From NCBI RefSeq assembly GCF_001723355.1, contig NZ_LPWE01000010.1:434001-498000 (forward strand): DNA of 64,000 nucleotides. The letters run 5' to 3'. This DNA is from Methyloceanibacter stevinii (GTDB lineage: Bacteria; Pseudomonadota; Alphaproteobacteria; Rhizobiales; Methyloligellaceae). The position numbers were made by a program, and so were the translations under genes. Positions 1-64,000 of the stretch are shown here, in pieces. The first letter of the stretch is position 1; every line of letters begins with the position of its first letter. The notes beneath the pieces are model-generated. The model was not told where the DNA came from. It did not search any database and saw only the letters and a program-made list of their open reading frames with translations.

Positions 1-11
1 CCGCCATGCCA

Positions 12-1322
12 CTACAATTCCTCGCCGCGGAGGAGACGCGGTACATCGCCGGTCGCGCCTGCAGCTTCGCGGACGAGAAAACGTTTGAGGCCGGGCGCGC
101 GGTCGACCAGCCCCATGCCGAGGTCGCGGATCGTGCGCAGCGGTGCGCTGTCGTTCGAGAACAGCCGGTTCATGCCGTCCATCGCCGCACCCGAAAACGC
201 GCTGTCGAAGCGGCGCCGGCGCTGATAACGCCCGAGCGCCGTCGCCGACCCGATGTCGAGCCCCAACCGCGCGCTGTCGGTGATGGCTTCTACGAGGGCG
301 GCCACATCGCGCAACCCGATATTGAGCCCTTGGCCGGCCAGCGGATGCACCACATGGGCCGCGTCGCCCACCAACGCCAGGCGGTCGCCGACAAAGGCCC
401 GGGCCATCTGGAACGAGAGCGGAAAAGCCCGCGGGGGTCCTTCGAGCGAGATCGTCCCCAGGCGGTGACCGAAGCGGCGGCCGAGTTCGGCCAGGAAGAT
501 GTCCGGGTCGCCCTCGACCAGTTTCTTCGCGAGGTCGGCGTCCTCGGTCCAGACGATCGAGGAGCGGTTGCCCTTAAGCGGCAAGATGGCAAAGGGACCC
601 GAGGGGAGGAAATGCTGGATTGCGCGGCCCTGGTGAGGACGTTCATGGGCAACGGTCGCCACGATCCCCATTTGCGCGTAGGACCAGCCGATACATTTGA
701 TGCCGGCAAGGTCGCGCAGTTTCGACTTCTTCCCGTCAGCGGCAACCAGCAGCGCCGCCCGCAAGGCGCGCCCGCTCGCAAGATGAATGGTGGCGCCGAA
801 GCCATCGGTCTCGAAGGTCTGAACCGTGTCCGGCGCGATGAGGTCGATAGCCGGTTCGGTCCGGACCTCGTCCGCGATCGCCCCGAGGAGCGCCCCGGCT
901 TCGACGAGCCATGCTTTCGTCCCCTCATCCTTCAGCTCGTCCGCAAAACCCAGAAGGTGAGGCCGCAAGGCCGCATTGAGCGGACTGTCGGTGATCTCGA
1001 TCGCATCCATCGACTGCGCGCCTGGTTCCAAACGGGACCACAGCCCGACGGCATTGAGGAGGTTCTTCGAGGCAGGCGACAGCGCGAGGCCGCGCCCGTC
1101 AGGATCCCTTGTCGCGTCCGGCGCGGCCGCATCGACAAGCGTCACGTGGCAAGTCTTCGGCGCGAGACGCGCCAACGCCATGGCGAGGACGCCCCCGGCG
1201 AAGCCTCCGCCGGCAACGACGATGCGGAAACCGCTCTGTCCTTTGGCACTCTGCGACACGGGCCTTCTATAGGCGAGCCGGCTCGCCCGCGCCACATCTT
1301 GCGTGCCGGGCCCGAGTGGCAC
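12..1322 (-). CDS. FAD-dependent UbiH/UbiF/COQ6-family hydroxylase
   Basis: Predicted flavoprotein monooxygenase of the ubiquinone-biosynthesis hydroxylase family, which hydroxylates the aromatic ring of the quinone precursor at the inner membrane. The N-terminal Rossmann motif (VVAGGGFAGG, about residue 35) binds FAD. The mid-protein DG motif is AADGKKSKLRDLAG, and the GD motif is VGDAAHVVHPLAGQGLN, both typical. At 436 aa it is slightly long because the first ATG adds about 20 residues before the usual start; a GTG at 1259 would give a more typical N-terminus. It is divergent from the thioesterase gene at 1432. Which ring position it acts on (UbiH, UbiF or UbiL-like) cannot be told from sequence alone. 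Confidence 0.88.
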   Translation of the reverse strand: MPLGPGTQDVARASRLAYRRPVSQSAKGQSGFRIVVAGGGFAGGVLAMALARLAPKTCHVTLVDAAAPDATRDPDGRGLALSPASKNLLNAVGLWSRLEPGAQSMDAIEITDSPLNAALRPHLLGFADELKDEGTKAWLVEAGALLGAIADEVRTEPAIDLIAPDTVQTFETDGFGATIHLASGRALRAALLVAADGKKSKLRDLAGIKCIGWSYAQMGIVATVAHERPHQGRAIQHFLPSGPFAILPLKGNRSSIVWTEDADLAKKLVEGDPDIFLAELGRRFGHRLGTISLEGPPRAFPLSFQMARAFVGDRLALVGDAAHVVHPLAGQGLNIGLRDVAALVEAITDSARLGLDIGSATALGRYQRRRRFDSAFSGAAMDGMNRLFSNDSAPLRTIRDLGMGLVDRAPGLKRFLVREAAGATGDVPRLLRGEEL

Positions 1323-1431
1323 GGCGCCCGATGGGGGGGCCCAAGCGCCTTTTCGTACCCGCGATCAAGCTGCTATGGGCTTGGCCTTGGGCGCATCGCC
1401 CCCACCCACGCCATCGAACGAGGTCCGTCCC

Positions 1432-2298
1432 ATGAGCGCTGCCGTTGATCAACTTCTGTCGATCCTCGACCTTGAACCCCTGGAGCACAATCTGTACCGG
1501 GGTTTGAGTCCCCAGATCGGCTGGCAGCGGGTGTTCGGCGGCCAGGTCATCGGTCAGGCCCTTGTCGCCGCCCAGCGGACGGTGGAGGACCGGGGTGCCC
1601 ATTCGCTCCATGCCTATTTTTTGCGCGCCGGCGATCCCGCCGTCCCGATCATCTACGAAGTGGACCGGCTCCGAGACGGCAAGAGCTTCTCGACCCGGCG
1701 CGTCGTGGCGATCCAGCACGGACATCCGATCTTTTCCATGTCGCGTTCGTTCCAGCGGGCCGAAAAGGGGCTCGAGCATCAGACGCCCATGCCCGACGTA
1801 CCGCCGCCCGAGGAGGTCCCAAGCGAAGCCGCGCTGGCCGAGACCCTCATGGATCGAATGCCGCCGCCCGCCAAGGCCTATTGGCAGGCGGAGCGGCCCA
1901 TCGAGATGCGGCCCGTTGATCTATCGCGCTATTTGTCGCCGCAGAAGCGGGACCCGAGCCAGTACATCTGGATCCGGGCGAACGGCTCCTTGGCCGACGA
2001 CCCGGCACTGCATCAATGCGTCCTCGCCTACGCCTCGGACTTCACCCTCCTGGATACGGCCCTCGTCGCCCATGGCCGGTTCGTTTTTGATCCAAACCTG
2101 ATGCTGGCGAGCCTGGACCACGCCCTGTGGTTCCACCGGCCCTTCCGGGCAGATGAATGGCTGCTCTACGCTCAAGACAGCCCGATATCGGGTGCGGCAC
2201 GGGCGTTCTGCCGGGGCACGTTCTTCACGCGCGATGGGCGCCTCGTCGCCTCCACAGCCCAAGAAGGGCTTGTGCGCGAACGTGTGCCGTCCAAATAG
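1432..2298 (+). CDS. tesB: Acyl-CoA thioesterase II
   Basis: Predicted 288 aa acyl-CoA thioesterase II, a double hot-dog enzyme that hydrolyses medium- and long-chain acyl-CoA to free fatty acid and CoA. The conserved N-terminal stretch RVFGGQVIGQAL and the HSLHAYFLRAGD segment are visible. The C-terminal half contains YASDFTLLDTAL, with the catalytic Asp, and the late YAQDSP segment, with the Gln of the Asp-Ser/Thr-Gln triad. The frame is open further upstream to 1303, but family alignment places the start at the ATG at 1432 (MSAAVDQLLSILDLE). It stands alone, divergent from the UbiH-family gene. Confidence 0.92.
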   Translation: MSAAVDQLLSILDLEPLEHNLYRGLSPQIGWQRVFGGQVIGQALVAAQRTVEDRGAHSLHAYFLRAGDPAVPIIYEVDRLRDGKSFSTRRVVAIQHGHPIFSMSRSFQRAEKGLEHQTPMPDVPPPEEVPSEAALAETLMDRMPPPAKAYWQAERPIEMRPVDLSRYLSPQKRDPSQYIWIRANGSLADDPALHQCVLAYASDFTLLDTALVAHGRFVFDPNLMLASLDHALWFHRPFRADEWLLYAQDSPISGAARAFCRGTFFTRDGRLVASTAQEGLVRERVPSK

Positions 2299-2306
2299 CC
2301 TATTTT

Positions 2307-2347
2307 CTGTGCATCTTGTCAGTTTTGCTGCGTAGCTGTGCATCTTG
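2307..2347. repeat. 12 bp direct repeat upstream of glnK
   Basis: The 12-mer CTGTGCATCTTG occurs exactly twice, at 2307-2318 and 2336-2347, 29 bp apart start to start (about three helical turns). It lies 80-125 bp upstream of the sigma-54-like promoter of glnK, where enhancer-bound activators normally sit. It does not match the palindromic NtrC consensus well, so the bound factor is not identified. Confidence 0.55.
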
Positions 2348-2429
2348 CTGCTGCTCAACCAATGCGCAGGGCGAGGCGATCATCGTAAAATTTCCGTAAA
2401 ACCAACGGGTTGAGGACACATTTGCCGAC

Positions 2430-2862
<433 letters not shown>

Positions 2863-2879
2863 TTGGGGGAAAGTTGAAG

Positions 2880-4301
2880 ATGACGACCTTTGCCAAATAC
2901 ATGTTCGGCGTGGTCGCGGCGCTCTTTTTGGTAGCGCTGTTCCATGCCGACTCGGCATTTGCTGAGGGCGCCTCTCAGGCGGCCACTGCTCAAAGTGCCC
3001 AGATGACCGAGTTTCAGGTAGCCCAGGCTGAAGAGCCGCCGGCCGAAGAACCTCTCGCCGAAGCAGGCGAAGAGGCCGAACCTGAAGCCACACTCGACAC
3101 AGGCGACACGGCCTGGATGATCGTCGCCACGGCTATCGTGCTGATGATGTCCATTCCCGGCCTTGCCCTGTTCTATGGCGGCCTCGTCCGTAAGAAGGGC
3201 GTTCTGGCTGTCCTCATGCAGGTGTTTGCAATCGTCTGCTTGATGACGCTGCTGTGGTACTTCGTCGGCTACTCGCTGGCTGCGACCGACGGCGGTTCAC
3301 TGAACGCGTATATCGGCGGCTTCGACAAAATGTTCCTTGCCGGCATCGGTTCGGACACGTTGAGCGGCACGATCCCCGAATCGGTGTTCTTCATGTTCCA
3401 GCTCACCTTCGCGGCCATTACCCCGGCCCTGATCGTGGGTGCTTTCGCGGACCGCATGAAGTTCTCCGCCGTGTGCATCTTCATGTGCATGTGGCTGATC
3501 GTCGTCTATGTGCCGGTTTGGCATTGGGTCTGGGGCGGCGGCTCCTTTCGGAAGATGGGCGTTCTCGACTTTGCCGGCGGCACGGTCGTTCACATCAATG
3601 CCGGTGTTGCCGCCCTCGTGGCGTGTATCTTCCTCGGCAAGCGTGTGGGCTACCCGAACGAGAATATGGCACCGCATAACCTGGTGCTCAGCGTGATCGG
3701 CGCTTCTCTGCTGTGGGTTGGCTGGTTCGGCTTCAACGCCGGCTCGGCTCTCGGTGCCAATGGCGGCGCCGGCATGGCCATGCTCGCGACGCAGGTCGCC
3801 ACGGCAGCTGCGGCTCTTGCCTGGATGTTCGTCGAATGGCTCGTCCACAAGAAGCCGTCCGTCCTCGGCATCATCTCCGGTGCCGTTGCGGGCCTCGTGG
3901 CCATTACCCCGGCTTGCGGCTTCGTCGACGGTTGGGGCGCACTCTGGATCGGTATTGCCGCCGGTGTGATCTGCTTCTTCATGTCGACTGCCGTGAAGAA
4001 GGCGCTTGGCTATGACGACTCGCTCGACGTCTGGGGCATCCACGGCGTTGGCGGTATCGTCGGCGCCATCCTCACCGGCGTCTTCGCCGTTGAGGCGATC
4101 GGCGGTACGGCCGGCCTGCTCGAGGGCAACCCCGGCCAGGTGCTGACCCAGCTTTGGGGCATCGTCGCCACCATCGTGTGGTGCGGTATCGCGACCTTCG
4201 TTCTCCTGATCATCACCAACATTCTGGTGGGTCTCCGGGTCAGCGAGCCGGTCGAGATCGAGGGCCTGGACATCAACCTTCATGGTGAGACCGTCCAATA
4301 A
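2880..4301 (+). CDS. amtB: Ammonium transporter
   Basis: Predicted 473 aa ammonium/ammonia channel of the Amt family in the inner membrane, partner of GlnK. An N-terminal signal peptide (about residues 1-28) is followed by a roughly 50-residue Glu/Ala/Pro-rich periplasmic linker before TM1 (AWMIVATAIVLMMSIPGLAL). The twin-His pore residues appear in GGTVVHINAGVAALV and WGIHGVGGIVGAIL. The aromatic gate segment VFFMFQLTFAAITPALI is present. The ATG at 2880, preceded by GGGGGAAAG, is preferred over a GTG at 2859 that overlaps the glnK stop. A hairpin terminator follows at 4386. Confidence 0.95.
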   Translation: MTTFAKYMFGVVAALFLVALFHADSAFAEGASQAATAQSAQMTEFQVAQAEEPPAEEPLAEAGEEAEPEATLDTGDTAWMIVATAIVLMMSIPGLALFYGGLVRKKGVLAVLMQVFAIVCLMTLLWYFVGYSLAATDGGSLNAYIGGFDKMFLAGIGSDTLSGTIPESVFFMFQLTFAAITPALIVGAFADRMKFSAVCIFMCMWLIVVYVPVWHWVWGGGSFRKMGVLDFAGGTVVHINAGVAALVACIFLGKRVGYPNENMAPHNLVLSVIGASLLWVGWFGFNAGSALGANGGAGMAMLATQVATAAAALAWMFVEWLVHKKPSVLGIISGAVAGLVAITPACGFVDGWGALWIGIAAGVICFFMSTAVKKALGYDDSLDVWGIHGVGGIVGAILTGVFAVEAIGGTAGLLEGNPGQVLTQLWGIVATIVWCGIATFVLLIITNILVGLRVSEPVEIEGLDINLHGETVQ

Positions 4302-4385
4302 GCCTTCGCGCAAAACAAAGAGGGACAAGAAGATTGGAGAATTTGAGCTAGGTCTCCTCCTCCCTTGACAGCTAGCTCCACCTCG

Positions 4386-4420
4386 GACCCCGGCATCACT
4401 TCGATGCCGGGGTCTCTTTA
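4386..4420 (+). terminator. Rho-independent-type terminator after amtB
   Basis: A perfect 12 bp stem, GACCCCGGCATC / GATGCCGGGGTC (4386-4397 and 4403-4414), with loop ACTTC, followed by TCTTTA. The T tract is short, so it may be a moderate terminator. It closes the glnK-amtB unit. Confidence 0.7.
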
Positions 4421-4508
4421 TGTCGAGCCGCGCAACGTCCAAGCGCGGCATGGCTGCAAAAGCGCGCCGTTGCTGCGAGCCGCGACTTGGCCTACACGCA
4501 GGCGGACG

Positions 4509-5723
4509 ATGTCCAACTCCGAAGCCGCCGCCGAAACCGCCCTCGATACGCTGATCCAATCGCCGTTTGCCCGGCTGAACGCGCTGCTGGAGGACACGCC
4601 TCCAGGGGCCGACCCCATTCTGTTTTCGCTGGGCGAGCCGCACACGGCGCTGCCCCCCTTCGTGCAGCCCGTGCTGGACGAACATGTTGCGTCGTTCGGA
4701 AAATACCCGCCCATTCGCGGCATACCGGAATTGCGGCAGGCCATCTGCGGCTGGCTTGCGCGGCGCTACCCGGCGCTCGACGGTGTGGTGGACCCCGAAC
4801 GGCATGTGCTGCCGCTCAACGGCTCGCGGGAGGGGCTCTTCTCCGCGATCTTCCCGGCGCTTGCGCGCAAGCCAGACATCGCCGACCCGGCAGTCCTCAT
4901 TCCGAACCCGTTCTACCAAGTCTACGCGGCGGCCTCGGCGGTTGCGGGCGCCGAACCCGTCTTTCTGAGATCCGGCGCCGAAACGGGTTTTCTGCCCGAT
5001 CTCGACAGCCTGGATCCGCGACTCTTCAGCGGACGGCGGCGCTGTATCTGTGCTCGCCCTCGAACCCAGAGGGCGCCGTCGCATCCCGGGACTATCTCGA
5101 GAAGGCGATTCGCCTCGCCTGGACCCACGATTTTCTGCTCTGCGCCGACGAGTGCTATTCGGAGATCTATACCGATACGTCGCCCCCGGGAGCCTTGGAG
5201 GTGGCGCTTGAGACCACGGGCAGCCTCGCCAACGTGGTCTCCTTCCAGTCCCTGTCGAAGCGCTCCGGACTTCCCGGGCTGCGATCGGGCTTTATCGCGG
5301 GCGATCCGGCGTTTCTGGCGGCTTTCGGGCGCTTTCGGAACGTTGCCTGCCCGCAGGTTCCCCTGCCGATCCAGTACGTTTCCGCCGCGGCGTGGGCGGA
5401 CGAGACCCATGTGGAGCAGGCGCGCGCCTTCTACCGGTCCAATTTCGAGGCCGCCGAGGCCATTCTTCAAGGCCAGTACGGCTATGCGAGGCCGGAAGGC
5501 GGCTTTTTTTCTTTGGCTGAATATGGCCGATTTCGGGGGTGGCGAAAGGGCCGCGAAAACCCTTTGGAAAGGATGTGGCGTCAAAGTTCTCCCAGGGACC
5601 TATCTCACGAAGTCGCAAGACGGCCAGGCCGATCCCGGCCGGGACTACGTCCGCCTTGCGCTCGTGCACGACGCGGAGACAACGCGCGACGGCCTTGCGC
5701 GGATCGTCGCCACATTGGGCTAG
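4509..5723 (+). pseudogene. DapC-like succinyldiaminopimelate aminotransferase, two compensating frameshifts
   Basis: Class I/II PLP aminotransferase, best matched to the DapC type of the lysine/diaminopimelate pathway. The N-terminal part (FSLGEPHTALPPF, KYPPIRGIPELRQAI) is in the frame starting at ATG 4509. The middle (YLCSPSNPEGAV, PLP-lysine motif SFQSLSKRSGLPGLR) is in the next frame. The end (LNMADFGGGERAAKTLWK to VRLALVHDAE) is back in the first frame. One base is missing near 5030 and one T is extra in the T7 run at 5504-5510; with both corrected the product is about 404 aa, the normal length. As written no single frame encodes the enzyme. The gene ends 20 bases before ftsK. Substrate identity is inferred from family likeness only. 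Confidence 0.85.
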
Positions 5724-5743
5724 AGGGACAGCGGGCAAGCGGT

Positions 5744-8251
5744 ATGGCAGCAACAGGCAGATCAGAACCGAAGCGACGCCTCCTTCCAAGCGCTGTCGCG
5801 CATGGCCTGCGGCGCCTGATGTTCGGCACCTATGGGTTTGTCCTGATCGCGGGGGCCTGCGCCGTGTGGCTCGCGCTGGCGACCTGGTCCGTCCACGATC
5901 CCAGCCTCAATAACGCGACCCCCGTCGTTCCGCGCAATCTTCTGGGAGATTGGGGCGCCGTAATCGCGGATCTCGGCATTCAATCCCTGGGACTTGCCGC
6001 GATCTTCATGTTCCTGCCTTTGGCAGCCTGGGGCTGGCATCTCGTGACCAATACGGTTCCCGGCAAGATCAAGTATCGCCTCTTGGCGTGGCCCTTCGCC
6101 GGCCTTCTGCTGGCCGCCGCCTTCGCCGGACTGCCCCAGCCCAAGAGCTGGCCGCTGCCGAACGGGCTCGGCGGCATCCTCGGGGACTTCATCATGGCCG
6201 GGGCCCATGTCATCGGCCCGTTCCTGCCCGAAGCGGCTGTGTCCTTCGTCGCCGGCCTTGTGTTCATGATCGCTGGCTTCGGGCTTTTGTTCTTCGCGAG
6301 CGGCACCAGCGTCTCGAAGCTGGTTAGCCTGTGGGCGCCGCGTCCGAGCGCCGCCGAAGAATGGGCCAACGCCTGGCTCGGCGCTGCGATGCACGTGTCC
6401 ATCGACTGTTTCGCGCGTGTCCGCCGGCTGTTCCGCCGCAAGCCGAGCGCCGCGGCCGTGGATGACGACGATTTCGAGGCCGACGAGGACCTGGAGCCAG
6501 ATGTCCAGCCCTGGGAAGACGCGGAGGAGGAGCAGAGGCTGCTCGCCTATGACGACGGCCGCATCGAGCCTTCCTTCGGACCGGCGCCGCTCGTCGACAA
6601 TCGCTATGGCGAGGACTCTTACGACGATGAGGACGGTCCCGCAGACCCCGGGTACCGCATAACGCGCACCGAGGAGCCGCAGCGCAAACCGGTCCGCAAG
6701 CAGACGCGCGTCGCGGCGCGCCCGAGCGGCGCACCCTTCGACCCGCCGTCCGTGAGGCTGCTGCAGGCCAAGCCGCGCGTCTCACGCGGCGCCGGGATCA
6801 GCGACGAGACGTTGCAGGAGAATGCCCGCGAACTCGAGGGCGTGCTTCAGGACTTCGGCGTGAAAGGCGAAATCACCAATGTGCGCCCGGGGCCCGTGGT
6901 CACGCTCTACGAGCTCGAGCCTGCACCCGGCACCAAGTCGTCGCGCGTGATCGGTCTCGCCGACGATATCGCCCGGTCCATGAGCGCCATCGCCGCCCGC
7001 GTCGCCGTCGTACCCGGACGCAATGCCATCGGCATCGAGCTTCCGAACGAGCGGCGCGAGATGGTGATGCTCCGTGAACTGTTCGAATCGCCCGACTTCC
7101 AGCAAACCGATGCGCGGCTCGCCTTGTCGCTCGGCAAGACCATCGGCGGCGAGCCCATGGTCGCCGACCTGTCGCGGATGCCCCATCTGCTCATCGCCGG
7201 CACCACCGGTTCGGGCAAGTCCGTCGGCATCAACACGATGATCCTGTCGCTGCTCTATCGACTGTCGCCGGAGCAGTGCAAGTTCATCATGATCGACCCG
7301 AAAATGCTGGAATTGTCGGTCTATGACGGCATTCCGCATCTGCTTGCGCCCGTCGTCACCGATCCGAAAAAGGCCGTCGTCGCCTTGAAATGGACGGTTC
7401 GCGAGATGGAGGAGCGCTACAAGCGCATGTCCAAGCTCGGCGTGCGGGACATCAAGGGCTACAACGCCCGCATCGCGCAAGCCGAGGCCAAGGGCGAGAC
7501 CCTGACCCGTACGGTCCAGACCGGCTTCGATCGCGAAACCGGCCAGGCCATCTACGAACAGGAAGAGATGGACTACGAGGCGATGCCGTACATCGTCGTC
7601 ATTGTCGACGAGATGGCGGACCTCATGATGGTCGCCGGCAAGGACATCGAGGCGGCGGTCCAGCGCCTGGCGCAGATGGCCCGCGCGGCCGGCATTCACC
7701 TCATCACTGCGACGCAGCGGCCGAGCGTCGATGTCATCACCGGAACCATCAAGGCGAACTTCCCGACACGGATCAGCTTCATGGTGACCTCCAAGATCGA
7801 CAGCCGCACGATCCTGGGCGAGCAGGGTGCAGAGCAACTCCTGGGACAGGGCGATATGCTCTACATGGCCGGTGGCGGACGTATCATTCGCGTCCATGGC
7901 CCGTTCGTGTCGGATGACGAGGTGGAGAAAGTCGTCCGCCATCTGAAGAAACAGGGCGTGCCTGCCTATCTCGATGCGATCACCGAGGACGATGAGTCCG
8001 GCGACGACGAGGATGGTGGCGCGGCCGAGTATGGCGACGGCAGCAACGACCTCTACGATCAGGCCGTGGCCGTGGTGCTTCGCGACAAGAAGGTCTCGAC
8101 CAGCTACATTCAGCGGCGCTTGGGGATCGGCTACAACCGCGCCGCGACCCTGATCGAGCGGATGGAGAAGGAAGGCTTGATCGGCCCCGCCAACCATGCC
8201 GGCAAGCGTGAAATCCTCGTCGGCAACGACGACGGCGCCTCCCCCTACTAG
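5744..8251 (+). CDS. ftsK: DNA translocase FtsK
   Basis: An 835 aa division-linked DNA translocase that pumps chromosome ends through the septum and activates XerCD at dif. Four N-terminal membrane segments (about residues 25-190) are followed by an acidic Asp/Glu-rich linker (about 230-310), shorter than in E. coli. The RecA-like motor has Walker A GTTGSGKS (about residue 488) and Walker B IVVIVDEMADLMM. The C-terminal winged-helix gamma domain (DLYDQAVAVVLRDKKVSTS to YNRAATLIERME) should read KOPS. The open frame extends upstream into the aminotransferase only because of the frameshift there; the ATG at 5744 is the proper start. Confidence 0.95.
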   Translation: MAATGRSEPKRRLLPSAVAHGLRRLMFGTYGFVLIAGACAVWLALATWSVHDPSLNNATPVVPRNLLGDWGAVIADLGIQSLGLAAIFMFLPLAAWGWHLVTNTVPGKIKYRLLAWPFAGLLLAAAFAGLPQPKSWPLPNGLGGILGDFIMAGAHVIGPFLPEAAVSFVAGLVFMIAGFGLLFFASGTSVSKLVSLWAPRPSAAEEWANAWLGAAMHVSIDCFARVRRLFRRKPSAAAVDDDDFEADEDLEPDVQPWEDAEEEQRLLAYDDGRIEPSFGPAPLVDNRYGEDSYDDEDGPADPGYRITRTEEPQRKPVRKQTRVAARPSGAPFDPPSVRLLQAKPRVSRGAGISDETLQENARELEGVLQDFGVKGEITNVRPGPVVTLYELEPAPGTKSSRVIGLADDIARSMSAIAARVAVVPGRNAIGIELPNERREMVMLRELFESPDFQQTDARLALSLGKTIGGEPMVADLSRMPHLLIAGTTGSGKSVGINTMILSLLYRLSPEQCKFIMIDPKMLELSVYDGIPHLLAPVVTDPKKAVVALKWTVREMEERYKRMSKLGVRDIKGYNARIAQAEAKGETLTRTVQTGFDRETGQAIYEQEEMDYEAMPYIVVIVDEMADLMMVAGKDIEAAVQRLAQMARAAGIHLITATQRPSVDVITGTIKANFPTRISFMVTSKIDSRTILGEQGAEQLLGQGDMLYMAGGGRIIRVHGPFVSDDEVEKVVRHLKKQGVPAYLDAITEDDESGDDEDGGAAEYGDGSNDLYDQAVAVVLRDKKVSTSYIQRRLGIGYNRAATLIERMEKEGLIGPANHAGKREILVGNDDGASPY

Positions 8252-8365
8252 ACCCCCGCGACAAAACGGGTCGCCGCCAAGAAGTTGACCATATTTTGCG
8301 GAATCGTCTATTCCGAGGCGTTGAACACACGTTCTCGCCAAGCGGGCTCCGATGATGGGGGATTT

Positions 8366-9190
8366 ATGACGAAAGGCTGCGCTGCACGAGCTGCCGCAGG
8401 TCTGCCGATTGCGTTCTGCCTGACCATGGGTCTGGCCTATGCTCAGGGGTCCTCGACAACCGTCACCAAGACGCCCGCGCCACAGCCCGCATCTCCCGAG
8501 GCTATGCGTCCCAGCATCGACCAGAGCGTTCTGCCCGTGGAGAGCGCGGCGCCCGTCGAAGAGGTCGTGCCTCCGAAGGTCGACGAGGGCGCCGGCTGGC
8601 AGGTTGCCGTGGAGCAGGCCAAGGGCCCGACCCCGCTGGTCGGCCAGCAGCAGAGTGCGGCGGTCGACAAGATCAACGCCTACTTCAACGGCATGACCAG
8701 CCTCGAGGGCAATTTCAGTCAGACGGACGCGAGCAACAACCGCACGCATGGCCGCTTCTACGTGCTGCGTCCCGGAAAGATCCGCTTCGACTATGCGCCC
8801 CCGAGCCCGTTGCGCATCGTGGCCGACGGTCACTCGCTCGGTATTCAGGACACGAGCCTGAAGACAGTCGAGAAATACCCCATCAAGTCGACCCCGTTCC
8901 GGCTGCTGCTGGCGAAGACGGTCGATCTCGGACGGGACGCCAAGATTGTCGGCGTCGAGCGCGACAACGGCAGCCTGGCGATCACGCTGGAGGACCAGAA
9001 GGGAACAGCCGGGCATATCCGGCTCTTGTTCAAGTCCGGCGGTACCCTCGAACTGGAGGAGTGGACCATCACGGATGCGCAAGGCCTGACCACGCGCGTG
9101 ACGGTCGACAGTCTCGTCCGGGGGCGCAAGAAATCGCCCAGTTTCTTCAAGATCAAGGAAGAGACCAACCCCTTTAGAATGGGGGGCTGA
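8366..9190 (+). CDS. Outer-membrane lipoprotein carrier LolA-like protein
   Basis: A 274 aa exported protein with a signal peptide ending near AYAQG. A roughly 75-residue Pro/Glu/Val-rich stretch precedes a LolA-like fold (about residues 90-270): YFNGMTSLEGNFSQTD, then GRFYVLRPGKIRFDY and PLRIVADG. LolA ferries lipoproteins from the LolCDE complex across the periplasm to the outer membrane. The alphaproteobacterial neighbourhood ftsK-lolA-xth supports the call. The long N-terminal extension is unlike E. coli LolA. The ATG at 8366 follows a GGGGGA ribosome binding site. An alternative is a LolA-fold protein with another cargo. Confidence 0.85.
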   Translation: MTKGCAARAAAGLPIAFCLTMGLAYAQGSSTTVTKTPAPQPASPEAMRPSIDQSVLPVESAAPVEEVVPPKVDEGAGWQVAVEQAKGPTPLVGQQQSAAVDKINAYFNGMTSLEGNFSQTDASNNRTHGRFYVLRPGKIRFDYAPPSPLRIVADGHSLGIQDTSLKTVEKYPIKSTPFRLLLAKTVDLGRDAKIVGVERDNGSLAITLEDQKGTAGHIRLLFKSGGTLELEEWTITDAQGLTTRVTVDSLVRGRKKSPSFFKIKEETNPFRMGG

Positions 9191-9255
9191 ATCAGAGACT
9201 TACGGCATTAGCTTCATCTTCTTTACTACTTATTAAGTTTTTCTTGTGGCAAAGC

Positions 9256-9284
9256 TTGAAGTCGGCGGTGGGACTGCATATCTC
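9256..9284 (+). promoter_or_regulatory. Candidate sigma-70 promoter of small RNA
   Basis: TTGAAG (9256-9261) and TATCTC (9279-9284) are separated by 17 bp, placing a start near 9291, just before the 13 bp stem of the candidate RNA. The -10 match is weak, so this is inferred mainly from position. Confidence 0.4.
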
Positions 9285-9290
9285 TGGATC

Positions 9291-9432
9291 AGAAGCGGAC
9301 CACATCGCTTTTCATCGGCAGTGCCCCCCGTCTAGCCGAAGATGTGGTCTGCTCGAGCCGGCTTCCCTCCCGGCTCGCGCGAAGAACGCGCTTTAGGCGT
9401 CCAACCCCGCGCAGCGGTTGGACGCCTTTTTC
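9291..9432 (+). ncRNA. Candidate structured small RNA with C-rich loops
   Basis: The 360 bp between the lolA-like gene and xth holds no plausible gene but folds strongly. 9294-9306 pairs with 9341-9353 over 13 bp with one GU. Inside it, TCGGC/GCCGA (9315-9319, 9335-9339) closes a loop containing CCCCCC. A second hairpin, CGAGCCGG/CCGGCTCG (9354-9361, 9370-9377), shows a CTTCCCTC loop. A small GCG/CGC hairpin follows, then a strong terminator. C-rich loops exposing anti-Shine-Dalgarno sequence are typical of alphaproteobacterial trans-acting sRNAs. I do not recognise the family; it is not 6S, tmRNA or SRP RNA. Confidence 0.6.
9396..9432 (+). terminator. Strong intrinsic terminator
   Basis: A perfect 11 bp stem, GGCGTCCAACC (9396-9406) with GGTTGGACGCC (9416-9426), and a short loop, followed directly by TTTTT. 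It ends the candidate small RNA, or a read-through transcript from the lolA-like gene, and isolates xth. Confidence 0.9.
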
Positions 9433-9550
9433 TTTGCCCGGTGTCTTGTTCTTTGTCCCATGTCAGGCCGGGCCGCCATCCCCAGAAAACAGCGCCTTAG
9501 CCGCCCGTTACCATTGCGCGGGCCCCGGCGACGGATTAGCAAGCCTGATC

Positions 9551-10372
9551 ATGCGTTTCAGACTGGCCACGTGGAATATCAACTCCGTTCGCCTTCGGCT
9601 CGATCTCGTTCAACGCTTCGTGCGCGCCGAAAACCCGGATGTGCTTTGTCTGCAAGAGATCAAGTGCCAGGAGGATCAGTTTCCGCGTGCCGCCTTCGAG
9701 GCCATGGGCTTTCCGCATATCGCCGTGACCGGCCAGAAGGGCTATCACGGCGTGGCCACGGTCTCGAAAATTCCCCTCGTGAAAATGGACCGCATGGATC
9801 TGTGCGGCGACGGGCACGCCCGCCACGTCTCCGTCGTTCTGGACGACGGCCTGATCGGTCATAAACCGCTGACTTTGCACAACTTTTACATACCCGCCGG
9901 GGGCGACATTCCCGATCCGGTGGCCAACGACAAGTTCCAGCACAAGCTCGACTTCCTCGATGCCCTGACGGCCTGGTCGGCGGCCCACAAGACCAAGGCC
10001 AAGAACCGCATGATCCTGGTCGGGGATCTGAACGTGGCGCCGCTGCCGGCGGATGTGTGGTCTCACAAACAGCTTCTGAAAGTCGTCAGCCACACGCCGC
10101 CCGAAACCGAACGGATGGCAAAGGCGCTCGCGTCGCACGATTGGATCGACGTGATGCGCCGCCATGTGCCGCCGGAGGAATCGTTGTTCACCTGGTGGAG
10201 CTACCGCAACCGCGACTGGCGCGTCTCCAACCGGGGGCGCCGCCTCGACCATATCTGGACGACGCCGGCGTTGGAGGGCGCGGCTGTCGCCATGCGGGTC
10301 CTGCAGGAGACGCGCGACTGGGAGCGCCCGTCGGACCATGTGCCGGTGATTTCGGATTTCGAGATCGCGTGA
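9551..10372 (+). CDS. xth: Exodeoxyribonuclease III
   Basis: A 273 aa AP endonuclease / 3'-5' exonuclease of the ExoIII (EEP) family for base-excision repair. The start ATG at 9551 gives the canonical N-terminus MRFRLATWNINSVR, with the metal-binding Asn. The catalytic motif LCLQEIKCQ (metal Glu), the segment ILVGDLNVAP (Asp/Asn) and the C-terminal RLDHIWTT and SDHVPVI (catalytic His) are all present. Length is normal. The upstream terminator at 9396-9432 means it probably has its own promoter within 9433-9550. It is convergent with the response regulator gene. Confidence 0.94.
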   Translation: MRFRLATWNINSVRLRLDLVQRFVRAENPDVLCLQEIKCQEDQFPRAAFEAMGFPHIAVTGQKGYHGVATVSKIPLVKMDRMDLCGDGHARHVSVVLDDGLIGHKPLTLHNFYIPAGGDIPDPVANDKFQHKLDFLDALTAWSAAHKTKAKNRMILVGDLNVAPLPADVWSHKQLLKVVSHTPPETERMAKALASHDWIDVMRRHVPPEESLFTWWSYRNRDWRVSNRGRRLDHIWTTPALEGAAVAMRVLQETRDWERPSDHVPVISDFEIA

Positions 10373-10405
10373 CGCGGCCCTCAGCCGCTTGTCAGCGAAA
10401 ACCTA

Positions 10406-11095
10406 TCAGGGAACGAGCTTGTAGCCGCCCGTCTCGGTGATCAGGAGCTCGGCCTGGGACGGGTCCTTCTCGATCTTCTGGCGCAGACGGTAGATGTGGG
10501 TTTCGAGCGTGTGGGTCGTGACCCCCGCGTTGTAGCCCCAGACTTCGTGGAGCAGGACGTCGCGCGTCACCACTCGCTCTCCAGCGCGGTAGAGATATTT
10601 GAGGATCGACGTCTCTTTCTCGGTGAGCCGGATCTTCTTCCCGCCATTGGCCTCCAGCAGCAGCTTCGACGCAGGCTTGAACGTGTACGGGCCGATGGTG
10701 AAGACCGCGTCCTCGCTCTGCTCGTGCTGGCGGAGCTGCGCGCGGATGCGCGCCAATAGGACGCCGAGCCGGAACGGCTTGGTGACGTAGTCGTTGGCGC
10801 CCGATTCGAGACCCAGGATGGTGTCGGCATCGGAGCTCTGGCCCGTCAGCATGATGATCGGGCCCTTGAAGCCGCCGCGCCGCAGGAGCTTGCAGGCTTC
10901 GCGGCCGTCGAGATCCGGCAGCCCCACGTCCAGCAAGACCAGATCCACATGGCCGTTGCGGGCAAGCTTGAGTCCGTCCTGCGCTGTCGACGCGAGTTCG
11001 GTATCGAACTCCTCATGAAGCGACAGCTGCTCGCTCAAGGACTCGCGCAGTTCATCGTCATCGTCGATGATGAGGATCTTGCGCGCATTGCTCAT
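10406..11095 (-). CDS. OmpR-family response regulator (CenR/OtpR-like)
   Basis: A 229 aa two-domain response regulator. The receiver domain (1-120) has the acidic cluster near residues 11-14, phosphoacceptor Asp56 in LVLLDVGLP, Thr84 and Lys106. The winged-helix DNA-binding domain (about 130-229) ends with THTLETHIYRLRQKIEKDP. The N-terminal sequence and location by xth resemble the essential CenR / Brucella OtpR regulators of cell-envelope growth, but that identification is from memory of the family and not certain. No sensor kinase gene is adjacent, so it is an orphan here. The start ATG at 11095 has an AAGGA-like site upstream. Confidence 0.85.
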   Translation of the reverse strand: MSNARKILIIDDDDELRESLSEQLSLHEEFDTELASTAQDGLKLARNGHVDLVLLDVGLPDLDGREACKLLRRGGFKGPIIMLTGQSSDADTILGLESGANDYVTKPFRLGVLLARIRAQLRQHEQSEDAVFTIGPYTFKPASKLLLEANGGKKIRLTEKETSILKYLYRAGERVVTRDVLLHEVWGYNAGVTTHTLETHIYRLRQKIEKDPSQAELLITETGGYKLVP

Positions 11096-11243
11096 GGGGC
11101 GGTCCTTCCCGACTGATTTCTGCCAAGGCTTTGTTGCTGGTCGCCAGCAAGACAGTTTCTCGGTACACGTTCATAAGGGGGGCGCAGCGAAGCTACAAGT
11201 ATATCGATTCTCTGGCGTATTGGCGAATGGAGGCCCCGCGGGC

Positions 11244-11771
11244 GTGAAACGGCCCAAGCCCATCATTGTCCGCCGCGCGCCCGGACGGCCGACGGAGGCG
11301 CGGGTACAGCTCGCCCATGGAGTCCGCCGGGCGGCACTCGGCCGGGGCGGCATCAAGCCGCTCAAACGCGAAGGGGACGGCGGCACGCCGACCGGGCCGC
11401 TGCCCGTGCGCCGCGTGTTCTACCGGGCGGACCGGCTCTTGCGGCCGCGCACGCCTTTTCCGCTCAAGGCGATCGGCCCGCGCGATGGCTGGTGCGACGA
11501 CCCTTCGGACAGGAACTACAACCGCCCCGTCCGCATTCCCTACGGCCGGAGCACCGAGTCCATGGCGCGCGAAGACGCGCTCTACGACATCGTACTGGTT
11601 CTGGGACACAACGACCGGCCGCGGATCCGGGGACACGGCAGCGCGATCTTCAGTCACCTCGCCCGGCCCGGCTATACGCCGACGGAGGGCTGCATCGCCT
11701 TCTCGCTGCCGGATCTTCGGGCCGTGCTCGCCCAACTACGTCCGGGCGGCCGTTTTCTGGTGCTGCCCTAG
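11244..11771 (+). CDS. L,D-transpeptidase family (YkuD-type) protein
   Basis: A 175 aa YkuD-domain protein. The C-terminal signature HGSAIFSHLARPGYTPTEG followed by CIAF contains the His and the nucleophilic Cys of L,D-transpeptidases, which form 3-3 crosslinks or attach proteins to peptidoglycan. It lacks an obvious signal peptide; the protein begins with a basic MKRPKPIIVRRAPGR from the GTG at 11244. The frame is open further upstream, but no better start with a ribosome site is seen. It is convergent with yggS with a 10 bp gap. Cytoplasmic location or an alternative export route remains open. Confidence 0.8.
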   Translation: MKRPKPIIVRRAPGRPTEARVQLAHGVRRAALGRGGIKPLKREGDGGTPTGPLPVRRVFYRADRLLRPRTPFPLKAIGPRDGWCDDPSDRNYNRPVRIPYGRSTESMAREDALYDIVLVLGHNDRPRIRGHGSAIFSHLARPGYTPTEGCIAFSLPDLRAVLAQLRPGGRFLVLP

Positions 11772-11781
11772 ACGGCGCCGC

Positions 11782-12477
11782 CTAGTCGAGCAGGACGCGC
11801 GCGCCGAAGATCGCCGTGCCGACCCGCACATGGGTCGCCCCGAAAACGATCGCCGTTTCGAAGTCGCCGCTCATCCCCATGCTGAGCTCGGGAAGGCCGA
11901 GCTCGTCCGCCAGCTTGGCCAGCAAGGCGAAGTGCATGGCGGGCTCCTCGTCGACCGGGGGAATGCACATCAGTCCCTCGATGGGCAGATTGAAGGTCTC
12001 GCGGCAGAGCTCGACGAACGCGGCGACGTCGTCCGGCGCCACCCCGGCCTTTTGCGGCTCCTCGCCTGTGTTCACCTGGACCAGGCAGCGCGGGCGCTTG
12101 CCCGTGCGCTCCATTTCCTCGGCGAGGGCCCGGGCGAGCTTCGGCCGGTCCACGGTTTGGATGACGTCGAAGAGCGCCACGGCGTCCTTGACCTTGTTCG
12201 TCTGGAGCGGCCCGATGAGATGGAGCTCGATGCCGGGGTGAAGCTCCTTCAGAGCCGGCCACTTGCCCAATGCTTCCTGCACGCGGTTCTCGCCGAAGAC
12301 GCGCTGGCCCGCCTCGATGGCGTCTTCGATCGCGGCGGCGGGCATGGTCTTGCTGACGGCCACCAGCTCGACGGCGCCGGCGGGGCGATCCGCGCCCTCG
12401 CAGGCAAGACGGATATCCTCCCGAACCTGGTCCAGGCGGGCTGGAATTTCAGCGGCGGAGTGGCTTTCTGTGTTCAT
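11782..12477 (-). CDS. yggS: YggS-family pyridoxal phosphate homeostasis protein
   Basis: A 231 aa PLP-binding protein of the YggS/PROSC family, a TIM-barrel fold without known catalysis that buffers PLP and affects amino-acid metabolism. The PLP lysine is in ELVAVSKTMPA (about residue 44). Also typical are FGENRVQEALGKW, ELHLIGPLQTNK and GLMCIPPV, plus the end motif LSMGMSGDFETAI. The ATG at 12477 fits the family; the frame continues upstream without homology. It is divergent from leuS, sharing a 149 bp intergenic region. Confidence 0.92.
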   Translation of the reverse strand: MNTESHSAAEIPARLDQVREDIRLACEGADRPAGAVELVAVSKTMPAAAIEDAIEAGQRVFGENRVQEALGKWPALKELHPGIELHLIGPLQTNKVKDAVALFDVIQTVDRPKLARALAEEMERTGKRPRCLVQVNTGEEPQKAGVAPDDVAAFVELCRETFNLPIEGLMCIPPVDEEPAMHFALLAKLADELGLPELSMGMSGDFETAIVFGATHVRVGTAIFGARVLLD

Positions 12478-12626
12478 GCGGGATTCCCGGCGCCCATCAT
12501 TAGCGGCAGCATCGGGCATGTCCAGCACCTGCGCAGGTCATGCCGCCGCGCGGCGTCACCGCGCGCTTGACCCGGTTGCCGATTTGGTTTCGATTGCCGC
12601 GCAATCGAGAAAAGAATGGGGTGACT

Positions 12627-15233
12627 ATGGCCGCGGACCGCTACGACGCGCCGGCACGTGAAAAGCACTGGCAGAAGGCCTGGGACGACAAGGGCCTGTT
12701 CGAGGCGCAGGAGGATGGCGGGCGCCCGAAATACTATGTGCTCGAGATGTTTCCGTATCCTTCGGGGCGGATCCACATGGGCCACGTGCGCAACTACACG
12801 ATGGGCGACGTGGTGGCGCGTTTCATGCGCGCGCGCGGCTACAACGTGCTGCATCCCATGGGCTGGGACGCCTTCGGCCTGCCGGCCGAGAACGCCGCCA
12901 TCGAGCGCGGCGTCCATCCGGGCAAGTGGACCTACGACAATATCGCGACCATGCGCGGCCAGCTGAAGAGCATGGGCCTGTCGCTGGACTGGTCGCGGGA
13001 GATCGCCACCTGCGATCTGGAATACTACCACCAGCAGCAGAAGCTCTTTCTCGACATGCTCGCGGCGGGCCTCGTCGACCGCAAGACGCGCAAGGTGAAC
13101 TGGGACCCGGTCGACAACACCGTGCTCGCCAACGAGCAGGTCATCGACGGGCGCGGCTGGCGCTCGGGCGCACTGGTGGAGCAGCGCGAGCAGCCCGAAT
13201 GGGTGTTCAAGATCACGGACTACGCCCAGGATCTGTTGGACGCGCTCGAGACGCTCGAGCGCTGGCCGGACAAGGTGCGCCTGATGCAGGCGAACTGGAT
13301 CGGCCGGTCCGAGGGACTTCTCCTGAAGTTCGAGACCATGGCTGGCAGCAGCCCGGAAGGCTTCGACACCGTCGAGGTCTTCACCACGCGACCCGATACG
13401 CTTTTCGGCGCGTCCTTCGTGGCGATCGCGCCCGACCATGCGCTCGCGCAGGCAGTCGCCTCCTCCGATGCCGAGGCTCGCGCCTTCGTCGAGGAGTGCC
13501 AGCGGCACGGCACGAGCGCGGCGGAAATCGAGACGCTCGAGAAGAAGGGCTACGATACGGGCGTGCGCGTCGCGCATCCAATGATCGAAGGGGCCGAACT
13601 GCCGGTCTACATCGCCAACTTCATTCTCATGGAATACGGCACAGGCGCCGTCTTCGGCTGTCCGGCGCACGATCAGCGCGACCTGGAATTCGCGCGGGCC
13701 TATGGGCTGCCCGTCCTTCCCGTGGTGCTGCCGCCCGGCTCGGACCCCAAAGCGTTCGAGGTCGGCGAGGAGGCCTACACGGGCGACGGAACACTGTTCA
13801 ATTCCGATTTTCTCGACGGACTGGCCGTGGTCGATGCCAAGAACGCCATGGCCGATCGCCTGGAGGCACGCGAGGTCGGCGGGGCGCCGCAGGGCGCGCG
13901 CAAGACGCAGTTCCGCCTGCGCGACTGGGGCATCTCCCGCCAGCGCTATTGGGGCTGCCCCATCCCCATGATCCATTGCGAGACGTGCGGGCTCGTGCCG
14001 GTGCCGGACGAGGATCTGCCCGTTAAGCTGCCTGAGGACGTAACCTTCGACGTGCCGGGCAATCCGCTCGACCGGCATCCCACGTGGAAGAAGGTGTCCT
14101 GTCCCAAATGCGGGGGCGCCGCGACGCGCGAGACCGATACCATGGACACATTCGTCGATTCGTCCTGGTACTTCGCGCGTTTCTGTTCGCCGCGGGCCAG
14201 TGTGCCGACGGACACGAACGCGGTCGGCTATTGGCTGCCAGTGGACCAGTATATAGGCGGGGTCGAGCACGCGATTCTGCATCTGCTCTACGCACGCTTC
14301 TTCACGCGCGCCATGCACAGGACCGGACACGTGGCGCTGGACGAGCCCTTCCAGGGCCTGTTCACCCAAGGCATGGTCACCCACGAGACCTACAAGGACG
14401 AGGACGGCAAGTGGCTGTTCCCGGAAGACGTCGCCACCCGCGACGGAAAGTCCGTACACGTCTCAACCGGCGCGCCCGTCACGGTCGGCGCAGTCGAATC
14501 GATGTCGAAGTCGAAGAAGAACGTCGTCGATCCGGACAGCATCATCGGGACCTACGGCGCCGATACGGCGCGGTGGTTCATGCTCTCCGATACCCCGCCC
14601 GAGCGCGATATCGAGTGGACCACGGGTGGCGTCGACGGCGCCCACCGCTTCCTGCAGCGCATCTGGCGTCTCGCCGGCGAGGCGGCGCAGAAGGGCACTG
14701 CTGCCGGAACCGCCTGTCCGGCGGACTTGGACGGCGACGCGCTTGCCCTGCGACGGGCGACCCACAAGACCATCGCGGCGGTCACGAGCGCGGTCGAGCG
14801 GCTGCGATTCAACTCGGCCGTGGCCCAGATCTACGAGCTAGCCGGCACCCTTTCCTCGGCGCTGCAGGCCGAAGCACCAAGCGAGGGCGTCAGATTCGCG
14901 ATTCGCGAGGCGGCCGAGGCTCTGGTGCGGCTGGCAGCGCCCATGGTGCCGCATTTGGCCGAGGAATGCTGGAAAATCTTAGGAAATCAAGGCCTTGTGG
15001 CGGAACAGGCCTGGCCCGAGGCCGATTCCTCATTGTTGACCGAAGATTCGGTCACAATCGCCGTCCAGGTGAATGGCAAGAGGCGAGGCGAATTGACGAT
15101 TGCGCGCGACGCCTCGAAAGAAGATATTGAGGCTGCGGCGCTTGCGCTGGCTCCGGTCGCGCGCGCCATTGAGGGACGGGAAATTCGGAAGATCGTGGTC
15201 GTACCACAGAGGATCGTCAATGTGGTCGCGTAG
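12627..15233 (+). CDS. leuS: Leucyl-tRNA synthetase
   Basis: An 868 aa class Ia synthetase that charges tRNA-Leu. The HIGH-type motif is [15 protein letters not shown] (about residues 48-62), and the KMSKS motif is [14 protein letters not shown]. The CP1 editing domain lies between ([19 protein letters not shown]). Cysteines around CETC and CPKC mark the zinc-like insert. The C-terminal anticodon-binding domain is intact. The start at 12627 ([16 protein letters not shown]) is chosen by family; a GTG lies two codons earlier. Its last 14 bases overlap lptE, and the leuS-lptE-holA order is typical of alphaproteobacteria. Confidence 0.97.
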
Positions 15234-15744
15234 TCGCGCATTCGCTGTTGTCGCGGTAGCCGCCATCGCCGGGCTGGGCCTGGCGGGCTGCGGATTCCAG
15301 CCGCTCTACGGCAGCAATACAACGACCGCCTCCGGGGCGCGGCTTTCGGAGGCGATGTCGGCGGTCGACGTGCAGCCAATCCCCGGCCGTGTCGGGCAGA
15401 AGGTCCGCAACGAGCTGATCTTCTCGAACACCGGCGGCGGCGCTGCACCGACCCCCCGCTACCAGCTCAAGATTGCCTTGAAAGAACGCGATATTCAGCA
15501 GCTCGTGCAGGTGACCGGTAACGCGCAAGGGCAGGTTTACCAGCTCCAGGCCACGTATAGGCTTACGGACATCGCCACCGGCAAGGTCATCCACGAAGGC
15601 AAGGCCGTTTCGCGGGCGCCGTATACGCGCTTCCAGGAAGTGTTCGCGAATGTGCGGGCCCGGTACAACGCCGAGGACCGCGCCGCCGAGACGGTCTCGC
15701 AGAGCATCAAGAGCCAGCTCGCGGCCTATCTTGCGACCACATAG
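15220..15744 (+). CDS. lptE: LPS assembly lipoprotein LptE
   Basis: A 174 aa outer-membrane lipoprotein. The N-terminal signal ends in a lipobox ([11 protein letters not shown]), so Cys24 or so is lipidated. LptE plugs the LptD barrel that inserts lipopolysaccharide in the outer leaflet. The position between leuS and holA is the conserved one. The ATG overlaps the last 14 bases of leuS in another frame, implying translational coupling. The remaining sequence is diverged, as is usual for LptE. Confidence 0.9.
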
Positions 15745-15840
15745 CCGGCCTCACCGGCTCGGAGATGTTCTCATGATTTGCGGGCGGTCACGCCCCGTGC
15801 TGGCTTGAGCCCGAGTTTGAGCCCATGATTTCTTGGTCCC

Positions 15841-16842
15841 ATGGTCGCCTATAAAGCCGCCACCGTTTCCCGATTTCTCCGGTCCCCGGATCCCGCGTGC
15901 CGGGCCATGCTGGTCTATGGCCCCGATGCCGGGCTCGTGTCGGAGCGGGCGGCCGCCCTCGCCAAAACGCTGGCCGACAGTCTCGGCAAGGATGCGAGGG
16001 TGGTCCGCCTGGACGACCGGGACTTCGCGGAGGATCCAGCCCGGCTCGAGGTTGAGTGCCGGACGCGATCGATGTTCGCCTCCGGCAAGGTCGTACGGGC
16101 GAAGGCCGGCCCCAAACTCGACGTCGCAGCGCTCAAAGCCCTGTTCTCTGAGCCCTCGGACAATCCCCTCGTCATCGAGGCGGGAAATCTCCGGCCCGAC
16201 TCGGCGTTGCGGAAGCTGTTCGAGAAGCATGCGGAAGCCGCTGCGCTGCCCTGCTATGCGGACGAGCGGGGCCTGTCGGATCTGATCGAGACGGAGCTCG
16301 CCAAGAGCCACCTGTCCATCGATCGCGAGACCAAGGCCTATCTGATGGGACGGCTCGGGGCCGACCAGGCGCTCTCCCGGGGCGAGGTCGCCAAGCTTGC
16401 CCTCTACGCCCAAGGCGCGGAGCAGGTCACCCACGACGATGTCGCCGCAATCGTCGGCGACGCGTCGGAGATCGCCCTCGACAATTTCGTCTACGCGGTG
16501 AGCGCCGGCGATGCCGCAAAGGCCTTGCGCGAACTCAATCGGCTGGCGGCGTCGGGGACGGACCGCACCGTGGCCCTTGGCGCGCTGTCGCGCCATTTCA
16601 CCAAGCTCTACCTCGTCGCCACCCACAAGGGCACGATTGAGGACGGCGCCAAGAAGCTGCGCCCGCCACTGCACTACAAGCGGCGCGACGTGTTTCTCAG
16701 CCATTGCCGCAAATGGGGCACCCGGCGGCTGGCGAGCACCCTGCCCCTAATCCAAGAGGCCGTGCGCCGGACCCGGCGGTCCCCGGACCTCGGACCGGCC
16801 TTCGGCGAACGCCTTCTCCTGGCGCTCGCGTCGAAAGTTTGA
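15841..16842 (+). CDS. holA: DNA polymerase III subunit delta
   Basis: A 333 aa clamp-loader delta subunit that opens the beta clamp. The N-terminal region (MLVYGPDAGLVSERA) is the degenerate P-loop-like start of the AAA fold, followed by RLDDRDFAEDPARL and a long helical C-terminus ending in LGPAFGERLLLALASK. Length matches the family. It is 96 bp downstream of lptE, probably in the same transcript. No sign of frameshift. Confidence 0.9.
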   Translation: MVAYKAATVSRFLRSPDPACRAMLVYGPDAGLVSERAAALAKTLADSLGKDARVVRLDDRDFAEDPARLEVECRTRSMFASGKVVRAKAGPKLDVAALKALFSEPSDNPLVIEAGNLRPDSALRKLFEKHAEAAALPCYADERGLSDLIETELAKSHLSIDRETKAYLMGRLGADQALSRGEVAKLALYAQGAEQVTHDDVAAIVGDASEIALDNFVYAVSAGDAAKALRELNRLAASGTDRTVALGALSRHFTKLYLVATHKGTIEDGAKKLRPPLHYKRRDVFLSHCRKWGTRRLASTLPLIQEAVRRTRRSPDLGPAFGERLLLALASKV

Positions 16843-16852
16843 CACCCCGGGT

Positions 16853-16880
16853 TTGACGCCGCGACCGCGCGTTCTTATTC
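16853..16880 (+). promoter_or_regulatory. Candidate sigma-70 promoter of pyrE
   Basis: TTGACG (16853-16858) and TTATTC (16875-16880) with 16 bp spacing, 33 bp upstream of the pyrE ATG. A GAGGGATG stretch just upstream of the ATG can serve as ribosome site. Confidence 0.5.
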
Positions 16881-16912
16881 AGTAGGCGACTTCACTTTCA
16901 GAGGGATGCGCA

Positions 16913-17500
16913 ATGGAGCACCAGGCTGCCGGACAGGACCCCGCGACGTTCGAGCGCCGCAACAAGCTCTTCATGCTGTTGCAGGCGAAGGCCTTCCGGC
17001 GCGGAAAGGTGGTCCTCGCCTCGGGTAAGGAGAGCACCTACTACTTCGACATGAAGCCGGCCATGCTCGACCCGGACGGCGCGGCGCTGATGGCCGAGCT
17101 TATTCTCCAGGAGCTCGAGGGCATCGAGGCGGACGCCGTCGGCGGTCTCGAGATGGGCGCCGTTCCCTTGATCGCGCCCGTCGCCATGAAGTCTCCTGCT
17201 TATGGGCGCTACCTGCCCGGCTTCTTCGTGCGCAAAGCGGTCAAGGACCACGGCACCAAGAAACGCGTCGACGGAAACGATATCGCGGGGAAGACGGTCG
17301 TCATTCTCGAAGACGTGACGACGACGGGGGGCTCCGCCATGGATGCGGTCAAGGTCGTCGAGGACGCCGGCGCCAAGGTGTCCCTGGTCATCTCGATCCT
17401 CGACCGGGGCGAAGGCGCGGCGGCGCTCTATGCCGACGCGGGCGTTCCCTTCAAGTCTCTATTCAAGGCCGAGGAGTTTCTCGGCGTCGACGCGGCCTAG
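16913..17500 (+). CDS. pyrE: Orotate phosphoribosyltransferase
   Basis: A 195 aa enzyme of pyrimidine synthesis that joins orotate and PRPP to give OMP. The PRPP-binding loop VVILEDVTTTGGSAMDAV (about residues 129-146) is complete. FVRKAVKDHGTKK carries the lysines of the flexible loop, and FDMKPAMLDPDG fits the family N-terminus. It is convergent with parB. It has its own upstream promoter-like sequence, so it is probably monocistronic. Confidence 0.95.
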   Translation: MEHQAAGQDPATFERRNKLFMLLQAKAFRRGKVVLASGKESTYYFDMKPAMLDPDGAALMAELILQELEGIEADAVGGLEMGAVPLIAPVAMKSPAYGRYLPGFFVRKAVKDHGTKKRVDGNDIAGKTVVILEDVTTTGGSAMDAVKVVEDAGAKVSLVISILDRGEGAAALYADAGVPFKSLFKAEEFLGVDAA

Positions 17501-17518
17501 CGTCCGTATGCGTCGTAT

Positions 17519-18403
17519 TTAGGGACGACGATTGCGGCTAGCGGCCGGGTGTGCGCATGAGCCGTTCGCGCAAGTCTTCGAGCTGATCGAAATTCGTGTA
17601 GCGAATGCGCAGCTCGCCGCGTTCGCCGCGGCCGCTCTTGATCTCGCGCGCAGGCCCAGCGCTTCGTGCAGCTCCGTTTCGGCGGCGCGCGTGTTGGCGT
17701 CCTTGCCGGCCTTGGCCTTCGTCTTGCCCTTCGCCTTTTGTTCCTGGGCCAGCGCCTCCACCTGGCGCACCGTCAGCCCCTCCTTGACGATACGCTCGGC
17801 AAGCTTCGCGGCATCGTCCCGCCCGATCAGGGCGCGGGCGTGACCGGCGCTCAGGTCGCCGTTGCGGACGAGGTCGCGGACAGCCTTGGGTAACTTCAGT
17901 AGGCGGAGCGTATTGGCGAGGTGGCTGCGGCTCTTGCCGATGACCTTGGACAGGTCTTCCTGGGTGTAGTCGTGACCGTCCATGAGCGCCTGATAGCCCT
18001 CGCCCTCTTCGATGGCGTTGAGGTCCTCGCGCTGAACGTTCTCGATGATCGCGATCTCGATCGCTTCCTTATCCGTCAGTGTACGGATGATAACGGGAAC
18101 CTCATGGAGGTTTGCCCGCTGGGCCGCGCGCCATCGGCGCTCGCCGGCGACGATCTCGTATTTGTCGGTTCCCTTGGGGCGGACGACGAGTGGCTGCACG
18201 AGGCCGCGCTCGCGAATGGAGGCGGCGAGCTCGTCGAGCTGGGCATCGGGAAAGTCGCGCCGCGGGTTGTAGGAACTCGCCTTGAGCGCCGATAGAGCCA
18301 CGGTCCGCTGATCCTCGGAAGCGAGCGGGGTTCCCGTCGGCTCGTCTCCGATGAGGGAGGCGAGGCTCCGGCCCAATCGCTTCTTCTGTGCGCTCACTGC
18401 CAT
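17519..18403 (-). CDS. parB: Chromosome partitioning protein ParB, C-terminus frameshifted
   Basis: CTP-dependent clamp protein that loads at parS and partners ParA and SMC. The N-terminal ParA-contact segment is LGRSLASLIGD. The ParB/Srx domain has PLVVRPKGTDKYEIVAGERR and the GERRxRA box. The helix-turn-helix region follows (YTQEDLSKVIGKSRSHLANTLRLL). After LHEALGLRA the frame goes wrong: the expected tail beginning IKSGRGERGELRIRY is readable in the next frame, ending at 17538. One base is missing near 17645, so the last 40 or so residues as written (dimerisation domain) are artefactual. The corrected length is 288 aa. The start ATG at 18403 has GGAG upstream; parA lies 43 bp upstream. Confidence 0.93.
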   Translation of the reverse strand: MAVSAQKKRLGRSLASLIGDEPTGTPLASEDQRTVALSALKASSYNPRRDFPDAQLDELAASIRERGLVQPLVVRPKGTDKYEIVAGERRWRAAQRANLHEVPVIIRTLTDKEAIEIAIIENVQREDLNAIEEGEGYQALMDGHDYTQEDLSKVIGKSRSHLANTLRLLKLPKAVRDLVRNGDLSAGHARALIGRDDAAKLAERIVKEGLTVRQVEALAQEQKAKGKTKAKAGKDANTRAAETELHEALGLRARSRAAAANAASCAFATRISISSKTCANGSCAHPAASRNRRP

Positions 18404-18446
18404 CTTCTTGGTCTCCAGTTCCGGGCGGCATTGGGCCGCCCCCGCA

Positions 18447-19250
18447 TCATGCCGCCTTGATCCGCCGCTCGCGCTCGATGACCTCCGAGGCGAGCTGGAT
18501 ATAGGCTTGGCTTCCACTGCACTTGTAATCGTAGAGAAGGACGGGCTTGCCGTGCGACGGCGACTCGGCCACGCGCACGTTCCTCGGGATCACGGTCGTG
18601 TAGACCTTGTCGCCGAGGACATCCCGGACGTCCTGCACCACCTGGTCCGACAGGCTGGTGCGCTGGTCGTACATGGTCAGCACCACGCCGTGGATGCGCA
18701 GCTTCGGGTTGAGCCGGCCGCGGATCTCCTCGACTGTGCTCAAGAGCTGCGCCAAGCCCTCCAAGGCAAAGAACTCGCATTGCAGCGGCACCAGCACGGC
18801 GTCGGCCGCCGCCAGGGCGTTGAGGGTCAGAAGGTTGAGCGAGGGCGGGCAGTCGATCAGCACATAGGTCGTGCGCTCATCGTCACTCTCACTGGCCGCA
18901 AGCTCGGCGAAACAATCGCGCAAACGGTAGTGTTTGCCGCTGCTCTCGCCCACCTCCCGCTCGAACGACATCAGATCGATGGTCGCCGGGATGATCGACA
19001 GGCGCGGTACATGGGTCGCGACCTTCGCGTCGAGGATCGAGGCATCGCCGGTGAGAACGTCGAAGGTCGAGTGTTCGCGCTGTTCGATGCCGAGGCCCGT
19101 CGAGGCGTTGCCTTGCGGATCGAGATCGACGATCAGCACGCGTTCGCCGACGGCGGCGAGGGCGGTGCCGAGATTGATCGCGGTGGTGGTCTTGCCGACG
19201 CCGCCCTTCTGATTGGCGAGCGCCAGGACGCGCATGGCATTCCGGCTCAT
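18447..19250 (-). CDS. parA: Chromosome partitioning ATPase ParA
   Basis: A 267 aa deviant Walker-type ATPase that binds DNA nonspecifically and moves ParB-parS complexes. The deviant Walker A KGGVGKTT is at residues 15-22, and VLIVDLDPQGNAS (A') and VLIDCPPSLNLLTLNAL (Walker B) follow. The C-terminal segment YDYKCSGSQAYIQLASEVI is typical of chromosomal ParA. The start ATG overlaps the rsmG stop by four bases (ATGA), so rsmG-parA-parB are translationally coupled and form one minus-strand operon with mnmG. Confidence 0.97.
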   Translation of the reverse strand: MSRNAMRVLALANQKGGVGKTTTAINLGTALAAVGERVLIVDLDPQGNASTGLGIEQREHSTFDVLTGDASILDAKVATHVPRLSIIPATIDLMSFEREVGESSGKHYRLRDCFAELAASESDDERTTYVLIDCPPSLNLLTLNALAAADAVLVPLQCEFFALEGLAQLLSTVEEIRGRLNPKLRIHGVVLTMYDQRTSLSDQVVQDVRDVLGDKVYTTVIPRNVRVAESPSHGKPVLLYDYKCSGSQAYIQLASEVIERERRIKAA

Positions 19251-19912
19251 GCGGGCCTCCGGCGCAGGTTCGTGATTTCGACTATCCGCGCGTCGTCCGC
19301 CGTCAGGCTGGGGTGGCACGCATGATCGAAGCTCCACCGGTCTTGGGCGGAGGCGATCTCGGCTTCTGTTTCGCGGCCTTTCAGGAACAGCCCCCGGGTT
19401 TCACCTCGCAGAAACGGTTCTGCAAGCTCCAAGAGACGGGGCAGCGGCGCGAGCGCGCGGGCGCTGACCACGTCCGGCCTTAGGCTTTGGGCGTTTTCGG
19501 CAAACTGTTCAATACGCATCGCATGAATGTCCACAGGGGCCTCGACGGCCCGAGCCACTTGGCCGAGAAAGGCGCACTTCTTGTGGTTCGATTCAACGAG
19601 GTGCATGCGGAAGTCCGGATCGCCGCTTCGAAGGATGGCGACGACCATTCCTGGAAAGCCGCCGCCCGATCCTAGATCGAGCCAGAGTCGCGCTTTCGGT
19701 GCAAGCCCTGAAAGCTGTGCTGAGTCGGCCAGGTGGCGGCTCCAGACGTCGGGAAGCGTGGAGGGGGCGACGAGATTCGTCGTTTTCTGCCAGTGCTCCA
19801 GGAGCTCCACAAAGCGCTCTAGCCTGTGGATTGTTTCATGTGAAACTTTAAAGGTTTCGGCGAACGATTCCGCACTCGAGGCGAGGGCGCCGTGCTTAGT
19901 GTCCGCACTCAT
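19247..19912 (-). CDS. rsmG: 16S rRNA (guanine527-N7)-methyltransferase
   Basis: A 221 aa RsmG (GidB) SAM-dependent methyltransferase for m7G527 of 16S rRNA. The SAM motif [19 protein letters not shown] and the following [13 protein letters not shown] are canonical. It overlaps mnmG and parA by four bases at each end, the classic gidA-gidB-parA-parB arrangement. A parS-like 16-mer (19832-19847) lies within its 5' part. Confidence 0.95.
19832..19847. promoter_or_regulatory. parS-like site 1 (within rsmG)
   Basis: TGTTTCATGTGAAACT matches the ParB-binding consensus TGTTTCACGTGAAACA at 14 of 16 positions, inside the rsmG coding region, 580 bp upstream of the parA start. Confidence 0.7.
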
Positions 19913-21804
19913 GCACTTTTCGCCGCTGCGCCTTTTTTCACGTGAGCAAGCAGCAGCATCAGCGCCGCCGGCGTCATGCCGTCGAGGCGCGCCGCCTGAC
20001 CAAGGCTCGCCGGCCGATGCCGGGACAGCTTGTGCCGAAGCTCGTTGGAAAGACCCGGAAGCGCCTCGTAGGAGAAGTCGGCGGGGATCGCGATCGCCTC
20101 GTCCTTGCGGAACGCCGCGACGTCCATTTCCTGCCGCGCGATATAGACCGCGTAGCGCGCATCGATGGCCATTTGGTTGGCGATGGATGGATCGAGCGCG
20201 CCGATCTCCGGCCAGATCTGAGCGAGACGCGCCAGATCGATCTCCGGATAACTAAGAAGGTCGAAGGCGCTGCGCTTGCGCCCATCCCGATTGATGGTGA
20301 GCCCGGCCCTACCGGCTTCGTTCGGCGTCAGCGTCAGACTGCGTAGAAGTTCGGCCCCGGCCGCCAGACGTTCCGCCTTCGCCTCGTAAGACCGGCGCCG
20401 CTCCGCACCCACACAGCCCACGGCGATGCCGAGGGGCGTGAGCCGCTGGTCCGCGTTGTCGGCACGGAGCATGAGCCGGTATTCCGCCCGAGAGGTGAAC
20501 ATGCGGTAGGGCTCGGTGACGCCACGCGTCACCAGATCGTCGATCATCACGCCGAGATAGCCGTCCGCCCGCGTCACCGCGAAACGGTCCCGACCGCCGC
20601 CCGCGACCTTCGCCGCGTTGAGGCCGGCAATGAGGCCTTGCGCGCCGGCCTCCTCGTAGCCCGTCGTCCCGTTGATCTGTCCGGCCAGGAACAGACCCGG
20701 CACGGCCTTGGTCTCGAGGCTCGGATGCAACTCGCGCGGATCCACGTAATCGTACTCGATCGCATAGCCCGGGCGTTTCACGTGAACGTTCTCCAGACCC
20801 GCGATGGTCTTCAGGAACGCGTGCTGAACGTCCTCGGGCAGGGAGGTCGAAATGCCGTTGGGGTAGACCGTGTCGTCGTCGAGGCCCTCCGGCTCCAGAA
20901 AGATCTGGTGGCTCGCCCGGTCCTGGAAGCGCACCACCTTGTCCTCGATGGAGGGGCAGTAGCGCGGGCCGACGCTCTCGATGGCGCCCGAATACATCGG
21001 CGCGCGCGAAAGGTTCGCCTCGATGATTCTATGAGTCTCTTCAGACGTATAGGTGATGTGGCAGGGCACCTGCGGCGTGGTGATCGCCTCCGTCAGGAAG
21101 GAGAACGGCACCGGAGGCGTATCGCCGGGTTGTTCCTGCAAGCGATCCCAATCGATGGTCTTGCCGTCGAGGCGCGGGGGCGTTCCCGTCTTCAGCCGGC
21201 CCATGCGCAGCCCGAGGCCGTAGAGGCGCTCCGACAGACCCAGGGCAGGCGCCTCGCCCATGCGGCCCGCCGGAATACGCGTGTCGCCGATATGGATGAG
21301 CCCGCGCAAGAACGTGCCGGTCGTCAAGACGACCGCGCCTGCCGCGAGCCGGCGGCCGTCGCCCGTGACGATGCCCGCCACGCGGCCGCGATCGACGATC
21401 AGATCTTCGGCCGCCGCCTCGATCACATGGAGATTGTCCGTGGCCGCGATGGCGGCCTGCATGGCCTGCCGGTAGAGCTTGCGGTCGGCCTGGGCCCGCG
21501 GCCCCTGCACCGCCGGACCCTTGCTCCGGTTCAGCATGCGGAACTGAATGCCAGCGGCATCGGCGACACGGCCCATCAGTCCATCGAGCGCATCGATCTC
21601 GCGCACGAGATGCCCCTTGCCCAAGCCGCCGATAGCCGGATTGCACGACATCTCGCCGATGGACGATGCGCTGTGGGTGACCAAAGCCGTGCGCGCACCG
21701 AGCCGTGCGGCCGAAGCCGCGGCTTCGCAACCGGCGTGGCCGCCGCCAATAACAATCACGTCGTAGGGCTTGTGTGTAGGCGCATCGCTCATGTTGTCGC
21801 TCAT
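19909..21804 (-). CDS. mnmG: tRNA U34 carboxymethylaminomethyl-modifying enzyme MnmG
   Basis: A 631 aa FAD-dependent MnmG (GidA), partner of MnmE in forming cmnm5U34 in tRNAs. The N-terminal FAD motif is [14 protein letters not shown]. The family signatures [31 protein letters not shown] and the second FAD region [16 protein letters not shown] are intact. The C-terminal helical domain ends with [15 protein letters not shown]. The stop overlaps the rsmG start by four bases. Two parS-like sites lie in the 149 bp between this gene and mnmE. Confidence 0.97.
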
Positions 21805-21871
21805 GGGCGCTAAGTAGTCGCGAAACGCCCCGCGTCAAAGCAGAGCCGCCATGGCAGCCGCGCGGGACGGA

Positions 21872-21887
21872 TGTTTCACGTGAATCA
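21872..21887. promoter_or_regulatory. parS-like site 2 (mnmE-mnmG intergenic)
   Basis: TGTTTCACGTGAATCA differs from TGTTTCACGTGAAACA at a single position (15 of 16). It is intergenic, upstream of mnmG, and 38 bp from a second copy. Confidence 0.85.
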
Positions 21888-21909
21888 TTCGGAGAGGGGC
21901 GCTCGGCAA

Positions 21910-21925
21910 CGTTTCACGTGAATCA
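21910..21925. promoter_or_regulatory. parS-like site 3 (mnmE-mnmG intergenic)
   Basis: CGTTTCACGTGAATCA matches the parS consensus at 14 of 16 positions and shares the ...CACGTGAATCATT flank with site 2, so the pair looks like a local duplication. Confidence 0.8.
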
Positions 21926-21953
21926 TTTTGGCCACGCGCTTCGCCCATGCCCC

Positions 21954-23303
21954 CTATTTGCCGATGCAGAACTCGGAGAAGATGGCGCCAAGCACCTCCT
22001 CCACGTCGATCCGGCCCGTGAGGCGCCCCAAATGATGCGCGGCGATCCGCAGCTCCTCTGCCCGGAGCTCCGCATCGAGATCATGGTTAACAAATCGTTT
22101 CAGCGCGTCCCGAACTGACACAAGCTCGGCCCGATGGCGCGTCCTCGTGATCGGTGTCGCGCCTGCGGAATCGACGCCCTCACCCGCACGCGCGCCCAAC
22201 TCCGCGATGAGACCGTCCAGGCCCTCTCCCGTCTTGGCCGAGATCGTCAACCCGGATACGTCACCCAGCTCCGGTCCAGAGCCCAAATCCGATTTGTTCG
22301 TCACGGTCACAACCGGCACCTCGCCAAAGCCCGGCGAAGCTTCCGGCTTCGACGCGTCGGCATCCACGATCCAAAGCACCAGGTCCGCCGCCTCCGCCCG
22401 CGAGACCGCGCGCCGGATGCCCTCGCTCTCGACGGCGCCGCCGCCCTCGCGAAGCCCGGCCGTGTCCGCCACGATGATCGGCATACCGCCGATATCCAGA
22501 TGGACCTCGATCACGTCGCGCGTGGTGCCGGCCTCCTCCGAGACGATCGCCACATCACGCTTTGCGAGCGCATTCAGGACCGACGACTTGCCGGCGTTCG
22601 GCGGTCCCGCGATGACCACGCGAAACCCGTCCCGCAGGCGCTCGCCGCTATGATCGGCGAGATGCGCCTCAAGGCGCGGCAGCAGGGCCTGGACCACATC
22701 GACGGCGAGCCGCGCGGCGTCGTCCGCAACGTCCGCCTCGTCGGAAAAATCGAGCCCAGCCTCCATGAGGCTCTGCGCCTTGAGGAGCTCGGCCCGCCAA
22801 CCCTCATAGAGATGCCGAAGCCCGCCTTCGGACTGGGCCAGGGCCTGACGCCGCTGGGCCTCCGTCTCGGCGCTGACCAGATCGGCCAGGCCCTCCACTT
22901 CGGTCAGATCCAGCTTGCCGTTCTCGAAAAGCCTCCGGGCGAATTCGCCGCGCTCGGCAAGGCGCGTGCCCGCCGTGACCAGCGCGGCCTCCACTACGGC
23001 CTTGACGACGGCACGGCCGCCATGCACCTGCAGCTCGGCCATGTCCTCGCCCGTGAAGCTGGCCGGACCCGGAAACCACAGCACCAGCCCGCGATCGATC
23101 CCCCCGATGCGGCGCAAGGCTGCTTCACGTGGAACAGGCAGTGATTCTATGAGGTGCTCAAGTACCGCACGTGTCTGCGGCCCGGAAATCCGAACGACCG
23201 CGACGGCGGCGACCCCTGCGCCCGAGGCGAGCGCCACGATCGTCTCGCCGGACTGCGACGCTTCCGCCCGCCTGGACTCGTGATGCGTGGGGCTATGCTT
23301 CAT
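21954..23303 (-). CDS. mnmE: tRNA modification GTPase MnmE
   Basis: A 449 aa G protein that works with MnmG on tRNA wobble uridine. The N-terminal tetrahydrofolate-binding domain ([21 protein letters not shown]) is followed by a helical domain holding an inserted G domain. G1 is [10 protein letters not shown], then GTTRDVI, DTAGLRE and the TNKSDLG motif. The C-terminus is the invariant CIGK box with its catalytic Cys. A parS-like site (23121-23136) lies within the 5' part of the gene. Confidence 0.96.
23121..23136. promoter_or_regulatory. parS-like site 4 (within mnmE)
   Basis: TGCTTCACGTGGAACA; its reverse complement TGTTCCACGTGAAGCA fits the general parS form TGTTNCACGTGAAACA with one mismatch. 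It is located in the first sixth of mnmE. Confidence 0.7.
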
Positions 23304-23360
23304 AGTCTATCGTACCCGAAGAATATCGAATTCGCGGCCACACGCGGACCGGAAGGCAGG

Positions 23361-25404
23361 ATGAGCGAAAACGGCGGAAACCAACTCGGCGACGAGACCA
23401 GCCCCTATTTGCGACAGCACAAGGACAATCCCGTCCATTGGCGCCCATGGGGCCCGGACGCACTGGCCGAAGCCAAACGCACCGGCAAGCCCATTCTGCT
23501 GTCTGTCGGCTATGCCGCCTGTCATTGGTGCCACGTGATGGCCCATGAGAGCTTCGAGGATCCTGAAACAGCCGCGGTCATGAACGACCTGTTCGTGAAC
23601 ATCAAGGTCGATCGCGAGGAACGGCCCGACGTCGACTCGATCTACATGAACGCGCTGCAGATGATCGGCGAGCAGGGCGGCTGGCCCCTGACCATGTTCC
23701 TCACGCCGGACGCCGAACCCTTCTGGGGCGGCACCTACTTCCCGAAGCACCAGCGCTATGGCCGGCCGGCCTTCGTGGCCGTTCTGCGCACGGTCGCCCA
23801 CACGTTTCACGCGGAGCCGCAAAAGGTCCGCACCAACGCCGACGCCCTGCGCACTCGGCTTCACCCCACCCAGCCAAAGGGCGAGGCGGTGCCGCTCACG
23901 GACGCCACGCTCCAGAACTGGACCCAGCGCTTCCTCCAGGCCGTGGACCCCGTGACGGGGGGCATGCGCGGCGCCCCCAAATTTCCGCAGACCAATTTCT
24001 TCGCGCTGCTCTGGCGGGGCGGCCTCCGCTACGACGTCGAAGCCTTGCGCGAGGCTGTCGACCTCACCCTGACCCATATCTGCCAGGGCGGCATCTACGA
24101 CCATGTGGGCGGGGGCTTCGCCCGCTACAGCGTCGACGAGCAATGGCTCGTGCCTCACTTCGAGAAGATGCTCTACGACAACGCCCTCCTGATCGACCTC
24201 ATGACCGAGGTCTGGCGCGAGACCAAATCGCCCCTCTATGCCAAGCGGATCGAGGAGACGGTCGGCTGGCTGTTGCGGGAAATGGTCACTGAAGGCGGCG
24301 CCTTCGCCGCTTCCCTCGATGCGGACTCCGAAGGCGAGGAAGGCAAGTTCTATGTCTGGGACTTCGACGAGGTGAAGGCCCTGCTTGGCGCGGACAACAT
24401 CAACTTCTTCGCCGACATGTACGATGTCACACCGCCGGGCAATTTCGAAGGCAAGAACATCCCTAACCGTCTGCATACGGTCGAATTGCGGGACGAGGAA
24501 ACCGAGGCACGGCTGCAACGTATGCTGCGAGCGTTATTCGAAAGCCATTCGCTCCGTATACGTCCTGGCTTCGACGACAAGGTCTTGGCCGACTGGAACG
24601 GACTGATGATCGCGGCGCTCGCCAATGCGGCTACGGCCTTCGACAGGCCCGAGTGGTTAGAGGCCGCGGAAGCCGCCTTCGATTTCGTCCTTATGCGGAT
24701 GAGTATGGGCGTGCGGCTCATCCATTCCTATCGCGAAGGTCCGGGAAACGCGCCGGCGACCTCAAGCGACTATGCCAACATGATCCGCGCCGCGCTCGCG
24801 CTCGCCAACGCCACCAACAATCCGGAATACGTGGAGCAGGCCTGCGCCTGGACCCATGTGCTCGACAAACATTATTGGTCCGAGGATCTCGGCGGCTATC
24901 ACCTGGCGGCCGACGACACGGAAGACATTCTCGTGCGCCCGCTCAACGCCCATGACGACGCGACGCCCAATGCCAACGCGATGATGATTTCGAACCTCGT
25001 CGCGCTCGCCTCATGGACCGGCAATAATACGTATACGGATCGTGCCGAGAGGATCGTCGAGGCGTTCGGCCCCGCGATCACGGCGAACCCTGTCGGGCAT
25101 TCGGGCATGCTGGGCGCGGCGCTCGACCGGCTGGCGCCGGCGCTCGTTGTCCTGATGGTGCCGGAAGGCGGCGACCCCACGGCCATGCGCGCGGCACTCC
25201 GGGACGTGTCGCTCCCCAATGCGGTGGTGGACGAGGTCTGGGCCGACGAGACCCTGCCGTCCACGTCACCGCAGCCGGCAAGACCGTCATCGACGCAAAA
25301 CCACCGCTTACGTCTGTATCGGCCCGCAATGCTCTCTGCCGGTCACGGAACCCGAAAAGCTCGTGGAGACGATCAAGACGTCGCGGCGGGGGACCGTCGC
25401 CTAA
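23361..25404 (+). pseudogene. YyaL-type thioredoxin-domain protein (DUF255), frameshifted near its end
   Basis: A large protein with an N-terminal thioredoxin-like DUF255 domain ([19 protein letters not shown], CxxC motif near residue 55) joined to an (alpha/alpha)6 glycosidase-like domain ([35 protein letters not shown]). Function of the family is not established. Two single-base losses, near 25258 and 25296, push the frame off in the last 50 codons. The expected end ([12 protein letters not shown], then [15 protein letters not shown] and stop at 25404) is spread over the other frames. Corrected length is about 681 aa. Uncorrected, the frame runs on to 25754 antisense to rho, which is not real. 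Confidence 0.85.
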
Positions 25405-25426
25405 AAGCGCCGGCCCGAAGGCCGAC
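25402..25426 (-). terminator. Terminator of rho
   Basis: On the minus strand GTCGGCC-TTCG-GGCCGGC forms a 7 bp stem with a stable tetraloop, followed by GC and TTTT, directly after the rho stop codon. Confidence 0.7.
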
Positions 25427-25430
25427 ACTC

Positions 25431-26696
25431 CTACGTATTCATCGAATCGAAGAACTCGTCGTTGTTCTTGGTCTGCTTCAGTTTGTCGACCAGGAACTCG
25501 ATCGCATCCATGGTGCCCATGGGGTTCAGGATGCGGCGGAGCACGTACATCTTCTTGAGCTGATCCTTGTCGACCAGCAGCTCCTCTTTCCGGGTACCGG
25601 AGCGGGCAATATCGATGGCCGGGAACACGCGCTTGTCGGCGACCTTGCGGTCGAGCACGACTTCGGAGTTACCGGTGCCCTTGAACTCTTCGAAGATGAC
25701 TTCGTCCATGCGGCTGCCCGTATCGATCAGGGCCGTGGCGATGATCGTCAGTGAACCGCCTTCTTCGATATTACGCGCGGCGCCAAAGAAGCGCTTCGGG
25801 CGCTGGAGCGCGTTCGCGTCCACACCGCCGGTCAGCACCTTGCCGGAGGAAGGGACCACCGTGTTGTAGGCGCGGCCCAGACGCGTGATCGAATCCAGAA
25901 GGATGACCACGTCACGGCCGTGCTCCACAAGGCGCTTGGCCTTCTCGATAACCATCTCGGCCACCTGCACGTGGCGCGCGGCCGGCTCGTCGAAGGTCGA
26001 GGACACGACCTCGCCCTTCACCGAGCGCTGCATGTCGGTCACTTCTTCCGGGCGCTCGTCGATCAGGAGCACGATCAGATAGCACTCCGGATGATTGGCG
26101 GTGATCGCGTGGGCGATATTCTGGAGGATCACCGTCTTACCGGTGCGCGGCTGGGCCACGATCAGGCCACGCTGGCCCTTGCCGATCGGCGCCACGATAT
26201 CGATGACCCGTCCAGTATGGTCCTTCCTGGTCGGATCCTCGGTCTCCATCTCGAGACGCTCGTCCGGATAGAGCGGCGTCAGATTGTCGAAATGAATCTT
26301 GTGGCGCTGCTTGTCGGGGTCCTCGAAATTGATTGTGTTGACCTTGAGAAGCGCGAAATAGCGTTCGCCTTCCTTGGGGCTTCTGATCTGCCCCTCGACC
26401 GTGTCGCCAGTCCGAAGACCGAAGCGCCGGATCTGCGAGGGCGAAACGTAGATGTCGTCGGGGCCGGCCAGATAGTTCGAATCCGGCGACCGTAGAAAGC
26501 CGAACCCATCCTGCAGTACCTCGACCACGCCCTGGCCGGTGATGTCGACCTCCCGGGCGGCGAGTTGCTTCAGGATCGCAAACATCAGCTCTTGCTTGCG
26601 CATGGCGTTCGCGTTTTCGACTTCGACCTCCTCGGCAAAGCTCAAAAGCTCCGTCGGCGATTTGGCCTTCAAATCTTGCAGCTTCATTTCCTGCAC
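25431..26696 (-). CDS. rho: Transcription termination factor Rho
   Basis: A 421 aa hexameric RNA helicase that ends transcription. The N-terminal RNA-binding domain has [23 protein letters not shown] split across an OB fold. Walker A is QPRTGKT preceded by [10 protein letters not shown], and Walker B is [15 protein letters not shown]. The Q-loop and R-loop regions are intact ([14 protein letters not shown]). The first start is a GTG at 26696, with an ATG three codons later at 26687; either is acceptable. It has a 285 bp leader to the next gene upstream, with a hairpin. Confidence 0.97.
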
Positions 26697-26981
26697 GCTG
26701 CTAACTCCAATGGGAAAAAGGTTGTTGGTTGGATTGCCGCACGCCTTGCGGCACGCGAACGAAGAAAAAGGGAAAGGGATGGTCTATGGCGGGAGGGCGG
26801 CGGGACCGCCCCGGCCAGTCCACGTCAGATACCGGACTGGAACCTTGGGGCTTAGACTAGATTCGAGTCGTCTTATAGCAGAGCCCGCGCCCGCGCGGAA
26901 TAGATTAGGCTCAAAAGCCGCACAGAATTTGCTTGGGTTCTGATTGAGCCGTAATCGGCCGCAAAAAACCGCAATAAGCCC
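26697..26981 (-). promoter_or_regulatory. rho leader region with hairpin
   Basis: A 285 bp gene-free stretch between hemJ and rho, expected to hold the rho promoter and leader. It contains a 7 bp hairpin, TGCCGCA-CGCCT-TGCGGCA, at 26735-26753. Rho autoregulation by its leader is known in other bacteria, but no alphaproteobacterial motif is recognised here. Confidence 0.4.
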
Positions 26982-27410
26982 CTAAAAAGGCTTTACCGCC
27001 GCCAGGATGACAATAGCGATCATCAGGAGCGTGGGGACTTCATTGGCGATCCGGTAGAAGCGCTGGCTATGGGTGTTGCGATCTCCGGCGAACTCCCGTG
27101 TCCAGCGGGCGAGGAAACCCGTGAAACCCGACATCGCCACAACCAGGAGCAGCTTGAGGTGGAACCAGCCCGCATGGGCCCAATCCACCACGTAATAGGC
27201 CAGGATCAACCCGAACACCCAGCTCGCGATCATAGCCGGTGTGATGATCGCCTTGAGGAGCCGGCGCTCCATGACCTTGAAGGTTTCGGACTGTTTCGAT
27301 CCCGCCTCCGCCTCGGTGTGATAGACGAACAGCCGCGGCAGGTAGAGGACACCCGCCATCCAGGCGATCACAGAGATGATGTGAAACGCCTTGACGTAGA
27401 GAAGAAACAT
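26982..27410 (-). CDS. hemJ: Protoporphyrinogen IX oxidase HemJ
   Basis: A 142 aa membrane protein of the UPF0093/HemJ family with four predicted membrane helices, including FHIISVIAWMAGVLYLPRLF and a later HLKLLLVVAMSGFTGF. HemJ converts protoporphyrinogen IX to protoporphyrin IX with a bound haem. The conserved His of the first helix and the arginine in LPRLFVYH are present. It lies just downstream of hemE on the same strand, a functional haem pair. Confidence 0.92.
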   Translation of the reverse strand: MFLLYVKAFHIISVIAWMAGVLYLPRLFVYHTEAEAGSKQSETFKVMERRLLKAIITPAMIASWVFGLILAYYVVDWAHAGWFHLKLLLVVAMSGFTGFLARWTREFAGDRNTHSQRFYRIANEVPTLLMIAIVILAAVKPF

Positions 27411-27445
27411 AATCTTTTCAGACCTTTAGACGGCGTGTTCGCCTT

Positions 27446-28468
27446 TTACCAGGCGCACGAGCGTTCCACGTTCTCGATTGGCGTCTCCGGCAGAATGCCA
27501 TGGCCGAGATTGAAGATGAACGGCCGGTCACCGAGCGCCTCCAGGATCTCATGGACGCGCGCATCCAGTTGGGGCCCGCCGGTGACCAGCAGCACCGGAT
27601 CCAGATTACCCTGTACGGGCACAATTGGCTGGAGCGTGTCGCGGATCCAGCCGACCGGCAGGCTGGTATCGCACCCGACCGCATCGATCCCCGTTTCTTG
27701 CGCGTAACGCACCGCCGAGGGTCCCGCACCCCTCGGAAAGCCGATGATTGGAATGTCCGGCGCCTCAGCCTTCACCCGCTCCACGATGTCTCGGGTCGGT
27801 GCGATGCACCACCTGGCGAACGCATCCTCGGGAAGGCTCCCCGACCAGCTATCGAAGATCTGGAGTGCTCGGCAGCCCGCGCGGACCTGCCCCAGCAGAT
27901 AGGTCACCGACGTCTCCACGATCGTATCGATGAGAGCTCGGAACAGCGGCGGGTCCTCGTAAGAGAGCGCCCGCGCCCGGGCCTGGTCCTTGCTGCCGGC
28001 GCCTTCGACCATGTAGGTGGCAACGGTCCAGGGCGCCCCACAGAAGCCGATCAACGGAACACCCTCCGGAAGCCCGGCGACTACCCGTTCCACCGTCTCA
28101 TAGACCGGTGAGAGCCGTTCAGGGGCCGCTGTAGGATCGAGCCGTCCCAGAGCCGCTGCGTCGCGAATGGGTTTGAGCTTCGGACCCTCTCCTTCCACGA
28201 ACGCAACCGACTGACCGAGCGCATAGGGCACAATCAGAATGTCGGAGAAGACGATCGAGGCATCGAATGGAAAACGGCGCAGGGGCTGAAGCGTGACTTC
28301 GGCCGCCAATTTCGGTGTCAGGCACAGATCCAGGAACGAGGGAACGGTCTTCCGGACTTCCCGGTACTCGAGCAGATAGCGGCCGGCCTGACGCATCAGC
28401 CACATGGGTGGAGGCGAACAGGTCTGGCCGCTCAGAACGGACAGAAACGGAGAGTCGGGAACAGACAT
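27446..28468 (-). CDS. hemE: Uroporphyrinogen decarboxylase, last residues frameshifted
   Basis: UroD, which decarboxylates uroporphyrinogen III to coproporphyrinogen III. The signature MRQAGRYLLEYREVR (about residues 25-39), SDILIVPYALGQ, and GFCGAPWTVATYM are all canonical. The C-terminus reads NLGHGILPETPIENVE then RSCAW and stop, whereas the family continues RLVRLVKG. The missing tail is in the next frame and ends at 27426, so one base was lost between 27461 and 27462. The corrected protein is 347 aa. The gene borders the inferred origin region, as in Caulobacter. Confidence 0.95.
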   Translation of the reverse strand: MSVPDSPFLSVLSGQTCSPPPMWLMRQAGRYLLEYREVRKTVPSFLDLCLTPKLAAEVTLQPLRRFPFDASIVFSDILIVPYALGQSVAFVEGEGPKLKPIRDAAALGRLDPTAAPERLSPVYETVERVVAGLPEGVPLIGFCGAPWTVATYMVEGAGSKDQARARALSYEDPPLFRALIDTIVETSVTYLLGQVRAGCRALQIFDSWSGSLPEDAFARWCIAPTRDIVERVKAEAPDIPIIGFPRGAGPSAVRYAQETGIDAVGCDTSLPVGWIRDTLQPIVPVQGNLDPVLLVTGGPQLDARVHEILEALGDRPFIFNLGHGILPETPIENVERSCAW

Positions 28469-28896
28469 GCGCTTCTCTAAAACTAATAAGAAGAGTCTTT
28501 AAAAGGGTTTCTGTTGTTTTTGTTATGCCGTGAATAGCGGACATTCATCTTCATCACCACTGTTTCAACAGGGACCGCATGCCCGCATTTGACGGTATGG
28601 CGATGATTGTAGCGGGCTGTGCCTGGGGGCGCTTGATACAAGGTGTAACAGCCTGAAGTTTCCCGTATTTTCGCACCACGGTACGGCTTGAGAACGGTCG
28701 GATGACCTGTGCGTTTCACCCCCTCGGAGCTGGGGATGAAAAAGGCTATTGTCTCCCTGCTAACAAACTCCGTCACGATCTAGACACAGACGAATCTGTG
28801 AAAAAGACAGCGTATGATTTGCAGGTCAGCGGGGAGAGATGCGGCACCCCCTAGTGTTGCTCCTATCGCCCGCCCCAGTTATCCAATGGCCATACA
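28469..28896. other. Inferred chromosomal replication origin (hemE - DUF299 interval)
   Basis: A 428 bp gap without a plausible gene, located between hemE and the DUF299/RP001-type gene, the position of the mapped Caulobacter origin. An AT-rich stretch at 28477-28526 stands out in a GC-rich window. One clean DnaA box fits TTWTNCACA (28797-28805, complement strand), with weaker candidates TTATCCAAT at 28879 and TGGGGATGA at 28731. Two GANTC methylation sites (28493, 28792) are present. A CACAGA-CGAA-TCTGTG inverted repeat abuts the best box. Genes diverge from here, and parABS lies nearby. No clear CtrA TTAA-N7-TTAA site was found. Confidence 0.65.
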
Positions 28897-29732
28897 ATGG
28901 ATATCCAACAACGTACCTTCCATCTGCATATGATCTCCGACGCCACGGGCGAGACGCTCGTGACGATCGCGCGGGCCGTGGGGGTGCAGTACGCGGCGGC
29001 GCGGGCGATCGAACATTTGCATCCGCTCGTCCGCAGCGAACGCGAACTCGAACGCGTGCTGCGCGAAGTCGAGGCGGCGCCGGGCATCGTCCTCTACACG
29101 TTGTTCAACCGCGACCTGGCGGAGAAGCTCGAGCAGGCCTGCAAAGGCTTGAACGTTCCCTACGTCGCGCCGCTCCTGAACGTGCTCCAGGTGTTCGAAT
29201 CCTATTTGGGGATGCGTCGACGCCGATGGTGGGTGGGCAGCACCAGCTCAACGCGGATTATTTCCGTCGCATCGAGGCGCTGAACTTCACCATGATGCAC
29301 GACGATGGGCATTTGCCGGACAATCTGGACGATGCCGACATCATCCTGCTCGGCATCAGCCGTACGTCGAAAACGCCGACCAGCATCTATCTCGCCAATC
29401 GGGGACTGAAGACCGCCAATGTGCCGCTCGTGCCGGGTGTGCCCGTCCCGCCCCAGCTCGAGCAGGAGACGAAGGCCTTTGTGGTCGCCCTGGTTGCGAG
29501 CCCGGAGCGGATCTCGCAAGTGCGCCACAACCGGGTGATCGAACAGGCCCACGGGCATTTGGACGACTATGTGGACCGGGATGCCATCGCGGCGGAGATC
29601 GCGCAGACGCGCCAGCTCTGCGCGCGCCACGGCTGGCCCATTATCGATGTGACGCGCCGGTCGATCGAAGAGACCGCGGCCGCGATCATCCGGCTCTACG
29701 ACGATCGCGACGCACCGGCCCTCGATACATGA
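28897..29732 (+). pseudogene. DUF299 pyruvate,phosphate dikinase / PEP synthase regulatory protein, frameshifted
   Basis: Kinase-pyrophosphorylase family that phosphorylates and reactivates PPDK or PEP synthetase; homologue of the RP001 gene next to alphaproteobacterial origins. The N-terminus ([20 protein letters not shown]) starts at ATG 28897 and runs to FESYLG near 29210. The remainder ([18 protein letters not shown]-loop [17 protein letters not shown]) is in the next frame. A base is missing from the G run at 29208-29211 (four G where five restore the frame). The corrected length of 278 aa is normal. The stop overlaps the maf start. As written it encodes two fragments. Confidence 0.9.
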
Positions 29733-30352
29733 CGAATTTTCTCCAAGAGGGCCGCGCGCCCCTGATTCTCGCCTCCGCCAGCGCCACGCGGCGCAAGCTT
29801 CTCGAGGGCTCCGGCCTCACCTTCAGCACGAAGAGCTCGGATCTCGACGAGGCGGCCATGCGCACGGCAATGGGCCTCGAAGGCACGGTGGAGCCCAGCG
29901 ACGTGGCTGAGGTTCTGGCGCGCGGCAAGGCAGAGGACGTGAGTGCCCAGTCTGGCGATGCGTTCGTGATCGGCGGAGACCAAGTGATGGCCGCCGGCGG
30001 CAAGATCTACGGGAAGCCGCAGTCCATGGAGGATGCCAGGGCCCGGCTTCTCGAGCTCAGCGGCAAGAGCCACCAGTTGCACACAGCCGTTGTCGTCGCC
30101 ACAGGTGGCGTTACCGTCTGGGCCCACACGGACGTCGCGACACTGACCATGCGGCGTCTGTCGCCTGAGTTCGTAGGGCGGTATCTCGCCGCCGCCGGCG
30201 AGGGCGTCCTGGGGTCGGTCGGCGCCTATCAGATCGAATCGCTCGGAATCCAGCTCTTCGAGAAGATCGAAGGGGACTTCTTCTCGATTCTAGGCCTGCC
30301 CCTGCTCGCGCTGCTCGATGCGCTGCGGCGCGAGAGGGCGATCGAGGGATGA
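29729..30352 (+). CDS. maf: Maf-family nucleotide pyrophosphatase
   Basis: A 207 aa Maf-like house-cleaning nucleotide pyrophosphatase, hydrolysing modified or canonical nucleoside triphosphates. Family features are [16 protein letters not shown] at the N-terminus, SSDLDE, and [18 protein letters not shown] with the metal-binding acidic residues. The C-terminal [19 protein letters not shown] and [12 protein letters not shown] are typical. Its ATG overlaps the DUF299 stop (ATGA), and aroE starts 7 bp after it, forming one operon with coaE and dnaQ. Exact substrate class (dTTP/UTP or m7GTP) is not determined. Confidence 0.92.
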
Positions 30353-30359
30353 CGGGACG

Positions 30360-31202
30360 ATGAGCACGGCGCCACGCGCATGCGTGATCGGCTGGCCGGT
30401 CGAGCACTCCCGCTCGCCGGCGATCCACGGTTATTGGCTCGCGCACTACGGCATCGACGGTGCGTATGTGAAGGAGGCGGTGGCGCCGGAGGACTTCCCT
30501 GCCTTCCTGAGTTCACTTTCGAAGCACGGCTACGTAGGCGCGAATGTCACGCTGCCCCATAAGGAAGCGGCGTTGCGCGCGGTCCAGGAGGCCGACACTG
30601 CGGCCCGGGCGATCGGCGCGGTCAATACGGTGTGGCTCGATGAGCGCGGGGCGCTGCGGGGCAGCAACACGGACGCTTACGGCTTCATGACCAATCTTGA
30701 TTCATCCGCGCCCGATTGGCGCGAGGGCTGCGATGTGGCCATGGTGCTGGGCGCCGGGGGCGCCGCGCGGGCGATCCTTCATGGGCTCATCGAGGCGGGC
30801 ATTCCCCGGATCCTCCTGACGAACCGCACGGTCGCGAAGGCGGAGACCTTGGCCCGAGACTTTGGCGATCCCGTTGAAGTCGTTCCCTGGGAGGACAAGG
30901 ATTCGGCGCTGTCCGCCTGCCGCCTCCTGGTCAACACGACGAGCCTCGGCATGGCCGGGCAGCCACCGCTCGACATCATGGTGACCGCCCTTCCGGCCAA
31001 CGCCGTGGTGACGGACATTGTCTATGTGCCCCTTGAGACGCCCTTGCTGGCCGAGGCCCGCGCGCGCGGACTGACCACCGTGGACGGGCTGGGAATGCTG
31101 CTGCACCAGGCCGTGCCGGGGTTCGAGCGCTGGTTCGGCGTCCGCCCGGAGGTGACCCCGGACCTGCGCGCACACGTAGTGGCCACGTTGGAGGCGGGCT
31201 GA
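30360..31202 (+). CDS. aroE: Shikimate dehydrogenase
   Basis: A 280 aa NADP-dependent enzyme reducing 3-dehydroshikimate to shikimate in aromatic amino-acid synthesis. The substrate motif HSRSPAIHGYW is at residues 15-25. The catalytic Lys lies in VTLPHKEAAL, and NTDAYGF is the shikimate Asn-Asp site. The nucleotide-binding loop is LGAGGAARAILHGL, and the C-terminal GLGMLLHQAVPGFE is canonical. The start ATG at 30360 follows maf by 7 bp; its stop overlaps the coaE start. Confidence 0.96.
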   Translation: MSTAPRACVIGWPVEHSRSPAIHGYWLAHYGIDGAYVKEAVAPEDFPAFLSSLSKHGYVGANVTLPHKEAALRAVQEADTAARAIGAVNTVWLDERGALRGSNTDAYGFMTNLDSSAPDWREGCDVAMVLGAGGAARAILHGLIEAGIPRILLTNRTVAKAETLARDFGDPVEVVPWEDKDSALSACRLLVNTTSLGMAGQPPLDIMVTALPANAVVTDIVYVPLETPLLAEARARGLTTVDGLGMLLHQAVPGFERWFGVRPEVTPDLRAHVVATLEAG

Positions 31203-31825
31203 TGCTGGTCATCGGCCTCACAGGCGGGATCGGCATGGGAAAGAGTTCTGCCGCCGCCCATTTCAAGCGCCACGGGGTGCCCGTCTTCGACGCCGACGCC
31301 TATGTGCACAAGCTCTATGAGGGCGAGGCGGTCCCCCTGATCGAGAGTGCTTTTCCGGGCACCACCCGCGAAGGCCGAGTGGACCGCGCGCTTCTGGCCA
31401 AGGAAGTGGCCGGCCGGCCGGACCGGCTCAAGGAGCTCGAGGCGATCGTCCATCCGCTGGTGGTCCAGGCGGAGATCGATTTTCTCTGCGACCAGGAGGA
31501 CGGTGGCGTGCCGGTGGCGGTTCTGGAAATTCCGCTTCTGTTCGAGACGGGCGCCGAGTCCCGAGTCGACGTCACTGTTGCCGTCAGCGCGCCGGAAGAC
31601 GTGCAGCGGCAGCGTGTCATGGAGCGGCCTGGCATGACGGCGGAGAAGTTCGACGCGCTTCGGGCGCGGCAGCTTGACGATGCGGACCGCCGCGCGCGGG
31701 CCGACCACGTGCTCGACAGCGGGTCCAGCTTGGAAAACCTGCAGGCGCAGCTCGATGTGCTGATCGAATCGCTTAAGCTAAAGGACGGAAGCGTCATGGA
31801 GCGTCTGCGCGCTCATCGCCCCTAG
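31202..31825 (+). CDS. coaE: Dephospho-CoA kinase
   Basis: A 207 aa P-loop kinase doing the last step of coenzyme A synthesis, ATP-dependent 3'-phosphorylation of dephospho-CoA. The P-loop GGIGMGKSS is at residues 8-16, the DADAYVH motif follows FDADAY, and the [10 protein letters not shown] core and the lid region [10 protein letters not shown] are typical. The ATG overlaps the aroE stop, so expression is coupled. CoaA, another enzyme of the pathway, is encoded 11 kb away in this window. Confidence 0.96.
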
Positions 31826-31848
31826 CCAAAGCGGAGTTCTTCAAACCT

Positions 31849-32538
31849 GTGCGCGAGATCATTCTCGATACGGAAACGACGGGTCTAGATCCCAAGGAGG
31901 GACATCGGATCGTCGAGATCGGCTGCGTGGAGCTGGTCAACTCCATCCCCACCGGCCGGACCTGGCACTGCTATCTGAACCCCGAGCGGGACATGCCCGA
32001 GCAGGCCTTCGCCGTGCACGGGCTGTCCACCGAATTCCTCGGGGACAAGCCTCTCTTTGCGGACAAGGCGGACGAGTTCCTCGAATTCGTCGAAAGCGCC
32101 ATGCTCGTCATTCACAATGCGAAGTTCGACTTCGGATTCTTGAATGCTGAGCTTGAGTGGGCGTCGAAGCCGCTCCTGACCTGGGATAGAATTGTGGACA
32201 CGCTGGCGCTGGCGCGGCGGCGCCATCCTGGATCGCCGGCAAGTCTCGATGCCCTCTGCCGCCGTTATGGCATCGATCTCAGCGGCCGCGATCTCCACGG
32301 TGCGCTCCTGGACTGCCGTCTGCTGGCCGGCGCTATGTGGAGCTGGTCGGCGGTAAGCAGGCGCGGCTGGAGTTGGCCGGAAACGGGGGCTCAGCAGGCG
32401 GATACGTCGGGGAACGCCGTCACGGTGACGCCGCGCGCGGCGCCGCTGCCCTCACGGCTGACGGCAGAGGAACGCGAAGCCCATCGCGTCTTCGTCGCCA
32501 CGTTGGGCGAAGACGCGATTTGGCGCCGCTACGAGTGA
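31849..32538 (+). CDS. dnaQ: DNA polymerase III subunit epsilon, with compensated frameshift pair
   Basis: A 229 aa proofreading 3'-5' exonuclease of the replicative polymerase. Exo[11 protein letters not shown], Exo[18 protein letters not shown] and ExoIII-epsilon [15 protein letters not shown] carry the catalytic acids and His, and are intact. Residues about 162-179 read [18 protein letters not shown], but the same DNA in the next frame reads [18 protein letters not shown], the family sequence. One base is missing near 32331 and one G is extra in the G5 run at 32385-32389, after which the frame is restored (TSGNAVTV to the end). The stretch joins the nuclease to the polymerase-binding tail. 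It starts with GTG at 31849. Confidence 0.93.
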
Positions 32539-32564
32539 GCGAAAACTGACGGCTGTCAGACGAC

Positions 32565-33083
32565 CTAGTTCGGCTGACTCATATCGACGTCGCCGCCCTT
32601 CGACAGGTTCTGCGCATAGAGGCGGCCGAAGTCGATCGGATCGAGCATCAGCGGCGGGAATCCGCCATCGCGGACGACATCGGCGATTACCCGACGCACG
32701 AACGGGAACAGCAGGGTGGGGCAGTCCACGAACAGCACCGGCTGCAGCATGTCTTCCGGGACGTTCTTGATCCGGAACAGGCCGCCGAAGTCCAGTTCGA
32801 CATTGTAGATGACCCCGGTGTCACTCTTGGCGTGGGCCTCGAGATGCACCACGGCCTCGTAGATGTCCTCGCCCCGCGGTCCGGCATTGACGTTGACGCC
32901 GACCTGCAGTTGGGGGTTTTCGCCGGGGCCCTGCAGCGTCTGCGGCGCGCCGGGGCTCTCGAAGGAGAAATCCTTCACATACTGTGCAAGCACGTTGAGT
33001 TGAGCCTGAGAGCCGGCTTTCGCGTCTGCCGGCCCATCGCCGTTGGCGCCTTTCGGGCTGTTCTGTTTGTCGTTCTTGGCCAT
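32565..33083 (-). CDS. secB: Protein-export chaperone SecB
   Basis: A 172 aa tetrameric chaperone that keeps preproteins unfolded and delivers them to SecA. It matches the alphaproteobacterial form, with a charged N-terminal tail, LNVLAQYVKDFSFESPGAP near residue 29, then DIYEAVVHLEAHAKS and the conserved FPFVRRVIADVVRDGGFPP near the C-terminus. The ATG at 33083 is chosen; the open frame continues upstream without likeness. It is convergent with dnaQ and divergent from the Tim44-like gene. Confidence 0.96.
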   Translation of the reverse strand: MAKNDKQNSPKGANGDGPADAKAGSQAQLNVLAQYVKDFSFESPGAPQTLQGPGENPQLQVGVNVNAGPRGEDIYEAVVHLEAHAKSDTGVIYNVELDFGGLFRIKNVPEDMLQPVLFVDCPTLLFPFVRRVIADVVRDGGFPPLMLDPIDFGRLYAQNLSKGGDVDMSQPN

Positions 33084-33381
33084 CTGATCCTCCCTCGGCG
33101 CAAACTCCGACCGCTGGCTAGCACGGGAGGCGAGCGCCACGCAATTCGACAAAGTGCACGGGTGCGCCCGGCTACCCCTTTGGGGTTGGCGTCTGTGAGG
33201 GGAATGACGTAAGTTGGCCCTATCACGCAGCCTGTTCGATATGAAAAATGCGCTGCGGCGGGTTGCGACCGCTAGAAAACCCCGTGGCATGCAACAATAT
33301 TTAGCCTATGGCATTGGTCCACTGACCGCGAGGCGTTTTGCATGAACCGGACTGGATCCGGAACTGGATGGCAGCAAGACT

Positions 33382-34104
33382 ATGAGTGAAGCTTTCGACA
33401 TCTATACATTGCTGTTCCTGGTTCTCGCGGTGGTGATTTTCATCAGGCTGCGCAGCGTGCTCGGACGCAGGACCGGAAACGAGCGCCAGCCCTTCGATCC
33501 CTATTCCCGCCCCGACACCAAACAGGCGCCGGAAGGCACCGTGGTGGCGCTGCCGCGCGGCCGGAACGCTGAGGCTCCCGTCGGCACCGACACCGGCCCT
33601 TCGGCCGAGGACATCGAAGAGCGTCTGGAACGGTATGCCAAGGCGGACAGCCCGCTCGGCAAATCGCTCACCGCGTTGATCAAGTCGGATCCCGGCTTCG
33701 ACCCGGCGCAGTTTCTGGACGGCGCCAAGATGGCTTACGAGATGATCGTGGCCGCGTTTGCCGAGGGCGACGAGAAGACTCTCAAGCAGCTCCTCGGCGA
33801 CGACGTCTTGGACGGCTTCTCGCGCGCCATCGCCGAGCGCGACGAGCGCGGCGAGACGCACCACACGACGCTGGTCGGTATCGACAAGGCGGACATGATC
33901 GAAGCCGAGGTTAAGGACAAGCAGGCCTTCGTGACGGTCAAGTTCGTGAGCGAGCTGATCTCGGTCACCCGCGACTCGGCCGGAGAGGTCGTCGACGGCG
34001 ATCCGAAGAAGGTGCGCGAGGTCACGGACATCTGGACCTTCGCCCGCGATACGGCGTCCCGCAATCCGAACTGGAAGCTCGTGGCCACCGAGGCAGCGAA
34101 TTAG
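33382..34104 (+). CDS. Tim44/TimA-like membrane-anchored protein
   Basis: A 240 aa protein with one N-terminal membrane helix (IYTLLFLVLAVVIFIRLRSVLG), a variable Pro/Arg linker, and a C-terminal Tim44-like domain (FLDGAKMAYEMIVAAFAEGD to WTFARDTASRNPNWKLVATEA). It resembles the alphaproteobacterial TimA protein, relatives of the mitochondrial import component Tim44; the bacterial role is poorly known, perhaps inner-membrane protein quality or export. It faces secB across 298 bp and is followed 9 bp later by mltA, the usual Rhizobiales order. Confidence 0.9.
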   Translation: MSEAFDIYTLLFLVLAVVIFIRLRSVLGRRTGNERQPFDPYSRPDTKQAPEGTVVALPRGRNAEAPVGTDTGPSAEDIEERLERYAKADSPLGKSLTALIKSDPGFDPAQFLDGAKMAYEMIVAAFAEGDEKTLKQLLGDDVLDGFSRAIAERDERGETHHTTLVGIDKADMIEAEVKDKQAFVTVKFVSELISVTRDSAGEVVDGDPKKVREVTDIWTFARDTASRNPNWKLVATEAAN

Positions 34105-34113
34105 CAGCCGGCG

Positions 34114-35117
34114 TTGACCGGCTCCGTCTACGCAACCCCTTGCAGTTTCGCCGACCTGGACGGCTGGGCGGACGACGATCACGCAGCGGCGCTGCGCGCG
34201 CTCGTGAACTCGACAACACGCGACGGCGTTGAGCGCCTGCAAGAGGCCGAGGCGCGGGGGTACTTCGAATCCGGGTTCGAGGCTTTTGCGGCGAGCACCG
34301 ACACGCGCGCTTCGTCACCGGCTATTACGAGCCGGAGCTGCGCGGGTCACGTACATGGTCGCGGCAATTTCCCATCCCGATCTACGGACTCCCGAGAGAC
34401 CTCGTCACCACAATCAACGAAACCAACCGCGCGGCGCACAACGAAACCCTGACGGGATTTCGTCTGACGTCTGAGGGTATGGTTCCGTATTTCACGCGCG
34501 CCGAGATCGAAGCAGGCGCGCTCGATGGGAGAGGACTGGTCGTCCTGTATACGGACGACCCCGTCGATCTTTATTTCATGCATGTGCAGGGGTCGGGCCT
34601 CGTGCATCTCGACGACGGCACCTCGGTGCGTCTCACCTATGCGGGCAAGAACGGTCATCCGTATACATCGCTGGCGCGGGTCCTGGTCGACCTCGGCGAA
34701 CTCGACGCGGGCGGCATAGATATGGATGCGCTGAAAGCCTGGCTGCGTACCGATCTCGAACGCGGCCGTGCGCTCATGCGAATGAACCAGTCCTATACCT
34801 TCTTTTCCGTGCTTCCGGGCGACGAGGCAGCGCGGGGCCCGCACGGGGCCGAGGGCGTGCCGCTCACGCCCGGCCGCAGTCTCGCAGTGGATCCCACCTA
34901 TATCCCGCTTGGTACGCCGGTGTTCGTAACGGTCCCGGAGTTCGCCGGGGAGGACGGACGCCCCTTCGGGCGACTGATGATCGCCCAGGATGTGGGCTCG
35001 GCGATCCGGGGCCCCCAGCGCGGCGATATCTTCTTTGGGACCGGCGAGGCCGCCGGCGCGCTCGCCGGCCGGACGCGTCATGCGGCGCGGTTTCATGTCC
35101 TGATGCGGAAGCGTTAA
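34114..35117 (+). pseudogene. mltA: Membrane-bound lytic murein transglycosylase A, frameshifted
   Basis: MltA-family enzyme cutting glycan strands to 1,6-anhydro ends. The N-terminal part (SFADLDGWADDDHAAALRAL) runs in the frame of the TTG at 34114. From RFVTGYYEPELRGSRTW (about 34308) the sequence is in the next frame to the stop at 35117. One base is missing in the CGCGCG run at 34303-34310. The C-terminal 3D domain (SLAVDPTYIPLGTPVFV, LMIAQDVGSAIRGPQRGDIFFG) holds the catalytic Asp. Corrected length is about 334 aa. No ATG start with a signal peptide is seen, so the true start could lie in another frame. Confidence 0.88.
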
Positions 35118-35141
35118 GGCGCTTTGCGCTAATGTGCGGTC

Positions 35142-35792
35142 ATGGCCAAGGAGAAACCAGGCAAAGACACTCCGACAAAGAAGGATACCAGGCCCGTCCG
35201 TCTTGAGGACGACGCAGCGCTGTGGGCGCGCGTGGCCGAAACCGCTCAGCCGCTCGCTAACAAGAACCGCTTCGTCGATGTGGAAACGCCGCTCAAGGCT
35301 CCCGCAAGACCCTCCACGCCCAAACAGCCGAAGGCGGCCGAGGCAATGCCGTCTGGCGCGCTGCAGCCTGAGTCGAAGCCCGGGACCACCGCCGGCAAAG
35401 TCAGCGTCAAGAAGGCGCCCTCGCCGAAGGCCGGTCTCGACCGGCAGACTGCGCGCAAGCTCGACAAGGGCCATCTCGCCATCGAAGCGCGGATCGATCT
35501 GCACGGCATGCGCCAGCGCGAGGCCCATAGCGCCTTGCGAAAATTCCTGCAGTGGGCCCGGGCCAAGGACTATCGCCACGTCCTCGTCATCACCGGCAAG
35601 GGCTCGCTTCGCGCCGAGGGCGGAAGCTTCTACGACGAGGAGACGCGGGGTGTGCTGCGCCAGGCCGTGCCCCATTGGCTCTCCCATGGGGACCTGGCGC
35701 CGTTGATCGTCAGCTTCTCCGACGCCCCCCGCCGACTCGGCGGCGAAGGCGCGCTCTATGTGCGGCTGCGGCGGTCGGACCGCGGTCGGTGA
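35142..35792 (+). CDS. Smr-domain protein
   Basis: A 216 aa protein with a disordered, Lys/Pro-rich N-terminal half (to about residue 105) and a C-terminal Smr domain (ARIDLHGMRQREAHSALRKF, then VLVITGKG). Smr domains are often endonucleases acting on RNA or branched DNA, and here the DLHGM and TGKG motifs are present. It belongs to the alphaproteobacterial short Smr group without the MutS2 ATPase. It follows mltA by 24 bp and is convergent with the ATPase gene, separated by 3 bp. Confidence 0.9.
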   Translation: MAKEKPGKDTPTKKDTRPVRLEDDAALWARVAETAQPLANKNRFVDVETPLKAPARPSTPKQPKAAEAMPSGALQPESKPGTTAGKVSVKKAPSPKAGLDRQTARKLDKGHLAIEARIDLHGMRQREAHSALRKFLQWARAKDYRHVLVITGKGSLRAEGGSFYDEETRGVLRQAVPHWLSHGDLAPLIVSFSDAPRRLGGEGALYVRLRRSDRGR

Positions 35793-35795
35793 CTG

Positions 35796-36344
35796 CTAAA
35801 CGTCGGACGACTCGTCGGCCTCCAGCATACGGAGGACGAAATCGGTGCGCTCGGCGACGCCAGTCTTTGGGAGGATTGTGACCTCGTATCCGAGAGCGGG
35901 GTAGGCCGCGAGGAGCCGCGCGTACTCCTCGGCTGCCGCCTCGAAACCGTGTTGCCGTTCCTTGTCCTGCCCGTAGATCTCAGGCCAGGGTGGGGTGAGG
36001 AACACGCGCCGATGATAGGAGTACGATCGGCCTAGCTCATCCAGGACGCGGTCGCCGGTGGCATGTTCCAAGGCCGAAGCGGCATCCACCAGGCCGCGGT
36101 CGAAGAAGACCCAACCTTCGAATTCCGCGTTGGCTTCCCAATCGGAAATCGCCGTCGAGATCGCCGCTCTCGCGAACGCCGCAAGGTCGATCCATGGCAG
36201 CGCTGACCCGCTCGAAGCCAATTCTTCACGAACGATCCTACGTCCCGGTTCGTCGACGACGCTAAAGCCCCGTTCGCGCAGTGCTTCGAGCAGGGTCGAT
36301 TTTCCCCCGCCCGAGCAGCCGGAGATCACGACACGACGCTCCAT
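35796..36344 (-). CDS. AAA-type NTPase / kinase-like protein (AAA_28 family)
   Basis: A 182 aa small P-loop protein. Walker A is SGCSGGGKST (residues 8-17), and RGLVDAASALEH and FLTPPWPEIYGQDKER resemble AAA_28 (NadR-like) ATPases of unknown substrate. VVDEPGRRIVREEL is the typical early motif. The function is not known; relatives are described as predicted kinases. It sits 12 bp after hslU on the same strand but is unrelated in function, and looks like an insertion at the smr-hslU junction. Base use matches the neighbours. Confidence 0.8.
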   Translation of the reverse strand: MERRVVISGCSGGGKSTLLEALRERGFSVVDEPGRRIVREELASSGSALPWIDLAAFARAAISTAISDWEANAEFEGWVFFDRGLVDAASALEHATGDRVLDELGRSYSYHRRVFLTPPWPEIYGQDKERQHGFEAAAEEYARLLAAYPALGYEVTILPKTGVAERTDFVLRMLEADESSDV

Positions 36345-36356
36345 TGGAGAACGTCC

Positions 36357-37661
36357 CTACAGAATAAACTTCGAGAGGTCGGCGTTTTTGGCGAGGTCCC
36401 CGATGTGCTCGCGCACGTAAGACGCATCGATGGTGACGGCCTCGCCGTTTCTGTCGGAGGCGCCGAACGAGATGTCGTCGAGAATGCGTTCCATCACCGT
36501 CATCAGGCGCCGTGCGCCGATATTCTCGACGGACGTGTTCACTTCCACGGCGATGTCGGCAATGGCGTCGATGGCGTCCTCGGTGAACTCCAGCGTCACG
36601 CCTTCGGTTTTCATCAGCGCCACATATTGATTGATGAGGCAGGCCTTGGGCTCCGTCAGGATGCGGCGGAAGTCCTCGCGGGTGAGCGCGCGCAACTCCA
36701 CGCGGATCGGCAGGCGGCCTTGCAGCTCCGGCAGCAGGTCCGAGGGCTTGGCGATGTGGAACGCGCCCGAGGCGATAAAGAGGATGTGGTCCGTCTTCAC
36801 GGGTCCGTATTTCGTGCCGACCGTCGTGCCTTCGATGAGTGGCAGGAGATCGCGCTGCACGCCTTCGCGGCTGACGTCGGCGCCGGCACGGTCGGAGCGG
36901 GCGCAGATCTTGTCGATCTCGTCGAGGAACACGATGCCGTTGTTCTCGACGTTCCGGATCGCCTCCTGGATCATCATGTCGTCGTCGATGAGCTTGTCGG
37001 ATTCCTCCGCCATCAAAATCTCGAAGGAGTCCTCGACCGTGACTTTGCGCGACCGTGTGCGCTGGCCGAGCGCCTTGCCGAGCATATCGGACAGATTGAT
37101 CATGCCGACTTGGCTGCCCGGCATCCCGGGAATTTCGAAGGACGGCATGCCGCCCGAGTCGGCCACCTGAATCTCGATCTCTTTGTCGTTCAGCTCATTG
37201 GCCCGGAGTTTCTTCCGGAACGACTCGCGGGTGGCGCTACCGGCGCCGGGGCCCACAAGAGCGTCGATCACGCGCTCCTCCGCATTGACGTGGGCCCGCG
37301 CGGAAACCTCTTTGCGCTTGGTATCGCGCACGAGGCCGATGCCGGTTTCGATCAGATCACGGACGATCTGCTCCACGTCGCGTCCCACATAGCCGACCTC
37401 GGTGAACTTGGTCGCTTCGATCTTGATGAAGGGGGCATTGGCGAGCTTGGCGAGGCGGCGGGAAATTTCCGTCTTGCCGACGCCGGTGGGGCCAATCATC
37501 AGGATGTTCTTCGGCAGCACCTCCTCGCGCATGTCCTCGTCGAGCTGCTGACGCCGCCAGCGATTGCGCAAGGCGATCGCCACGGCGCGCTTGGCGTCGC
37601 TCTGGCCGACGATATGGCGGTCGAGTTCGGAGACGATTTCGCGGGGGGAAAAAGCGGTCAT
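36357..37661 (-). CDS. hslU: HslU ATP-dependent protease ATPase subunit
   Basis: A 434 aa ClpX-like AAA+ unfoldase that feeds HslV. Walker A GPTGVGKT is at residues 57-64, Walker B is [12 protein letters not shown], the Sensor II region ([18 protein letters not shown]) and the pore loop GYVGRDVEQ are typical. The I-domain (about 110-240) is present. The C-terminus LSKFIL matches the peptide that docks into HslV. hslV lies 22 bp upstream, so hslVU is an operon. Confidence 0.97.
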
Positions 37662-37683
37662 ACAGTTCCTGGCCGGTTCTGGT

Positions 37684-38262
37684 CTAGGAGGCGGTCGCGT
37701 CGATTGTTTCGACGGTCAGGGAATCGTTGGTGTAAACGCAGATCTGGGCGGCAATGGCCATGGCCTTGCGCGCGATCTGCTCCGCATCGAGGCCGGAGTC
37801 GAGCAGGGCCTTGGCGGCGGCCAGGGCGTACATGCCGCCGGAGCCGATCCCCATGACCGCATTGTCCGGCTCCAGCACGTCGCCGGTGCCGGTCAGGACG
37901 AGACTCTCGTCCGGGTCCGCCACGATCATCATGGCCTCCAGGCGGCGGAGGTAGCGGTCCGTCCGCCAGTCCTTGGCGAGTTCGACGCAGGCGCGCTTCA
38001 GCTGATCGGGAAACCGTTCCAGCTTGGTTTCGAGGCGCTCGAACAGGGTGAAAGCATCGGCGGTCGAGCCCGCGAACCCGGCGATCACCTGCCCTGCGCC
38101 CACACGACGCACCTTTCGCGCGGTGCCCTTGATGATGGTTTGGCCCAAGGAGACCTGGCCGTCGCCCGCCACCACCACCTTGCCGCCCTTGCGGACGGTG
38201 AGAATGGTCGTGCCGTGCCAGGAAAGGGGCGAAGTCTCCGGGGAAGAGGAAGAAGCACTCAT
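37684..38262 (-). CDS. hslV: HslV ATP-dependent protease peptidase subunit
   Basis: A 192 aa proteasome-like peptidase forming two hexameric rings. The N-terminal propeptide ends before the catalytic Thr in [37 protein letters not shown] and the C-terminal IDATAS are typical. hslU follows 22 bp later. The ATG at 38262 overlaps the stop of the upstream DUF2939-like frame by four bases. Confidence 0.96.
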
Positions 38263-38906
38263 AACTGTCTTGCGATATCGGGCCTGACGGCCCGTTCGTC
38301 AAGCGCCGCCCCTTCGGGGCGACCCGTTGTCCTAGTTCGCGGGGGCGCACCGGCCTCCGGTTCCGGGGCCGGCGCGATCATGTCGGGCACCAGGGTCTTC
38401 AGCGGCGGCAGGTCGATGTCGGTGATGCGCCAGCGGAAACCCTCGAGGTTCATGGTCGAGGTGATTACGGGCGCATCGGCCTTTTCGGGGTTCTGCGACT
38501 GGATCGTGAAGGTGGTCGGGGCCGAGAAGAACGCCCATTTGAGGAAATCGCCGAAGCCTTCCTGGTTTTCGCGGTGTTCCACGACGGTCGGATTGCTCAG
38601 GACCGCCTCCGGCGTCACCAGGCTGTCGATCGAGCCCCCAACCACCGACGGGCCGAAGGCGCGGGTCAGCGCCTCGCCGATATCCCCCAGAACTGGGGCT
38701 TTTTTGCCCAATTCCTGGGATTTTTTGAGCAGTCCGCCCTGGACTTGCTTCTGCATGTTGGCCCGGACGGCCGGAAAGTCGACAATTTTCTTCAAAGTTT
38801 CGGCGTTGTTCGACAGCAGCGCATTCTGAAGCCGGTACAGCGTCCAGTAGGGGTAGGCCAGGTAGATGGCGAGCAGGATGAGAATCAGCAGAAACAAGCG
38901 GCGCAT
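38259..38906 (-). CDS. DUF2939-like membrane-anchored protein
   Basis: A 215 aa predicted protein with an N-terminal membrane helix ([18 protein letters not shown]) and a soluble domain ([19 protein letters not shown], then [17 protein letters not shown]). The sequence suggests DUF2939. Function unknown. The last 30 or so residues ([20 protein letters not shown]) lack likeness to the family, and the neighbouring frame stops at 38332, so a lost base near 38345 is possible, making a shorter protein ending in GAPPAN. Alternatively the present end, which overlaps hslV by ATGA, is real. The start ATG is at 38906. Confidence 0.7.
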
Positions 38907-39022
38907 TGGCGCAATTCCCTCAATTTGTGACAGTCGCCCATAGCATGGCTCCATGACGGGGCGTATAAGCGCTTTCGTTATGGAAGCGAATTGCTAAGAG
39001 CCTTTGGATTAGGCTGGCAGAC

Positions 39023-39655
39023 ATGCAACAGCGAAGCAAATCAGCGGATGCCGCCAGCGCGGTAACGCCCCGCACGGCGACGGTCGACCGCCGCACCAAG
39101 GAAACGAACATCAGCGCCACCGTCAATCTCGACGGGACGGGCGCTTACGATGTCTCGACGGGTGTGGGCTTCCTCGACCACATGCTGGAGCAGTTGGCGC
39201 GCCATGGGCTGTTCGACATCACGCTGAAGGCCGAGGGCGATCTCCACATCGATCAGCACCACACGACCGAGGATTCCGGGATCGTGCTGGGACAGGCCTT
39301 CGCCGAAGCGCTCGGCGACAAGGCCGGCATCACGCGCTATGGCTCCTGCTACCTGCCCATGGACGAGACGCTGACACGCGTCGCGCTCGACGTGTCCGGG
39401 CGGCCGTTTCTCGTGTGGAAGGTGGACTTCAGCCGCTCCAAGATCGGCGAGATGGACACGGAGCTGTTTCGCGAATGGTTCCAGGCCTTTGCGCAGAACG
39501 CGGGCATCACGCTCCACGTGGAGACTCTCTACGGCGAGAACAATCACCACGTGGCCGAGACCTGCTATAAGGCGCTGGCAAGGGCGTTGCGCCAGGCTGT
39601 CGCCGTGGATCCGCGGCAGAGCGGGCGCGTGCCCTCCACCAAGGGCCAGCTTTGA
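39023..39655 (+). CDS. hisB: Imidazoleglycerol-phosphate dehydratase
   Basis: A 210 aa Mn-dependent HisB, dehydrating imidazole glycerol phosphate to imidazole acetol phosphate. [31 protein letters not shown] and the later [21 protein letters not shown] contain the metal-binding histidines. The first 15 or so residues are a non-conserved extension. It opens the his operon hisB-DUF2628-hisH-hisA-hisF-hisE, all on the plus strand. Confidence 0.97.
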
Positions 39656-39713
39656 CGTTCCGTGAGCGCGGAACGCTGGGCGGCGGCCGGATCGAAGTTG
39701 AGCGTAGCGAACA

Positions 39714-40214
39714 GTGACTGTCTATTCCGTCTTTGAGCCTGCCGACGACGCCGATCTCGAGGCGCGCGCGGGTAAGGTCGCCTTCGTGAAGGAAGGGATC
39801 GCCTGGTTTGCGCTGATCGTCCCGATCCTGTGGCTCATCTATCAGCGGATGTGGTTGGAGCTCATCGCCTTCCTGGCCATTTTCTTGTCGTTGCCTGTCG
39901 TCTTCGGATCGGGACCGGCCGGCCAGGAGATCGCGGGCTGGGTTTCGATCGGCCTCACGGTGCTGTTCGCGTTCGAGGCCAACGACCTGCGCAGCTGGGC
40001 CCTGCGGCGCCGCGGCTTCAAATTCGCCGGCACGGCTTTCGGCCGCGATCTGGTCGAGGCCGAGACGCGGTTCTTCTCGCGCTGGCTCCCCGAGCAAGAG
40101 ACGGCGTCGCAAAGCGTTCCGGCCGTCCTTCTGGTACCGGCGAAGGCCTCCGCGATCGTGCCGACGCGCCCTGCGGCCGGCGACGAAGTGATCGGCTCGT
40201 TTCCGCGGAACTGA
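39714..40214 (+). CDS. DUF2628 membrane protein
   Basis: A 166 aa protein with two or three hydrophobic stretches ([38 protein letters not shown], then [20 protein letters not shown]). DUF2628 is of unknown function; its placement between hisB and hisH recurs in Rhizobiales, so it travels with histidine genes. It starts with GTG at 39714 and is 4 bp from hisH. Confidence 0.85.
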
Positions 40215-40218
40215 CACC

Positions 40219-40869
40219 ATGCACGTCGCCATCATCGATTACGGCTCCGGCAATCTCCACTCCGCCGCGAAGGCCTTCGAGCGCGCCGCAGGCGAACAGG
40301 GCTCGCCGCTCGAGATCAAGGTCACAACGGAACCGGAGGAGGTTCTCAGTGCCGACCGCATCGTACTGCCGGGCGTCGGCGCCTTCGCCGATTGCAAGGC
40401 GGGCCTCGCCGCCGTGCCGGGCATGATCGAGGCGCTAGACGAGGCCGTCGGCGAGCGGGGCACGCCGTTCCTCGGGATTTGTGTCGGGTTGCAGCTGATG
40501 GCGACCCGCGGGCTGGAGCACGGGGTCACGCCAGGGCTCGACTGGATTGGCGGCGAGGTGCGTGCGATCGAACCTAACGACGTCACCTTGAAGATTCCGC
40601 ATATGGGTTGGAACACGCTGAACCTCGATCGCGACCATGCGCTCTTCGAGGGCATTCCGACCGGCCCTACGGGCCTTCACGCCTATTTCGTGCACTCCTA
40701 CCATTTCGTGCCGGCGGCGCGTGAGACGCGGGTCGCGACCACGGACTACGGCGGCACGGTCACGGCGTTCCTCGCGCGGGACAACGTGGCCGGCAGCCAG
40801 TTCCACCCCGAGAAAAGCCAGAAGCTGGGATTGGCCCTGATCGCCAATTTCCTCAAATGGAAGCCATAG
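40219..40869 (+). CDS. hisH: Imidazole glycerol phosphate synthase subunit HisH
   Basis: A 216 aa class I glutamine amidotransferase that makes ammonia for HisF. The nucleophile Cys is in [11 protein letters not shown] (about residue 91). The catalytic His and Glu are in [13 protein letters not shown] (about residues 194-206). The N-terminus [15 protein letters not shown] is canonical. It overlaps neither neighbour; hisA starts 13 bp later. Confidence 0.97.
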
Positions 40870-40882
40870 CGAGACAGACTTC

Positions 40883-41641
40883 ATGATTCTTTTCCCCGCC
40901 ATCGATCTGAAGGACGGACAATGCGTGCGCCTGCGCCAGGGCGAGATGGACCAGGCCACCGTGTTCAACACCGATCCTGCCGCGCAGGCCAAGGCTTTCG
41001 AGAACCAAGGTTTCGAATGGCTGCATGTGGTCGATCTCAACGGCGCGTTCGAAGGCAAGCCGGTCAACGGCCCGGCGGTCGAGGCGATTTTCGCGGCGAG
41101 CCATTTGCCGATCCAGCTCGGCGGCGGCATCCGCGACATCGACACGATCGCCATGTGGCTCGACAAGGGCATCGACCGGGTGATCCTGGGAACGGCGGCG
41201 GTACGCGACCCCGATCTCGTCCGCGAAGCGGCGCGCGACTTCCCCGGCTGTATCGCCGTGGGCATCGATGCGCGCGACGGCAAGGTCGCCATTGAGGGCT
41301 GGGCGGAAACCTCGGAGATGACGGCGCTCGATCTCGCGCGCCGGTTCGAGGATGCGGGCGTCACCACCATCATTCATACGGACATCGCCCGCGACGGGCT
41401 GCTCGAAGGGCTCAATCTCGACGCCACGGTGGAACTGGCCGAGGCGGTCTCCGTGCCGGTGATCGCCAGCGGCGGCCTCGCCTCCATCGACGACATCAAG
41501 CGCCTCGTGGAGCCGCGCTGCGCGAAGCTCGATGGGGCGATTGCGGGGCGTGCGCTTTATGATGGTCGTGTCGATGCGGCGGAGGCGCTCGCCGTTATCG
41601 CAGCCAAGTACGGCCATCACGGCGTGACGGGACAGTACTGA
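40883..41641 (+). CDS. hisA: 1-(5-phosphoribosyl)-5-[(5-phosphoribosylamino)methylideneamino]imidazole-4-carboxamide isomerase
   Basis: A 252 aa HisA TIM barrel, opening the ProFAR ring to PRFAR. The N-terminal [17 protein letters not shown] holds catalytic Asp8. The phosphate loops are [15 protein letters not shown] and [15 protein letters not shown]; the second catalytic Asp is in IHTDIARDG. It is co-transcribed with hisH and hisF, with 3 bp to hisF. Confidence 0.97.
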
Positions 41642-41644
41642 CCG

Positions 41645-42421
41645 ATGCTCAAAGTCCGCGTCATTCCCTGCCTCGACGTGAAGGACGGGCGCGTCGTCAA
41701 AGGCGTGAACTTCGTCGATCTGCGCGACGCTGGCGATCCCGTGGAAGCCGCCGCCGCGTATGACGAGGCCGGCGCGGACGAGCTGTGTTTCCTCGACATC
41801 ACCGCGAGCCACGAGAAACGCGGAACCATTCTCGACATCGTCAGCCGCACCGCGGAGCGCTGCTTCATGCCGCTGACGGTTGGCGGCGGCGTGCGGTCCA
41901 CGAACGATGTGCGCGCGCTCCTCGAAGCGGGCGCCGACAAGGTCTCGATCAACACGGCGGCGGTGCGTGACCGTCAACTAGTGCGCCGCGCGGCCGAGAA
42001 GTTCGGGGCGCAATGCATCGTGGTGGCGATCGACGCGAAGCGCGTGGGGGCCAACGGCAAGGCTCCGCGCTTCGAAATCTTCACCCATGGCGGACGCGAG
42101 CCCACGGGCATCGATGCGATCGCGTATGCGGAAGAAGTCGTCTCGCTCGGCGCGGGCGAGATCCTGCTGACTTCGATGGATCGCGACGGCACGCGGGCCG
42201 GGTTCGACAACGAGCTGACGCGGGTGATCGCGGATGCGGTTTCCGTGCCGGTCATAGCCTCGGGCGGCGTCGGCAATCTGCAGCACCTCGTGGACGGCGT
42301 ACGCGAGGGTCATGCCTCGGCGGTGCTGGCCGCGTCCATTTTCCATTTCGGCGAGCATTCGATCGGCGAGGCCAAGCGCTTCATGGCCGATGCGGGACTG
42401 CCTGTTCGCTTGGACCCTTGA
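41645..42421 (+). CDS. hisF: Imidazole glycerol phosphate synthase subunit HisF
   Basis: A 258 aa cyclase half of the HisF-HisH pair, using ammonia from HisH to make IGP and AICAR. The catalytic Asp is in [20 protein letters not shown], and the second in [17 protein letters not shown]. The phosphate-binding loops LTVGGGVRS and [13 protein letters not shown] are typical. Confidence 0.97.
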
Positions 42422-42469
42422 ACCTTCGATCCGCCTTTGCGCCTATTCCCAGCGACGGCGGCACAGTGT

Positions 42470-42799
42470 ATGAGCCACAGCATGAGCAAGGATGCATTGG
42501 ATAGGCTCGCCGCCACGATCCGCGAACGCCGGACCGAAGCGGCCGAAAAGTCCTACACCCGGCAGCTTCTGGACGACCCGATCAGGTCGGCCAAGAAGGT
42601 GGGTGAAGAGGGCGTCGAGGTGGCGATCGCCGCGGTGGCCCAGGATAGGGCCGCACTTCTCGAAGAGAGCGCCGACCTGCTCTATCACTTCCTGGTCCTG
42701 CTGGAGTCGCGCGATATTGCACTCGACGAAGTCTGCGCGGTGCTCGAGCAGCGCATGGGGATCTCGGGTCTGGCGCGCCAAAAAGGCCCGGCTGGCTAA
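42470..42799 (+). CDS. hisE: Phosphoribosyl-ATP pyrophosphatase
   Basis: A 109 aa MazG-fold HisE that hydrolyses PR-ATP to PR-AMP. Family features are SYTRQLLDDPIRSAKKVGEEG, the metal-binding EEGVEVAIAA, and EESADLLYHFLVLLE. ATG at 42470 or 42482 both fit; the family usually starts near MSKDALDRLAATI. It is the last his gene here; hisI, hisD, hisG and hisC are not in the window. Confidence 0.95.
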   Translation: MSHSMSKDALDRLAATIRERRTEAAEKSYTRQLLDDPIRSAKKVGEEGVEVAIAAVAQDRAALLEESADLLYHFLVLLESRDIALDEVCAVLEQRMGISGLARQKGPAG

Positions 42800-42817
42800 C
42801 CCGCCACGGGGTATTTC

Positions 42818-43774
42818 GTGATGGACATCCTGCCCGCCGTCGGTTTCTCGCCCTACACGCTCTACTCGCGCGAGGAATGGGCACGCCTGCGTGAGGACAC
42901 ACCGCTTACGCTGAACGAAGCGGATCTCGAGAACCTGTCCGGCGTGACCGAACGCGTGTCCACCGACGAAGTCATCGATGTCTATCTGCCCTTGAGCCGT
43001 TTGCTCAATCTCTACGTTGAAGCCTCGCAAGGCCTGCACGGCGTCACCGAAGAGTTCTTGCGCAAGGGGAACGGGAAGATTCCCTTCGTCATCGGACTTG
43101 CGGGCAGCGTCGCGGCGGGCAAGAGCACGTCGGCCCGTGTGCTTCAGGCGCTGCTCGCCCGCTGGCCGAGCCATCCGAACGTGGCGCTCGTACCGACCGA
43201 CGGCTTTCTGTTTCCAAATGCGGTCCTGGAAGGCCGTGGGCTGATGACCCGGAAAGGGTTCCCCGAGAGCTACGACCTGCCGACGCTGCTCAACTTCTTA
43301 GGCGACGTGAAATCGGGCAAGGCGCGCGTGGAGGCGCCGGTCTATTCACACGTCGTCTATGATGTGTTGCAGGGGCAGGCGCTCGCCGTCGAGCATCCCG
43401 ATATCGTCATTGTCGAGGGGCTCAACGTGCTGCAGCCCGCCATTCTGCCCGAGGACGGTGAGACGATCCCGTTCGTCTCGGACTTCTTCGATTTCTCGAT
43501 CTATATCGACGCGGCGGAGGCTCTCGTCGAGCGCTGGTATGTGGAGCGCTTCCTGCGCTTGCGCCAGACGGCGTTCCGCGACCCGGCGGCCTATTTCCAC
43601 CGCTACGCCACGCTGTCGGAAGGCGAGGCGCGCGAAGTCGCCTTGTCCCTGTGGCGGACGATCAATCTCGTCAACCTCCACGAGAACATCCTGCCGACGC
43701 GCCAGCGTGCCGACCTCATCTTGCGCAAGGGCGCCGGCCACGCCGTGGAAAGCGTGGCGCTGCGGAAGCTCTGA
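42818..43774 (+). CDS. coaA: Type I pantothenate kinase
   Basis: A 318 aa P-loop kinase, the first step in coenzyme A synthesis. The P-loop is [15 protein letters not shown] (about residue 94). [16 protein letters not shown] and [13 protein letters not shown] are conserved, and [10 protein letters not shown] is the Walker-B-like region. It follows hisE by 18 bp. It starts with GTG at 42818, or with an ATG one codon later. Confidence 0.96.
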
Positions 43775-43786
43775 CCGGACGGAAGG

Positions 43787-44785
43787 CTAGGAGAGGATCC
43801 CGCGAGACTTGGCGAGTTCCACGAGATTGGCCTCGGGCCGCGCGCCGATATGGGAGATGGCCTCCGCGGCGGCGATGCTGCCGAGACGGCCGCAATCGGC
43901 GATCGGCATGCCGCGCGAGAGGCCGAACAGGAAACCCGCCGCGTACAGATCGCCTGCGCCCGTGGCATCCACCACTTGAGAGACGGGCTCGGCACGAATC
44001 TCGATGGTTTCGCCGCCGCCGACGATCAGCGACCCGTCCTCGGACCGGGTGAGGACCGCCATCTCGCAGTCCTGCAGGGCAGCATCCGCCGCCTCCAGAA
44101 ACGTGTTGGTCTCGTAGAGCGAGGTGATTTCCTTCTCGTTGGCGAACACGATGTCGGCGCCGTGTTTGACGAGTTCCCGGAAATCGTCCCGGTGCCGGTC
44201 GACACAGAACGGGTCGGACAGCGACAGGGCGACCTTGGCGCCGGCTTCCTTGGCGAGCTTGGCCGCCTCACGGAAGGCGGACTTGGCCTCGTCCTTGTCG
44301 AAGAGATAGCCTTCCAGATAGACGAACTTGGCCGCAGCGATGAGTTCGGCATCGATGTCGCTGGCCGTCATGTCCACGCTCGCACCGAGAAACGTATTCA
44401 TGGTGCGCTCGCCGTCGGGCGTCACCAGGATTAGGCAGCGCGCGGTCGGCGCGCCGTCGACGGCCGGTTCGGTCTCATACGAAATGCCCAGCGAGCGGAT
44501 GTCGTGGCGGAAGATGCCGCCGAACTGATCGGCGGCGACGCGGCCGATAAACCCGCACTTCGCACCGAGTGCGGCGAGGCCCGCGATCGAATTGGCGACG
44601 GATCCGCCCGAACGCTCCGTGGCCGGTCCCATCTCTTCGTAGAGTTCGGCGGCCTCGGCAGAATCGATCAGCCGCATGAAGCCTTTGTCCAGGTTCCGCT
44701 TAGTTAGAAACGCGTCGTCGCAACGCGCGATGATGTCCACGATTGCGTTTCCGATGCCAACCACGTCGATCGTCTTTTCAGCCAT
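43787..44785 (-). CDS. Adenosine kinase-like PfkB-family carbohydrate kinase
   Basis: A 332 aa ribokinase-fold kinase. The first signature is MGPATERSGGSVANSIAGLA, typical of the adenosine kinase subgroup, and the second is VVDATGAGDLYAAGFLFGLSRG with the anion hole and catalytic Asp. GNAIVDIIARCDDAF is the N-terminus. In alphaproteobacteria members are annotated as adenosine kinase. It is convergent with coaA and divergent from the EI24 gene. Substrate is inferred from family only. Confidence 0.9.
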   Translation of the reverse strand: MAEKTIDVVGIGNAIVDIIARCDDAFLTKRNLDKGFMRLIDSAEAAELYEEMGPATERSGGSVANSIAGLAALGAKCGFIGRVAADQFGGIFRHDIRSLGISYETEPAVDGAPTARCLILVTPDGERTMNTFLGASVDMTASDIDAELIAAAKFVYLEGYLFDKDEAKSAFREAAKLAKEAGAKVALSLSDPFCVDRHRDDFRELVKHGADIVFANEKEITSLYETNTFLEAADAALQDCEMAVLTRSEDGSLIVGGGETIEIRAEPVSQVVDATGAGDLYAAGFLFGLSRGMPIADCGRLGSIAAAEAISHIGARPEANLVELAKSRGILS

Positions 44786-44891
44786 AGTCCCGCCAAGTCT
44801 CCCGGTTCAGCTTCATTCAGTTCAGATGCGGCTGCTGGCGTTGCGATCTTCCATCACTATATTCCTCCAGCAGACAGACGCAGGACAAGTC

Positions 44892-45620
44892 ATGCTTAGC
44901 GCAGCACGTCAAGCCTTTGGGGAACTCTTCTCGCCGCCATTCCGCTCGGTCATGGTGAAGTGCGTGGCCTTTACGCTTGCTTTGCTCGCGGGGCTGTTCA
45001 TCGCCATCCAGTGGTCCTTCGCCTACTTCGTCGCGTGGCCGGACTGGATCGAAACATCGGTTCAGGTTCTCGGCGGTCTTGCACTGGTCGCGGCCTCGAT
45101 CTTTCTCATCCCGCCGGTGACGTCGTTGATCGCGGGCCTCTATCTCGACGACATCGCCGCCGTCGTCGAGCAACAGGGATTCCCCGCCGACCCGCCCGGC
45201 CGTGAGCTGCCGATAGCACGCTCGATCTGGCTCGCGATCCGCTTCTTCTTCATTGTGCTCCTGGTCAATCTCGTCGCGCTGCTGCTCTTGCTGGTGCCGG
45301 GCGTCAACCTGATCGCGTTCTACGTAGGCAACGGCTATCTGCTCGGCCGGGAGTATTTCGAGCTCGCCGCCATGCGGCATGTGAGCGGGCGCGAGGCGAA
45401 ACGCATCCGCAAGGCCAACAGCACCACCGTGTTGTTGTGCGGGCTGGTGATCGCCGCCGTGGCGTCCGTGCCGATCCTCAACCTCATCACGCCGCTTTTT
45501 GCGACGGGGTTCATGGTGCGCATGTGGAAGCGTATCGCGGCCAAGACGAAGTCCGGATTGCCGGGAGCCGGACAACGCGGAACTGTGCAAGAGCCCGTCG
45601 CGCAAACGACGAGGGTCTAA
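44892..45620 (+). CDS. EI24 / CysZ-like membrane protein
   Basis: A 242 aa integral membrane protein with about five hydrophobic helices and the EI24 domain motif EREYFELAAMRHVSGREAKR-like (here LLGREYFELAAMRH). Relatives include sulfate transporter CysZ, but the alphaproteobacterial branch may have other substrates. The ATG at 44892 (MLSAARQAFGELFSPPF) is the sensible start. Its stop overlaps the nth stop by four bases in convergent orientation. Confidence 0.85.
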   Translation: MLSAARQAFGELFSPPFRSVMVKCVAFTLALLAGLFIAIQWSFAYFVAWPDWIETSVQVLGGLALVAASIFLIPPVTSLIAGLYLDDIAAVVEQQGFPADPPGRELPIARSIWLAIRFFFIVLLVNLVALLLLLVPGVNLIAFYVGNGYLLGREYFELAAMRHVSGREAKRIRKANSTTVLLCGLVIAAVASVPILNLITPLFATGFMVRMWKRIAAKTKSGLPGAGQRGTVQEPVAQTTRV

Positions 45621-46327
45621 GCGGGCGCCTCGACCTTGTCCTTGAAGGCGCACAGATCGCTGATATGGCAGCGCCAGCATTCGGGCTTGCGCGCTTTGCA
45701 TACGTAGCGCCCATGCAGGATCAGCCAATGATGGGCGTGGAGCTTGTATTGGTCGGGGATGACGCGCTCGAGGGTTTCCTCGACCTGTAACGGTGTTTTT
45801 CCGGGTGCCAGGCCGGTGCGGTTGGAAACCCGGAAAATGTGCGTGTCGATCGCGATCGTGGGCTGGCCGAACGCGACGTTCAGAACGACATTCGCGGTCT
45901 TGCGTCCCACCCCTGGCAGCGCCTCCAGATCCTCGCGGCACTCGGGCACCTTGCCGCCGTGCTCGGTGACGATTTTCTTCGATAGCGCGATCACGTTCTT
46001 GGCCTTGTTGCGGAACAGACCAATCGTCTTGATCCGTTCACTGACGTCTTCTTCGGCAAGCGCGGCCATTTTCTCCGGCGTGTCGGCGATCTCGAAGAGT
46101 CCCGGGGTGCAGCGGTTCACGGACGTGTCGGTTGCCTGCGCGGACAGCACCACTGCGACGAGGAGCGAGAACGGATCGCGATAGTTCAGTTCCGTCCGCG
46201 GATCGGGATCGAGAGCCTCGAAGCGGGCGAACATTTCGGCGATCTGAGCGCGGGTCAGCTTGGTGCCCGAGCGCCGGCGCGTCGGGCGCCGTTTCGGCGC
46301 TTCACCCTTTCTCGATCCAACCGCCAC
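45617..46327 (-). CDS. nth: Endonuclease III
   Basis: A 236 aa DNA glycosylase / AP lyase for oxidised pyrimidines. The helix-hairpin-helix LPGVGRKTANVVLN holds the catalytic Lys, and IDTHIFRVSNR the catalytic Asp. The [4Fe-4S] cluster cysteines are in the pattern C-x6-C-x2-C-x5-C near the C-terminus (CKARKPECWRCHISDLC). The GTG at 46327 is taken; a longer frame upstream runs over the DUF2244 gene and is not real. The first 30 residues are basic. Confidence 0.93.
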   Translation of the reverse strand: MAVGSRKGEAPKRRPTRRRSGTKLTRAQIAEMFARFEALDPDPRTELNYRDPFSLLVAVVLSAQATDTSVNRCTPGLFEIADTPEKMAALAEEDVSERIKTIGLFRNKAKNVIALSKKIVTEHGGKVPECREDLEALPGVGRKTANVVLNVAFGQPTIAIDTHIFRVSNRTGLAPGKTPLQVEETLERVIPDQYKLHAHHWLILHGRYVCKARKPECWRCHISDLCAFKDKVEAPA

Positions 46328-46369
46328 TTGCGTTGTGCCACCCTTCCCGGCTGTATTATTGTGAACGCT

Positions 46370-46876
46370 ATGACAGACACGCCGACCCTGCCGCAAGGCC
46401 CCGATGACAGCGAGCCCCGATTTCGCGCGGTCCTGACCCCGCACCGATCTCTCGGGCCGAAGGGCTTTGTGATCTTCATGGCCGCCATCAGTACGGTTTC
46501 CTTCGGCACCGGGCTGATGTTCTTCCTCATGGGGGCTTGGCCCATCATCGGTTTCATGGGCCTCGACGTGCTCCTCGTCTACGTGGCGTTCCGACTCAAT
46601 TTCCGGGCCTTGCGGGTCTACGAGACCGTGGCGCTCACCGACGAGGCGCTGACGGTGACGCGCGTCGCGCCCGATGGGAAGGAGCAGTTCTGGCGGTTCA
46701 ACCCCTATTGGGTCCGTGTCCGTGTCGATGAGCGTGTCGGGCTTTCCTCGGAGCTGTCTCTCGCAAGCCACGGCAAACGGCTCGTGTTCGGCGCTTTTCT
46801 GACCGATCCGGAGCGGGAAGATTTTGCGGATGCGCTAAAGGCGGCACTGCGCGAGGGTTGCGCGCCTGCTGTCTGA
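46370..46876 (+). CDS. DUF2244 membrane protein
   Basis: A 168 aa protein with two adjacent membrane helices (FVIFMAAISTVSFGTGLMFF and IIGFMGLDVLLVYVAFRL) and a short cytoplasmic domain (FRALRVYETVALTDEALTV). DUF2244, function unknown, is common next to nth in Rhizobiales. The start ATG at 46370 is only 43 bp from the divergent nth start. Confidence 0.87.
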   Translation: MTDTPTLPQGPDDSEPRFRAVLTPHRSLGPKGFVIFMAAISTVSFGTGLMFFLMGAWPIIGFMGLDVLLVYVAFRLNFRALRVYETVALTDEALTVTRVAPDGKEQFWRFNPYWVRVRVDERVGLSSELSLASHGKRLVFGAFLTDPEREDFADALKAALREGCAPAV

Positions 46877-46897
46877 CGAAGTGCCCCGGTTCTAGCT

Positions 46898-47575
46898 TTA
46901 CGCGGCGAGGCTGCGCTTCTCGGCGAGGGTTCCGTCCGCCTTGACCCGGTAGATCACCGGTGTGGCGGTGGCCAGGGAATAGTGCTGGACCTCTTCCGGA
47001 GTGAGCTTGTCCAGCTCCATGATCAGCGAGCGCAGGGAGTTGCCGTGCGCGACCACGATCACGTTCTTCCCGGATTGCAGCTCCGGGACGATCCAACGGT
47101 CGAAGAAGGGGCACACCCGCGCAGCCGTATCCTTCAGGGATTCGCCGCCCGGGGGCGCCACGTCATAGGAACGCTGCCAGATCTGAACCTTCTCGGCGCC
47201 GAAGCGCTTGCGCGCCTCTTCCTTGTTGATCCCGACCAGGTCGCCATAGTCGCGCTCGTTGAGCGCGGCGGCCTTGATGATGGGGAGTTTGCCCTGACCC
47301 ACTTCGCCGAGAATGATGTCGAGCGTGTTGTGGGCCCGCTTCAGGGTGGAGGCGAAAGCGCTGTCGAAGACCAGGCCCTCGTCCTTGAGCCGTTGACCGG
47401 CCCGGTGGGCTTCGGAGACGCCTTCCTCGCTGAGGCCGACATCCTTCCAGCCCGTGAACATGTTCAGGCGATTCCACTCGCTTTGGCCGTGCCGGACCAA
47501 AACAAGAACATTGTTTGAGCCCTGCGGTCGATCGCCCGTCTTTTGAAGCATGTCCCCTGAATACCGCCCTGTCAT
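46898..47575 (-). CDS. gpmA: 2,3-bisphosphoglycerate-dependent phosphoglycerate mutase
   Basis: A 225 aa histidine phosphatase-fold glycolytic enzyme interconverting 3- and 2-phosphoglycerate. The phosphorylated His is in LVLVRHGQSEWNRLNMFTGW, the second in VVAHGNSLRSLIMELDKL. ALNERDYGDLVGINKEE is diagnostic for dPGM. The first ATG (47575) adds eight non-conserved residues before an ATG at 47551; either may be used. It is convergent with the DUF2244 gene. Confidence 0.95.
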   Translation of the reverse strand: MTGRYSGDMLQKTGDRPQGSNNVLVLVRHGQSEWNRLNMFTGWKDVGLSEEGVSEAHRAGQRLKDEGLVFDSAFASTLKRAHNTLDIILGEVGQGKLPIIKAAALNERDYGDLVGINKEEARKRFGAEKVQIWQRSYDVAPPGGESLKDTAARVCPFFDRWIVPELQSGKNVIVVAHGNSLRSLIMELDKLTPEEVQHYSLATATPVIYRVKADGTLAEKRSLAA

Positions 47576-47752
47576 CGTCTGCTCAACTGGCCCTTTGACG
47601 CCGTGAACGCCTCTTCTTGGCGGCGATTATAGGTCCGCATGGTTAAGAGCCATGGTCATTATTATCGCCCAATGGGGTGACTTTTTGGCTGCAAGGATAA
47701 CAAGGCCTTAGCTCTGCCATCGGATGTCCCCAACCGAACTATCACTGCGTTG

Positions 47753-48559
47753 TTACAGTCCAAGCACATCCGCCATCGAGTAGAGCCCCGGCGGCCGTCC
47801 CCGGGCCCAGAGGGCCGCACGAACCGCCCCGCGGGCAAAAATACCCCGGTCGGATGCAATATGCGTCAGCTCGAATCGCTCGCCGGGACCGGCAAAAATC
47901 ACGCTGTGCTCACCAACGACGTCCCCGCCCCGGAGCGTGGCGAACCCAATGTCCCCTTCGGCGCGCGGTCCCGTCTCGCCGTCGCGGGTCCGGACCGCTC
48001 TGTCCGCAAGCCCTACCGCCCGCCCTTGTGCGGCAGCCTCGCCCAGCATCAGCGCCGTACCGGAGGGCGCATCGCGTTTGTGGCGATGGTGCATCTCCAA
48101 GATCTCGATATCGAACTCGGGTCCCAGAATCTCGGCGACGCGCTTCGTCAGCGCGGTCATGAGATTGACGCCCATGCTCATATTGCCGGCCTTCACGATG
48201 GCGGCGTGCCGGGCGGCCGCGTCGATCCGTGCGAGTTGCTCGTCGCTGAACCCGGTCGTGCCGATCACATGGACGATTCGTGCCTGAGCCGAGAGCGCCA
48301 CCAACTCCGTCGTCGCATGGGGCAGGGTGAAGTCGAGAACGCCTTCCACGTGGGCGAAGAGAGCATGGGGGTCGTCGGTAACCGGAACGCCGATGGGATC
48401 AAGGCCGGCGATCTCGCCGATATCGCGGCCGATGGCCGGCGAACCCGCCGTCTCGAGGCCGCCGGCGATCTCGCAGCCCGGGGTCGTGTGCAGGGCCCGG
48501 GTCAGGGCCTGGCCCATGCGCCCGGCAGCACCGAGAACCGCGATCCTCATGTCACTCAT
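47753..48559 (-). CDS. dapB: 4-hydroxy-tetrahydrodipicolinate reductase
   Basis: A 268 aa NAD(P)H enzyme of lysine/diaminopimelate synthesis. The cofactor motif is [16 protein letters not shown], the catalytic [16 protein letters not shown] holds the His pair and Lys, and the [12 protein letters not shown] and [11 protein letters not shown] motifs are canonical. The first ATG (48559) or the ATG at 48550 starts the protein. The DapC-like aminotransferase of the same pathway lies elsewhere in the window at 4.5 kb. Confidence 0.97.
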
Positions 48560-48711
48560 CGTGTGTGGCGCCCCCGGTGCTTTCGTGGTGCCGCCATGGT
48601 AGGACGGCCGCCGGCAAAAAATTGTGCGGTGCCGTTGTATGACGACCGGGCGCTTGTCACAAGTCTGGCAAGGTTCGAATATCGCTCGACCAAAGTAGGG
48701 GGCTGTCGGAC

Positions 48712-49280
48712 ATGGGTGGACGGGCGATCGGGACCATTGCGACCGTTCTCGGGAGCTGCGCTTTGCTCCTTGCCACGATGCCGGCCTTCGGTGCGGCCGA
48801 AAGCGCTTATACGCCGCTCGTTCTCGACAAATGCGACAACATCACGCCGCCCGCGTTCGCCGAACATGGGGTGGTCTTTCGGTGCAAGGGATATGGCGGC
48901 ATGGCCGTCCGGGTCGCGGAGGGTGACCTACGCATGTTCGTGTCCTATGGCGACGGCGCGAAGGATCAGACCGCCGCGGGGCAGACCCTCCCGATGTTCA
49001 ACACGATTGGAGAGACGCTGGAGTGGCGGGTCGAGGACGGGAAGCCGTTCGCCACGATCCTGCGGTACCATTGGGACTCGGACGCCTCGGCGGAGGGTCG
49101 ACCCTGGTCGTCACCAAGCTCGGCAACACCAACGCCTGCCATGTCGCCTATGTGCGCGCGGAAGAGAACCCGGACGCGAACAAGCTGGCCCGCGAAATCG
49201 CGGACAATGACGCGCGCCGGTTCTCATGCGAACGAGATCGGCCGCGGACATACGGCCCCGGCGGTCAACCGGTCGACTGA
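48712..49280 (+). pseudogene. Secreted protein of unknown function, frameshifted
   Basis: A signal peptide ([20 protein letters not shown], cleavage near AFGAAES) is followed by a small domain with two cysteines ([18 protein letters not shown]) and IGETLEWRVEDGKPFATI. Near 49096 the frame shifts: the expected continuation STLVVTKLGNTNACHVAYV, then ENPDANKLAREIADND and a stop at 49280, is in the next frame. A GGG at 49095-49097 lacks one G. Corrected, the protein has about 189 aa. I do not recognise the family beyond a likely periplasmic or exported domain with four Cys. It lies divergent from dapB. Confidence 0.7.
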
Positions 49281-49310
49281 CGACCGGTTGCAGCGATTCG
49301 CTTCAACAGG

Positions 49311-51406
49311 TTACGCGACGTTGCGGTCGAGCGGCTCGTCTTCGAGCGGGTTGGCGGGCACTTCGGCCTCGGGCCGGCCGAAATAGTAGCCTTGGACCTG
49401 ATCGCAGCCCCAGCGCTTCAGCATGGCCGCCTGCCCTTCGGTTTCGACACCCTCGGCGGTAATCGTCACATGCAAGGATTGGCCGAGGCCGACAATGCTG
49501 GAGACGATCGCGCTTGTCTGCGGGTTCGTGCCGAGCGTATCGATAAAGGATCGGTCGATCTTGATCTTCTTGACCGGGAAACGGGTCAGGTAGGACAGGC
49601 TCGAATAGCCGGTGCCGAAGTCGTCCATTGCAATGGAAACGCCAAGCTGGTCCAGCCTGCTGAGCGTGTCGATGACCTTGTCGGTATTTTGCAGGATGGT
49701 GCTTTCCGTGATCTCGAGCTCGAGGCGTTCCGGCTCCAGGCCCGTTTCCACGAGCATCCGGCGCACGAGCTCGAAGACATCTTGTGTCTTGAACTGGGCC
49801 GGCGACAGGTTCACGGCTAGCTTGGTGTCGCTCGGCCAGCCCAAGGCGTAGGTGCAGGCGGTCTTCAGGATCCACTCGCCGAGAGGCACGATGAGACCCG
49901 TCTCCTCTGCAATCGGCACGAATGTCGACGGCGGGATTTCACCTTCGGTCGGGTGCCACCAGCGCACGAGCGCCTCGTAGCCGGTGAGCTGGCCTTCGCT
50001 GAGACCAAACTGCGGCTGATAGTCGAGATAGAGCTGGTTCTTGCGGATGGCGTTGCGCAGGTCATGCTCCAGACGCCGGCGTCTCTGGAGCGCGGCGTCC
50101 ATGGCCGGTTCGAAGAAGCGGAACGTATTGCGTCCGTCCTGCTTGGCGCGGTAGAGGGCCAAGTCCGCATTCTTCATCAAGATCTCCACGGGCTGATTGG
50201 CGATCGGCCCGAGGGCGATGCCGACGCTGGCGGAGGTGGTGATCTCGTGGCCGTTGACCATGTACGGCGCGCTGAGCGCATCGCAAACGCGCTGGGCCAA
50301 GGTCATGGCGTCTTCCGGAACCGTGATGTTCTCGGCGACGACGGCGAACTCATCGCCGCCCATCCGTCCGACGATGTCGCTGTCGCGAAGGGTCTCGACC
50401 AGCCGGGCGGAAACCTCTTCGAGCAAGGCGTCGCCGGTCGCGTGGCCAAGGGTGTCGTTGACGTTCTTGAACCGGTCCAGGTCCAGTCCGAAGACGGCAA
50501 TCTTGGTATCATGCCGCTTGGCGCGGGCAACCGCCTGTTCCAGGTGATACCTGAACTGCAGCCGGTTTGGTAGCCCGGTCAGGGAATCGTGCATGGCGAG
50601 GTAGCGGATCTTGTCCTCGGCCTGCCAACGTTCGCGAATGCGCCGCGACGCGATGGCGGCCGGAACCGAGAAACCCATGATGATCAGAAGGCTCGTCGTC
50701 ACGGTCACGGCGACAAGGGCGAGGTTGGTGAGGGCGGCTGCCGCGCTCTGGTCGACCTGGAACGCATAGAGATAGGCCACGTTGCCGTTGTGGATCACGG
50801 GAACGATAGCGAGGCTCTTTCGATCTTGTCCCGGCAACGAGGCGACCGTGATCTCTTTGAGCGCAACCGCGTCGGCGATGGCGGCTCGGTTCTGGTCGGT
50901 CTGGAGCGTGCGTGTAAGGCGTCCGGCGCGAGCGGACCGCCGACAGCCATGGGCTCGCCTCTCGGGCTGAGCACGGCAAAGCCTTCCATCTTACTCACGG
51001 CATCCTCGCCGGAGCGTCCGGGATCGGCGGCAAGCAGTCCGCCCGTGAGCCAGCGAAGACGGTCGGCGAATTTGCGATGGCTTTCATTGACGGAAACCGT
51101 CGGCATGTTGGAATCCGCGCTCGGGTCGAACGTCAAGTGCCGCCGCAGCTCTGCCGGATCGATGACGTGCAGAGCCTCTCCCTCAGGCAGAGCCTCTCCC
51201 TCAGGCAGAGCCTCCTCCCCATCCAAGGCCCCGCGAAGGCGCTTGTCGGCCTCGGTGCCCCACGCGTGCGCCGCGTTGCTGGCCTCGACCTCGAGTGCGT
51301 AATTGATTGCAGATCCGCCCGAAAGAACGGCGGCCGTCACCGTGAAAAGCCCCAGCACCACAAGACCAAGCATGATCCATCGGTCGCGCTTGTCGATCTC
51401 CGCCAT
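49311..51406 (-). pseudogene. Diguanylate cyclase / phosphodiesterase (GGDEF-EAL), frameshifted
   Basis: Membrane c-di-GMP enzyme. The N-terminus has a TM segment (RWIMLGLVVLGLFTVTAAVL), then a periplasmic sensor (about residues 30-240) and a second TM (LALVAVTVTTSLLIIMGFSV). A GGDEF domain follows with an I-site RDSD five residues before GGDEF. The EAL domain follows, with EALVRWW, ELEITES, DDFGTGYSS and AEGVETEG, all catalytic residues present. The first part (51406 to about 50910) and the rest lie in different frames; one base is missing near 50905-50915. Corrected length is about 698 aa. Both activities appear possible. Confidence 0.9.
51170..51214. repeat. 18 bp tandem repeat in the sensor domain of the GGDEF-EAL protein
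   Basis: CAGAGCCTCTCCCTCAGG occurs twice exactly (51170-51187, 51188-51205), with a 9 bp partial third copy. Translated, it repeats EALPEG in frame in the periplasmic part of the sensor. Confidence 0.9.
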
Positions 51407-51511
51407 ATCGTCGTTCCTACTGTCCCTAGCTGAATAGGAGACCCTATGAGCGAGGTCGTTAAGGCAGACCGAATGGTTACAGTTAATGGTTGCTGAATTG
51501 GCGGGCGAAAA

Positions 51512-52018
51512 TTAGCGCCAAGCAAATGCGATCTTGCGCAAGCTTGTTCCGCTGAAGTCCTCAGTGCCTTCGGCAATCGGCTTTCCGCCGAGCGTCAAGT
51601 AGAAGTCGCACGCGGCCTCGTTGTCCGCGAGCGCCCATACAAGGAGGCCCGGGAGGCGCCATTCCTGGAGCTTCTGTCTCGCGCCCTCGAAGAGTTTGGT
51701 GCCGAGTCCCAACCCTTGATAGGTGGGACAGAGGTAAAGCTCGAAGATCTCGCCGCGGAAGGGGCCGCGACCGACGCGGCAACGCCCGAAGGTGACGTAG
51801 CCCGCGACCTGACCTCCAAAGTCGAGGACGAGCACGGACGCGCGCCGCTGCAGCGCCCGCTCCCACCAGCCTTGGCCCCGGCGGGCAATCATTCGCTCGA
51901 GATCGAGATGGGGAATAATGCCCTGATAGGCACCGCGCCATGCTTCCTCGTAAGCGGTCGCAAGCGCGGTTGCATCTTTTGGCCGTGCCGGCCTCACCTG
52001 AGCGACATCGACGGACAT
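51512..52018 (-). CDS. GNAT-family N-acetyltransferase
   Basis: A 168 aa protein of the GNAT fold that transfers an acyl group from acyl-CoA. The acyl-CoA-binding motif A is IFELYLCPTYQGLGLGTKLF, with Q-G-L-G-L-G. The substrate is not deducible; relatives act on protein N-termini, antibiotics or small amines. It is separated from the GGDEF protein by 105 bp and from typA by 120 bp. Confidence 0.85.
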   Translation of the reverse strand: MSVDVAQVRPARPKDATALATAYEEAWRGAYQGIIPHLDLERMIARRGQGWWERALQRRASVLVLDFGGQVAGYVTFGRCRVGRGPFRGEIFELYLCPTYQGLGLGTKLFEGARQKLQEWRLPGLLVWALADNEAACDFYLTLGGKPIAEGTEDFSGTSLRKIAFAWR

Positions 52019-52138
52019 CCACCAAGCCTAGCTCAGCGGCTCCGATCGGGCAAAGGGTCCGTTTGGGTTATCCCTTGTTCCCATGGGCCCGAGCCCCGAT
52101 GCGGTGCTGTTGTGCGTCCGTGCTGCGGACGGCGCAGT

Positions 52139-53965
52139 CTAGGCTGCGTTTTCCGCTTCCCGCTGCCGCTCGGCCTTCTTGCGGTCGTTCGGATCGAGGT
52201 GCTGTTTCCGCAAGCGAATCGAATCGGGGGTCACCTCGACCAACTCATCGTCCTGGATGTACGACAACGCCTTTTCGAGAACCATGCGGATGGGCGGGGT
52301 CAGCCGTACCGCTTCGTCCTTCGACGTGGTGCGGATGTTCGTGAGCTTCTTGCCCTTCAGCACGTTCACTTCGAGGTCGTTGCCGCGCGTGTGCTCGCCG
52401 ACGATCATGCCTTGATAGACCCGCGCACCAGGTTCGATCATCATCGGCCCGCGGTCTTCCAGGTTGAACAGCGCATAGGCCACAGCCTCGCCCTGGTCGG
52501 TGGAGATCAAGACGCCGTTGCGCCGTCCCTGGATCGCGCCCTTATGCGGTGCGTAGCCGTGGAACAGGCGGTTCATGATTCCGGTGCCGCGCGTGTCCGT
52601 CAGGAGTTCGCTCTGATATCCGATCAGGCCGCGTGTCGGCGCATGGAAGACCAGGCGCACGCGTCCGCCGCCGGACGGCTTCATCTCGATCAGATCGGCT
52701 TTTCGTTCGGACAGCTTCTGAACGACCGCGCCTTGGTGCTCTTCGTCGAGATCGATGACGACCTCTTCGATGGGCTCCAAGAGCTGTCCAGAGTCGTCGC
52801 GGCTGAACAAGACGCGCGGCCGGGATACGGAAAGCTCGAAGCCTTCGCGGCGCATGGTCTCGATCAGGATCCCAAGCTGCAACTCGCCGCGGCCGGCAAC
52901 GATCATCGAATCGCGCTCGTCCGATTCGGTGACCTTCAGCGCCACGTTGCCCTCGGCTTCCTGCAGCAGCCGGTCGCGAATCATACGGCCGGTAACCTTC
53001 GACCCCTCGGTTCCCGCAAGCGGCGAATCATTGACGCGGAAGGTCATAGACAGCGTCGGCGGGTCGATGGGCTGGGCCGTGAGCGGCACATCGATTTCCG
53101 GGGAACAGATCGTGTGGGCGACCGTGGCGTTGGGCAGGCCCGCAATGGAGACGATGTCGCCCGCGCTTGCCTCGTCCAGCGCCGCGCGCTCGAGCCCGCG
53201 GAAGGCGAGCACCTTGGAGACGCGGCCCTGCTCGACAAGCTTGCCTTCGTGATCCAGCACCTTGACCATCTCGTTGGGCTTGATCGTACCGGCGGTGATG
53301 CGGCCGGTGACGATGCGGCCGAGATAGGGGTTGGACTCGAGGATCGTTCCCAGCAGTTGGAAGGGACCCTCCTCGACGGACGGCGCCGGCACATGGCGCC
53401 GAACCAGCTCGAACAGGGGCGTCATACCCTGGTCCTTCGGCCCCTCGGGGCTCTCGGCCATCCAGCCTTCTTTCGCCGACCCGTACAGGACCGGGAAGTC
53501 CAGTTGTTCGTCGTTGGCATCGAGCGCGGCGAACAGATCGAAGATCTCGTTCAGGACTTCGTCGGGGCGCGCGTCGGGGCGGTCGACTTTGATCACGACG
53601 ATGGGCTTGAGGCCCATCTTGAGCGCCTTGGACACGACGAACTTGGTCTGAGGCAGGGGGCCCTCGGCGGCATCGACCAGGACGAGCGCGCCGTCGACCA
53701 TGTTGAGGATGCGCTCCACCTCGCCGCCGAAATCGGCGTGGCCCGGTGTGTCGACCACATTGATGCGGGTGTCCTCCCACACGATGGAGGTGGCCTTCGC
53801 CAGGATGGTGATCCCGCGTTCCTTCTCCAGATCGTTGGAGTCCATGGCGCGTTCGTCGACGCGCTGATTGTTGCGCACGGCGCCCGACTGCTGGAGGAGG
53901 CGGTCGACGAGGGTGGTCTTGCCATGGTCGACATGCGCGATGATGGCGATGTTGCGTAGCTTCAT
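52139..53965 (-). CDS. typA: Translational GTPase TypA/BipA
   Basis: A 608 aa ribosome-associated GTPase linked to stress and ribosome assembly. The P-loop [19 protein letters not shown] is at residues 10-28. G2 lies in [10 protein letters not shown]3 in [15 protein letters not shown], and the NKxD-like motif reads [11 protein letters not shown] (K in place of N). The C-terminal EF-G-like domains III and V ([36 protein letters not shown]) and the TypA tail are intact. The start ATG at 53965 is chosen; upstream extension lacks homology. Confidence 0.97.
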
Positions 53966-54195
53966 GTTTGGATAGGTCTTTCGGCCAGGCGCGGGCGGAC
54001 GCGCCAGCGGGCTGTTATTGCGGCGCAATATAGGGATTTTGCCGTCAACCGCAATGGCGCGCGGGCGTGCCGGTCACAGGTGCGTCGCAGCGGCGCGATA
54101 TCCGTTGCGCGCGCGGGCGCCGATACCGCACACTCGCGCGCCCGCTGGGCCGGTTCCCGGCGTGGTTGGCATGATCAAGCACAGAAGGTTCATCC

Positions 54196-55278
54196 ATGTC
54201 CGAGACCCCGGAGCCGCCCTATGGGCCCACGCCACAGGCTATTGCCGGCAAGGAGTTGCCGTCGTTCCGATACGCGCTGGGCGAGGCGCCCACAAAGCAG
54301 TTCGCGGGCGGGACCGCGAAGGAAGCCAATGTCAGCCAGTTTCCCGTCTCCGAGGCTCTTGCCGGGGTCTACATGACCTTGGAGCCCGGCGCGGTGCGTG
54401 AGCTGCACTGGCATGCCAATGCCGCGGAGTGGGCCTATATGATCGAGGGCCATGCGCGAGTCACCACCATCGATCCGGAGAACCAAGCCGAGGTCGTCGA
54501 TTTCGGACCCGGCGACGTCTGGTACTTCCCGCGCGGCCATGGCCATTCGATTCAGGGGCTCGCCGACGGCTGTACCTTCATCCTCGTATTCGACAACGGC
54601 TACTTCTCGGAATTCGGCACGTTCTCGATCACCGACTGGCTGGGGCACACGCCGCACGAGGTGCTGGCCAAGAATTTCGGCCTGCCGGAATCGGCATTCG
54701 CAAACTTCCCCGACCACGAAGTCTATATCGCCAAGGGTCCCGTGCCGCCGCCGCTGGACGAGTTCCCGGCGCCGGGCACGCTCAATGCGCCCCCGCTGAC
54801 CCACCGCTATCGCCTCCTCGCTCAGGCGCCGGAGCCGTTTCCGGGCGGCGAGATGCGGATCGCCTCGGAGATCGAGTTCCCGATTTCGACGACGATGACC
54901 GGTGCGCTGCTGACGATTGCCCCGGGCGGCATGCGCGAACTGCATTGGCATCCGAACGCGGTCGAGTGGCAGTACTATCTGACCGGCACGGGCCGCATGA
55001 CCGTGTTCGGCTCGGCCGGGCGCGCCCGCACGGATGAGTTCGGCGCCGGTGACGTGGGCTACGTGCCGCAAGGCTTCGGCCACTACATCGAGAACACGGG
55101 CGACGAGGATCTCGAGCTGCTCGTCGTGCTCAACAACGGCACCTACGAGTCGATCTCGATCACGGCCTGGATGGCGGGAACGCCCGACCTTCTCCTCTCG
55201 ACGAATTTCAGCGTGAAGGAAGCCGTGTTCGGAGAGATGCCGGGCGATGCGGTGATCATGCCCGAGGAGGAGTCCTAG
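54196..55278 (+). CDS. Bicupin oxalate decarboxylase-like protein
   Basis: A 360 aa two-cupin protein. Each cupin has an HxH-x4-E Mn site: ELHWHANAAEWAYM (about residue 74) and ELHWHPNAVEWQYY (about 254), plus the second histidines in GHGHSIQG and FGHYIEN. The catalytic lid region of the first cupin reads SEFGTF where Bacillus OxdC has SENSTF, so the key Glu is retained. Members convert oxalate to formate and CO2. Some relatives in this fold have oxidase or unknown activity. No signal peptide; convergent with the NMO gene. Confidence 0.85.
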   Translation: MSETPEPPYGPTPQAIAGKELPSFRYALGEAPTKQFAGGTAKEANVSQFPVSEALAGVYMTLEPGAVRELHWHANAAEWAYMIEGHARVTTIDPENQAEVVDFGPGDVWYFPRGHGHSIQGLADGCTFILVFDNGYFSEFGTFSITDWLGHTPHEVLAKNFGLPESAFANFPDHEVYIAKGPVPPPLDEFPAPGTLNAPPLTHRYRLLAQAPEPFPGGEMRIASEIEFPISTTMTGALLTIAPGGMRELHWHPNAVEWQYYLTGTGRMTVFGSAGRARTDEFGAGDVGYVPQGFGHYIENTGDEDLELLVVLNNGTYESISITAWMAGTPDLLLSTNFSVKEAVFGEMPGDAVIMPEEES

Positions 55279-56393
55279 ACCGGCGTGCGGTTGCAGGCCG
55301 TAGTGTAGGTCCGAAGGCGACTGCTATCCTTGAGAGAGCTCGGCGCGCGCGCCGTCGGCAAGCCACCGCGCAACGCACCGGCGCCCATGGCGCCGGGCAG
55401 GGTCGCGGCCTGGCCGGACCAGAGCGGGGAGAAGTCGCTCGAGCCTTCGGCCTCCGCCTTCGCACGCAGCGGTGCGATCGCAGGGCGTCCGCGCGGGAAA
55501 TGCGGCGCGGCGGCATTCATCGGACCCTGTTCGCGCATGAAGCGGTTGACGACGCCACGGGCCGGTCGCCCCGTCAGCACGTTCGTCATGGCGGTTTCGC
55601 GTGCCGGATCCGCAAGCGCTGCGCGATGAAGCGGCGGCGTCCAGGCCTCGTCCGTCAGAAGGTAGGCGGTGCCGACCTGTACCGCAGCGGCACCCAGCGA
55701 AAAGCAAGCGGCGATCGCCTGCCCATCGGCGATGCCGCCTGCGGCGATCACCGGCAGGTCGAGGTTCGCCGCGATACTGCGCACGAGCGCGAACGTCCCG
55801 ACCTGACGGGAGACGTCGGTTTCCAGAAACATGGCGCGATGGCCGCCGGCCTCGGCACCTTGGGCAATGATCGCGTCGACACCGTTCTCGGCGAGGTAGC
55901 GTGCTTCGCGGAGCGAGGTCGCCGAGGAGATGACCTTGCAGCCGGTGTCCTTCACGCGCGACAGCAGCGGCGCGGCAGGTAGACCGAAATGGAAGCTGAC
56001 GATCTCCGGTTTGGCGGACTCGATCGCGGCGCACTCGGCGTCACCGAACGGCGCGTGCCCGGCCGGCAGCGGCAAATCCGGCGGCGCAACTCCGGCCGCC
56101 TCGAAATAAGGCGCGAGATGCGCAAGCCAGGCGCAGTCGCGCTCGGGATCGTCGGGCTCGGGCGTATGGCAGAAGAAATTGGCGTTCAGCGGCGCGTTCG
56201 TTTCTTCGCGGAAGGCAGCGACCCCAGCTTCGATCTCCGCCGGGTCGAGCACCGCGCAGGGAAGCGCGCCGAGTCCGCCCTCCTGAGCAACCTCGATCGC
56301 CAGCTCGACCCCCGCCGAGTTGGCCATGGGGGCGGCGAGAATCGGGACGTCGATGCCAAACAGGTCGAGAAGCCGTCGGTCAGGCCAGGTCAT
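55275..56393 (-). CDS. NMO/2-nitropropane dioxygenase-like flavoprotein, 3' end frameshifted
   Basis: TIM-barrel FMN enzyme. The N-terminal FGIDVPILAAPMANSAGVELA, central AIIAQGAEAGGHRAMF and PVIAAGGIADGQAIAACFSLG are diagnostic of the nitronate monooxygenase group. Near residue 340 the frame changes: RWLADGARAELSQG with stop at 55324 is the family-like end, readable in the next frame, and a base is missing between 55370 and 55371. As written the frame goes on to 55275. Corrected length 356 aa. The substrate, a nitroalkane or something else, is not known. Confidence 0.88.
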   Translation of the reverse strand: MTWPDRRLLDLFGIDVPILAAPMANSAGVELAIEVAQEGGLGALPCAVLDPAEIEAGVAAFREETNAPLNANFFCHTPEPDDPERDCAWLAHLAPYFEAAGVAPPDLPLPAGHAPFGDAECAAIESAKPEIVSFHFGLPAAPLLSRVKDTGCKVISSATSLREARYLAENGVDAIIAQGAEAGGHRAMFLETDVSRQVGTFALVRSIAANLDLPVIAAGGIADGQAIAACFSLGAAAVQVGTAYLLTDEAWTPPLHRAALADPARETAMTNVLTGRPARGVVNRFMREQGPMNAAAPHFPRGRPAIAPLRAKAEAEGSSDFSPLWSGQAATLPGAMGAGALRGGLPTARAPSSLKDSSRLRTYTTACNRTPV

Positions 56394-56425
56394 GGCGTCT
56401 TTGTACTACCAGCGCGTCCGCGCGG

Positions 56426-57637
56426 CTACGACCCTCGCAGCTTGCGAAGCGTGCGCAGCCGAAGCGCGTTGAGCTTGATGAAGCCTTCGGCATCCTTCTG
56501 GTCGTAGGCGCCCTGGTCGTCCTCGAAGGTGACGATCTCGTCGGAGTAGAGCGACTTCTCGCTCCGGCGGCCGATGACGATGACGTTGCCCTTGTAGAGC
56601 TTGAGCGTCACTTCGCCTTCCACGTGCTCCTGGCTCTTGTCGATCAGCGCCTGCAGCATCTCGCGCTCCGGCGCGAACCAGAACCCGTAATAGACAAGCT
56701 CCGCGTAGCGCGGCATGAGCTGGTCCTTCAGGTGCATGGCCTCGCGGTCGAGGGTGAGCGACTCGATTGCCCGGTGCGCCGCGAGCAGAATGGTGCCGCC
56801 CGGCGTCTCGTAGATGCCGCGCGACTTCATACCGACGAAGCGGTTCTCGACGAGATCGACGCGCCCGATGCCGTTGTCGTGGCCGAGCTGGTTGAGCTTG
56901 GTGAGGACTGCCGCGGGCGACAAGGCCATGCCGTCGATCGAGACGGGGTCGCCCTTCTCGAAGCCGATCGTGATGATAGTGGGCTCGTCCGGCGCATCCT
57001 CCGGCGCGACGGTGCGTTGGAAGACATAAGCCGGCGGCTCCACGTTCGGATCCTCGAGCACTTTTCCTTCCGAGGAGGAGTGCAGCAGATTGGCATCGAC
57101 CGAGAAGGGCGCCTCGCCGCGCTTGTCCTTAGCCACGGGGATCTGGTGCTTCTCGGCGAACTCGATGAGATCGGACCGCGACTTGAACTCCCAGTCACGC
57201 CAGGGTGCAATGACCTTGATGTCCGGGTTGAGGGCGTAGTAGCCGAGCTCGAACCGCACCTGGTCGTTGCCCTTGCCGGTCGCGCCGTGACAAACCGCAT
57301 CGGCCCCGGTCTCCTTGGCGATCTCGATCTGCCGCTTGGCGATCAGCGGACGCGCGATCGAGGTGCCGAGCAGGTACACGCCTTCATAGAGCGCGTTCGC
57401 CCGGAACATCGGGAACACGTAGTGGCGCACGAACTCCTCGCGCAGATCCTCGATGTAGATCTCCTTGATGCCCAGCATCTCCGCCTTCTTACGGGCGGGC
57501 TCGAGCTCCTCGCCCTGGCCGAGATCGGCCGTAAACGTCACGACCTCGCAGCCGTAGGTTTCCTGGAGCCATTTGAGGATGATGGAGGTGTCGAGACCGC
57601 CGGAATAGGCGAGCACGACCTTCTTGATATCAGTCAT
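56426..57637 (-). CDS. argG: Argininosuccinate synthase
   Basis: A 403 aa enzyme joining citrulline and aspartate with ATP in arginine synthesis. The PP-loop is [17 protein letters not shown] (residues 8-24). [14 protein letters not shown] binds citrulline/aspartate, and [21 protein letters not shown] is the late signature. Length is typical. It starts 126 bp from the PAP2 gene, which is upstream on the same strand. Confidence 0.98.
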
Positions 57638-57763
57638 TCCGAAGTCCTGCCGAAGTCTTGGAGAGGCGCGCGATTGCGGCGTTGGCCGGGACTATAGGCG
57701 CGGCGCGCCCGCGCGCAAGAGGGGCCAGAGGCGAGACGTATAGCGGCCAGAGGCGAATACCCG

Positions 57764-58588
57764 CTAGTCGCGGTCGGCGCGTCGCAGCAGGGCTTGGCCA
57801 GCATGGCGAAGACCTGCACCCAGTCGCGCGAGCCCTGTGCCGATGCCGGCGAGCAGCGCGGCGATGCCGCGATGCAGGGCGAAGGCCATTTTGTCGAGCT
57901 GCGCCTCCAGCTTTGCGTCGTTACGGCGGCCGGGCGCCAGGAGCAGATAGTAGAACAGCAGGACCATGCCGACGGTGAACACGCCGGCGAAGAGGACGTC
58001 ACTCAGAAAGTGCCGTCCGAACGTGACGCGCAGCCCACCGACGGAGATGCCGTAGACCACGGCCGCGCCAACGGTGAAGGGGCGGGCGGCCGGGGGCGCC
58101 AGCATGGCCGGCGCGACGGTCCAGAAGGCGAGGCTCCCTTCGCCCGACACGAAGGAGCAATTGCGGTGGCATGCGCCGCCGGGCCGCCACCAGGGCTCGA
58201 ACTCCGACTTGCCGCCGAACTGCTCCACCTGGTTAGGGCGCGGCCGCCCCCAATTGTCCTTCAGCACGAGATTGGTGAGGACGCCGGGCCCCGCGATGAA
58301 CGAACCGACGAGGAAGAGCGCCACGGATGGCGCGATGACCATCTTGGTGCGGGGGAACACGAACTTGCGGATCAGCACGAAAAGGGACGGCGCAACGAGG
58401 AGATAAGGTACCCAATAGGCGAGGTTACGTACCGTCTCCCCAGCCTCGTCGCGCGCCATCGGGAACCGGCCGGTCTGCTGGTCGTAGAACAGAGACGCCG
58501 CCCACAGGTCGATCTCCGGGAAGATCGCGAAGATCAAACCCAGGATCAGCCCGAAAGCCAGAGTCGCGAGCAACAAGCGGCGCGCCAC
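57764..58588 (-). CDS. PAP2-superfamily phosphatase (LpxE-like)
   Basis: A 274 aa membrane phosphatase with about five hydrophobic helices. PAP2 motif 1 is KDNWGRPRP, motif 3 GLRVTFGRHFLSDVLFA with the nucleophilic His (RxxxxxHxxxD). Motif 2, normally SGH, reads SFVSGEGS, so the expected His is Glu. Such variants occur among lipid A or PGP phosphatase relatives. It may dephosphorylate lipid A, phosphatidylglycerol phosphate or undecaprenyl diphosphate. It lies upstream of argG but is probably not functionally linked. Confidence 0.85.
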   Translation of the reverse strand: MARRLLLATLAFGLILGLIFAIFPEIDLWAASLFYDQQTGRFPMARDEAGETVRNLAYWVPYLLVAPSLFVLIRKFVFPRTKMVIAPSVALFLVGSFIAGPGVLTNLVLKDNWGRPRPNQVEQFGGKSEFEPWWRPGGACHRNCSFVSGEGSLAFWTVAPAMLAPPAARPFTVGAAVVYGISVGGLRVTFGRHFLSDVLFAGVFTVGMVLLFYYLLLAPGRRNDAKLEAQLDKMAFALHRGIAALLAGIGTGLARLGAGLRHAGQALLRRADRD

Positions 58589-58815
58589 GCATATCTCCTA
58601 ACGTGAAGGAACCGGCCGCCGCGGGGGTGCCGGCGGCGGGGTTCGCGTGATCAAAATCAAGGCTTTATGGCGCAGCCCAGGCACAATGCCAACAACAGCT
58701 ATGGGATATCGCAAACCCGCATCGCCGTGACGATTTTATGATTGTTGCGCAATCGGACGGAACCGCGGAGAGTGGAGTGTGTTGATTCTTTCGGGGGGTC
58801 CGAAGGAGTGCGTAG

Positions 58816-59037
58816 ATGACGAAAGACACGATCGATACCGACCAGAAGCCGACCCAGTCGCGCTCGGCTCTACTTCGCGAATTCGGTTATGCATGGCGCC
58901 GCCGCCGCAGCCAGGCCAAGCGGTCCTGGCGCGAGACGGTGACGCTCTTCAAGCCGGAGCCCTGGCTCGTGGCCCTCGCCCACGACAAGGCGCGCTCGCC
59001 GGTCAAGCTCCGCGACCAGCCAGAAGCCAGTAAATAA
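58816..59037 (+). CDS. Small basic protein of unknown function
   Basis: A 73 aa Arg/Lys-rich soluble protein (FGYAWRRRRSQAKRSWRE, then LFKPEPWLVALAHDKARSP). The ATG at 58816 has a good ribosome site (AAGGAG, 8 bp upstream) in a 227 bp region after the PAP2 gene, so it is likely expressed. It overlaps the convergent membrane protein gene by 35 bp at the 3' end. I do not recognise a family. Confidence 0.6.
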   Translation: MTKDTIDTDQKPTQSRSALLREFGYAWRRRRSQAKRSWRETVTLFKPEPWLVALAHDKARSPVKLRDQPEASK

Positions 59038-59485
59038 AGCCGCCGGCAAAGCCCGCCGTGGCGAAGATGGTCATGTAGTCGCTCGCAGGTAGCGACGGCG
59101 CGTCGGCTGCCGCGCCCGCGAGGATCGGAATGGCGGCGAGCGCCGCGCCCCCGGCCAGCACGTAGTACATCCATGACCGGACGTGCAGGACCTCGCCGAT
59201 GACGGCGGCGGCGAAGGCCGGCAGCGCGGTGAGCGCGGGGCCGACGGTCCCGATGAACACGACCGCCCCGAAGGCCATCGCCACGCTCCGCTGCACTTGC
59301 GGATCCTGCAGGACCGGGTCCTGAAGCACGAAGGCGCGAAACTGCGGGTCCTCGACTGCAATCGCCCGCAGCTCGTCGCCCATCCACACCGATCCCAGTG
59401 CGAACAGCACGGCAAGCGCGACCCCGACGGCCACGCAGAACGACACGACGACGACGATCCCGCGCCAAACGAAGTGCCCAATCAT
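59003..59485 (-). CDS. Four-helix membrane protein of unknown function
   Basis: A 160 aa protein with four predicted membrane helices (GIVVVVSFCVAVGVALAVLF, FGAVVFIGTVGPALTALPAF, YYVLAGGAALAAIPILAGAA, IFATAGFAGGFIYWLLAG). It has a short polar stretch between helices 1 and 2 with a repeated VLQDP (VLQDPVLQDPQVQ). The ATG at 59485 preceded by GGAAG is favoured over a GTG at 59506. No recognised family; its helices and length suggest a small membrane accessory protein. Confidence 0.7.
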   Translation of the reverse strand: MIGHFVWRGIVVVVSFCVAVGVALAVLFALGSVWMGDELRAIAVEDPQFRAFVLQDPVLQDPQVQRSVAMAFGAVVFIGTVGPALTALPAFAAAVIGEVLHVRSWMYYVLAGGAALAAIPILAGAAADAPSLPASDYMTIFATAGFAGGFIYWLLAGRGA

Positions 59486-59583
59486 GCGGTCTTCCAAATG
59501 CTCCACTCCGTGACGCCCGCGCCGGTCGCGACTATAGATGGCGCGACTATAGAAGATGCATCGCAGCCCCGGGGACCGGCATC

Positions 59584-60175
59584 ATGCCTAGAATCGACTT
59601 TTGGTACGAGTTCGCCAGCACGTATTCGTACGTGACCGCCATGCGCATCGCGCGGCTCGCGGGCGACGCGGGCGTTGCGGTTCGCTGGCGGCCGTTTCTG
59701 TTGGGGCCGATCTTCAAGGAATTCGGCTGGAACGATTCGCCGTTCAATATCTATCCCGCCAAGGGGCGCTATATGTGGCGCGACTTCACCCGGGTGTGCG
59801 AGGACGAAGGCTTGCCGTTGCGCCTGCCGCCTGTGCGCTTTCCGCAGAACGGCGTGAAGGCTGCACGGCTCGCGCTTGCCGGCGAAACGGACGGCTGGAC
59901 GGCGGCGTTCACGCGCGCGTCTTCACGGCGAACTATGCGGAGCAGCGCGACATCTCCGACGACCAAGCGCTGCGGGACATTCTGGTCGGCATCGATGTCG
60001 ATCCGGACCGCGCCTTCGAGGCCGCGAATGCCCCGGCGGGCAAGGAGGCGTTGTTCGCCCAGGTCGACGAAGCGAAAGCGCTCGGCATTTTCGGTGCGCC
60101 GTCTTTCACGTCTGCGACGAGTTGTTCTGGGGCAACGACCGGCTGGAAGCGGCGCTGCGCTGGGCGAAGGGGTAG
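59584..60175 (+). pseudogene. 2-hydroxychromene-2-carboxylate isomerase / DsbA-like family, two frameshifts
   Basis: Thioredoxin-fold isomerase-like protein. The N-terminal part (IDFWYEFASTYSYVTAMR, FKEFGWNDSPFNIYPAKG) starts at ATG 59584. After about 59919 the frame changes (VFTANYAEQRDISDDQALRD), and after about 60110 again (VCDELFWGNDRLEAALRW, stop at 60175). Two bases are missing, one in the CGCGCGCG run at 59912-59920 and one between 60110 and 60111. Corrected length is about 197 aa, as in the family. The N-terminal FWYEFASTYSY marks the HCCA/DsbA-like group, often glutathione-dependent. The substrate is unknown. Confidence 0.85.
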
Positions 60176-60178
60176 CTT

Positions 60179-60739
60179 TCAAGCGTGGTTCTCGAGCCAG
60201 GCCACGACATCGGACGCGCTCGAGGTCGGCGGGAAGACCGGATAGATCACGTGCTCGATGGCGCCGTCGCGTATGATGAGCGTGAGCCTCTTGATCAGCC
60301 GCATGCCGTCTACAGTGAAGGTCGGCAGGCGCAGCGCCTCGGTGAATGCGAGCCGGACATCGCTCAGGATCTCAAAGGGAAGATGCAGACGTTCCGCCAT
60401 CTCGCGCTGATAGGCGGTGTCCTGGGTGCTGAGCCCGAACACCTGCGCCCCGAGCCGGGCGAGATCGGCGGCGTGGTCGCGGAAGGCGCAAGCCTGCGGT
60501 GTGCACCCGCGCGCACCAGGGATGGCGTCCCACCCGTCGGGCAACGGCTCGCCGGGCACGCCGGTGCGCGGATAGCAATAGATGACCGTGCGGCCGGGAC
60601 CGAGGCGGGCGAGGTCGACGTCGCGCCCCTTTGTCGAGGGAAGGACAATCTCCGGCATCTCCATACCGGCAAGATGATCGCAGGCGCCGTCGTCGATGGG
60701 GCGGGGAAGGTCGTCCGGCAGGTCCTGCAGGCTGCTCAA
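60179..60739 (-). CDS. Peroxiredoxin (BCP/AhpC-TSA family)
   Basis: A 186 aa thiol peroxidase-like protein. The motif [18 protein letters not shown] leads to [19 protein letters not shown] with two Cys separated by four residues, of the atypical BCP-like type. [18 protein letters not shown] and [15 protein letters not shown] are typical. The family N-terminus ([16 protein letters not shown]) requires a start near the TTG at 60739, which overlaps a TGA in another frame. No nearer ATG gives the full domain; a later ATG at 60664 would lose part of it. Confidence 0.85.
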
Positions 60740-61931
60740 GCCCGCGCTCGTCGAGACGCGCGCTCGCCCGCTGCTTCAGGCTCGCGCTCTTGAGCTGGCC
60801 GCAGGCGGCCATGATGTCGCGGCCTCTCGGGCTGCGCACCGGGCTCGCATAGCCGGCGCGGTTCACGACCTCGGCGAACTTCTCGATCTGCTCCCAGTCC
60901 GAACATTCGTATGGCGCGCCCGGCCAGGGATTGAACGGAATGAGATTGATCTTGGCGGGGATCTTCTTGAGCAGGCGCACGAGCGCCTTTGCGTCGTCGA
61001 TCGAGTCGTTCACGTCCTTGAGCATCACATATTCGAAGGTGATGCGTTTGGCGTTGGAGAGGCCCGGATAGGCGCGGCAGGCGTCCAGCAATTCGGCGAT
61101 TGGCCATTTGCGGTTGATCGGCACCAGCTCGTCGCGCAGCTCGTCCCGCACGGCGTGCAGCGAAATCGCCAGCATCGTTCCCGCTTCGTCGCCCCAGCGC
61201 GGAATCTCCGGCACGATGCCCGAGGTGGACAGCGTGATGCGGCGCTTCGATATGGAGAGCCCCTCGCCGTCGGCGGCGATGGCGCACGCCTCGCGCACGT
61301 TGTCGAAGTTGTAGAGCGGCTCGCCCATGCCCATGAGCACGACGTTGGTGATCTTCCGTTCGCCGGAGGGGAGCCCCGTGGGATCGTCCGGGACCGCGCC
61401 GGGCCAATCGCCGATCCGGTCGCGGGCCAGAAGGATCTGCCCGACGATCTCCTGTGCGGTGAGGTTGCGCACGAGCCGTTGCGTGCCCGTGTGGCAGAAG
61501 GTGCAGTTCAGCGTGCAGCCGACTTGGCTCGAGATGCAGAGCGTGCCGCGATCCTCTTCAGGGATGTAGACCGTCTCCACATCTTTGCCGTCGGCGAGAC
61601 GGAGCAGCCATTTGCGCGTCCCGTCGACGGAGACCTGCTCCGACACAATTGCCGGGCGATCGAGCGAATACCGAGCCGCCAGCGTGGCGCGCAGATCCTT
61701 CGCGACATCGGTCATGGTGTCGAACGAGGTCGCGCCGCGCACATAGAGCCAGCCCCAGAGCTGGGCGATGCGCATGCGCAGCTGCCGCTCGGGCACGCCG
61801 GCTGCGGCCAGCCGGTCGCGCAGCGCGTCCCGGCCAAGTCCGGCAAGGCTTTCCCCGGCAAGGCTTTCCCGTGCGTGCGTATCGGCGGCCTGCGGCTCCG
61901 CGGCCGGATCGGTTGTGGCGGTCTTGGTCAT
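60372..61931 (-). CDS. rlmN: 23S rRNA/tRNA (adenine2503-C2)-methyltransferase RlmN
   Basis: Radical-SAM methyltransferase for 23S A2503 and tRNA A37. The cluster motif is [12 protein letters not shown] (CxxxCxxC) near residue 135. [34 protein letters not shown] and [34 protein letters not shown] follow in order; the methyl-accepting Cys is near [12 protein letters not shown]. As written the frame runs to 60372, 360 bp into the peroxiredoxin gene in another frame, giving 519 aa. The family ends just after ACGQLKS, so the real stop is probably near 60736, where TGA in the neighbouring frame abuts the peroxiredoxin start. The last 120 or so codons are likely artefact. An N-terminal ESLAG is duplicated. 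Confidence 0.92.
61841..61870. repeat. 15 bp tandem duplication in rlmN
   Basis: CGGCAAGGCTTTCCC occurs twice exactly in tandem at 61841-61855 and 61856-61870, giving repeated ESLAG in frame in the N-terminal extension of RlmN, before the conserved domain. Confidence 0.9.
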
Positions 61932-62069
61932 GACAAATAGCTTCTCGGCCCCTCATATCATGAGGCGAACCGGAAATGCCAAGATGTGGCGCGCTCGAAG
62001 CGGTCCTATGCGTCGTCCGCTACGGGTACCCGGCCTGCCAGGCTTTGAGAAAAAAGAAGTTCGGCGAGC

Positions 62070-62582
62070 CTAGCCGGCCTCGGGGGTGCACTCTTTGGCG
62101 GCGCGCTCGATCGCGCTGGACGTGCCGCTCAGGGAATACTCGTCCGTGGTATTGGTGCCGCGAGCCGAGCGGCCTTTGATGGTCATGGCGCTACCGGCCT
62201 TCAACGCCTCGACGAGCTTGGCCTCGTCTTCCGGCTTCTCGACAAAGGCGCCCTCATCCTTGGTGAAGAGTTCGAACGAGTCGCTGCCGATTGTCACGGT
62301 GACCTTGCCGCCGGGCGGGAAGGGGTAGCCCATCTTCACGCTGATCTCGCCGGCGATTTTGTCGCTGGGGTAGTCGGATGTGTAGAAATAGATGGGCCCG
62401 CGCCGCACGTTCCGCGGCAACGATTTGCGAGGCTGCGAGACGGCGAAGCAGACCTTGGGGCTGCCTTGCGAAACGTAGGCGGCCCAGTCGTTGAATTTCT
62501 GAAGAAGTTTGACTTCCTGCGCGACGACCGGCGTTGCGCTGAACGCCACCACCGCACAAGCCGCTACAACGGCTCGGCGCAT
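62070..62582 (-). CDS. IalB-like secreted protein
   Basis: A 170 aa exported protein with a signal peptide (MRRAVVAACAVVAFSATPVVAQE). The mature part has the IalB-family look: CFAVSQPRKSLPRNVRRGPIYFYTS, then VKMGYPFPPGGKVTVTIGSDSFELFTKDEGAFVEKP. Invasion associated locus B proteins are periplasmic/outer-membrane associated in Bartonella and widespread in Rhizobiales, usually with no proven role. The start at 62582 gives the most typical signal peptide. Confidence 0.85.
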   Translation of the reverse strand: MRRAVVAACAVVAFSATPVVAQEVKLLQKFNDWAAYVSQGSPKVCFAVSQPRKSLPRNVRRGPIYFYTSDYPSDKIAGEISVKMGYPFPPGGKVTVTIGSDSFELFTKDEGAFVEKPEDEAKLVEALKAGSAMTIKGRSARGTNTTDEYSLSGTSSAIERAAKECTPEAG

Positions 62583-62654
62583 CTCCCCGTCCCCGTGTCG
62601 TGAGCAGTCTCTACGCATGAATGGCTGCAGTCTTCCCTAGTTATGGTCCAAAGG

Positions 62655-63203
62655 TCAACCCTGACGCCGCCGCTTGGGCCGCCCCTGGACATGAGGCGCC
62701 AGCGGCGGTGCTACGGTTCCCTCGCTGACCGGACGCGGGGCGAAACGACCCAATGCCCGAAGCCGGTCATACATTACGATTGCCCCTGCTGTCGCCACAT
62801 TCAATGAGAAATTCGTCGGAATGCGAATTACATGACCGCAGCGCGCAAGCAGCTCTGCGCTCAGTACACCCCGTTCCGGTCCCAGCACGTACGCACACTG
62901 CAAGGGATGAGGAAAACTCGGCAGTTCTGTGGCGTCGTCCAGGATTTCGATGCCGACGAGGCTGCAGCCCTTGGGGAGCTGCATTTCGTCCACCGTCTGC
63001 CAGTGATAAACCGGCAGGTGGTTGTCAGCCTTGGATGTGTCCGAGCGCATCTTGAGGGACCGGGCGTCCGCGCCGACCGTAAACGCAAAGCTCGCTCCGA
63101 AGGCGTGCGCCGACCGGAGCAGGCCGCCGAGATTCTCCGCTTTGGAAATGCTCTCGGCGCCGATGCCGAAATAGCCGCGCGTGGTTTGAGTGGTCGGTCT
63201 CAC
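62655..63203 (-). CDS. SpoU-family (TrmH-like) RNA 2'-O-methyltransferase
   Basis: A 182 aa SPOUT methyltransferase. Motif 1 is FGIGAESISKAENLGGLLRSAHAFG with Asn and Arg (NLGGLLRSA). Motif 2 is YVLGPERGVLSAEL, motif 3 is IRIPTNFSLNVATAGAIVMYDRLR. Substrate (tRNA Gm18 or rRNA) is undecided. The GTG at 63203 fits the family; the frame extends upstream without homology. It is divergent from the oxidoreductase gene. Confidence 0.88.
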   Translation of the reverse strand: MRPTTQTTRGYFGIGAESISKAENLGGLLRSAHAFGASFAFTVGADARSLKMRSDTSKADNHLPVYHWQTVDEMQLPKGCSLVGIEILDDATELPSFPHPLQCAYVLGPERGVLSAELLARCGHVIRIPTNFSLNVATAGAIVMYDRLRALGRFAPRPVSEGTVAPPLAPHVQGRPKRRRQG

Positions 63204-63335
63204 GGGGCTTGTTTGCCACACGGGAGGCCCGAGAAAAAGGCGGCTGTGCAGGCTCGTTGCCGCGCGGTCTTGTGATGGCGGCGCACACGGGGCAAAAGGC
63301 GTGGACGGCAACGCGACAGGACCGGGGGCCATTAC

Positions 63336-64000
63336 ATGCGTGCAGTGCAGTTCAGCGAGTTCTCGGGGATCGATGCGCTCAAGCTCGTTGAGATCGCAGA
63401 CCCGACGCCGAAGCCCGGCGAGGTCGTGGTCAAAGTCACGGCGGTCGGCCTCAACTTCTTCGACACGCTGGTCCTGCGGAACAAATACCAATTCACGCCG
63501 AGCCTGCCCGCGTCGCCCGGCGGCGAGATCGCCGGGGTCGTAGAGGCGCTCGGCGACGGGGTCACCGACCTCACGATAGGCCAGCGGGTCATGGCGCATG
63601 TGGGCGGCAACGGCTGCCGGGAACGGCTCGCCGTCAACGCTGCGCGCGCGATCCCGATTCCCGACAGCGTCAGCGACGACGTGGCGGCGGGCGTCTCGGT
63701 CACCTACGGGACGGCGATGCACGGCTTCAAGGACCGGGCCAAGCTGCAGCCCGGCGAGAGCGTCGCGGTGCTGGGGGCGGCGGGCGGCGCGGGTCTCGCG
63801 TCCGTCGAGATTGCCAAGCTAATGGGTGCGCACGTGATCGCCGTCGCTTCGTCGGAGGAGAAGATCGCGTTGGCCATGCGGCACGGCGCCGACGAGGGCA
63901 TCGACTACGAGACCTGCGATCTCAAGACGACGCTCAAGGAGCGGACGGCGCCCGACGGGCTCGACGTGCTGTACGACTGTGTCGGCGGCGATGCGGCGGA
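63336..64000 (+). CDS. Quinone oxidoreductase-type (MDR/zeta-crystallin) protein, partial
   Basis: Start of a medium-chain dehydrogenase/reductase; the window ends after about 221 codons with the frame open. The N-terminus MRAVQFSEFSGIDALKL is typical. VGLNFFDTLVLRNKYQF and PASPGGEIAGVVEALGDGV follow in the GroES-like domain, and the cofactor motif VLGAAGGAGLASVEIAKLMGA is NADPH-type. No zinc-ligand Cys/His pair in the usual places, so it is of the zinc-free QOR group. It is divergent from the SpoU gene with a 132 bp gap. Confidence 0.9.
   Translation, partial: MRAVQFSEFSGIDALKLVEIADPTPKPGEVVVKVTAVGLNFFDTLVLRNKYQFTPSLPASPGGEIAGVVEALGDGVTDLTIGQRVMAHVGGNGCRERLAVNAARAIPIPDSVSDDVAAGVSVTYGTAMHGFKDRAKLQPGESVAVLGAAGGAGLASVEIAKLMGAHVIAVASSEEKIALAMRHGADEGIDYETCDLKTTLKERTAPDGLDVLYDCVGGDAA

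Follow-up and report, generated by a model that had tools for sequence, protein, structure and literature searches.

One-base indels in a published Methyloceanibacter stevinii assembly: probable residual consensus errors, partly joined in frame-restoring pairs

Introduction

Single-base insertions and deletions interrupt conserved genes throughout a 64,000-nucleotide stretch of the published Methyloceanibacter stevinii genome (the window), raising the question of whether the organism is losing these genes or the sequence is faulty, and why some lost bases are followed closely by a gained one. A sequence-only reading of the window had counted at least seventeen such events in twelve genes, fourteen losses and three gains, had ascribed them to uncorrected sequencing or assembly error rather than decay, and had called for a comparison with related genomes.

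For long-read contigs, Arumugam et al. (2019; PMC6469205) report 6 frameshifts per kb of aligned sequence, a figure that falls to 1.2 once short reads are used for polishing. Correction guided by protein alignments has been used on a deposited Janibacter limosus genome, according to PMC10652852, and is described in PMC10548655 as able to distort true sequence.

Materials and methods

The window's genome (G000) was compared with G014, a relative 96% identical in a probed gene, with G004, a finished genome of the genus, and with assemblies G003, G009 and G013. Of 77 candidate genes, 63 were aligned across four to six genomes and 14 were left out, only indels unique to one genome being kept. Syntenic DNA of the whole window was also compared, and counts were pooled over twelve regions of the genome under a looser gene rule, superseding an earlier pooled count over ten regions.

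Several classes of event were dropped before counting: indels close to a gene end (margin of 9 to 15 columns); in the whole-window and pooled counts, events not present against both references; events in dissimilar local alignment, with an identity cut-off of 0.6 for the whole window and 0.7 or 0.75 for the pooled counts (0.75 for the twelve regions); and ORFs with too few mismatches or too little third-position bias. A first scan for shifted segments found none, the aligner having already opened gaps there, and a polarised gap list was used instead. Gene families were assigned by Pfam match. One scan for relatives among viral contigs found none.

Results

Indels in the window and in control assemblies

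Across the syntenic DNA of the window, 20 one-base losses and 6 one-base gains were specific to G000, each being required against both G014 and G004. The shared genes yielded 23 unique G000 rows, three of which were not clean gene events (a duplicated gain, a 19-base gain at the 5' edge of a gene and a gap at the window end). One-base rows numbered 18 (14 losses and 4 gains in the 63 aligned genes); one gain was entered under two overlapping ORFs, which leaves 17 separate events (14 losses, 3 gains) and reproduces the totals proposed from the sequence. The three indel analyses combined place indels in all twelve genes that had been named (Table 1). The amtB pair, the loss at the 3' end of the RlmN-like gene and several intergenic events were absent from the sequence-only reading.

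In the same 63-gene alignment, unique one-base indels amounted to 18 rows in G000, 30 in G013 and 10 in G014, with low values in G004 (1), G003 (2) and G009 (2, from 17 genes only); G003 had 13 unique indels of a length not divisible by three, just 2 of them one-base. In the coding DNA of the window, the G014 control gave 8 losses and 0 gains. The excess thus tracks particular assemblies (G000, G013 and, less so, G014), not lineage.

Table 1. Genes of the window affected by indels specific to G000 (approximate indel positions, counted from the first base of the window).
Gene	Position	Strand	Indels and effect
glnK (P-II)	2524..2862	+	loss ~2761, gain ~2783; frame back; residues 80-86 garbled
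amtB (ammonium transporter)	2859..4301	+	loss ~3544, gain ~3559; frame back; residues 229-233 garbled
class I/II aminotransferase (DapC-like) before ftsK	4450..5723 (ends approximate)	+	gains ~4462 and ~5510, loss ~5024
parB	17541..18517	-	loss ~17647, C-terminal part; relative position 0.89
yyaL-like (DUF255/thioredoxin)	22134..25431	+	losses ~25269 and ~25295; frame stays shifted
hemE (URO-D)	27446..28468	-	loss ~27463, last 4% of gene; relative position 0.96
DUF299 / PpsR kinase-pyrophosphorylase	28897..29732	+	loss ~29215
dnaQ-like exonuclease	31849..32538	+	loss ~32333, gain ~32389; frame back; residues 162-179 garbled
mltA	34114..35117	+	loss ~34310
small protein gene (previously read as a secreted protein gene)	48708..49280 (ends approximate)	+	loss ~49084; no Pfam match
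GGDEF-EAL gene	49314..51406	-	loss ~50920; 18-base in-frame gain ~51169-51214
NMO-like gene	55324..56393 (3' end approximate)	-	loss ~55371 near 3' end; relative position 0.96
DsbA-like (HCCA-like) gene	59490..60182 (start approximate)	+	losses ~59918 and ~60110
RlmN-like radical SAM gene	60740..61931 (ends approximate)	-	loss ~60747 at 3' end

Two earlier statements hold in part. Essential genes are hit, since parB and hemE both carry losses, but late in the gene (0.89 and 0.96 of its length); and the predicted proteins are not wrong downstream of every shift, as in glnK, amtB and dnaQ the partner indel returns translation to the correct frame and the damage is limited to an internal block. 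The DapC-like aminotransferase gene also contains an error of G014's own.

Excess across the genome

Over the twelve regions (531 kb coding), G000 showed 163 losses and 44 gains in coding DNA, or 0.39 one-base indels per kb against 0.08 in G014, which had 34 losses and 10 gains; G004 had 40 losses and 34 gains on a longer branch. Losses exceeded the G014 level by ~0.24 per kb in coding and ~0.33 per kb in noncoding DNA (57 kb, with few noncoding events), and noncoding gains were not in excess (12 in G000, 15 in G014). At their ends, 99 of 599 sampled G000 genes were out of frame, and parB, hemE, rplL and a murC-like gene were among the core genes affected, with the hits in hemE and rplL confined to the final stretch of the gene. 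In the readable parts of the 23S rRNA, which is partly masked and gives little power, G013 showed two one-base losses and G000 none.

Sequence context of the losses

The losses had been described as lying in G, T or CG runs, which proved accurate for very short runs and no further: among 39 coding losses from seven regions, 26 fell in runs of two and 9 at unrepeated bases, while a run of at least four was involved just once. Nanopore and 454 errors usually climb steeply with run length, and the absence of such a rise in these 39 losses counts against assembly error. Inspection of the 39 contexts by eye revealed neither a shared methylation-type motif nor a common slippery motif.

Losses and gains in frame-restoring pairs

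Gains were strongly coupled to losses, 32 of the 44 coding gains of G000 sitting within 60 bases of one. Uniform placement would give 1.4 opposite-sign pairs, and the maximum in 20,000 label shuffles was 28. Read along the gene, the loss preceded the gain in 27 of 32 pairs (12/16 on plus-strand and 15/16 on minus-strand genes), against 7/15 in G004 and 2/5 in G003; in G013 the loss came first in 4/4 pairs at least 10 bases apart and in 2/7 shorter ones. Coupling also occurs in G004, where 16 of the 34 coding gains have a loss no more than 60 bases away, nearly all such pairs being under 12 bases apart and directionless. In all 29 two-event net-zero clusters of G000, the second event preceded the first stop codon encountered in the shifted frame (3 nt allowed). 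Only one of the 32 paired losses lay within 150 nt of the 3' end of its gene, where unpaired losses are densest, and about four in five coding losses had no partner.

The pairs leave garbled blocks inside open frames, as in GlnK, AmtB, DnaQ and RpoB. GlnK residues 80-86 contain all 7 differences from G014, and RpoB residues 45-61 contain 14 of 20. The DNA between pair members is identical to G014 in several pairs, and substitutions inside pairs number only 14, 8 of them at old third positions. Not every added base copies the one beside it, and the members of some pairs are more than 50 bases apart, placements that a good alignment would not make.

Since most gains partner losses, simple random error does not account for them. 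The comparison shows errors that mostly shorten very short runs (GG or CC, for example) by one base, with a frequency in the sampled coding DNA of ~0.3 per kb; it also shows that 32 of the 163 coding losses have a one-base gain up to 60 bases away, usually downstream in gene direction, which brings the frame back. The compensating base would have been placed wrongly by a frame-aware, protein-guided repair of reads or contigs. Such a step is the leading candidate for the paired gains, held at about even confidence; the restored frames and the dependence of pair order on gene direction are consistent with it. Points against it are the coupling also present in G004, the lack of N in the sampled G000 regions, the added bases that are distant or match no neighbour, the restriction of the direction bias in G013 to the wider pairs, and the large share of losses left unpartnered.

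A consensus process blind to genes but tending to keep length could instead have made all the errors, pairs included. One clean intergenic pair (~31830/31840) and the net-zero outcome of three of the four two-event noncoding clusters fit this account, in a noncoding sample of only 57 kb. An order that follows gene direction on both strands and the lack of excess noncoding gains speak against it, and it is judged unlikely, though still to be weighed.

Real compensated frameshifts, with raised slippage and selection keeping loss/gain pairs as in PMC8935012, would likewise explain the strong enrichment of pairs, the recovered frame and a second event that arrives ahead of any stop. Against them, unpaired shifts outnumber pairs and bear no sign of selection, conserved blocks such as those of GlnK and RpoB are garbled, and several pairs enclose DNA identical to that of G014, making this origin very improbable.

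Selection on the broken genes

Mycobacterium leprae exemplifies gene loss by frameshift decay, and the proportion of sampled genes finishing out of frame could suggest a lineage on the same course. Decay should relax codon-position constraint past the break, yet of the G000-unique substitutions downstream of a shift (n = 1,482), 75.0% fell at what had been third codon positions before it, and the figure for genes with no net shift was 75.3% (n = 9,169). A point against the error reading is that the substitution rate after the shift was slightly higher than in the latter genes (0.0263 versus 0.0224 per column). The broken genes thus evolve under normal purifying selection when read in their original frame, as the earlier dismissal of decay would have it, and this pattern suggests that the real genes of the organism are probably intact. 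Core genes are among those affected, even if hemE and rplL only terminally, and G014, close as it is, is free of these events because of the way the counts were built. Decay is accordingly rated extremely improbable; its exclusion, resting on the persisting third-position bias together with a similar excess of losses in noncoding DNA, leaves residual assembly error.

Substitution errors were considered as a second class of error and rejected, the share at first and second positions being 0.245 in the window and 0.238 in G014, a normal spectrum.

Programmed frameshifting or recoding has a practically negligible probability, with no point found in its favour and with sites that are scattered over unrelated genes, absent from G014 and G004, made up of losses as well as gains and devoid of a slippery motif apparent by eye in the 39 contexts.

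Discussion

The indels of the window are very probably residual consensus errors of the published assembly and not biology (probability about 0.95), an explanation already favoured by the sequence-only reading and supported here by the per-assembly excess, the density of noncoding losses, the core genes affected and the third-position bias retained past the shifts.

As in the long-read (meta)genome assemblies treated in PMC6469205, errors are dominated by indels and break predicted genes; by contrast, the G000 rate is lower than the one given there (0.39 one-base indels per kb coding), and the losses lie mostly in runs of two. The restoration of reading frames resembles MEGAN-LR and proovframe, which derive it from protein alignments. 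Unlike their corrections, however, the compensating bases of G000 stand up to ~60 bases from the loss; and MEGAN's correction, as published, inserts N, whereas no N was found in the sampled G000 regions. With the compensatory frameshifting pairs outlined in PMC8935012, the G000 pairs share two nearby indels that jointly keep the frame; those pairs are presented there as real evolutionary changes, whereas the ones in G000 strike conserved blocks among uncompensated errors.

With about one sampled gene in six out of frame, the predicted proteins, pseudogene counts and comparisons derived from this assembly are unsafe, even though its completeness reads 99.63%. The pairs are of wider concern, for the genes keep their full length and escape any tally of truncated ones. 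Whether frame repairs made at the wrong place persist in public genomes, with loss-first pairs that garble conserved blocks and pass frameshift-based quality checks, appears an evenly poised proposition. To readers of the proteins, a garbled block would pass for rapid evolution of a short segment or for a changed active site; if the proposed repair is real, the coupling of gains to losses and the bias along gene direction would offer a signature for screening other assemblies, G013 perhaps included.

Genomes and comparisons

The assembly that contains the window (G000; GCF_001723355.1; 3.2 Mb, 14 contigs, 99.63% completeness) was compared with five relatives, chiefly G014, the closest among those compared, and G004, a finished genome of the genus. 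Both are single contigs, 96% and 92% identical to G000 over the one gene probed, and synteny with the window was kept almost throughout. In the window, 63 genes were aligned, with four to six genomes each, to count the indels that a single genome has alone. A three-way comparison (G000, G014, G004) covered twelve regions on contigs 2, 10, 11, 12 and 13 (531 kb coding, 57 kb noncoding). Pairs in the relative G013 were sought in a syntenic stretch (65 kb coding) referenced to G014 and G004. Gene names were tested by family search using the relatives' copies. Features noted alongside are tabulated.

Positions of features noted during the comparison (window coordinates unless a contig of G000 is named)
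Feature	Position	Observation
One-base events of G014 (examples)	about 4634, 27734, 59237, 59703, 61386	Window-equivalent positions
Length differences among three close genomes	about 9442-9474; 57652-57668	Repeat-like, 4 to 19 bases; between genes or at gene edge
Interval from yyaL-like gene to next gene	about 25387-25432	About 1.4 kb longer in G014
GGDEF-EAL gene	51169-51214	18-base in-frame gain, apparently short repeat; G014 and G004 without gain
Contig C12 stretch (~9 kb)	about 302-311 kb	Almost without counterpart in matching G014 and G004 stretches; possible strain-specific island
Contig C13 stretch (~21 kb)	about 235.6-256.4 kb	As for C12; possible strain-specific island
Second P-II gene, contig C13	309725-310029	75% identity to the window's glnK; copy also in G014 and G004

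One-base indels in the window and beyond

The comparison with close genomes proposed by the sequence-only reading revealed indels unique to G000, and their number agreed with its claim of at least 17 (14 losses, three gains): the 63-gene alignment gave 18 rows, 14 losses and four gains, or 17 distinct events, one gain having been entered twice in overlapping ORFs. Three further indels unique to G000 were in-frame. One-base unique indels numbered 10 in G014, one in G004, 30 in G013, two in G003 and two in G009 (17 genes only); in G003, 11 of 13 unique indels with lengths not divisible by three exceeded one base. When an event was required against both G014 and G004, the whole window held 20 losses and six gains.

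The excess is not local to the window. Across the twelve regions, coding one-base events comprised 163 losses and 44 gains in G000 (0.39 per kb), 34 and 10 in G014 (0.08 per kb), and 40 and 34 in G004 (0.14 per kb, on a longer branch); noncoding losses and gains were 40/12, 21/15 and 45/48, respectively. Frame-breaking coding events in G000 were unevenly spread over the first seven regions, from none in 12 kb of contig 12 to 17 across 35 kb adjacent to the window and 18 across 58 kb of the window itself. A net shift persisted to the end of 99 of 599 genes, and events cancelled in 34.

Among 39 coding losses of G000 in the first seven regions, 26 fell in runs of two, nine at single bases and four in longer runs, the base removed being G (coding sense) in 22, whereas 11 of 15 G014 losses lay in runs of three to six; the two assemblies thus seem to have gone wrong in different ways. 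The 10 events of G014 in the 63-gene set broke the frame, and most of them fell in runs of three to six bases. G013 was the most error-rich of the six genomes, and two one-base losses were seen in its 23S rRNA gene, within the part that could be read.

Frame-restoring pairs

The gains of G000 are not independent of its losses: for 32 of 44 coding gains, the gene also held a loss no more than 60 bases away. Neighbouring pairs were of opposite sign in 32 cases and of the same sign in 16, against 1.4 and 2.7 expected under uniform placement, and 20,000 label shufflings gave at most 28 opposite-sign pairs (mean 16.2). The loss preceded the gain in gene direction in 27 of 32 pairs (two-sided p = 0.00011), on plus-strand (12/16) and minus-strand genes (15/16) and at spacings below 10 bases (9/11) and of 10-60 bases (18/21). 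In all 29 two-event net-zero clusters the second event came before the shifted frame reached its first stop (3 nt allowed); about three would be expected to fall beyond that stop, by a rough estimate from unpaired losses. Only one of 32 paired losses lay in the last 150 nt of its gene, where unpaired losses were densest; natural 3'-end indels, seen in G004, add to that density.

No such pair occurred among the 10 gains of G014. In G004, 16 of 34 gains were coupled to losses, with 12 of 15 pairs under 10 bases apart and the loss first in seven of 15; pairs this close are what alignment of diverged sequence produces. The loss came first in two of five G003 pairs. G013 lends weak support to the directional signature: among 11 opposite-sign pairs within 80 bases the loss was first in six (4/4 at 10 bases or more, 2/7 at shorter spacing), and in 6/7 when referenced to G003 and G004.

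Origin of the pairs

The losses are accounted for by random, gene-blind error, but gains that track the direction of the gene are not. Such gains would result if reads or contigs had undergone frame-aware repair, to which we give a probability of about one half as the source of the pairs. Repair of this kind is current practice, with MEGAN-LR (PMC6469205, PMC7966762) and proovframe (PMC10548655, PMC10652852). Against it, most losses were left untouched, some gains do not copy a neighbouring base and some pairs are more than 50 bases apart. In addition, the MEGAN correction puts in N (PMC6469205), whereas the sampled G000 regions contain none. Real paired mutations kept by selection are unlikely, because unpaired shifts show no sign of selection and the pairs disrupt blocks that are conserved.

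Error or decay

Real gene decay by frameshift is excluded. Losses above the level of G014 were similarly dense in coding (0.24 per kb) and noncoding DNA (0.33 per kb, from few events), and G000-unique substitutions fell at third positions of the old frame in 75.0% of cases downstream of a shift (n = 1482), 73.7% upstream (n = 1585) and 75.3% in genes without net shift (n = 9169), compared with 75.9% for G014's own substitutions. Genes broken on paper are therefore evolving in the old frame as functional genes do. The substitution rate after a shift was slightly raised (0.0263 versus 0.0224 per column in genes without net shift), which counts against the error reading. Substitution errors showed no excess in the two regions tested. 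Taken together, these tests leave a technical error that produced indels alone, and bear out the sequencing or assembly error first proposed.

Consequences for genes and proteins

The relatives' copies matched P-II, ParB, DUF255, URO-D, Kinase-PPPase, RNase_T, MltA, EAL/GGDEF, NMO, DSBA and class I/II aminotransferase families; the small secreted-protein gene had no Pfam match. Indels also occurred in amtB and an RlmN-like gene, both absent from the original list, and a gene with a murC-like half (scoring under the family's curated cut-off) carried two losses that do not cancel. Core genes are indeed hit, as had been claimed, but in many cases far along the gene: the indels lie in the last 4% of hemE and at relative positions 0.89 in parB and 0.98 in rplL.

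The expectation that proteins are wrong after each shift did not hold in GlnK, AmtB and the DnaQ-like protein, where pairs restore the frame and only a block is garbled. Relative to G014, all seven GlnK differences lay within residues 80-86, five of 10 in AmtB within 229-233, 18 of 26 in the DnaQ-like protein within 162-179, and 14 of 20 in RpoB within 45-61. None of these four G000 proteins has an internal stop, yet rpoB too contains a frame-restoring pair. In the rpoB family search G000 scored 1944 bits, 12 to 20 under eleven higher-scoring relatives; one other full-length relative scored lower.

The sequence-only reading was thus right in fact and interpretation, bar details of position and restored frames. 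The indels are no biological feature of the organism; they are a lesson in sequence quality, in which the hidden pairs are the part deserving a second look.
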